From: Sedimentisphaerales bacterium
GTDB taxonomy: Bacteria > Planctomycetota > Phycisphaerae > Sedimentisphaerales > SM23-30
Direction of reading: 5' to 3'
DNA length: 34,765 bases
Assembly: GCA_016930295.1 (NCBI GenBank)
Contig: JAFGHE010000165.1
Span: 1-34,765, forward strand
The notes below the pieces were generated by a model. It was not told the DNA's origin. It ran no database searches and was given only the letters and a program-made list of their open reading frames with translations. How positions within the stretch are numbered: the stretch's first letter is position 1; every line of letters starts with the position of its first letter. This document shows positions 1 through 34,765 of the stretch, piece by piece. The position numbers and the translations under genes were made by a program.

Positions 1-164
1 CTGACTTCGCATTATATTTATTACCGTCTATTAAAACTTTCCCAAATGGTTTTAGCGGTGTTACTACCGTGCCGGTTTTTCCGGTCAGTTTTTCAAGCCC
101 CGCCACATCAGTCTTTATCGTATCCTTTTGGTCAGGCTTTTCCGGCGGCTTTATGACCAGCTTT
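1..164 (-). pseudogene. NfeD-like C-terminal (OB-fold) domain fragment, continuing past the window edge
   Basis: Minus-strand translation reads KLVIKPPEKPDQKDTIKTDVAGLEKLTGKTGTVVTPLKPFGKVLIDGNKYNAKS, which resembles the NfeD C-terminal pattern (GLxGLVGKTGTVVTPLRPxGKVxIDGxxYDA). No ATG/GTG/TTG exists between the in-frame upstream stop (inside the GDSL gene) and the domain, so it is either a truncated remnant or CTG-initiated. Confidence 0.55.
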
Positions 165-824
165 TTACCATTGCATCGCTTCCAGCCAGGCGTGGGCGAT
201 GATCAGGTGGCCGGAAGGATTGGGGTGGACCGGTTCAGGACAGAAGGTCTCGGCGGGGCGGAATTGCAGGTGACGCTGGAAGATATCGTGCAGGGGAACA
301 TGGATGGTCTGAAACTGTTCGGCCATTTCATGGACGATGACGATATATTTTTCCAGTTCCTCTAAAATACGGGCCTGTTGGGAATCGGCGTTTTGGTGCC
401 GGCAGATATAGAAGGGGTCCATCAGGACCAGACGCGCGGAGGTGTGCTCGGTGGTTTGAGTCAGAACGTCAAGGAAGGTTTTGCGATAGACATCCGGGGG
501 CACAGTGGCTCTTTCGTCAGGGAACAGGCTGCGATGGATATCGTTGATTCCGATCATAACGGACACCCAGTCGGGCTCATGGTCTATAACGTCCTTTTGC
601 CAGCGCTGCTGCAGGTCCGTTATCACTTCAGCGCTGACGCCCCGATTGATAAAGTGTATATTTCGATCCGGATATCGGGCGGTGATCAGATCGATGGCCA
701 TACGCACATATCCCTCTCCATAGGGCGGCTCGCTAAGACGGCGGTTGCAGTCGGTAATACTGTCCCCGATAAAAACCACGGTTTGAGAATCCTGAATCAC
801 TAAAACGTCTTCCCTGGATGTCAT
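165..824 (-). CDS. SGNH/GDSL-family hydrolase
   Basis: 219 aa ORF with block I VVFIGDSITDCNRR, block III-like IGINDI, and a C-terminal DxxHP-like EPVHPNPSGH. Confidence 0.9.
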   Translation of the reverse strand: MTSREDVLVIQDSQTVVFIGDSITDCNRRLSEPPYGEGYVRMAIDLITARYPDRNIHFINRGVSAEVITDLQQRWQKDVIDHEPDWVSVMIGINDIHRSLFPDERATVPPDVYRKTFLDVLTQTTEHTSARLVLMDPFYICRHQNADSQQARILEELEKYIVIVHEMAEQFQTIHVPLHDIFQRHLQFRPAETFCPEPVHPNPSGHLIIAHAWLEAMQW

Positions 825-826
825 AG

Positions 827-1864
827 TTAATAATCCTCATGGGGTATCCGTTTATATTCGATGAAGTTCAGATCGTAGTATCCCAGTCCCATTGCCTGGG
901 CGGTTTTCAGATACGGAGCCCGAATATTGATGTCGACATTTGGGGGCATCATTAAATCGCGCCGGGCGGTTTTAAGCAGTTCCAGCGCCACCTTATCAAG
1001 CGCGACCGGATCGGTGCTGAAAATCAGTTCGCCCCGTTCATGCACATAGGTCTGCTTGACGCGGGGGCCGCCGTAGTAGAGGATACGCAGGCTGTTGGCA
1101 ATATGCAGGCGTACCTTACCCCGAATCTGAGGCAATTCGTATATTTCGGGTATAAAGGGATCACCCATGTTACCACGCCCCATGATCATATGTTCATACA
1201 GTTTAGCCGGGCTCTTGACTATGGGTAACGTCAGGTTTGCAAGTGCCGCGTGTAATCCGATGATATTATCATCCATGATGGAGGGGATATTAATGATCGC
1301 GGTAACGTCATTGAGCCAAAGAGGCAGATGATCGGTATCGCTGCCGAAATCGACGGGCTGTTCCTGCCAGCCGTAACGATACGGTATAGTACCTTCCGCC
1401 TCGTCCGGCAGATCTTCCAGTCCGACCAGCATAAAGTTTTCCGGCTTGAATCCGGCCTCATACAGGCTTTGTAACAAGGCAGCCGCTACATCCCGATTCG
1501 TACCCAGTCCCTTGGCGCCGATCTGGGTAAATTTAAGAGCCACAATGTCATCATCATGGATAAATTCTCGCCATGCCGCAGACAGATCGTCTGTGCCGGC
1601 CATCTGTTTTACCCCGGTATTGAACATTCGCCGGACACTGGGAAGGTGAACCTTTACACCCCGCACCGAATATTCACCATAGACATTAAAAACTCGGGAA
1701 CTCTGGCGTCCCAGTGGATCATCAATGGCATGACGATACTCGAACGGAGCCCAGGCCTTATTGGGTAGTCCTATAATCAGAAACAGCAACACAATGAAAT
1801 GCTTGATAATAGCTGTCTCTGCGCGAGTCAGAAAAATAAAATGTGAACATCTTGTCCTGGTCAT
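827..1864 (-). CDS. DUF362 domain-containing protein with N-terminal signal/TM segment
   Basis: 345 aa ORF immediately upstream of and co-directional with the GDSL gene (2-bp gap). Contains DDIVALKFTQIGAKGLGTNRDVAAALLQSLYEAGF and INIPSIMDDNIIGLHAALANLTLPIVK, typical of DUF362. Confidence 0.75.
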   Translation of the reverse strand: MTRTRCSHFIFLTRAETAIIKHFIVLLFLIIGLPNKAWAPFEYRHAIDDPLGRQSSRVFNVYGEYSVRGVKVHLPSVRRMFNTGVKQMAGTDDLSAAWREFIHDDDIVALKFTQIGAKGLGTNRDVAAALLQSLYEAGFKPENFMLVGLEDLPDEAEGTIPYRYGWQEQPVDFGSDTDHLPLWLNDVTAIINIPSIMDDNIIGLHAALANLTLPIVKSPAKLYEHMIMGRGNMGDPFIPEIYELPQIRGKVRLHIANSLRILYYGGPRVKQTYVHERGELIFSTDPVALDKVALELLKTARRDLMMPPNVDINIRAPYLKTAQAMGLGYYDLNFIEYKRIPHEDY

Positions 1865-2172
1865 AGGAAATTTTATATAAAATAGTAAGGAATAGTATCA
1901 CTAGCAATATCGACATAAACCTTTAATTAAATAATTATATAAGGTATTTTCCCGAAGCTCCAAATCTCTTATGGACTTCGATATATGCGAATTTTTTGTA
2001 AAATTCTGGACATGGGACCGATAATATTGATAATGTGCTGTTTGTATGGCTTAAATGACTTGTAGGATATTTTGACAACATTAACAATTTGTTGTATATG
2101 CAGTTATGAAAAATATATCAAAAATGGGAATCATACAGATTGCCAGAGTATATGTGAGAGAGGTTATTCGTT

Positions 2173-3603
2173 ATGGCTCAGACTATTCGTAGTAGAATAG
2201 AAGCGGCAACCAAAAAACTCAAAAAGCACGGCCAGGACCACCTGATGCGATTTGCCGACCAGCTTGATCCGGAGCAAAAGATGATGCTTCTGGACGATAT
2301 TGAGAAGTTGGATCTGGAATTGATTGACAGCCTGATAGCCGAGTATGTCCTGGATGAGCCGGAGCATACCTTACCGAAAGAAATTGGTCCGGCCCCGGTC
2401 TATACCGTGCCGGCCCCGGCGGCCCTGGCGCCAAAGTATCAACAGGCATGCGAACATGGTGAAAGACTGATTGCCGAACATAAGGTGGCAGTCTTCACAG
2501 TGGCCGGCGGTATGGGCACCCGTCTGGATTTCGACGGGCCCAAGGGGAATTTCCCCGCCACGCCGGTGCGGAACAAGGTACTTTTTCGCGTGTTTGCCGA
2601 AAGTATTATTGCCACCCAGCGCCGCTATAATTGTGTAGTGCCCTGGTACATTATGACCAGCGCGGCTAACCATAAGGAAACGGTTGACATATTTAAAAGA
2701 AATAATTATTTCGGGTTGCCGTCTGAGAATGTCATGCATTTTCCCCAGGGCATGATGCCCTGTTTTGACAGGACCGGTAAGATGCTGCTGGCCGAGCCCT
2801 ACTCTCTGGCAAGTTCGCCGGACGGGCACGGCGGTTCGCTCCGGGCCCTGTATATCAACGGCGCCCTCCAGGATATGGCGGCTCGCGGTATCGAATACAT
2901 CAGCTATTTCCAGGTTGATAATCCCCTGGTCCAGGTGGTGGATCCTCTGTTTATCGGCCTGCATGCCCTGGACTCGGCGGAGATGTCCAGTAAAGCAGTG
3001 GTTAAATGTGATCCCCTGGAAAAAGTGGGTAACTTTACCCTGGCCGACGGGCACATGACCGTAATCGAATACAGCGACCTGCCCGATGAACTGGCTCGTA
3101 AACGAGATGAAAACGGCAGACTTATGATTGAGTGGGGCAGTATCGCCATTCATATCATTAACCGCAGTTTTGTCGAACGACTCAACAAACGCGGGTTCTC
3201 CCTGCCCTGGCACCGGGCCATTAAGAAAGTACCTTATATTGATGAAAGCGGCAACCTCATCGAGCCGGAAAAACCCAATGCCATCAAGCTGGAAACATTT
3301 GTTTTTGATGCACTGCCCCTGGCGGACCATTCGATCATTCTGGAAATCGACCGTGCGGACCAGTTTGCCCCCATCAAAAATGCATCCGGCGTAGATTCGC
3401 TTCAGTCTTCCCATAAATTACAAATCGAACGCGCCGCGCGCTGGCTGGAAGCAGCCGGTGTTGATGTGCCCCGCAAACCCAACGGCGATATCGATGCCCA
3501 AATCGAAATCTCGCCCCTTTTCGCCCTCGACGCCGACGAACTCGCACGCAAACGAGCCCAACTACGCCCCCTCAAACCCGGCGACATCGTCTATCTGGGC
3601 TAG
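2173..3603 (+). CDS. UDPGP-family (eukaryotic-type UDP-N-acetylhexosamine) pyrophosphorylase / UTP-sugar uridylyltransferase
   Basis: 476 aa; nucleotide-binding motif VFTVAGGMGTRLDFDGPKGNFPATPVRNKVLFRVFAE and downstream YFQVDNPLVQVVDP, as in UAP1-type enzymes. Confidence 0.88.
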   Translation: MAQTIRSRIEAATKKLKKHGQDHLMRFADQLDPEQKMMLLDDIEKLDLELIDSLIAEYVLDEPEHTLPKEIGPAPVYTVPAPAALAPKYQQACEHGERLIAEHKVAVFTVAGGMGTRLDFDGPKGNFPATPVRNKVLFRVFAESIIATQRRYNCVVPWYIMTSAANHKETVDIFKRNNYFGLPSENVMHFPQGMMPCFDRTGKMLLAEPYSLASSPDGHGGSLRALYINGALQDMAARGIEYISYFQVDNPLVQVVDPLFIGLHALDSAEMSSKAVVKCDPLEKVGNFTLADGHMTVIEYSDLPDELARKRDENGRLMIEWGSIAIHIINRSFVERLNKRGFSLPWHRAIKKVPYIDESGNLIEPEKPNAIKLETFVFDALPLADHSIILEIDRADQFAPIKNASGVDSLQSSHKLQIERAARWLEAAGVDVPRKPNGDIDAQIEISPLFALDADELARKRAQLRPLKPGDIVYLG

Positions 3604-3909
3604 AAGCTATTGACAGGACTTTCAGACTCGAATTGACACAAATCATTTTTGACTGGCACGGATAAACCCTGTCCTGAGCGGAGTCGAGAGATTGTTTTTC
3701 CGTGGGATGTTTTCTCTGAGCTTTACAAAACCCAAGTTCATACTATAAAACAAGTTATCGTCCCATTCCTTATATTTTTTGATTTTAATAGTACCTTTAC
3801 AATAATTTATGTAATAAATCCTCCCAAACTGCGACTATTTAGATGATAGTTATTTTAAAAGTCAAGAAGGGCTAAAACGCCTTAACCCCATATTGAGAGG
3901 CAATTTACA

Positions 3910-4122
3910 ATGAAAAATATAAGTTTACAAACCGGAAAATTTTCAGAAGAGCTTTATTTCCTGCTGATGGCCTCGCCTGTTCGTCAGCGTATTATATCCC
4001 TGGCGGGCAAATACGGACTGACCAACCAGGAGCTTCGCGAGGAAATTATACGCTATGCTAATGAGATAACCTACAAAATCACCGAGCCGGGACAAACACA
4101 ACGATTTACCTGCTCTGCGTAA
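3910..4122 (+). CDS. small conserved-looking hypothetical protein (70 aa)
   Basis: ATG preceded by a GAGAGG Shine-Dalgarno-like stretch and followed about 54 bp downstream by a strong intrinsic terminator; plausible helical protein MKNISLQTGKFSEELYFLLMASPVRQRIISLAGKYGLTNQELREEIIRYANE. Confidence 0.55.
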   Translation: MKNISLQTGKFSEELYFLLMASPVRQRIISLAGKYGLTNQELREEIIRYANEITYKITEPGQTQRFTCSA

Positions 4123-4176
4123 AAGGCCAATGACTGATACATAATCCTCCGACATAGCACTTTCTATCCTTTTTCT

Positions 4177-4206
4177 GACAGGCATTTATTTGTGCCTGTC
4201 TTTTTT
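4177..4206 (+). terminator. rho-independent terminator
   Basis: GACAGGCA-tttatttg-TGCCTGTC followed by a T-rich run (tttttt). Confidence 0.85.
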
Positions 4207-4310
4207 ATGTCCCCTGCTCCAAACTGGGTGGCCTTAATTCGCTATAGGCGGATTAGAGAGATAGGGTCTCTCGCCATGCTATTGGTATCCCATTTTTAAT
4301 ATGTTGTTTT

Positions 4311-4399
4311 GATGCAACCGTCAAAAGTGGATATTGGCACTTAAAACCGTTGTTTTTAATTCAGAAACAAGCGTTCGCAATACTTTTGACGCCGGCGTC
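4311..4399 (+). repeat. 89-bp TIR-bearing intergenic element, copy 1
   Basis: GATGCAACCGTCAAAAGT...ACTTTTGACGCCGGCGTC; 3 differences from copy 3; no obvious target-site duplication. Confidence 0.9.
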
Positions 4400-4410
4400 C
4401 GATTTAATTT

Positions 4411-5592
4411 TCATTTTTTAATGTTTGATATTACTGGAGGTTCACCGCGATAGGCTTTTATGTTGATTTCAACATGTTGGACCCAGAGGGTATCGGGGTC
4501 GAGTTGTTCGCGGTGTTTTTGGAGGGTGTCGGGATCGGGTGGATTATTAATGGTCTGGATGATGGCACTGGCTATGGATTGTGTGTCGGATTGATTGATG
4601 CAGAGGCAGGAGTGACGGGGCAGGTCGGGATCCTGGTAGTAGTTAGGATTTTGCAGGCACACGACCGGCAGGCCGGCCAGCAGGGCTGAGTGAATGGTGG
4701 TGTTTCTCATGTCGGCGCCGCGCACGGGCAGGGTCACAAAACAGTCGGCGGCCAGCAGGCCGTTGATGATTTGCTCATCGCCGGCGTAGCCGGTCCAGGT
4801 TACCTGCCCGGGTAGGACGTGCTCGGCGATGCGGCGGCATTTATAATAATAGGCGCGCGCTCCTTTGCCGGGGCCACCCATAATTACTCCGTGCACGGGA
4901 CGACCGGTTTTACTTAATTCATGGAGAGCTTTTACGAGAACATCTATCTGGCGCCCGGGATGGATAAAGCCAAAATAAGCGATACAGAGACTCTGGTCAG
5001 GAATGTTAAACATCTTTCGGGCAGCCGCCTTTCGTTCCGGGGTGGGAGCAGGGATTTTCAGATGCGAGGCCACCGGGGCGAGGTAGATTTTATCCGGGTT
5101 TATACCCAGGTCCGCGACAGCCTGGTAATCGCGCCGGTTGGAGACCACCACCGCGTCTGATGCGTTTAATAAGGGGCGATAGCGGACGCGAAATAAGGGT
5201 CTGCCGACCGCGATATCATGCTGCATCACGACCAGCCGGATGTGAGGGGCATTTCTTTTGAGCTGCGGCCCCACGAGCGACATGGTCAGGGAGTTCCAGC
5301 CGGAATATTTAACCGATGGGTTCTGGATATGAACGATATCCGGATTCAGGTTGATTATTTTTTTACAGATACCCCCGGCTGTAAATACAGACCAGCGTTT
5401 GACCTGCGGTTGCACCTGATAATTTTGGGCCAGGTTTTTATTAACGGCCGGATCGTCCGAGGTGAGTACATTCACCTGGTAGCCACCCAGTTCGGCGGTA
5501 ATCCGGGCGATAATATCCACATGGCGCGACACACCGCAGGCAATATCAGGAAAACTGCCGGAAACAATGAGCAGGCGTTTTTGCGTTGTCAA
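4411..5592 (-). CDS. glycosyltransferase family 4 protein
   Basis: 393 aa; N-terminal LLIVSGSFPDIACGVSRHVDIIARITAELGG, mid domain HDIAVGRPLFRVRYRPLLNASDAVVVSNRRDYQAV, GT-B C-terminal features. Confidence 0.82.
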   Translation of the reverse strand: MTTQKRLLIVSGSFPDIACGVSRHVDIIARITAELGGYQVNVLTSDDPAVNKNLAQNYQVQPQVKRWSVFTAGGICKKIINLNPDIVHIQNPSVKYSGWNSLTMSLVGPQLKRNAPHIRLVVMQHDIAVGRPLFRVRYRPLLNASDAVVVSNRRDYQAVADLGINPDKIYLAPVASHLKIPAPTPERKAAARKMFNIPDQSLCIAYFGFIHPGRQIDVLVKALHELSKTGRPVHGVIMGGPGKGARAYYYKCRRIAEHVLPGQVTWTGYAGDEQIINGLLAADCFVTLPVRGADMRNTTIHSALLAGLPVVCLQNPNYYQDPDLPRHSCLCINQSDTQSIASAIIQTINNPPDPDTLQKHREQLDPDTLWVQHVEINIKAYRGEPPVISNIKK

Positions 5593-5628
5593 TACTACCT
5601 AACCTTATATGTCAGACTATACTGTTCT

Positions 5629-6048
5629 TTATTCTTTTATGCCATAGAGCGGCCGGAGTTCATCGGCACTGGGCAGATGATTATAATGTTCCCCCTTGGG
5701 TCCGACGTATCGATCTCCTTTTTTCTTCAACTGAACCGGCGTAGTGGATCCGTTCGGGTTGGTAATTATCACCTTCACGCATTCTTCGCCCGATAAAGCA
5801 TCCGTCTGCGACAGCAGAGCTCCGCCGCCGCCAATGGCCGCACCAATCCAGGCGCCGTTACAATCTTCATCCGACTGGTGACCCACGATCAGTCCCACCA
5901 GCGCCCCGGTCAGTGCGGATTCAAAAATGGGATGCAGCTTTATCTTTCCCTCTCCGCCGGCTGAACACTGGCCACAACCACCCAGAGTAACCAACATGAA
6001 ACACACTAAAACCAGTACCACTATCTTTTGAAATATCCCTTTTTGCAT
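5629..6048 (-). CDS. lipoprotein with glycine-zipper-like segment
   Basis: 139 aa; lipobox LVTLGGC; Gly-rich helical segment ALTGALVGLIVGHQSDEDCNGAWIGAAIGGGGALL. Confidence 0.75.
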   Translation of the reverse strand: MQKGIFQKIVVLVLVCFMLVTLGGCGQCSAGGEGKIKLHPIFESALTGALVGLIVGHQSDEDCNGAWIGAAIGGGGALLSQTDALSGEECVKVIITNPNGSTTPVQLKKKGDRYVGPKGEHYNHLPSADELRPLYGIKE

Positions 6049-6246
6049 TCCAGCTCTCCTACAAATCTAAAATTACGAACCGTAATCTAAAACACACCTT
6101 ACCTTTCTGAGCAGCGATTATATCCGGCCGGGCGGGAATGTCAAAAGATTATTAAAAAGGCACAAAGTGCAGGAGCTCACCCTATCTGCCTGCCCTGAAA
6201 AAGATAGATTTTGTGAGGTGGAATGTTCTGAAATTTTTAAATAAAA

Positions 6247-6277
6247 AAGCCGGACTGAATGTGTTTCAGTCCGGCTT
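6247..6277 (-). terminator. intrinsic terminator/hairpin downstream of the PEP-CTERM gene
   Basis: AAGCCGGACTGAA-tgtgt-TTCAGTCCGGCTT perfect stem; on the minus strand it is followed by a T-rich run (TTTTTTAT). Confidence 0.85.
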
Positions 6278-6300
6278 ATTATCTATTGTTATTTTTGGGT

Positions 6301-6936
6301 TTAGAGCGATCTGTGTCGTCGGAGCCAGCCGACTATTCCGACACCAATTGAGCCCAGTAACAAGGCTCCGGGGGCGGGAACAGGATTAACCAGAATAAGC
6401 TGATCCTGATGGTGTTCCAGCCCGACCTTGCCAATACCCCATAAATTCATCACACGGACATTACCCAATCCCATACCAAACCATTCACCGCCAGCCTGAA
6501 CTGCGGCGTCGGCCAACCCGACATAGTCATTGCCGTAGGTCTGTTCCTGTTCGATAAAATGGATGGCTGTCTGGACTTTGTCCCAATTGCTAAAGCGCTG
6601 GTCACCTTCCATATACTTTGTATACAAAAATGCGGACCGTTCATCAAGCGGGTCGCCGCCATATTGGGGGTCATAACCAACACCGCCGTCCACCGCCATG
6701 GTGTTCAATTCTATTTCATAGGATCTGCCGGGATTGAAATATTCATACCGCTCCAGGCAGACAGTATCAAATTTATCCCCAAGAGAGTACATACCCAGTG
6801 TAGTCTGGCCGGGATCCAAAGCCATGACCTGTGCCCGATAAACGCCGTCTTCCACCGTCATCCTGATTGTAGGATAAGCCAATACATTGGCCGACATAAT
6901 CGACAATAAAACAATCGCTCCAATAATGTTTTTCAT
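6301..6936 (-). CDS. PEP-CTERM sorting-domain exported protein
   Basis: N-terminal signal peptide [21 protein letters not shown]-terminal [26 protein letters not shown] (PxP motif, TM helix, Arg-rich tail). Confidence 0.88.
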
Positions 6937-7564
6937 TTTCTCTCCTCTTCTTATAATTGACTAAAATCAGTAAAAATCTTTCTTAATAAAACGACCATTG
7001 AAATTCAATTATTATCACAGTCATTCAATCAACTGCTATTATTTAACAAAACCTGTTCCAACAGGCATATATTCCTACAACCTATAATAATTGTTATAAC
7101 ATATGTATTCCCAAAAAATTGTGACATCGGGTGGGATTATAACAGCTTTAACGTTTATTTGAGGCAATGGCGGGTAAACATCACAATCCGTCATCAAAAC
7201 TGACTATTGAGGGTATAAGTGCTTTTATTAACAGGGTCTATGAAAAAGCTGTGTTTTCTATTGTTTTATGCCACTATGATATAGAAAATCATCGCTATTG
7301 GATTTCCCGTTGGTATCGGCAATTCCACTTCTATGATACCTGTATGCAAGTTAACAAGATATCCCGGATTCTTTAAGTGCATAACTGATATTCAGATAAA
7401 ACCGTGAATAAGGACGGCCAATAATGCCTTTAAAAATACTATTGATTTTTTAGTAACTTACTGATATAATTAGTTTTTAGTAGATGATAACCTTTGAGAG
7501 TAATTAACCGTTCTTTATGGTCTAATGATTTAATTTTTAAAGGGAGATAATAGCCTTTGCTGTA

Positions 7565-7678
7565 ATGAAACGCTGTCTCATCATGTTAGCAGTGATTACC
7601 TGTTTTTAGGTATATGCTCAGCAGGCGTGCCGTCTGTTTATGGATGATATAGCAATTCCGATATCAATCGATATGTAG
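7565..7678 (+). pseudogene. possible decayed exported-protein remnant (signal peptide interrupted by TAG)
   Basis: ATG at 7565 gives MKRCLIMLAVITCF*VYAQQACRLFMDDIAIPISIDM*. The stop at 7607-7609 splits what reads as a signal peptide with a cleavage-like VYAQQA site. Confidence 0.35.
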
Positions 7679-7977
7679 TGTAATATGCAAATTACAGTTT
7701 AATCTATGTAAAATCAAGACTGAGTTACTATCCAGGATTCAGGCAAACCGGGAAGAACTTATTTCCTATAAAAAGAAAATTAGGTCTTGAATTCTGGGTG
7801 AATTCGGTCTATCTTACATAGTGTCTTTTAAGGTTTTGAGCAAAAGTATTATAAAATCAAGCATATAACATAAATTCGTTCAATCAGTTCCAATGATCTT
7901 GTTACATAATATCTTATTCACACTGGTTGCGCGGAAAAATGTCATGAAAAGGTGGAAAATGTAGAAATTCTCGGAAA

Positions 7978-8099
7978 TAGTCCCCCGTATCCTTGGGCCT
8001 ACCAGTGCGCCTCTCTGGTAACCAAGGCATACATTGGGGACTAATATATCAGCCACCTGGGTATATTGGTTAAAACAATATGCCTTGGTGGCTTTTTTT
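7978..8099 (+). ncRNA. candidate structured RNA / transcription-attenuation leader
   Basis: Long hairpin 7978-8043 (TAGTCCCC/GGGGACTA, GTAT-CCTTGG/CCAAGG-c-ATAC, TACCAG/CTGGTA) followed by an intrinsic terminator. Segment 8021-8036 can alternatively pair with the 3' terminator arm 8076-8089. Confidence 0.6.
8051..8099 (+). terminator. rho-independent terminator
   Basis: AGCCACCTGGGTATATTG (8051-8068), loop gttaaaa, CAATATGCCTTGGTGGCT (8076-8093), then T run to 8099; 15 WC pairs, 2 G-U, 1 mismatch. Confidence 0.88.
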
Positions 8100-8110
8100 G
8101 AGTAATATCC

Positions 8111-8199
8111 GATGCCACCGTCAAAAGTGGATATTGGTATTTAAAATCGTTGTTTTTAATCCAGAAACAACCGTTCGAAATATTTTTGACGCTAGCGTC
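8111..8199 (+). repeat. 89-bp TIR-bearing intergenic element, copy 2
   Basis: Same 89-bp element, 8 differences from copy 3; flanked by the direct repeat atatcc (atatcc|GATGCC...GCGTC|atatcc). Confidence 0.9.
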
Positions 8200-8336
8200 A
8201 TATCCAAATGAGTTAATACTTGATTTTGCGCAAAAAACCATAAATAATTTATTAGCCAGAGAAATTACATGATTGTTTGCGAATAATTAAATGGGTGTAT
8301 TGCCCATCTGTTTTTAGGTTTTTAAGAGGTATGAAT

Positions 8337-10238
8337 ATGGCCGGCATAAAGAGATTTTTATATAGGCTAAATAGCAGTCTATCCGGTTTAGTCACGATAT
8401 TTGTGTTTGCCTGGTTATTCGTTGGCATTACGAGCATTTTGCCCGGTCAGATCAGGTTGCCCGACTGGCAGGGGCCGGATATAACTGAGCCGGGAAACAG
8501 CGGGGAACCGGTAGTGGGGATCGAAGGGGTGGCGCAGTATGAGCCGGTGGCAGCGGGTCAGAGATTTTTGCTGGCGGTGATCCTGAATGTGCCTGAGGGG
8601 TGGCATTTATATGCCAATCCGAAACAGGGTGAATTTGGGCAGGACACGAAAATTATTCCGCGGCCTGATCCCGGGTTTCGGTTTGGCCGGGTGATTTATC
8701 CGCCCGGTCAGGAGTATTTGGATGAGATTTCGTCCAACCATATCTATGAGGGGCAGACATTATGTTATGTTCCGATGGAAATTGACTCAGATGCTTTAAA
8801 GAGTGAGACGGGCGGCACAGTGAAGAAAGTGGTTCATCTTGATCTTGAAGGTCAACTCTGCGGTGGCAGTGGAGTCTGCCTGCCCTGGAAGGAAAAGGCA
8901 GAGATAACATTGAAGGTGACGGCTGATCCGGCCGGGGCGGTGGCGGTTCGGCCGGAATTGTACGCTTCTGTTGATCCTGCCGGCGCCTGGGTTTCAGACA
9001 GTTCGGCGATGATAATAAGCGATGATGAGATTGCACCGGATGACTGGCTTACTCCGGTGGTATTAGCTTTGGCGGCCGGATTGATAATGAACCTTATGCC
9101 GTGTGTACTGCCGTTAATACCGATTATAGTGATGACTTTGATCAAACAGTGTGCCCCGGCAGAAGGTGCTCAGCCAGAGAGGGGCAAGAGTCTCTCGATA
9201 GGGATTGCGTTTGCAGCCGGGATACTGATTGTATTTGCGGTTCTGGCAATTATCATGTCAGGCTTTCAAATGCTCTGGGGCCAGCATTTCCAGAGTAACG
9301 CCTTTAAATTTGCCTTGCTGATGGTGGTGTTTTTTTTCAGTCTGTCGATGTTTGGTGTATTTGAGATTGTTCTGCCACCGCGAATATCTAATATGTCGAT
9401 TGCGCGTAAGGGGTACGCCGGGGCGTTTGCTATGGGGATGCTGGCCACGGTGCTGGCGACCCCCTGCGGTGCGCCGCTGCTGACGCCGGTATTGGCCTGG
9501 TCGCTGGATAAGCCCACGGCGATCACGGTTACGGTATTTCTGATTATTGGCGCCGGCATGGCGATCCCTTATGTATTTTTAACGGCGTTTCCCAGGCTGC
9601 TGGCACGCATCCCCCGGGGCGGCAACTGGATGATCCGGCTCAAGCAGGCGATGGGCTTTGCCATGCTTGGTTTTTCGGCCTATTTAATCACTCGGTTTCC
9701 CAGTGCCTGGCAGGAGCCGTTATTATACTTCTGTGTGCTGGTGGGCTTTAGCGTCTGGCTGGGATTCAGTGTGGTCAATGTAAACACGCCGGCAGGTAAA
9801 CGGCGGGCCATTCGCCTGGTGGCGCTGGTGTTGATTATTGGGGCATCGGTTACGCTGGAGAGACTACCCAAGTCAGAGCCTGCCGACCTGGAAGGGGCTT
9901 ATTGGCTTGACCAGTTACACACATATCAGCAGCAAAATCAAACCGTGATTGTGAAATTCACGGCCAACTGGTGTAAGAACTGCTCCGCAATTGACAAACA
10001 TGTGTATAAGGCTCAGGCGTTCAAGGATAAACTCAAGGAGACCCATGCCCAGGTGGTGATTGCCGACTGGTCGAATCCGGATAAGGAAATAGAAAAAATG
10101 CTTAACCAGCTTGGCGGACAGGCATTACCCTTTGCCGCGGTGTTCCCGGGCAGGGATCCCGGCAATCCTGTTATTTTGCGTGATTTTTACAGTCTGGCCG
10201 ATGCTTTGAGAGCGCTGGACCAGGCGGCAGCGAGATGA
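8337..10238 (+). CDS. dsbD: DsbD-like thiol:disulfide interchange protein (N-terminal DsbD domain, multi-TM CcdA-like domain, C-terminal thioredoxin domain)
   Basis: Multi-TM region with LIMNLMPCVLPLIPIIVMTLI and ATPCGAPLLTPVL; C-terminal thioredoxin-like VIVKFTANWCKNCSAIDKHVY. The ORF opens at 8277 in the track; ATG 8337 preceded by AAGAGG is the likelier start. Confidence 0.92.
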   Translation: MAGIKRFLYRLNSSLSGLVTIFVFAWLFVGITSILPGQIRLPDWQGPDITEPGNSGEPVVGIEGVAQYEPVAAGQRFLLAVILNVPEGWHLYANPKQGEFGQDTKIIPRPDPGFRFGRVIYPPGQEYLDEISSNHIYEGQTLCYVPMEIDSDALKSETGGTVKKVVHLDLEGQLCGGSGVCLPWKEKAEITLKVTADPAGAVAVRPELYASVDPAGAWVSDSSAMIISDDEIAPDDWLTPVVLALAAGLIMNLMPCVLPLIPIIVMTLIKQCAPAEGAQPERGKSLSIGIAFAAGILIVFAVLAIIMSGFQMLWGQHFQSNAFKFALLMVVFFFSLSMFGVFEIVLPPRISNMSIARKGYAGAFAMGMLATVLATPCGAPLLTPVLAWSLDKPTAITVTVFLIIGAGMAIPYVFLTAFPRLLARIPRGGNWMIRLKQAMGFAMLGFSAYLITRFPSAWQEPLLYFCVLVGFSVWLGFSVVNVNTPAGKRRAIRLVALVLIIGASVTLERLPKSEPADLEGAYWLDQLHTYQQQNQTVIVKFTANWCKNCSAIDKHVYKAQAFKDKLKETHAQVVIADWSNPDKEIEKMLNQLGGQALPFAAVFPGRDPGNPVILRDFYSLADALRALDQAAAR

Positions 10239-10360
10239 ATTTAGACACTGATTTACTGAGAGCGTTCGAACCGGAACCGAATAATTTTAAATGTGAGATT
10301 TGTTATTTGAGAATAAAATTAATCACTGAATTCTAATATAAATTGAGGGACTAAAAGATA

Positions 10361-10576
10361 ATGGTATTGGCGGATGGATCACCAGGTGATATTACGGAAA
10401 AGGATAAACAGAGGGCGCAACGGTGTCTGACCTGTCCGGTATGTAAGCGGGCCCGGCAAAAACAGAAGGGAGCGGCATTCTGGTTTATAAAATTTATCGA
10501 GAGTGGTCTTTGCCCGTATTGCAAGGCCTATGAGAAAGTGTATGGTCGCAAGGCCCATGAGTCGATTCCGGAATGA
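10361..10576 (+). CDS. small double-CxxC (zinc-ribbon-like) protein, 71 aa
   Basis: CLTCPVCKRARQKQKGAAFWFIKFIESGLCPYCKAYEKVYGRKAHE; two cysteine pairs about 30 aa apart. Confidence 0.65.
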   Translation: MVLADGSPGDITEKDKQRAQRCLTCPVCKRARQKQKGAAFWFIKFIESGLCPYCKAYEKVYGRKAHESIPE

Positions 10577-10821
10577 CTGTATTAAAGTATAAGTTGTCGT
10601 TTTAATCGTCAGAGATTCTCTATTTTAACACGGGGTTTTTATTTTTTTCTGTCCGGCACACATGACAGACTGAATTACAGATAATTTTTATGGCCAGTCG
10701 GATATTTTAGGTTATAATGATATTTTGCAGGATGCTCATCAGTAGCAGCGGCTATTAATATAATTCAGACATCAAAACACGTTAACCATATTTCGTTAAG
10801 CAAGATTTGGAGGATGAGAAA

Positions 10822-11478
10822 ATGTCACAGGTCAATAATTACGTTATGAAGCATGTCCTGGATATCCTGGAGAACAGTCATTTTACGAGTGCCTGTTTTG
10901 AGGTCACCTTTCCGCCGGAGGGTGATACGCTGATTGATATAGCGTTTATCGATTATCCGGAGTTTTATTTCCGGGTGGATATAAAGGACACGGAGTATAA
11001 TTACGATTTCGTGCCGGCGTATGTGTTCAAGCAGGAGAATGACACAGTGAGCGATTTTGACATTGTGTTCGATCGTCTGGACGCGTGGACGACGAACGTG
11101 CGTCATGAGTTGTTGTCGCTGGGTCCGGTGCAGCATGAGTTTCAGGGTCAGAAGAATTCGTTCAACAAGATTATCAATGAGGAATTTGATGATCCGGAGG
11201 AACTGTTCAGCCGGCATGATATTGAAGAGCTGCATGCCCGTCTGGACGAACTGGCTGAAGAGTGCCGGGCGTTGCACCATGGGGGTGAATTCAATCTGGA
11301 GGAACTAAATGAGCTGGAAAGCACCATAGCGGCCCTGCAGGAAGATGCCCGGTATTTTTCGCGAAAGACCTGGTATCGCACGGCCGGCAACAAGCTCATC
11401 AGCCTGGCCGCCCGGCTGGCGTCTTCGCAGCCAGGCCAGCGTCTGCTGACCGAAGGGGCGAAGAAGCTGTTTGAGTGA
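10822..11478 (+). CDS. hypothetical protein, charged C-terminal half
   Basis: ATG at 10822 (MSQVNNYVMKHV) with GGAGG at 10809-10813 at good spacing; the track start at 10807 is an upstream TTG lying over the Shine-Dalgarno sequence. Confidence 0.8.
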   Translation: MSQVNNYVMKHVLDILENSHFTSACFEVTFPPEGDTLIDIAFIDYPEFYFRVDIKDTEYNYDFVPAYVFKQENDTVSDFDIVFDRLDAWTTNVRHELLSLGPVQHEFQGQKNSFNKIINEEFDDPEELFSRHDIEELHARLDELAEECRALHHGGEFNLEELNELESTIAALQEDARYFSRKTWYRTAGNKLISLAARLASSQPGQRLLTEGAKKLFE

Positions 11479-11731
11479 TTTGAAGAAGTTACAAAGGCAC
11501 AGGGGTACACAGGCACAAAGCAGGGAGTCTGTGCGTTTGCCCTGAGAATGTCATTTATATAATACCCTCGTTTAAGCACGGCCGACACGGCCGTGATACA
11601 CTTTCGTGAAATGGTATCTATGCCGCCCGGATATTTTTGTATTTTAATTTTTGGGTTTTTGGGTTATAAAGTAATTTCATAGAATCGAATGCGATTCGTA
11701 TAATACTGCGAATTCAGGAAATGATCTGTAT

Positions 11732-12442
11732 ATGGATAATGGGCTGCGAGAATTACAGAAGGCTCATGACAGAACGTGGGCGTGTAATCTGGGGATGGGG
11801 AAGGAAGAGCAGGGGAATATCGAGGTGAATCTGGCGTTTCTGGAACGGGTAAAATTATTAAGGCAGGACCATGATATTCTGGAGATTGGTTGTGGGATCG
11901 GCATACTTACGAATATGCTCACGCGGCGAGGGTACCGCATAAAAGGAACGGATATTGCCACGGAGGCAATCAAGTACGGGCGGGTGAAATATCCGGGGGC
12001 TGATCTGGAGGTGCAGGCCGGGGAGTCTTTGTCTTTTGCGGATGGTTCGTTTGATATGGTGATAAGTTTTGATGCGCTGGAGCATATTTTTAATGTGGAC
12101 GCTCATTTGGATGAGGTGTATCGGGTGCTGCGTGATAACGGGTATTACCTGCTGGCGACGCCGAATAAATACATCAGTGCCCCTTATGATACGATTAAGA
12201 GCCGGGGTTTTGGCTGGAAGTGGTCTCATCCCTCGCTGCAATCGTGGCACGAGTTACAACATACACTGCGCCGGCATGGTTTTAGCTGCGAATTTTTCAA
12301 GATGAACAGTATCACTGACTTTACCATGCGGAAATTGCGCCGGCTGGGTTTTCTGGCCCGGCTGTTAAAACATATTGATACGTCCCGGCTGCCGCTGTGG
12401 CTGCAGACGAACTTCTATGTGGTGGCGCAGAAGGATAATTGA
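11732..12442 (+). CDS. class I SAM-dependent methyltransferase
   Basis: Motif I DILEIGCGIGILTNMLTRRGYRIKGTDIA; ISFDALEHI; VLRDNGYYLLATPN. Confidence 0.9.
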   Translation: MDNGLRELQKAHDRTWACNLGMGKEEQGNIEVNLAFLERVKLLRQDHDILEIGCGIGILTNMLTRRGYRIKGTDIATEAIKYGRVKYPGADLEVQAGESLSFADGSFDMVISFDALEHIFNVDAHLDEVYRVLRDNGYYLLATPNKYISAPYDTIKSRGFGWKWSHPSLQSWHELQHTLRRHGFSCEFFKMNSITDFTMRKLRRLGFLARLLKHIDTSRLPLWLQTNFYVVAQKDN

Positions 12443-12497
12443 TACTATAAACACTATTATCGAGTAACTTGATTTCTGTTAGGTGAAGGACAATATT

Positions 12498-12593
12498 GTG
12501 GCTGAAACTGATATAAAAGAAATTACCGAACGACTGGGGAAGCTGGAGAAACAGAATCGTACTATACATTTTTCATTGTTATACTATGCGTGA
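12498..12593 (+). pseudogene. short truncated coiled-coil/TM protein remnant (31 aa)
   Basis: AGGTGAAGGA Shine-Dalgarno then GTG: VAETDIKEITERLGKLEKQNRTIHFSLLYYA*; stops at the start of a hydrophobic stretch. Confidence 0.4.
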
Positions 12594-12654
12594 TAATACT
12601 CTATGATGTAATCCGTTTCAAGATATACAGACTTATTCATGAAGATCCCCGTCA

Positions 12655-12978
12655 TTGCTGCTGACAAAGCTTGACACAGAAAGATGGTTGGAAGGGAAAG
12701 CCATGGCAGGCACCATCGCCACGTGTTTGCGGAGATATGCCGAGGAGAACGGCGAGTCAGGCCATTATGGAGATAATACCCCACCCTTGGAAGAGATGGG
12801 TTTAGAGGATGGAGACTTTGAGGATTCGTATTTCCCTGCTTCGCATTTCAGTTGGGTGACCAACTACAATCTCGAGACCGATAAAATGGATTTTCAGATT
12901 AAGATAAAACAGCCAATGTATGTCAGGCCGCCGTACTGGATACTACATTCTGACGGAACATGGGAAGAAGGCATTTGA
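12655..12978 (+). pseudogene. type IV pilin/pseudopilin-like C-terminal remnant lacking the N-terminal prepilin helix
   Basis: DTERWLEGKAMAGTIATCLRRYAEENGESG...FEDSYFPASHFSWVTNYNLETDKMDFQIKIKQ...YWILHSDGTWEEG resembles planctomycete prepilin-type proteins downstream of the methylation helix. No GFTLxE-like N-terminus is found upstream; there is an in-frame stop at 12640. Confidence 0.5.
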
Positions 12979-13104
12979 GAGTAAAGAGATTGAGAGAAAA
13001 ATTATTGATTTTTCCTTAAAAATATTTTCTGTTTACTTTTGGTGGGTGGATGGTAATAATCCTGTGAGTGAATTTAATTAGTATTATGAATGTATGATTT
13101 GATT

Positions 13105-13827
13105 ATGGCCGCAAAGAAAACCAGTAAACGTAAAAATCCTGTCCGAAAGTCTCCCAAAGATTTTAAGCCGTCCAAGGGTGACTTACAGGATGCGCCGGGG
13201 CGGGCCACGAAGATTCTGGCGGGATTGAAGAAGGCGTATCCGGGGGCCCGATGTGCGCTGGATTATAAGAATCCTCTGGAGCTCTTGATTGCGACGATTC
13301 TTTCGGCGCAATGTACGGATGTACGGGTAAATATAGTCACCAGGGATTTGTTCCGGAAATATCGCACGGCGGCGGATTATGCCGGTGCTGCCGGGGAGGA
13401 ACTGGAAGCGGATATTAAAAGTACGGGGTTTTACCGTAATAAGGCCCGGAGCATCAAGGCGGCGTGTACGGAAATCGACCAGACTTATGGCGGTCGCGTA
13501 CCGGATAGTATGGATAAGTTAGTAAATCTGGCGGGGGTGGGTCGCAAGACGGCCAATGTGATTCTGGGTAATGCCTATGATACGCCCGGGATTGTTACGG
13601 ACACGCATGTTATCCGGCTGTCGCGTCTGATGGGATTGTCGGGACAGACGGATCCGATAAAGCTGGAGTTTGATTTGATGGATATTATTCCGAAAAAGGA
13701 CTGGACGTTGTTTAGTCACATGATGATTGCGCACGGGCGAACGGTGTGTATAGCGCGCAAGCCGGATTGTGAGCATTGCCCGATCCAGGCCTATTGTTGT
13801 TATGGGCAAAAGAATTTACAGAAATAA
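13105..13827 (+). CDS. nth: endonuclease III
   Basis: HhH-GPD: LLIATILSAQCTDVRVN, LAGVGRKTANVILGNA, TDTHVIRLSRLMGL; 4Fe-4S cysteines CIARKPDCEHCPIQAYC. Start may be the upstream ATG at 13090. Confidence 0.95.
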   Translation: MAAKKTSKRKNPVRKSPKDFKPSKGDLQDAPGRATKILAGLKKAYPGARCALDYKNPLELLIATILSAQCTDVRVNIVTRDLFRKYRTAADYAGAAGEELEADIKSTGFYRNKARSIKAACTEIDQTYGGRVPDSMDKLVNLAGVGRKTANVILGNAYDTPGIVTDTHVIRLSRLMGLSGQTDPIKLEFDLMDIIPKKDWTLFSHMMIAHGRTVCIARKPDCEHCPIQAYCCYGQKNLQK

Positions 13828-13848
13828 CATGAACTAAATTTACGAGGT

Positions 13849-14859
13849 TTGATGATGAAATACCAGGCAGATGAAAAACGTTATGATACGATGCAATACA
13901 ATCGTTGTGGCAGGAGCGGGTTACTGCTGCCGGCGATTTCTTTGGGGCTCTGGCACAATTTCGGAGGGGTGGATAGCCTGGATACGGCACGGGCCATGAT
14001 CCATCGGGCGTTTGACCTGGGGATCACGCATTTTGATCTGGCCAATAATTACGGGCCGCCGCCGGGCGCAGCGGAGGAGAATTTCGGCCGAATAGTAAAG
14101 CGTGACCTGGCGGGCTATCGCAATGAACTGATTATATCGACCAAGGCCGGCTGGGCGATGTGGCCCGGTCCTTATGGGGACCTGGGTTCGCTGAAATACC
14201 TGACGGCCTCTCTGGATGACTCATTGAGACGTATGGGGCTGGATTATGTGGATATATTTTATTCGCACCGGCCAGACCCGGACACCCCGGTGGAAGAGAC
14301 TATGATGGCTCTGGACCGGGCGGTTCGTCAGGGTAAGGCATTGTATGTGGGTATTTCATCGTACCAACCCGAGCAAACCGTCAAGGCCGTGGCCGTTTTA
14401 AATGAACTGGGTACGCCCTGCCTGATTCATCAGCCCAATTATTCCATGCTGGACCGCTGGATTGAAGAGGGGCTGCTGGATGTACTGGAAGCAGAGGGTA
14501 TCGGCTGTATTGTGTTTTCGCCGCTGGCCCAGGGGCTGCTGACGGATAAATATCTGGACGGTATCCCGGCGGATTCCCGCGCGGCCAAGGAATATGGATT
14601 TCTACGCACGGATCAGGTAACGGAGGAATTACGGGACCAGCTTCACCGGCTGCAGGTCATTGCGCAGGAACGGGGTCAGACGCTGGCTCAAATGGCACTG
14701 GCCTGGACGCTGCGTGATAGACGCGTGACCAGTGCCCTGGTCGGGGCCAGCAGTGTCAAACAGATTGAAGACAATGTCGCGGCTATCAACACTACGTTAT
14801 TTACTGAAGATGAACTGAAACGTATCGATAATATCCTGACAGTTACCGACAGTGCATGA
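13849..14859 (+). CDS. yghZ: aldo/keto reductase, YghZ (L-glyceraldehyde-3-phosphate reductase)-like
   Basis: MQYNRCGRSGLLLPAISLGLWHNFGG...AFDLGITHFDLANNYGPPPGAAEENFGRI...DYVDIFYSHRPD; recalled close match to E. coli YghZ. Confidence 0.93.
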   Translation: MMMKYQADEKRYDTMQYNRCGRSGLLLPAISLGLWHNFGGVDSLDTARAMIHRAFDLGITHFDLANNYGPPPGAAEENFGRIVKRDLAGYRNELIISTKAGWAMWPGPYGDLGSLKYLTASLDDSLRRMGLDYVDIFYSHRPDPDTPVEETMMALDRAVRQGKALYVGISSYQPEQTVKAVAVLNELGTPCLIHQPNYSMLDRWIEEGLLDVLEAEGIGCIVFSPLAQGLLTDKYLDGIPADSRAAKEYGFLRTDQVTEELRDQLHRLQVIAQERGQTLAQMALAWTLRDRRVTSALVGASSVKQIEDNVAAINTTLFTEDELKRIDNILTVTDSA

Positions 14860-16013
14860 AACTGGCCCGGAGATTTACCCGTCTGGATATAAGAGTTTTA
14901 CGACGATTGTGTAAATCACTTAATAATACTATACACTCACGTGATGACACATATATAAATATGATTGGATTTTTAATGTTTTTAGTTGTATTTTTGCTTC
15001 TCTATGGCGGGATGAACAGTTATGTTGTCTTGCGTCTGATGAGTCTCTGGGGACTCAAGAGGAGTGTACTGACTTATCTTTTTATTGCTATCATAACCCT
15101 TTGGTTTATCCCGGCGACCGCTCTGGAATCGGCTTATGGTAATACGGCTACGCGAGGATTCTATCTGGCGGCGGCCACCTGGATGGGCGTTGTGTTTTTG
15201 CTGTGTTCACTACTGCTGGTGTATGAATTGGTCCGGTTCGTGATGCCGGTCCAGAAAGGAACGGCCGGCTGGATCATTATCATGCTTGCGGGTATATTGA
15301 CGGGTTACGGAGCTTTTAATGCCCGGCGCCTGATGGTAAACACCATACCGATATCCGCGCCGATACAGATGAAGATTGTCCAATTATCGGATATACACCT
15401 GGGATCGACCAGTCGGGCGGACCTGGAGGATATCATCGAAAAAACCAATGCCCTGGCCCCGGATGTTGTTTTTATCACCGGTGATCTGCTGGATAATCTC
15501 AACGCCAAAACTCAGGGTGCGGTCCTGGAATTGAATAATCTGAAAATGCCCGCGTTTTTTGTTACCGGCAACCACGAGGGCTATGTCGGGGTCGATCGCG
15601 TCATGGGGCTTTTGGCAAAAACCAGTATAAAGCCACTGCGTAATGAGGCCGTTGAATTCAACGGTATCGGGATCATCGGCATAGACGACAGTTTTAACCG
15701 AAAACAGCTTTCCCAACTGCTTGGTAATATGGATACGGATAAATATCCATTTACGATTCTGCTTTACCATCGGCCGGAAGACTTGGCAGCCGTTACGGGT
15801 AAGGGTATTGACCTGATGCTCAGCGGCCACACCCATAACGGACAGATTTTCCCCTTTAATTTTATAGTCCGGATATTCTATCCTTATACCCGGGGATTGC
15901 ATCAGGTCGGCGATACCTGTTTATATGTATCAGTGGGTACGGGTAACTGGGGTCCGCCCCTGCGAATGGGCAGTCGGCGTGAAATAACTCTGTTTCAACT
16001 GGGCCCACCCTAA
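14856..16013 (+). CDS. membrane-anchored metallophosphoesterase
   Basis: N-terminal TM helices; QLSDIHLGS, VFITGDLLDN, FVTGNHEGY, LMLSGHTHNGQIFPF; overlaps the previous CDS by 4 bp. Confidence 0.92.
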   Translation: MKLARRFTRLDIRVLRRLCKSLNNTIHSRDDTYINMIGFLMFLVVFLLLYGGMNSYVVLRLMSLWGLKRSVLTYLFIAIITLWFIPATALESAYGNTATRGFYLAAATWMGVVFLLCSLLLVYELVRFVMPVQKGTAGWIIIMLAGILTGYGAFNARRLMVNTIPISAPIQMKIVQLSDIHLGSTSRADLEDIIEKTNALAPDVVFITGDLLDNLNAKTQGAVLELNNLKMPAFFVTGNHEGYVGVDRVMGLLAKTSIKPLRNEAVEFNGIGIIGIDDSFNRKQLSQLLGNMDTDKYPFTILLYHRPEDLAAVTGKGIDLMLSGHTHNGQIFPFNFIVRIFYPYTRGLHQVGDTCLYVSVGTGNWGPPLRMGSRREITLFQLGPP

Positions 16014-16195
16014 TACCAGTGCCGGCTAAATATTCCTGTGGTTGACTATGAAGGTTCATCATGCTATACTTGCAACCATAAAGTTAGATTTTCAAACTGG
16101 TTATTTTAAGACAATAATTACTTTTACCGAATGTAGTTATAATGGTTCTTCGTATTTTATAGTTCCGATAACCTTACCTGGAAAGATATGATTTT

Positions 16196-17212
16196 TTGGA
16201 TTCAGCGTCTCGGATAATTTCGATTATTGTGCCGTTGTTAAATGAACGGGAGAACGTGGCAGAGCTGGTAGAGCGCATTGCCGCGGCTATGTCTGGTACA
16301 CAGATGGAATTCGAGGTAATCGTCGTGGACGACGGCAGTACGGATGGTACTCTGGATGTGCTGGGTCAGTTGTATCAGGGGGGTCGATATCCCTGGCTCA
16401 AGATCATCGAACTGCGCCGCAATTTCGGCCAGACGGCTGCGCTGTCAGCAGGTTTTGACTATGCCCGGGGTGATGTGATAATTCCACTTGACGGGGATTT
16501 GCAGAATGATCCGGCGGATATTCCGAAATTAATTACTAAATTAGATGAAGGTTATGATGTGGTCAGCGGCTGGCGACGGCAGCGTCATGACTCTTTTATT
16601 CTGCGTAAGATTCCTTCCTGGATCGCTAATTTTCTTATAGGTCTTATTACCGGCGTGAAGTTACACGATTACGGGTGTACGCTCAAGGCCTATCACAAGG
16701 AAATCATTGCCCATATAAATTTATATGGTGAGATGCATCGGTTTATTCCCGCGATTGCCAGTTGGTCGGGTGCGCGGGTAACCGAGATTGAAGTGACCCA
16801 TCAGCGACGACAGCGGGGTAAAAGCAAGTACGGTCTCAACCGGACCGTTAAGGTTTTACTGGATTTGATTACGGTAAAATTTCTGGGCTCGTTCAGTACC
16901 AAGCCGATCCATATTTTCGGGCTGATGGGGCTATTAACTCTGTTGGGATCGTTCGTAACCGGCGCCACTGTATTGTATCAAAAGTATATTTCCGATTCTC
17001 CGTTGAATATGAATCGTAATCCGCTGTTAACTTTGACAGTGATGTTGACGCTATTGAGTGTACAATTCATGCTGATGGGGCTGCTGGCGGAAATGCTCTG
17101 TCGCACGTATCATGAGTCGCAGAATAAACCGACCTATATCATCCGGCGTATCATGAGTACCACCGACACCCCCCTGCCCGGCCAGACGGGCGAAGGAAAA
17201 ACTAATGCCTAA
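16196..17212 (+). CDS. glycosyltransferase family 2 (DPM1/ArnC-like) with C-terminal TM segments
   Basis: ISIIVPLLNERENVAELVERI, VIVVDDGSTDGTLDVL, VIIPLDGDLQNDPADIPKL, QRRQRGKSKYGLNRT; TTG start in the track. Confidence 0.92.
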   Translation: MDSASRIISIIVPLLNERENVAELVERIAAAMSGTQMEFEVIVVDDGSTDGTLDVLGQLYQGGRYPWLKIIELRRNFGQTAALSAGFDYARGDVIIPLDGDLQNDPADIPKLITKLDEGYDVVSGWRRQRHDSFILRKIPSWIANFLIGLITGVKLHDYGCTLKAYHKEIIAHINLYGEMHRFIPAIASWSGARVTEIEVTHQRRQRGKSKYGLNRTVKVLLDLITVKFLGSFSTKPIHIFGLMGLLTLLGSFVTGATVLYQKYISDSPLNMNRNPLLTLTVMLTLLSVQFMLMGLLAEMLCRTYHESQNKPTYIIRRIMSTTDTPLPGQTGEGKTNA

Positions 17213-19640
17213 ACGCAGAAAACATGCATCACCTTCGCCATCTTCTTCTCCGCCAAAATCACAACGTCCTTTAAAATCGAAATTGACTATTAATCCTAAG
17301 GACATACTCTTTGTGCTGGTGGCCGTGGGCATTGCCCTGGTACCATTTGTTTATGGAAAGTATCTGGAATTTAATAATAAAGATCCGTTTGACGGCAGTA
17401 TGAATATCTATGCCGCCCGATGTCTGTTGAATGGTCAGAAGCTCGGAACTGATATTTATGTCGCGGCCCGGCCGGCCACTCTTCTGGTTAATATCATGGG
17501 GGTCGCTTTATTTGGATATAGTGAACTGGGTCCGAAGTTGATCCAGATGGTTTTACAGATAGCGGCCCTGGGTTTGATGTTGTACACACTGCGGAGGCTC
17601 TATGGTAATTTACCGGCCGGGGTGGCGTTAATTCTGGCCGCGTTTTATCTAAGCTGCCCGCCTTATGCCAAGAATGGTAATGTAAAAGAGCAGTATATGA
17701 TTAGCTGTATGGTCATATCTGTTTGTTCACTTCTTCTTTATTTGTCAGGAAGCTCGAGGCTCTGGCTGATTGTCTGCGGGGCCACGGCGGTGAATATTTA
17801 TTTCTTCAAGCCCACCGGCGTCTCGGCCATTATAGCGGCCCTTGTTTTTCTGGTATTATTAAGAATTCAGGGTGTGTGGTCTGGCCGGCGGATGGTTCGT
17901 GATATATTGCTTATGGCGGCCGGGGTGGTCCTGGGCTCTCTGCCCCTGGCGGGGATGTTCCTCTGGCAGAATCAATTTTTACGGTTTTTCAAGTCGTTTC
18001 CCCTTTTTGCGATCAAACCCCTGCTGGCCATTACGATCATAGGAATGTTCATCTATGGAATTGTTCGCTATCGTCTGTCTTTATACCAACGGATGATACG
18101 TCCTCTAAGGGGGGTGCGCTGGAGTATCTGGGCCGGCGGGGGCATAGCATTGATTCTCATGTATATCGGATGTGTCATTTGTTTGTATATAAAGTATCAT
18201 GACACATCGTTTAATTTCATTGGGGAGGCTGTTTGGGCCAGGTGCCTGGGATGGATTCGGCATCAACTCCATCTGGCCTTTCAACTTGATATATTAAAAA
18301 AAAGCGGGTATCTGGCCGGCAGTCGTTCGGTGGCTGATTTCCAACGGCTCTGGAACGATGTGTTTCACTATTATCGAAGTTTTGTTGTCCCAATCGGGCT
18401 GTCTCTGGCCGCCATTGTCTGGTGGCTGGGGGCACTCATCAAAAAATGCTCCCGCAAAGGCAGGGATAATGTACCGGCATCGCAAGACACTGCGGGTTCA
18501 TCCGGTATAGCTGATTTGCGGGAACGGGTCGTGCTATTGTTTGCCGTCTGGTGGATACTGGATATGCTTTTTATCTGGATTTCGCCGCGCAGCTACGTAC
18601 AATATTTTCTGCCGCTGAATGCCTCGGCCGCCATGTTAACGGCTTATGTTCTGTATCATTGTCGGAATCGGCCGATGGGTTTCATCGGAGTATTCATCGC
18701 ATGGGTAGGTGTAGAGTTGTTCCTGAGATGGATTATTCCGGCGGAATCGTTTCCTTATATAGCATGGGGACCGTCTGAGTTGGCGGGAGAAGGATATTGG
18801 AACAACCTGGCTGGATTATGCTGGCCGCTTCCGGTGGCGATTGTACTCTATCTGTTGCTGACGGGGATCGGAAAAGTTTACCGGATAAACCTGAGAACAG
18901 TTCAATTGATAATGATAGTGATACTGGGTTCATTTTGGGCCTGGGGCTGGAATGAAGACAACATTACCAAGTTTAAGGAAGAAATTGAAAAGGTCAAAAA
19001 AACAAACAACGGAGATGAACGTCTCTTCTGGGAGCAGATCGGTGATTTTATCAAAACCAATTCCGCTCCGGGAGACGGCCTGTTTGTCTGGGGCTGGATG
19101 CCGGGTATCTATGTTCAGGCGCAGCGTTATTGTCCGGCTAATTATGTGGCCGACGCCAATCTGCACACGGAAATGCCCTGGGTGCTGAGGCGCAGGATAC
19201 AGAGGCTGGTCGAGCAACTGAAGCTAAATCCACCTAAATATATCGTCGATCCCCAGTTTTGGATGTATCCTTATTATACAAATGCGTTATTTGACCTCTG
19301 GCCCCGCTGGCTGAACAGGCAACGGATTCAGTTTGATTTGAGGATGGATCAACGATATCCGATTCAGCCGGGTGTTACCTATTGCACATTGGAAGAAGTG
19401 GATACCTATCAGGAGCACCTCCTCCGGCAGATTGAACAATTTACTTTTATGGTTCTGACCCGACCCCAGCGTGCGGGAGGTGCGCTTCCTGAAGAGACGG
19501 CCAAGCGCCTGGCCCGGCGGGAAAAGGTCCGTTACGAGGCGGTATTACCTCTGGTGCGATTCGTCATGAAAAACTACGAACCTGTTGTTGATAATGCTGA
19601 AAATGTGATATTTATCTTTGAACGAAAAATGGATCTCTGA
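17205..19640 (+). CDS. large polytopic membrane protein, GT39/ArnT-like glycosyltransferase
   Basis: 811 aa, many TM helices; FDGSMNIYAARCLLNGQKLGTDIYVAARPATLLVNIMGVALFGYSELG in the first periplasmic loop; 8-bp overlap with the GT2 gene. Confidence 0.7.
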   Translation: MPKRRKHASPSPSSSPPKSQRPLKSKLTINPKDILFVLVAVGIALVPFVYGKYLEFNNKDPFDGSMNIYAARCLLNGQKLGTDIYVAARPATLLVNIMGVALFGYSELGPKLIQMVLQIAALGLMLYTLRRLYGNLPAGVALILAAFYLSCPPYAKNGNVKEQYMISCMVISVCSLLLYLSGSSRLWLIVCGATAVNIYFFKPTGVSAIIAALVFLVLLRIQGVWSGRRMVRDILLMAAGVVLGSLPLAGMFLWQNQFLRFFKSFPLFAIKPLLAITIIGMFIYGIVRYRLSLYQRMIRPLRGVRWSIWAGGGIALILMYIGCVICLYIKYHDTSFNFIGEAVWARCLGWIRHQLHLAFQLDILKKSGYLAGSRSVADFQRLWNDVFHYYRSFVVPIGLSLAAIVWWLGALIKKCSRKGRDNVPASQDTAGSSGIADLRERVVLLFAVWWILDMLFIWISPRSYVQYFLPLNASAAMLTAYVLYHCRNRPMGFIGVFIAWVGVELFLRWIIPAESFPYIAWGPSELAGEGYWNNLAGLCWPLPVAIVLYLLLTGIGKVYRINLRTVQLIMIVILGSFWAWGWNEDNITKFKEEIEKVKKTNNGDERLFWEQIGDFIKTNSAPGDGLFVWGWMPGIYVQAQRYCPANYVADANLHTEMPWVLRRRIQRLVEQLKLNPPKYIVDPQFWMYPYYTNALFDLWPRWLNRQRIQFDLRMDQRYPIQPGVTYCTLEEVDTYQEHLLRQIEQFTFMVLTRPQRAGGALPEETAKRLARREKVRYEAVLPLVRFVMKNYEPVVDNAENVIFIFERKMDL

Positions 19641-19679
19641 TTTGCTTTTACAATCGGACCGGACCGTGAGGATGAATCT

Positions 19680-20819
19680 ATGAAACTATTGATGATCGAT
19701 TATGAATTTCCTCCCATTGGGGGTGGCGCGGCGCGCGCTCACTTCCATCTATTGCAGGAGTTGGCGACATGGGACGATTTGCATATCGATGTTATCACCA
19801 GCGGTCTGGACAAGGGGTTGCATACGGAAGATTTTTCCGAGACCATCCGGATCCATCGAGTGGGGATTCGAAAAAAGAATCTGCATTATTGGCGTAAGCT
19901 GGAGGTGGTGGAATGGCTATATAAGGCCCAGCGGCATTACCGGCAATTGATCAGTGAAAATAGTTATGATCTGATTCATTTCTTTTTTGGTTTTCCCACC
20001 TGGTGGCGCAGCAGTAAAGAGATACGCAGGATACCGCATGTTATTACACTGTGGGGTTCGGATGTGCCTGGTTTCAATGTCCGGTTACGGCTGGATTACC
20101 TGCTTCTGGCCCCCTTTTTCCGGAAGCGCTGGCGCGGTGCGGCCGGGGTAGTGGCCAACAGTGAAGGGCTGCGTCGCCTGGCGCTGAAATTTATGCCTGA
20201 CATACACATTGATGTCATCCCCAACGGGATTGATACCGTGATGTTTTCGCCGCCCCGGCGGCGTGACTATGCGGCGCCGCTGAAACTGTTGTCGGCCAGC
20301 CGGCTCATCAGTCGCAAGCGTCTGGATATACTGATCCGGGCCGTAGCGCAGGGACTTGAAAGTGGTCTGGATGTGCAACTGACACTGGCGGGTGAAGGAG
20401 ACCTGCTGGCGGAACTGCGTCAACTGGCAGATGACCTGCAGGTTTCGGAACGGGTCCAGTTTCTGGGACGGATTCCGCTGGAAGACATGCCGGAAATCTA
20501 TCGCGGGCATGACATTTTTCTTATGAGCAGCGCCCATGAAGGGATGAGTTGTGCCATGCTGGAATCAATGGCGGCCGGGCTGCCGCTGGTGACCAGTTCC
20601 TGTGAGGGCGTGGACGAACTGATTAACGATAATGGTATTATTGTCTCGGATCCTACTCCGGAAGCCTTTCTCAAAGCTCTGAAAGATTTGGCCGGGAACC
20701 CCGAACGGTGCCGCCAGATGGCCCAGGCGGCCCGGCGTCAGGCGGAAAAATTCAGTTGGCATAATGCCGCCCGGCAGTATTTTGAGTATTATCAGAAGGT
20801 AATCGATCACTCAGATTAG
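19680..20819 (+). CDS. glycosyltransferase family 4 protein
   Basis: MKLLMIDYEFPPIGGGAARAHFHLLQELA...VIPNGIDTVMF...EDMPEIYRGHDIFLMSSAHEGMSCAMLESMAAGLPLVTSSCEGVDELI. Confidence 0.95.
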   Translation: MKLLMIDYEFPPIGGGAARAHFHLLQELATWDDLHIDVITSGLDKGLHTEDFSETIRIHRVGIRKKNLHYWRKLEVVEWLYKAQRHYRQLISENSYDLIHFFFGFPTWWRSSKEIRRIPHVITLWGSDVPGFNVRLRLDYLLLAPFFRKRWRGAAGVVANSEGLRRLALKFMPDIHIDVIPNGIDTVMFSPPRRRDYAAPLKLLSASRLISRKRLDILIRAVAQGLESGLDVQLTLAGEGDLLAELRQLADDLQVSERVQFLGRIPLEDMPEIYRGHDIFLMSSAHEGMSCAMLESMAAGLPLVTSSCEGVDELINDNGIIVSDPTPEAFLKALKDLAGNPERCRQMAQAARRQAEKFSWHNAARQYFEYYQKVIDHSD

Positions 20820-20861
20820 CCAGGCATAAAGGCCCAGGGGTATAAAGATACATAGTTAAAA

Positions 20862-21968
20862 ATGACAATAAAACCTGTGAAAATCTGTTTTGTGGCTCCC
20901 AAGGCGTATCCGCTGTTTAATCCGGAGTGTAGCGGTGTGTTTGGCGGCTCGGAGGTGGATTTATATTATCTGGCCACCGAGCTGGCCCGCGACGAGGGAT
21001 TTGAGGTTAGTTTTGTGACGGCGGATTATGGCCAGGAGCAGAGCCTGTTTATTAAGCGGGTGAAAATTATTAAAAGTGTGGATTTTTCTCAAAATGCCTT
21101 ACGCGGCGCCCGGCGGGTCTGGCGGGCCTTAAAACAGGCGGATGCGGATATTTATATGATTAAAAACGCATCCCTGGGGATGTTTCTCTGCGCGTTGTTC
21201 TGCCGGTGGCACAGAAGAATATTTTTATATCGTTCCGCCCATACGGATCAATGTGACGGCACGTATCTGAAGGAGCATCCGGTGGAGGGGTATTTTTTTA
21301 AATGGTCCTTACGCCGGGCGGAGAAGGTTTTTGTACAGAATCAGACGGATATTGAGAATCTCCAGCGCACCGTGGGGGTACCGTCGATCATGATTCCCAA
21401 CGGCCATCAGCTGGAGGAATTAACTCACATTCCACGTGATACGATTCTGTGGGTAGGTCGCAGTGTGGGATTCAAGCAGGCGCACCTGTTTGTCGAACTG
21501 GCCCGGGCGTTGCCTGATAAACATTTTACCATGATTTGCCAGCGGGCCACGGACGACAGCAATTATGATACGTTTTGCCGGTATGCGCAGGAGGTGGACA
21601 ACCTGGAGTTTATGGACCGGGTTCCATTCGCTCAGGTGGACCGTTATTTTCAGAGAGCCAGGATTTTTGTTAATACCAGCCGGGCGGAGGGATTTCCCAA
21701 TACCTTTATCCAGGCCGGCAGGGCCGGGACTGCGATTTTATCGTTAACGGTGGATCCCGATGGAATGCTATCGGAATATGAATGTGGTGTATGCTGCCAT
21801 GGCGACCAGGGGCATCTGGCCGAAGCGCTAACCTCAATGCTGGAGAATGACCGCTACCTGGAGATGGGCCGGAACGCCAGAGGCTATGTGGAAGCACACC
21901 ATGATGTCAGTAAAATTATCAATGACTATAAAACTATATTTCATCAGTTGGTCCAGACATCTGTTTAA
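20862..21968 (+). CDS. glycosyltransferase family 4 protein
   Basis: KICFVAPKAYPLFNPECSGVFGGSEVDLYYLATELARDEGFEV...VNTSRAEGFPNTFIQAGRAGTAILSLTVDPDGML. Confidence 0.9.
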   Translation: MTIKPVKICFVAPKAYPLFNPECSGVFGGSEVDLYYLATELARDEGFEVSFVTADYGQEQSLFIKRVKIIKSVDFSQNALRGARRVWRALKQADADIYMIKNASLGMFLCALFCRWHRRIFLYRSAHTDQCDGTYLKEHPVEGYFFKWSLRRAEKVFVQNQTDIENLQRTVGVPSIMIPNGHQLEELTHIPRDTILWVGRSVGFKQAHLFVELARALPDKHFTMICQRATDDSNYDTFCRYAQEVDNLEFMDRVPFAQVDRYFQRARIFVNTSRAEGFPNTFIQAGRAGTAILSLTVDPDGMLSEYECGVCCHGDQGHLAEALTSMLENDRYLEMGRNARGYVEAHHDVSKIINDYKTIFHQLVQTSV

Positions 21969-22080
21969 AATGTCTTACCGCAGTAATAAGTAAACGTCAC
22001 GTGGAGTATCCCGCGTTTCAGCATGCCAAGATTTACGGGAATATTAATACCTCTGGCTCATGGCGCCAAAGTTCAGTCCT

Positions 22081-22830
22081 TCAATATTTGACCCATTGGA
22101 GGCTCAGGCCGTTAGCGGGTGCTTTGTGGCCGGCAGCGCGGCGGGTGTGAGCGGCGAGGATGTCGGGAATACCGTCGGGGGATAATCGGCCGCGCCCGAC
22201 CTCGAGTAAGGTCCCCACGATATTGCGTACCATGTTATAGAGGAACCCGTTTCCTTCGACATCGACATAGAGGTAATGGCCGGTGCGCCAGACGCGGCAT
22301 TGATAAATCGTGCGTACCGTGTTTTTTTCCTTATTACCGGCATCCATGGAAGAGAAACTGGCAAAATCGTGTTCGCCCACCAGGTCGAGCGCTGCCACAC
22401 GCATCAACTGTTCATCGCAGGGGTGATAATAATGGCAACAGTATCGGATCTCTTTAATAGGAATCTCGGCGTGGTTGAAAACCGCGTAGCGGTAGAGCTT
22501 GCTTTTAGCAGAGGCAATGGCGTCGAAGTCGTCGGGCACATCCTGGGATTGTAACGCGCAGATGTCGGCGGGCAGAAATTTATTGATGACCCGGTAAACT
22601 TTTTCGGTGGGAATGGGGGTATTGGTCATGAAGTTGGCGACCTGCCCGGCGGCATGGACGCCGGCGTCGGTACGACCGGAACCGCGCAGATTTACCTGCT
22701 CGCCCAGGGCCCTGGCAATCGCTTCCTCCAGAGCCTGCTGGATGGTCATCAGGCCCTCTTTCTGCCGCTGCCAGCCATGATAATCGGTGCCGTCGTAACT
22801 GATGGTCAGTTTTATATTACGTGGGGACAT
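22081..22830 (-). CDS. truA: tRNA pseudouridine(38-40) synthase TruA
   Basis: LTISYDGTDYHGWQRQ, GSGRTDAGVHAAGQVANF, EGNGFLYNMVRNIVGTLLEVGRGRL. Confidence 0.96.
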   Translation of the reverse strand: MSPRNIKLTISYDGTDYHGWQRQKEGLMTIQQALEEAIARALGEQVNLRGSGRTDAGVHAAGQVANFMTNTPIPTEKVYRVINKFLPADICALQSQDVPDDFDAIASAKSKLYRYAVFNHAEIPIKEIRYCCHYYHPCDEQLMRVAALDLVGEHDFASFSSMDAGNKEKNTVRTIYQCRVWRTGHYLYVDVEGNGFLYNMVRNIVGTLLEVGRGRLSPDGIPDILAAHTRRAAGHKAPANGLSLQWVKY

Positions 22831-22922
22831 TGTACTATTCGGATCCTACACCTCTCCCTATCGACATCGGCAAAGGTGCCACCCAATTTTATGTTAGTTA
22901 ATCCGATGTTTAAAACAAAATC

Positions 22923-22964
22923 ACCCCCAAGCCTATTCCGTTATCACAAAATCCGCCTGGGGGC
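22923..22964 (-). terminator. possible terminator of asd
   Basis: On the minus strand GCCCCCAGGC...GGCTTGGGGG followed by TGATTTTGTTTT; located just 3' of asd. Confidence 0.45.
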
Positions 22965-22987
22965 GTCATCGTGTTTTATATTTATAT

Positions 22988-23989
22988 TTATACCAGATGT
23001 TCGGCGATCTGGATGGCGTTGAGGGCGGCGCCTTTGCGTAGCTGGTCGCCGGCGACGAAGATGTTGATGCCGCGGTTATCCGGCAGTGACTCGTCGCGCC
23101 GGATGCGCCCCACGAGGATATCATCCTGGCCGGTGGCGTCCATGGGCATGGGGAAATAATTGTTTTCCCAGTCGTCCACCACGGTTACGCCGGGCGCCTG
23201 ATGGAGCAGGTCCACTACTTCATCCACGTCGATGGGGTTGGCAAATTCCAGGTTGATGCTCTCACAATGGGCCCGCAGGACCGGCACGCGGATACAGGTG
23301 GCGGTAATGACGATGGAGTCATCGTTAAATATTTTGTGGGTCTCATGGACCAGTTTCATTTCTTCCACGTTGTAGCCGTTTTCGCCGATTTTGCTGTCGT
23401 GACTGAACACGTTAAAAGCGCAGGGATGCTGGAACGCCTGGGGTTGTGGTTCCTTGCCGTCGAGGACATCTTTGATCTGATGTTTGAGTTCCTCCATGGC
23501 CTTCCAGCCGGCGCCGCTGACCGCCTGATAGGTACTGACCACCATGCGCCTGACCGGGTTGGCCTGATGGAGGGGCCAGACCGGCACAATTCCGATAATG
23601 GTCGAACAATTCGGGTTGGCGATGATGCCTTTACTGGTGTGGATGGCCTCCGGGTTAATCTCGGGGATCACCAGCGGGACATCTGCGTCCATGCGGAACG
23701 CAGAAGAATTATCCACCATGGTACATCCGGCCGCGGTGACAGCGGGTCCGAACTTTTTGCTGATGGAACCGCCGGCACTAAAAAGGGCAATATCCATATC
23801 TTTAAAGCTGTCTTCTGTCAATTCTTCAATAGTATATTCCTTACCCGCCAGGGTTACTTTTTTGCCGGCCGAACGAGATGAAGCCAGCATCTTATAGTCC
23901 GTAGCGGGGAAACTCCGCTGTTCCAGAATACTTAAAAACTCCTGACCGACCGCACCGGTCACACCGGCGATTGCTACTCTAAGCGACAT
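22988..23989 (-). CDS. asd: aspartate-semialdehyde dehydrogenase
   Basis: VAIAGVTGAVGQEFLSILEQRSFP, LFSAGGSISKKF, VDNSSAFRMDADVPLVIPEINPEAI, IIANPNCSTI. Confidence 0.96.
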   Translation of the reverse strand: MSLRVAIAGVTGAVGQEFLSILEQRSFPATDYKMLASSRSAGKKVTLAGKEYTIEELTEDSFKDMDIALFSAGGSISKKFGPAVTAAGCTMVDNSSAFRMDADVPLVIPEINPEAIHTSKGIIANPNCSTIIGIVPVWPLHQANPVRRMVVSTYQAVSGAGWKAMEELKHQIKDVLDGKEPQPQAFQHPCAFNVFSHDSKIGENGYNVEEMKLVHETHKIFNDDSIVITATCIRVPVLRAHCESINLEFANPIDVDEVVDLLHQAPGVTVVDDWENNYFPMPMDATGQDDILVGRIRRDESLPDNRGINIFVAGDQLRKGAALNAIQIAEHLV

Positions 23990-24304
23990 AACCAGTTACC
24001 TTTCTTATAGTTAACAAACTCCTGCAAAATATTATATTATCCAGCTCTCTGTCCAGTACAAAGATTCTGGTTCTTCTGCCGGGTTGGTACGATGGAGACA
24101 GATATCCCCCGCCAACACACCGGAATTTTAGAGTATATCATTTATGTAGGATAATGCAAGTCGGAAGTATGTTAAAAAATCCGCCATATTATTTTTTACT
24201 ATGCTCCGGTCGGCTGCTTGTGTTATAGTTTGTTTCGGTTCACGCTAATATAGCGGCCAGTAAAAAAATTACGGATTTAATTTTGCTTTCCGAGGAGACC
24301 TGTT

Positions 24305-26290
24305 ATGAAATTATATGCAAATATAACGTTCATGTGCCTGTTTGGGGCTTTGCTGGTGGGTCAGGCGCCCGGAGGGTCTTCTTATACGCTGAAATCACCT
24401 GACGGGAAAGTAACGGTTCAGATTGATTATCAGGTTCAGTTGAAGTATTCGGTTCGTTATCAGGATCAAGACATAATAGCTGATTGTCCCATATCCATGA
24501 GTCTTTCCGGGGGAACGGTGCTGGGCCGGCAGTGCCAACTGAGCGATCTTAAAGAACGAGAGATTCAGGAGACCATAACGCCGGTAGTGCCGGAGAAACG
24601 CAGCAGGATTATCAATCACGGCCGGGAAGTGTCGCTTTTGTTTAAAGGCGACTATGGGGTAATTTTCCGGGCTTATAATGATGGGGTGGCATATCGTTTC
24701 ATTACGGAGTTTGAAGAACCTGTTACAATAGTATCGGAGCAGGCCACGTTTAGGTTTGTTGATGATTTTTACCTGTTTCATCCGGAGCCCCAGGAGGGAT
24801 TTATGGGCAGTTGTGAAAAGCCTTATGTATATGAAAAGATATCGGAATTTCCCCCGGGCATGCTTTCGTTTATGCCGGTGCTGGTCGAGATTCCCGGGGG
24901 GGTGAAGGTGGCTATTACGGAGGCTGATTTGACAGACTATGCGGGTTTATGGCTGACACGGCACGGGGAGCACGAAACGACGCTGACAGGAATGTTCCCA
25001 CCCTATCCGGCGAAGGAGAAGCCGGAAGGCGGTCGTTATATAGTTGTGGAGGAGCCGGCTGATTATATTGCACGGACCAGGGGGAATCGATCGTTTCCAT
25101 GGCGGATCATTGCGATGGCGGTCCGGGACGGGGACCTGATAGAAACGGACATTGTGTTTCGACTGAGCGACGCGCAGGTGCTGGAGGATACCTCCTGGAT
25201 CAGGCCGGGCAAGGTGGCCTGGGACTGGTGGAATGCGTTGAATATCTGGGGCGTGGATTTTGAGGCCGGGATCAATACCGCGACGTACAAATATTACATT
25301 GATTTTGCCTCTGAGAATAATATTGAATATATCATCCTGGATGCCGGGTGGTCTGACGAGCATGACCTGCTGAAAATCAATCCTGACATCAATCTGGCGG
25401 AACTTATCCGTTACGGCAACGAAAAGAATGTCGGTCTTATCCTCTGGTGCGTGTGGCATGCGATGGATAAACAGATGGATAAGGTAATGCCGATTTATGA
25501 AAAATGGGGAATCAAGGGTGTAAAGGTGGATTTTATGGACCGGGACGACCAGAAGGTGGTGCAGTTCTATCATCGCTGTGTCAAGACGGCGGCCCGTTAT
25601 CATCTGCTGGTGGATATGCACGGAGCGTATAAGCCGGCCGGGCTGCGCCGGATGTATCCTAACCTGGTAACGCGTGAGGGTGTGATGGGGCTGGAATACA
25701 ATAAATGGTCGAACCTGGCAGATCCGGAATATGCGGTCACGGCCCCGTTTATCCGTATGCTGGCCGGACCCATGGATTATACACCCGGGGCCATGAATAA
25801 CGCCCAGCGAGATAACTTCCGTATTATTCACACCCGACCCATGAGCCAGGGAACGCGTGCCCATCAGATGGCCGAATATGTGGTGTTTGAAAGCCCTTTG
25901 CAAATGCTCAGCGATACGCCCACGTCGTATCGAGAGAATCCGGGATGTCTCTCGTTTCTTTCCCGGGTGCCTACTGTCTGGGATGAAACCATAGCGCTGG
26001 ATGCGAAAGTGGCTGATTACGTGCTGGCGGCGCGGCGTAAAGGGCAGGACTGGTATGTGGGCGCTATGACAGACTGGAGCAGCCGGGAAATCACAATTGA
26101 CTTTTCCTTTCTGGGTAAGGGTAAGGGTAAGGGTAATTATAACGCTGATATCATTGCGGATGGTCCCAATGCTCACAAAATCGGAATTGACCACAAGCAT
26201 GAAACCCGGCAGGTCACCTCGAATACCCGGCTAACAGTTAAACTGGCGCCGGGGGGCGGCTGGGTGGCTCGGATTACACCGGTGAAATAG
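24305..26290 (+). CDS. glycoside hydrolase family 97 (SusB-like alpha-glycosidase)
   Basis: Signal peptide; SPDGKVTVQIDYQVQLKYSVRYQDQDII; KVAWDWWNALNIWGVDFEAGINTATYKYYIDFASENNIEYIILDAGWSD; VDMHGAYKPAGLRRMYPNLVTREGVMGLEYNKWS. Confidence 0.95.
   Translation: MKLYANITFMCLFGALLVGQAPGGSSYTLKSPDGKVTVQIDYQVQLKYSVRYQDQDIIADCPISMSLSGGTVLGRQCQLSDLKEREIQETITPVVPEKRSRIINHGREVSLLFKGDYGVIFRAYNDGVAYRFITEFEEPVTIVSEQATFRFVDDFYLFHPEPQEGFMGSCEKPYVYEKISEFPPGMLSFMPVLVEIPGGVKVAITEADLTDYAGLWLTRHGEHETTLTGMFPPYPAKEKPEGGRYIVVEEPADYIARTRGNRSFPWRIIAMAVRDGDLIETDIVFRLSDAQVLEDTSWIRPGKVAWDWWNALNIWGVDFEAGINTATYKYYIDFASENNIEYIILDAGWSDEHDLLKINPDINLAELIRYGNEKNVGLILWCVWHAMDKQMDKVMPIYEKWGIKGVKVDFMDRDDQKVVQFYHRCVKTAARYHLLVDMHGAYKPAGLRRMYPNLVTREGVMGLEYNKWSNLADPEYAVTAPFIRMLAGPMDYTPGAMNNAQRDNFRIIHTRPMSQGTRAHQMAEYVVFESPLQMLSDTPTSYRENPGCLSFLSRVPTVWDETIALDAKVADYVLAARRKGQDWYVGAMTDWSSREITIDFSFLGKGKGKGNYNADIIADGPNAHKIGIDHKHETRQVTSNTRLTVKLAPGGGWVARITPVK
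26110..26136 (+). repeat. hexanucleotide tandem repeat (gggtaa)x4 inside the GH97 gene
   Basis: ctgggtaagggtaagggtaagggtaat encodes L-G-K-G-K-G-K-G-N. Confidence 0.85.
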
Positions 26291-26329
26291 AAAAAAATTG
26301 TATAGTGAAATACCTGTCAGAGGGCATCG

Positions 26330-28114
26330 ATGTCCAGTTTGATCAAAAAAAAGGTTCCCAAAAACTTAGTCAGCCAGTTTTTATGTTTAAGTGGGGTAAT
26401 CCTGGGTGCATCGGCCTTGGCGCTGGAATTTGGATTCAAGGCCGATCTGATACCACCAGTTATTCTTTATACCTTCGAAGTTTTGGCGGTATTGCTGTTA
26501 TGGGCCGGCAAAGTACAGGAGTGGCGGAGTCTGCCCCGACGGGAATTCAATTGGCGCAAACCGTTTCTTGATATATTACTTATAGTGTTTCTTTTATTTA
26601 GTATCTTCCTGTTACCCTTGATCATTAAACCGCAGGCTGACTCGATGCGAATCCCCTGGCTGGCATTCAAAATCTACCTGCTGGTTCGTATTGTAATTTA
26701 CATGGGCCGATTTAGTGTGAGAGTGACCGCTTCCGGGCGCGGGCCCACACATGTACTGCTGGTCAGTTTTGTTCTAATTATTCTGATTGGTGCAATCCTG
26801 CTGATGTTACCTTCGGCCAACCAGGGACGGACCTTGGGATTTACAGACGCGGTATTTACCTCTACCAGCGCCACGTGTGTTACCGGTCTGATCGTGCGTG
26901 ATACGGGTTCGGAATTTACAGTACTGGGCCAGACAATTATCCTGTTCCTGATGCAGATCGGCGGGCTGGGGATCATGATCTTCGGCGCTTTGTTTGCTTT
27001 GCTGTTAGGCAGCCCCCTGTCACTGCGCGAATCCATCGCCATGCGCGACATTATGAATGAGCAGTCGCCGGGCCGGATCGGGCGTATCGTGGTGTTTATC
27101 ATTATAGTGACCGTCTTGATGGAAGGATTGGGCGTTCTGGGTTTGTATGGCATATGGTCGGAGAATCCGGAGATGCCGATTGAGAATGCATATCGTTTTA
27201 ATCAGTTTTTTTACAGTATCTTTCATTCGGTCAGTGCGTTTTGTAATGCCGGATTTTCATTGCAGTCTGACAGTTTGTCATCCTATCGAACCTGTTGGCA
27301 GATCTATCTGATTGTCTGTCCTCTGATTATCATGGGAGGGCTGGGATTCCCGGTGCTGAATAATTTATGGTCCCTTTTATGGAAGCGTCTGGCCAAACGG
27401 TTAAAAATAAATAAGCCTGTATCATCACCTGTAAAGCTTACCTTACACAGCCGGCTGGCGTTATGGACGACGGGATGTCTGCTGCTGTTTGGATTTCTTA
27501 TGCTCATGTTTTTAGAATTACTGCGAGAGGATAATAACGGCGACTTTTCTGTAATCAATCTGCTGGACAGTTTATTTAATTCGATAACGGCACGAACGGC
27601 CGGTTTTAACACAGTTGAGATCAGACAGTTAGGTGCCGGCTCCAAACTGGTATTGATCCTGCTGATGTGCATTGGCGGCTCACCCAGTTCCACGGCCGGT
27701 GGGGTCAAGACCGTAACCTTTGCGGTGATGGTTCTGGCGATTTACACAACGATCCGGCGCCAGCGCGACGTGGTGATTTTCCAGCGTTCCATCCCGATCA
27801 TGATTGTCCGGCGGGTGGCAACGCTGATTATGCTTTACGGGCTTACCCTGTGGATGGCAACCCTGCTGCTGACTATTACTGAGCACAGTCAGGGTACGGA
27901 TATGCTGGACCTGCTGTTTGAAGCGGCCTCGGCCCTGGGCACGGTGGGATTATCCACCGGAGTGACGGCCCAATTGTCCCTGGCAGGTAAATGGGTTATT
28001 ATTGTAACCATGTTTGTGGGGCGCCTGGGCCCGCTGAGTCTGCTGGCGGCGCTGACCTTCAACGCCCGACCGGCACGCTATGATTACCCAAAAGAACCAC
28101 TGGTCGTGGGATAA
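26330..28114 (+). CDS. TrkH/KtrB-family potassium uptake membrane subunit
   Basis: TDAVFTSTSATCVTGLIVRDTGSEFTVLGQTIILFLMQIGGLGIM; MCIGGSPSSTAGGVKTVTFAVM; FEAASALGTVGLSTGVT (selectivity-loop motifs). Confidence 0.95.
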   Translation: MSSLIKKKVPKNLVSQFLCLSGVILGASALALEFGFKADLIPPVILYTFEVLAVLLLWAGKVQEWRSLPRREFNWRKPFLDILLIVFLLFSIFLLPLIIKPQADSMRIPWLAFKIYLLVRIVIYMGRFSVRVTASGRGPTHVLLVSFVLIILIGAILLMLPSANQGRTLGFTDAVFTSTSATCVTGLIVRDTGSEFTVLGQTIILFLMQIGGLGIMIFGALFALLLGSPLSLRESIAMRDIMNEQSPGRIGRIVVFIIIVTVLMEGLGVLGLYGIWSENPEMPIENAYRFNQFFYSIFHSVSAFCNAGFSLQSDSLSSYRTCWQIYLIVCPLIIMGGLGFPVLNNLWSLLWKRLAKRLKINKPVSSPVKLTLHSRLALWTTGCLLLFGFLMLMFLELLREDNNGDFSVINLLDSLFNSITARTAGFNTVEIRQLGAGSKLVLILLMCIGGSPSSTAGGVKTVTFAVMVLAIYTTIRRQRDVVIFQRSIPIMIVRRVATLIMLYGLTLWMATLLLTITEHSQGTDMLDLLFEAASALGTVGLSTGVTAQLSLAGKWVIIVTMFVGRLGPLSLLAALTFNARPARYDYPKEPLVVG

Positions 28115-28142
28115 TCGACATGTTATAATGTGGCCAAAGATG

Positions 28143-28231
28143 GATGCCACCGTCAAAAGTGGATATTGGCACTTAAAACCGTTGTTTTTAATCCAGAAAC
28201 AAACGTTCGCAATACTTTTGACGCCGGCGTC
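28143..28231 (+). repeat. 89-bp TIR-bearing intergenic element, copy 3
   Basis: GATGCCACCGTCAAAAGT...ACTTTTGACGCCGGCGTC; flanking direct repeat agatg(g). Confidence 0.92.
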
Positions 28232-28271
28232 AGATGGACTTTAATTATATGATTGATGAGGAGTAGATATT

Positions 28272-28952
28272 ATGCTTCGTTTTGCCGTGATCGGACTGGG
28301 TCGATTTGGCGCGCAACTGGCCCGCTCCTTAACCCGCAGTGGCGTGGAAGTTATCGCTATCGACAAGGATCAGAAAATCATTGATCAGATCGCTCCGGAC
28401 GTTACGATGGCGGTGCGTCTGGATTCCACGGAGGATGAGGCTCTGCGTGCCCAGGGTGTGGACAAGGTGGATGCGGTTATTATCGGGATCGGCCAGGATT
28501 TTGAGGCGAATGTCCTGACCACGGTTACGGTGAAATCACTGGGTGTGAAACATATCTGTGCCCGGGCTGACAGCGCAATGCACGGTAAGATTCTGCGCCG
28601 AATTGGAGCGGATGAGATTATCTATCCGGAAGATGAGAGCGCCCTGCGCTGGTCGTTCAAGCTGACGGCGCCCCAGATTGGAGAGAAGCTGGAGTTTGCC
28701 CCGGGTTTCAGTCTGGGGCAATATTCCGCCCCGGCCAGCTTCGCGGGCAAGACGGTCAAAGAGCTGAACCTGCGCAAAAAATATCATGTCAATCTCATCA
28801 GCCTGCGCCGGTCCGACACACCGGTCCAGGACGGCAAAAAGGTGGCGCGGGAAGTGATCAACGTGCCTTTGCCGGATACGGTTATTAATGAAGGTGATAT
28901 ACTCTGGCTGGTGGGCTCCGATGAAAACCTCAGTGCTTTGCCGATGAAATAA
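28272..28952 (+). CDS. TrkA/KtrA-family NAD-binding K+ transport regulator (RCK_N + RCK_C)
   Basis: FAVIGLGRFGAQLARSLTRSGVEVIAIDKDQKIID; FSLGQYSAPASFAGKTVKELNLRKKYHVNLISLRR. Confidence 0.95.
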   Translation: MLRFAVIGLGRFGAQLARSLTRSGVEVIAIDKDQKIIDQIAPDVTMAVRLDSTEDEALRAQGVDKVDAVIIGIGQDFEANVLTTVTVKSLGVKHICARADSAMHGKILRRIGADEIIYPEDESALRWSFKLTAPQIGEKLEFAPGFSLGQYSAPASFAGKTVKELNLRKKYHVNLISLRRSDTPVQDGKKVAREVINVPLPDTVINEGDILWLVGSDENLSALPMK

Positions 28953-29006
28953 ATCTATATAACAGGAGAATCTGACATAACGGATCGTTTTGACAAGGTA
29001 TATATG

Positions 29007-29095
29007 GATGCCACCGTCAAAAGTGGATATTGGCACTTAAAACCGTTGTTATTAATCCAGAAACAAACGTTCACAATACTTTTGACGCTGGCGTC
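29007..29095 (+). repeat. 89-bp TIR-bearing intergenic element, copy 4
   Basis: 3 differences from copy 3; flanking direct repeat tatatg (tatatg|GATGCC...GCGTC|tatatg). Confidence 0.92.
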
Positions 29096-29227
29096 TATAT
29101 GAGAAAGTTGTGCGTTGTGAGTGCGCGGTTGTATTTGTTTTTATGAATAAGAAAATAATAAAAAATCACTTAAAAATATATCGTTATAAGTAGCTAAAGG
29201 CGTTTTTTATCAGGTGGAGTTATTGTT

Positions 29228-30778
29228 ATGGCCAGTCGAGGAAATTTTGGATTTGAGTTTGATTTTGGTACTTCTGCCTCTCATGCACAACAGAAGGCAT
29301 CGGAGGAAACGCCGTTTCGGATTGCGATATTGGCTGATTTAAGCGGCCGGGCCAATCGTGGCGTATGTCAAACCGGAGCGGCGCTGGCGGGGCGGAAGTT
29401 AATATCAGTGGATGTGGATAATCTGGATGAACTGCCCCGGCGCTTGGGTACTGAAATTACTATCCCGGCAGGAGAGGATCAGCAGGCGGGTATCACTATC
29501 GGATTTGGAGAACTGGACGACTTTCATCCGGACGCCATATATGATCGGTTGGAAATTTTTCAGGAACTGAAATCGTTACGCAGCCGTTTACAGAATACGC
29601 AAACCTTTCCGGAAGCGGCAGCGCAGATTCGCTCGATGCTTTCCGGGCCGGTGCCGGAGCCATCGGCCGGTGATGATACAGCCGGTAAACCATCGCCTGA
29701 ATCAGATGCTGATACAATGCAACGATTGCTGGGTAAAGCCGCATCAGCCCAAACACCTACTCCCATAGCATCAAAAACAGGAAAAATCGATGCCCTTATC
29801 CGCGAAGCAGTGGCCCCTTATATTGTGCCGGCGCCGGATCCGCTTCAGGGTGAGATGCTCTCTCAGTTGGACCAGGCGATTACCGCTGGAATGCGCAGTG
29901 TGATACACCACAGAGATTTTCAACTCCTGGAAGCCGCCTGGCGCTGCGTACACTTTCTGGTAAGTCAACTGGAAACCGATGAAACCCTTAAAATATATGT
30001 GTTAGATATCAGTAAAGCGGAACTGGCGGCTGATCTTGGCTCTGGAAATGGCCTGCAAACAACCGGGCTTTATAAGCTGATTGTGGACCAGACGGTCGGG
30101 ATGGCGGGTGCACAGCCCTGGACCATTCTGTCCGGATGCTACACCTTTGATATGACTAACGAAGATGTAGCGCTATTGGGTCAGCTGGGACAAATTGCCC
30201 ATATGGCCGGCGCCCCTTTCCTGGCCGGGGGGCATGGCAGGTTTGTGGGTTGTGAATCCTTTGGTGCCTCGCCGGATGTAGATGACTGGAAATGGCAGGC
30301 GGACAATGACATTACAAAAAAATGGGAACATTTACGAGCTATGCCTGCATCGGCCTATGTGGGACTGACAATGCCCAGAATGCTGATGCGATTGCCTTAT
30401 GGCAAGGATTCTGACCCCATTGATCGATTCGATTTTGAGGAACTTACCTCACCCAGAGAACATGAAGGGTACCTCTGGGGCAGTTCCGCCATTTTGTGTG
30501 CCTTATTACTGGGTTCGGCATTTACTGAATCCGGCTGGAACTTAACCGGAACCCTGGGCCGGGACCTGACCGGTCTGCCCATGTATTCCTATTCATTTGG
30601 CGGCCAGACCCAGGTCACTCCCTGTGGTGAGGCCTATCTAACGGAACGGGCTATGGAAAAAATCATGAATTCAGGTTTTATCCCGATAGTTTCCTTTAAA
30701 AACCGTGATGCCGTTCGAATTGGACGGTTCCAATCCATATCCAAACCGGCGGCCAGCCTGGCCGGAAGGTGGACTTAA
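29228..30778 (+). CDS. fused TssB-TssC-like type VI secretion contractile-sheath protein
   Basis: N-terminal TssB/VipA-like PFRIAILADLSGRANRG; C-terminal TssC/VipB-like LDQAITAGMRSVIHHRDFQLLEAAWRCVHFLVSQLETDETLKIYVLDISKAELAADL and GLPMYSYSFGGQTQVTPCGEAYLTERAMEKIMNSGFIPIVSFKNRDAVRIGRFQS. Confidence 0.82.
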   Translation: MASRGNFGFEFDFGTSASHAQQKASEETPFRIAILADLSGRANRGVCQTGAALAGRKLISVDVDNLDELPRRLGTEITIPAGEDQQAGITIGFGELDDFHPDAIYDRLEIFQELKSLRSRLQNTQTFPEAAAQIRSMLSGPVPEPSAGDDTAGKPSPESDADTMQRLLGKAASAQTPTPIASKTGKIDALIREAVAPYIVPAPDPLQGEMLSQLDQAITAGMRSVIHHRDFQLLEAAWRCVHFLVSQLETDETLKIYVLDISKAELAADLGSGNGLQTTGLYKLIVDQTVGMAGAQPWTILSGCYTFDMTNEDVALLGQLGQIAHMAGAPFLAGGHGRFVGCESFGASPDVDDWKWQADNDITKKWEHLRAMPASAYVGLTMPRMLMRLPYGKDSDPIDRFDFEELTSPREHEGYLWGSSAILCALLLGSAFTESGWNLTGTLGRDLTGLPMYSYSFGGQTQVTPCGEAYLTERAMEKIMNSGFIPIVSFKNRDAVRIGRFQSISKPAASLAGRWT

Positions 30779-30973
30779 TATAGCAAATTCCTTTTTTTTA
30801 TAAATTACCTGCTCTATCAACACCAACAAACATCTGTGCCTATCAGAAAATCAAACCGGAATTACCCTGACAACAGCATTCTTGTAATTGCTTACAAAAT
30901 AGAATGTTACAAGACTTGCGCGCATGATAATCAATGATTATAGATATAAAATATGGCAAAGTGAACGAAAGTT

Positions 30974-31002
30974 TTGTCAAAACGTCTAAAATTTGGTAGA
31001 AT
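30974..31002 (+). promoter_or_regulatory. sigma70-type promoter for the TolC-like gene
   Basis: TTGTCA (30974-30979), 17-nt spacer, TAGAAT (30997-31002); about 28 nt upstream of ATG 31031. Confidence 0.55.
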
Positions 31003-31030
31003 GATTATCCATACTGAGCGTTGTATTTTT

Positions 31031-32707
31031 ATGAGGCTCATGATTGTGAGTATTATGCATACCTGCATACAACGAGTTTTCCGTCCGATAATTTTAGCGG
31101 TGCTGATTCAGTTAGCACTAGCCGGATGCAGTACGGACTATTACAAAGAGGACGCTGACCAGGAAGTCTATCAGATAATCGATGAAAAATGGGAGAATGA
31201 GTTCGGAGCCAAGGCCAACTACAAAATAAGTGATGTAGAACCATCACCGGATGACATAGCTGCCAATCAGCTTATCCTGCCATCAGGTAAACTTTCTCTC
31301 TCTCAGGCGATTGCTCTGGCCACGGCTCAAAATCGATCCTACCAAAACCAAAAAGAGCAACTTTACCTGGCCGCTCTGGATCTTACCCAAAGACGTCACG
31401 ACTTTGCACCTCAGTTGTTCGGTTCACTGGGAGGCGATTATACAAAAAATTCATCGGATGAATCCCTTAATGCTGATGGGAATTTCGGCTTTAATCAATT
31501 ACTGGCTGATGGTGCTCAGATCAGCACGGCTATTGCACTGGACTGGCTGCGATATCTGACTGGTGACCCGCGTACTTCGCTGGGTTCGGTATTGACTACC
31601 ACGATAAGCCAGCCGCTCTTGCGTGGTCGGGGCAGAGCGATTGTTCAGGAAAATCTGACCCAGGCGGAACGGAACACCCTTTATCAGATTCGCTCCTTCA
31701 ATCGATTCCGGAAAACCTTCGTGGTCACCGTAGTTAATGAATATTTTGGGGTACTCCAGCAGATGGACCGGGTCAAGAATGATCAAAACAGTTTTGAAAG
31801 CCGTCTGGCCAACCAGCTTCGTACCGAGATGATGGCGGAAACCGGTCGTATAGAACGTTTTCAGGCAGACCAGGCGAAACAATCCACACTCCAGTCACAG
31901 GATCTTTATAACAGGTCTCAGGAGAGTTACAATACCCAATTGGACCAATTCAAGGTTCGGCTGGCATTACCTGTTGATGTCCAAATAGAACTGGATCCTA
32001 ATGAACTGGACGGCCTGGAAGCAATCGGTATCATGAAGCCGGATTTCCTTTTGGAAGAAGCAGTCCAAACGGCTCTTACATACCGCCTGGACCTGGCCAA
32101 TGAACGCGATCAACTGGAGGATGCCGCGCGTAAAGTGGAAGTAGCCGCTGATAATCTGGGTGCGGATCTGGATCTGGTCGGTTCGATGCATGTTGATTCC
32201 GGATCGGGGACGGATTTTACTAATCTTCTATTTAATGACGGAACCTACCGTCTGGGATTGGAACTCGATCTGCCTCTGGATCGCAAGAACGAGCGCAACG
32301 CCTACCGTCGTGCCTTAATCAGCCTGTTACAAAATGAACGCAATTATCAGGAAAAAATTGACGATGTGAAACTGGAAGTCCGTCAGGCTTATCGCGATCT
32401 GCGGGAAACCTACTCCAGTTATACTATCCAGCTTGAAAGTCTGAATCTGGCTTACAGACGGGTGGAAAGTACCAAGCTACTTTTACAGGAAGGCCGGGCC
32501 ACGACCCGTGATTATCTGGATGCCCAGGATGACCTGCTGACAGCGCAGAACGCCAAAACAGGAGCTCTTATCCGTCATTTTGTTGCGCGCCTGAGCTTTT
32601 TCCGGGACGTGGGCATTTTACAGATAAAACCGGACGGCCTGTGGGAGCAACCGGATGATGTAGCGTTCCTTTTGGAAAGCATAACCCCGGACAAAGAGAG
32701 GATGTAG
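31031..32707 (+). CDS. TolC-like outer membrane efflux lipoprotein
   Basis: Lipobox LALAGC; KLSLSQAIALATAQNRSYQNQKEQLYLAALDLTQRR; ISQPLLRGRGRAIVQENLTQAERN. ATG 31031 is preferred over the track's upstream TTG because the promoter overlaps that region. Confidence 0.88.
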   Translation: MRLMIVSIMHTCIQRVFRPIILAVLIQLALAGCSTDYYKEDADQEVYQIIDEKWENEFGAKANYKISDVEPSPDDIAANQLILPSGKLSLSQAIALATAQNRSYQNQKEQLYLAALDLTQRRHDFAPQLFGSLGGDYTKNSSDESLNADGNFGFNQLLADGAQISTAIALDWLRYLTGDPRTSLGSVLTTTISQPLLRGRGRAIVQENLTQAERNTLYQIRSFNRFRKTFVVTVVNEYFGVLQQMDRVKNDQNSFESRLANQLRTEMMAETGRIERFQADQAKQSTLQSQDLYNRSQESYNTQLDQFKVRLALPVDVQIELDPNELDGLEAIGIMKPDFLLEEAVQTALTYRLDLANERDQLEDAARKVEVAADNLGADLDLVGSMHVDSGSGTDFTNLLFNDGTYRLGLELDLPLDRKNERNAYRRALISLLQNERNYQEKIDDVKLEVRQAYRDLRETYSSYTIQLESLNLAYRRVESTKLLLQEGRATTRDYLDAQDDLLTAQNAKTGALIRHFVARLSFFRDVGILQIKPDGLWEQPDDVAFLLESITPDKERM

Positions 32708-32771
32708 AATAAAATTATAATAATGGATATACAATCTTAATACCATACCAATGAAAGTGGACGGTTAAGCC

Positions 32772-34765
32772 ATGAATAAGAAAAATAAAGGCAAAGTGAC
32801 CAAGTGGATTATTATCGTGGTACCGGTAGTGGCCATCTGTGCGGTAGTGGCTGTATTATTCGGGAAATTTTCGAGCGGGCCAGTAAGTACGACCGCTTCG
32901 CTGGCAACCTATACGGTCCAGCGGGGCGACCTGCAGATCAGTGTGACCGAAAGCGGCAACCTGAAGGCCCTCAAGACCGAAGATCTGCGCTGCCAGGTGG
33001 AAGGGCGTAATACCATCATCTTTATTGTACCGGAAGGCACCATGATCACTGAGGAAGATGTAGCAAACGGTAAAATCCTGGTGGAACTGGACTCCTCAGA
33101 ACTGGTGGAGCGGGTAACCCAAAGAGAGGTGAGTTTCCTGAGTGCCGAAGCGGATTATGCCCAATCCAAGGAAGCGTATGAAATTCAGAAAAAGCAGAAT
33201 GAATCGGATATCAGCGCGGCCGATCTGAAATTACGATTTGCCCTGATGGATTTAAAGAAGTATCTGGGCGAATCAGTGGTCTCTGATTATCTATCCGAAC
33301 TGATCGAAAGCGGCGGAATAATTTCTGACCCGTCAGTGGACCTCACTGCCCAGATAGGAATCCTGGTGGAAGAACTGATTGCCGATCCGAATGACGCTCG
33401 CTGGCAGGGTGGAGCGCTGCAGAGTAAACGGGATCTGGAATCAGACATCAAACTGGCTAATGACGAATTCAAGCGGGCGACTAATAAAATTCAGGGTACG
33501 CGAAAATTATATAAAAACGACTATGTTGCATTTGCCGAGTTGGAAGCGGATGAACTGGCTTACAGTCGGGCGGAAATTCGCCTAAAACAGGCCCAAACAA
33601 CCATGGATCTGTTTCTCAAGTATGACTTCCGTAAGGAGACGGAAAAGCTGATCAGTGACTACGAGGAAGCCCAGCGTCAGTTGCAAAGAACCCAGGCCAG
33701 CGCCCGGGCAAAACTGGCGCAGGCCGAGGCCAGGCTTAAAAGTGCGGAGGCGACTTACCTGCTGCAGAAAAAACAGTTGGAACGACTGCGGGAACAGTTG
33801 GCGGCCTGTGTAATGCGGGCCACGGTTCCGGGCATGGCGGTTTACGGTTCGAGTGGCGATTTCTTTTCCCGACGGGATCAGATGATCGAATTAGGAGGCG
33901 AGGTCCGTGAGCGACAGAGAATCATTACTATTCCAGATACCTCCACCATGGCGGTTGAAATCCAGGTACATGAATCCTGGGTGGACAAGGTGCAGGTGGG
34001 GCAGCCGGCCAAGATTACGGTGGATGCTTTTCCGGATACTATTTTTACGGGCAGGGTACATAAAGTATCCCTGTTGCCGGATTCCCAGCGGTCCTGGATG
34101 GACACGGGAGTGAAAGTGTATTCCACCGAGGTGATCATTGACGGACAACATGATTCTATCCGGCCCGGTATGTCGGCCAAGGTGGAAATACAGGTAAGAG
34201 ATCTCCAGGATGTTCTCTACATACCTATCCAGGCAGTAGCCAACAAAGATAATCAGAAGTTCTGCTATGTGGAGGATTCATCCGGGCTGGAGATGCGAAA
34301 AGTAACAGTCGGCGAATTCAATCAGAACTTTATCAATATTATCTCCGGCCTCAATGAAGGGGAAAAGGTCTCGCTGGTTCCCTCTCGTATTTTAACCCAG
34401 GAAAACGCCTTAGAAACCCAGGAACCATTCCAGGATTCACCCGATGAAGGTGGTCCTGTTGCCGGTCGGCCGCAGGGTCCGCCGGCGATGCCGGGCGGTC
34501 CCGGTGCTCCGGGCAGAGGTCAGTGGCCACCGGTAATGCCAGGTGGCGCCGGTGCTCCCGATTGGAGTCAGGGTCCCCCTGCCGGCGCTCCGGGCAGAGG
34601 TCAGTGGCCACCGGCGACGCCAGGCGGTGGCGCCGGTGCTCCCGATTGGAGTCAGGGTCCCCCTGCCGGCGCTCCGGGCAGGGGTCAGTGGCCACCGGCG
34701 ACGCCAGGCGGTGGCGCCGGTGCTCCCGATTGGAGTCAGGGTCCCCCTGCCGGCGCTCCGGGCAG
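32772..34765 (+). CDS. HlyD/MacA-like periplasmic adaptor (membrane fusion protein) with repetitive C-terminal tail; partial at window end
   Basis: ATG 32772: MNKKNKGKVTKWIIIVVPVVAICAVVAVLFGK...YTVQRGDLQISVTESGNLKALK; coiled-coil region; VPGMAVYGSSGDFF; IPDTSTMAVEIQVHESWVDKVQVGQPAKITVDAFPDTIFTGRV; frame open to the window end. Confidence 0.88.
   Translation, partial: MNKKNKGKVTKWIIIVVPVVAICAVVAVLFGKFSSGPVSTTASLATYTVQRGDLQISVTESGNLKALKTEDLRCQVEGRNTIIFIVPEGTMITEEDVANGKILVELDSSELVERVTQREVSFLSAEADYAQSKEAYEIQKKQNESDISAADLKLRFALMDLKKYLGESVVSDYLSELIESGGIISDPSVDLTAQIGILVEELIADPNDARWQGGALQSKRDLESDIKLANDEFKRATNKIQGTRKLYKNDYVAFAELEADELAYSRAEIRLKQAQTTMDLFLKYDFRKETEKLISDYEEAQRQLQRTQASARAKLAQAEARLKSAEATYLLQKKQLERLREQLAACVMRATVPGMAVYGSSGDFFSRRDQMIELGGEVRERQRIITIPDTSTMAVEIQVHESWVDKVQVGQPAKITVDAFPDTIFTGRVHKVSLLPDSQRSWMDTGVKVYSTEVIIDGQHDSIRPGMSAKVEIQVRDLQDVLYIPIQAVANKDNQKFCYVEDSSGLEMRKVTVGEFNQNFINIISGLNEGEKVSLVPSRILTQENALETQEPFQDSPDEGGPVAGRPQGPPAMPGGPGAPGRGQWPPVMPGGAGAPDWSQGPPAGAPGRGQWPPATPGGGAGAPDWSQGPPAGAPGRGQWPPATPGGGAGAPDWSQGPPAGAPG
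34506..34765 (+). repeat. in-frame coding minisatellite, 84-bp (28-aa) unit
   Basis: gctccgggcag... units start at 34506 (81 bp), 34587 (84 bp), 34671 (84 bp) and 34755 (cut by window end); units 2 and 3 differ at 1 position. Confidence 0.95.

Follow-up and report, generated by a model that had tools for sequence, protein, structure and literature searches.

A gene-less 89-bp transposon family with 6-bp target duplications in a Sedimentisphaerales genome, and its possible IS1182-like partner

Results

Copies of the repeat in the window and across the genome

The 89-bp repeat of a Sedimentisphaerales bacterium (Planctomycetota) is very probably a gene-less, non-autonomous DNA transposon (MITE), given its terminal inverted repeats (TIRs), the 6-bp target duplications around it, its approximately 200 dispersed copies, and the presence in another genome of a related full-length insertion sequence (IS) with the same TIR. 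A non-autonomous mobile element had been among the suggestions of a first-pass annotation of this DNA, and these same features bear that suggestion out. The host genome is a MAG of 4.23 Mb in 329 contigs, the single genome of its genus among those compared, and the window, i.e. the whole 34,765-bp stretch of DNA from which the analysis started, is one of its contigs.

Four copies lie in the window (Table 1). Re-measurement reproduced exactly the coordinates, the 89-bp length and the 91-97% identity to copy 3 given by the first-pass annotation (96.6, 91.0, 100 and 96.6% for copies 1 to 4), and the 18-bp imperfect inverted repeats at the ends are present as it described. The neighbouring genes also agree with an intergenic position for all four: copy 1 has the side of the UDPGP gene, along with a short ORF, on one flank and a glycosyltransferase gene on the other, copy 2 is upstream of dsbD, copy 3 separates trkH from trkA, and copy 4 lies between trkA and a VipA/VipB gene. 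The last of these (29228-30778) is one ORF of 516 aa that fuses VipA- and VipB-like T6SS sheath domains (Pfam T6SS_VipA, VipB). Duplications that had gone unmentioned flank three of the four copies, while the flanks of copy 1 have no duplication that can be recognised.

Table 1. Positions of the repeat copies, their target-site duplications and the terminal inverted repeats of one example copy in the window.
Feature	Position	Strand	Remarks
MITE copy 1	4311..4399	+	subfamily A, 89 bp; without clear target duplication
MITE copy 2	8111..8199	+	subfamily A, 89 bp
MITE copy 3	28143..28231	+	subfamily A, 89 bp
MITE copy 4	29007..29095	+	subfamily A, 89 bp
Target-site duplication ATATCC, copy 2	left 8105..8110, right 8200..8205	.	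read directly
Target-site duplication AGATG, copy 3	left 28138..28142, right 28232..28236	.	read directly
Target-site duplication TATATG, copy 4	left 29001..29006, right 29096..29101	.	read directly
Left terminal inverted repeat, copy 3 as example	28143..28160	+	GATGCCACCGTCAAAAGT
Right terminal inverted repeat, copy 3 as example	28214..28231	+	ACTTTTGACGCCGGCGTC

The repeat is far beyond chance: its left-end 20-mer has 83 exact matches in the host genome (none for the reversed control), and 40 of 40 scored candidate copies have E values of 1e-33 or lower. Allowing up to two mismatches, the left end has 187 matches in the genome, 87 forward and 100 reverse. There is accordingly no orientation bias, and the common orientation noted earlier holds for the four window copies, which are all on the plus strand, but not as a rule for the family. 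Copy density was estimated in a content-blind sample of 0.88 Mb, comprising the first 80 contigs with at most 20 kb from each, and only these unselected contigs were used because some later contigs were picked for holding copies. The sample contains 41 paired copies, which extrapolates to approximately 196 per genome. The description as a four-copy family is thus correct for the window and far too low for the genome, where the repeat is not confined to four copies but present in about 200.

The full collected set comprises 106 paired copies, no two of which are identical in sequence. All measure 88-92 bp, with 84 at exactly 89 bp, and none has coding capacity. Clustering separates them into subfamilies A (86 copies), B (13) and C (7), which have common ends and unlike interiors. 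Subfamily A, to which the window copies belong, has a mean pairwise identity of 87%, and in subfamily C, with copies of 91-92 bp, a GC-rich hairpin replaces that of subfamily B.

Terminal inverted repeats

Imperfect TIRs of 18 bp are found at both ends of all 106 paired copies. In an alignment of 64 copies, positions 1-18 pair with positions 72-89, with pairing kept in 34 to 64 of the copies; TIR position 8 is the exception, with a mismatch in almost every copy. The TIR core CGTCAAAAGT and the near-constant length are common to the three subfamilies and to families in other genera, whose interiors are unrelated. Such families, with the same core, nearly the same length and other interiors, were found in four genomes (G004, G008, G007 and G072), the pattern matching 8 times forward and 10 times reverse in G004. 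Of 397 genomes of the class, 15 contain the single-end motif, which reaches very high counts in the host and in several related genomes. The sole match in IMG/VR (L298) was rejected as a MITE copy, being a chimeric palindrome located where a phage contig ends.

In seven MITE copies or fragments, drawn from different subfamilies, the right TIR contains a 23-nt palindromic insert, TGTCTCATCCCGATTCATCGGGG or a near variant, always at one and the same position (L070 ~14398, L075 ~15245, L085 ~5461, L117 ~221, L119 ~7998, L134 ~1686 and L206 ~5586). As duplications of 5-6 bp lie outside the extended end in five of the seven, either a 108-112-bp form also moves, or the insert repeatedly enters one site.

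Target duplications and target preference

Exact target duplications flank 76 of the 106 paired copies, and are predominantly of 6 bp (59 copies), with 5 bp in 12 and 7 bp in 5; in a control with mispaired flanks, a 6-bp duplication appears in 0.45%. The duplications are AT-rich (25% GC versus 48% for the sampled sequence). One copy is nested inside the remnant of another element, with the duplication ATACCC. Counting outward from the element, A is strongly over-represented at +16/+17 in both flanks (48-57 of 76; p from 1e-8 to 1e-14), and this tendency is present in both subfamily groups. The target is therefore symmetric, TT-N9-[6 bp]-N9-AA, as would be expected of a dimeric complex that contacts both flanks.

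Transposase-bearing relatives

The first-pass annotation had proposed a search for a transposase ORF bounded by the same TIRs. One exists in a relative, Sedimentisphaerales bacterium CSMAG_2489 (G022), of the same order as the host, whereas no complete transposase-bearing element with the TIR of the MITE was found in the host assembly. The G022 element is a complete IS of 1,895 bp with GATGCTGGCGTCAAAAGT and GATGCCTGCGTCAAAAGT at its ends and one ORF of 576 aa filling the space between them, so that it has the single ORF between TIRs that characterises the IS1182 family. Its product carries the DDE_Tnp_1_6 domain (E 1.4e-13, 51.7 bits, above the cut-off of 25.1) and is nearest to NCBIfam transpos_IS1182, the best family by far (E 2.8e-38), at a score of 132 bits that is below the NCBIfam cut-off of 270. 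Plasmid relatives of this transposase are less than 60% identical, and no such TIR was found in two other genomes with relatives of it (L294 and L295). In one of these, a Planctomicrobium MAG (L294), the IS1182-like transposase relative is, by eye, apparently cut or trailed by group II intron-like sequence at ~2650-2900.

The TIR of the longer elements, GAYGC...GCGTCAAAAGT, is the same as that of the MITE. Because a contig end cuts the right flank of the complete IS copy in G022, long-element ends from G022 and from a further genome, G001, were compared as sets. At length 6, a reverse-complement partner was found for 17 of 27 ends in G022 (shuffles: mean 6.4, maximum 15) and for 38 of 52 ends in G001 (shuffles: mean 13.5, maximum 28), with no excess of partners at length 5 or 7 in either set. 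The long elements of these two genomes therefore also make 6-bp duplications. In small samples, they favour AA at +11/+12 and AAnnTT duplications, unlike the host MITEs. Contig ends in G022, G072 and G001 (e.g. L212, L223 and L232) also show a second type of long element, multi-copy and again with this TIR. It ends in a GCTCAGGC...GCTGAGC hairpin at the 3' end and is unassembled in at least three genomes; a search with its visible C-terminal 35 aa gave no useful match.

The long element of the host

Four host contigs (C51, C128, C297 and C207) break off after 22-86 bp of a longer element whose 18-bp left end is that of the MITE and whose interior is different, unlike both the G022 element and the second element type. 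Such breaks would be expected for a multi-copy element that exceeds the assembler's word in length. In the host there seem to be no fewer than four unassembled copies of what is likely an IS1182-like IS. The G022 transposase, used as a query, had no match in the host, whose sole DDE_Tnp_1_6 gene is a remnant that lacks the TIR. An apparent hflX, named from its N-terminal protein sequence, is interrupted at the end of C128 (L191:7630-7715) by a long element of the same TIR family; the second half of hflX, or its GTP-bdg_M domain, was sought in order to reach the right end of the element and is not in the host bin. Beside one long-element end, degenerate short direct repeats (ccctaactccactc) resemble a tandem array (L091:110-260).

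Gene context, orientation and fold

Copies avoid genes, as a check of gene context suggested by the first-pass annotation makes clear: 5 of 106 lie inside ORFs, though ORFs, called by a simple greedy choice, make up 87% of the sequence. Relative to tandem genes, 31 copies have the same orientation and 29 the opposite one, and the gene contexts of copies differ little from those of intergenic DNA overall, so that nothing points to a role as terminator or promoter. The interior of subfamily A has no significant fold (z -0.24), and that of subfamily C folds significantly through its hairpin (z -3.6). RNAalifold returned no consensus pairs for the 64-copy alignment, and with 20 rows the TIR stem plus short internal helices. 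An Rfam search with the repeat gave no match, and thus no catalogued family to which it could be assigned.

Discussion

Which transposase moves the copies

If the repeat is a MITE, longer elements that share its TIR would provide a DDE transposase in trans. This enzyme would recognise both MITE ends and excise or copy the element, whose insertion at a staggered cut in intergenic, AT-rich DNA would leave the 6-bp duplication. The likely supplier would be an IS1182-like IS, and G022 contains an intact relative of such an IS. We infer that the long element of the host encodes an IS1182-like transposase and moves the 89-bp copies, an identification made indirectly because the interior of that element is absent from the bin. 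On balance we favour an IS1182-like partner, although the target spacing of the host MITEs (+16/+17) differs from that of the G022 and G001 long elements (+11/+12), which argues against it.

The same difference in spacing would fit a transposase of another family, such as that of the second element type, which shares the TIR; the interior of the host long element, distinct from both known types, is likewise compatible with this. Against another family stand the facts that the sole transposase seen between such TIRs is IS1182-like and that the visible C-terminus of the second type is without a useful match, and we regard a different transposase as a credible but less probable source of movement than an IS1182-like one. 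With similar reserve, the TIR could tentatively be taken as the mark of a separate, undescribed IS1182-like subgroup in Sedimentisphaerales, with strict 6-bp duplications, a symmetric target, and 88-92-bp MITEs that keep their length and ends across genera while their interiors are replaced, so that length would be constrained by the transposition machinery.

Readings other than transposition

A REP-like palindrome, or a structured RNA or regulatory element acting in transcription ending, mRNA stability or regulation of neighbours, would account for the intergenic sites, for TIRs able to fold into a long hairpin, and for the two copies in the trkH-trkA region. We consider it very unlikely given the even orientation and ordinary contexts of the copies, interiors that vary by subfamily and lack a significant fold in subfamily A, the lack of an Rfam match, and target duplications, which mean insertion. 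The REP-like or structured repeat offered as an alternative in the first-pass annotation is thereby set aside, as is a REP/BIME assignment, the element being too long for a REP and having two TIRs. Sites of the attC-like kind do not fit dispersed copies with 6-bp duplications, and Tn3-derived miniature elements fit neither the TIR nor the duplication length. The many host contigs that end at copies might seem to suggest that the repeat spread through recombination or gene conversion, or that it is an artefact of assembly, but repeats break assemblies in any case, and with all 106 paired copies distinct and 76 exact duplications of 5-7 bp that differ in sequence, these origins are hardly conceivable.

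Comparison with known elements

MITEs of IS1182 elements are already known, and the host family is likely a further example, with a likely IS1182-like partner. MITEPye1 of Paracoccus yeei is an IS1182-type MITE with 18-bp TIRs and mostly intergenic sites (PMC11578231); the host family is alike in these respects, in lacking genes and in being credited to an IS1182-like transposase, but it makes 6-bp instead of 4-bp duplications and has about 200 copies, compared with 1-3 per chromosome. The ISMac2-derived MITEs of Methanosarcina acetivorans (PMC3852290) are also gene-less, TIR-bounded and credited to IS1182-like transposases, but are longer (160/169 bp versus 89 bp) and fewer (7-14 copies versus about 200). 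The IS1182 family itself is heterogeneous, and its member IS1272 replaces palindromes instead of duplicating the target (PMC5678879). The G022 element resembles the family in its one ORF between TIRs and its nearest transposase match, and departs from it in a score under the NCBIfam cut-off and in a 6-bp duplication where some members replace palindromes.

The terminal sequences of the classical bacterial MITEs RUP, NEMIS, ERIC and Nezha are unrelated to those of the host MITE. These non-coding elements of 70-300 bp, with TIRs of 15-30 bp (PMC3733652), are similar to it in size range, TIRs, lack of coding capacity and proximity to genes, and differ in their partner IS families. REPs, 20-40 bp long, have a GTAG or CGTC tag at one unpaired end, and their associated transposases, if any, are of the tyrosine (HUH) type (PMC3733652). 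Like them, the host element is palindromic, intergenic and of high copy number, and its TIR also contains the string CGTC, probably by coincidence; unlike them, it is 89 bp long, has two TIRs, duplicates its target and has no one-ended tagged hairpin.

Significance

Within the literature collection searched, no paper paired Sedimentisphaerales with transposases. The family accounts for a high-copy repeat in a bacterial order about which little is known, along with one cause of fragmented assemblies, and ties that repeat to a transposon lineage across several related genera. As a MITE family it is well supported and fairly ordinary mobile DNA, with no pointer to a new kind of system. Its most unusual properties are a fixed length over unrelated interiors and a sharp, symmetric target preference, which together make it a useful natural data set on how a DDE transposase measures its substrate.
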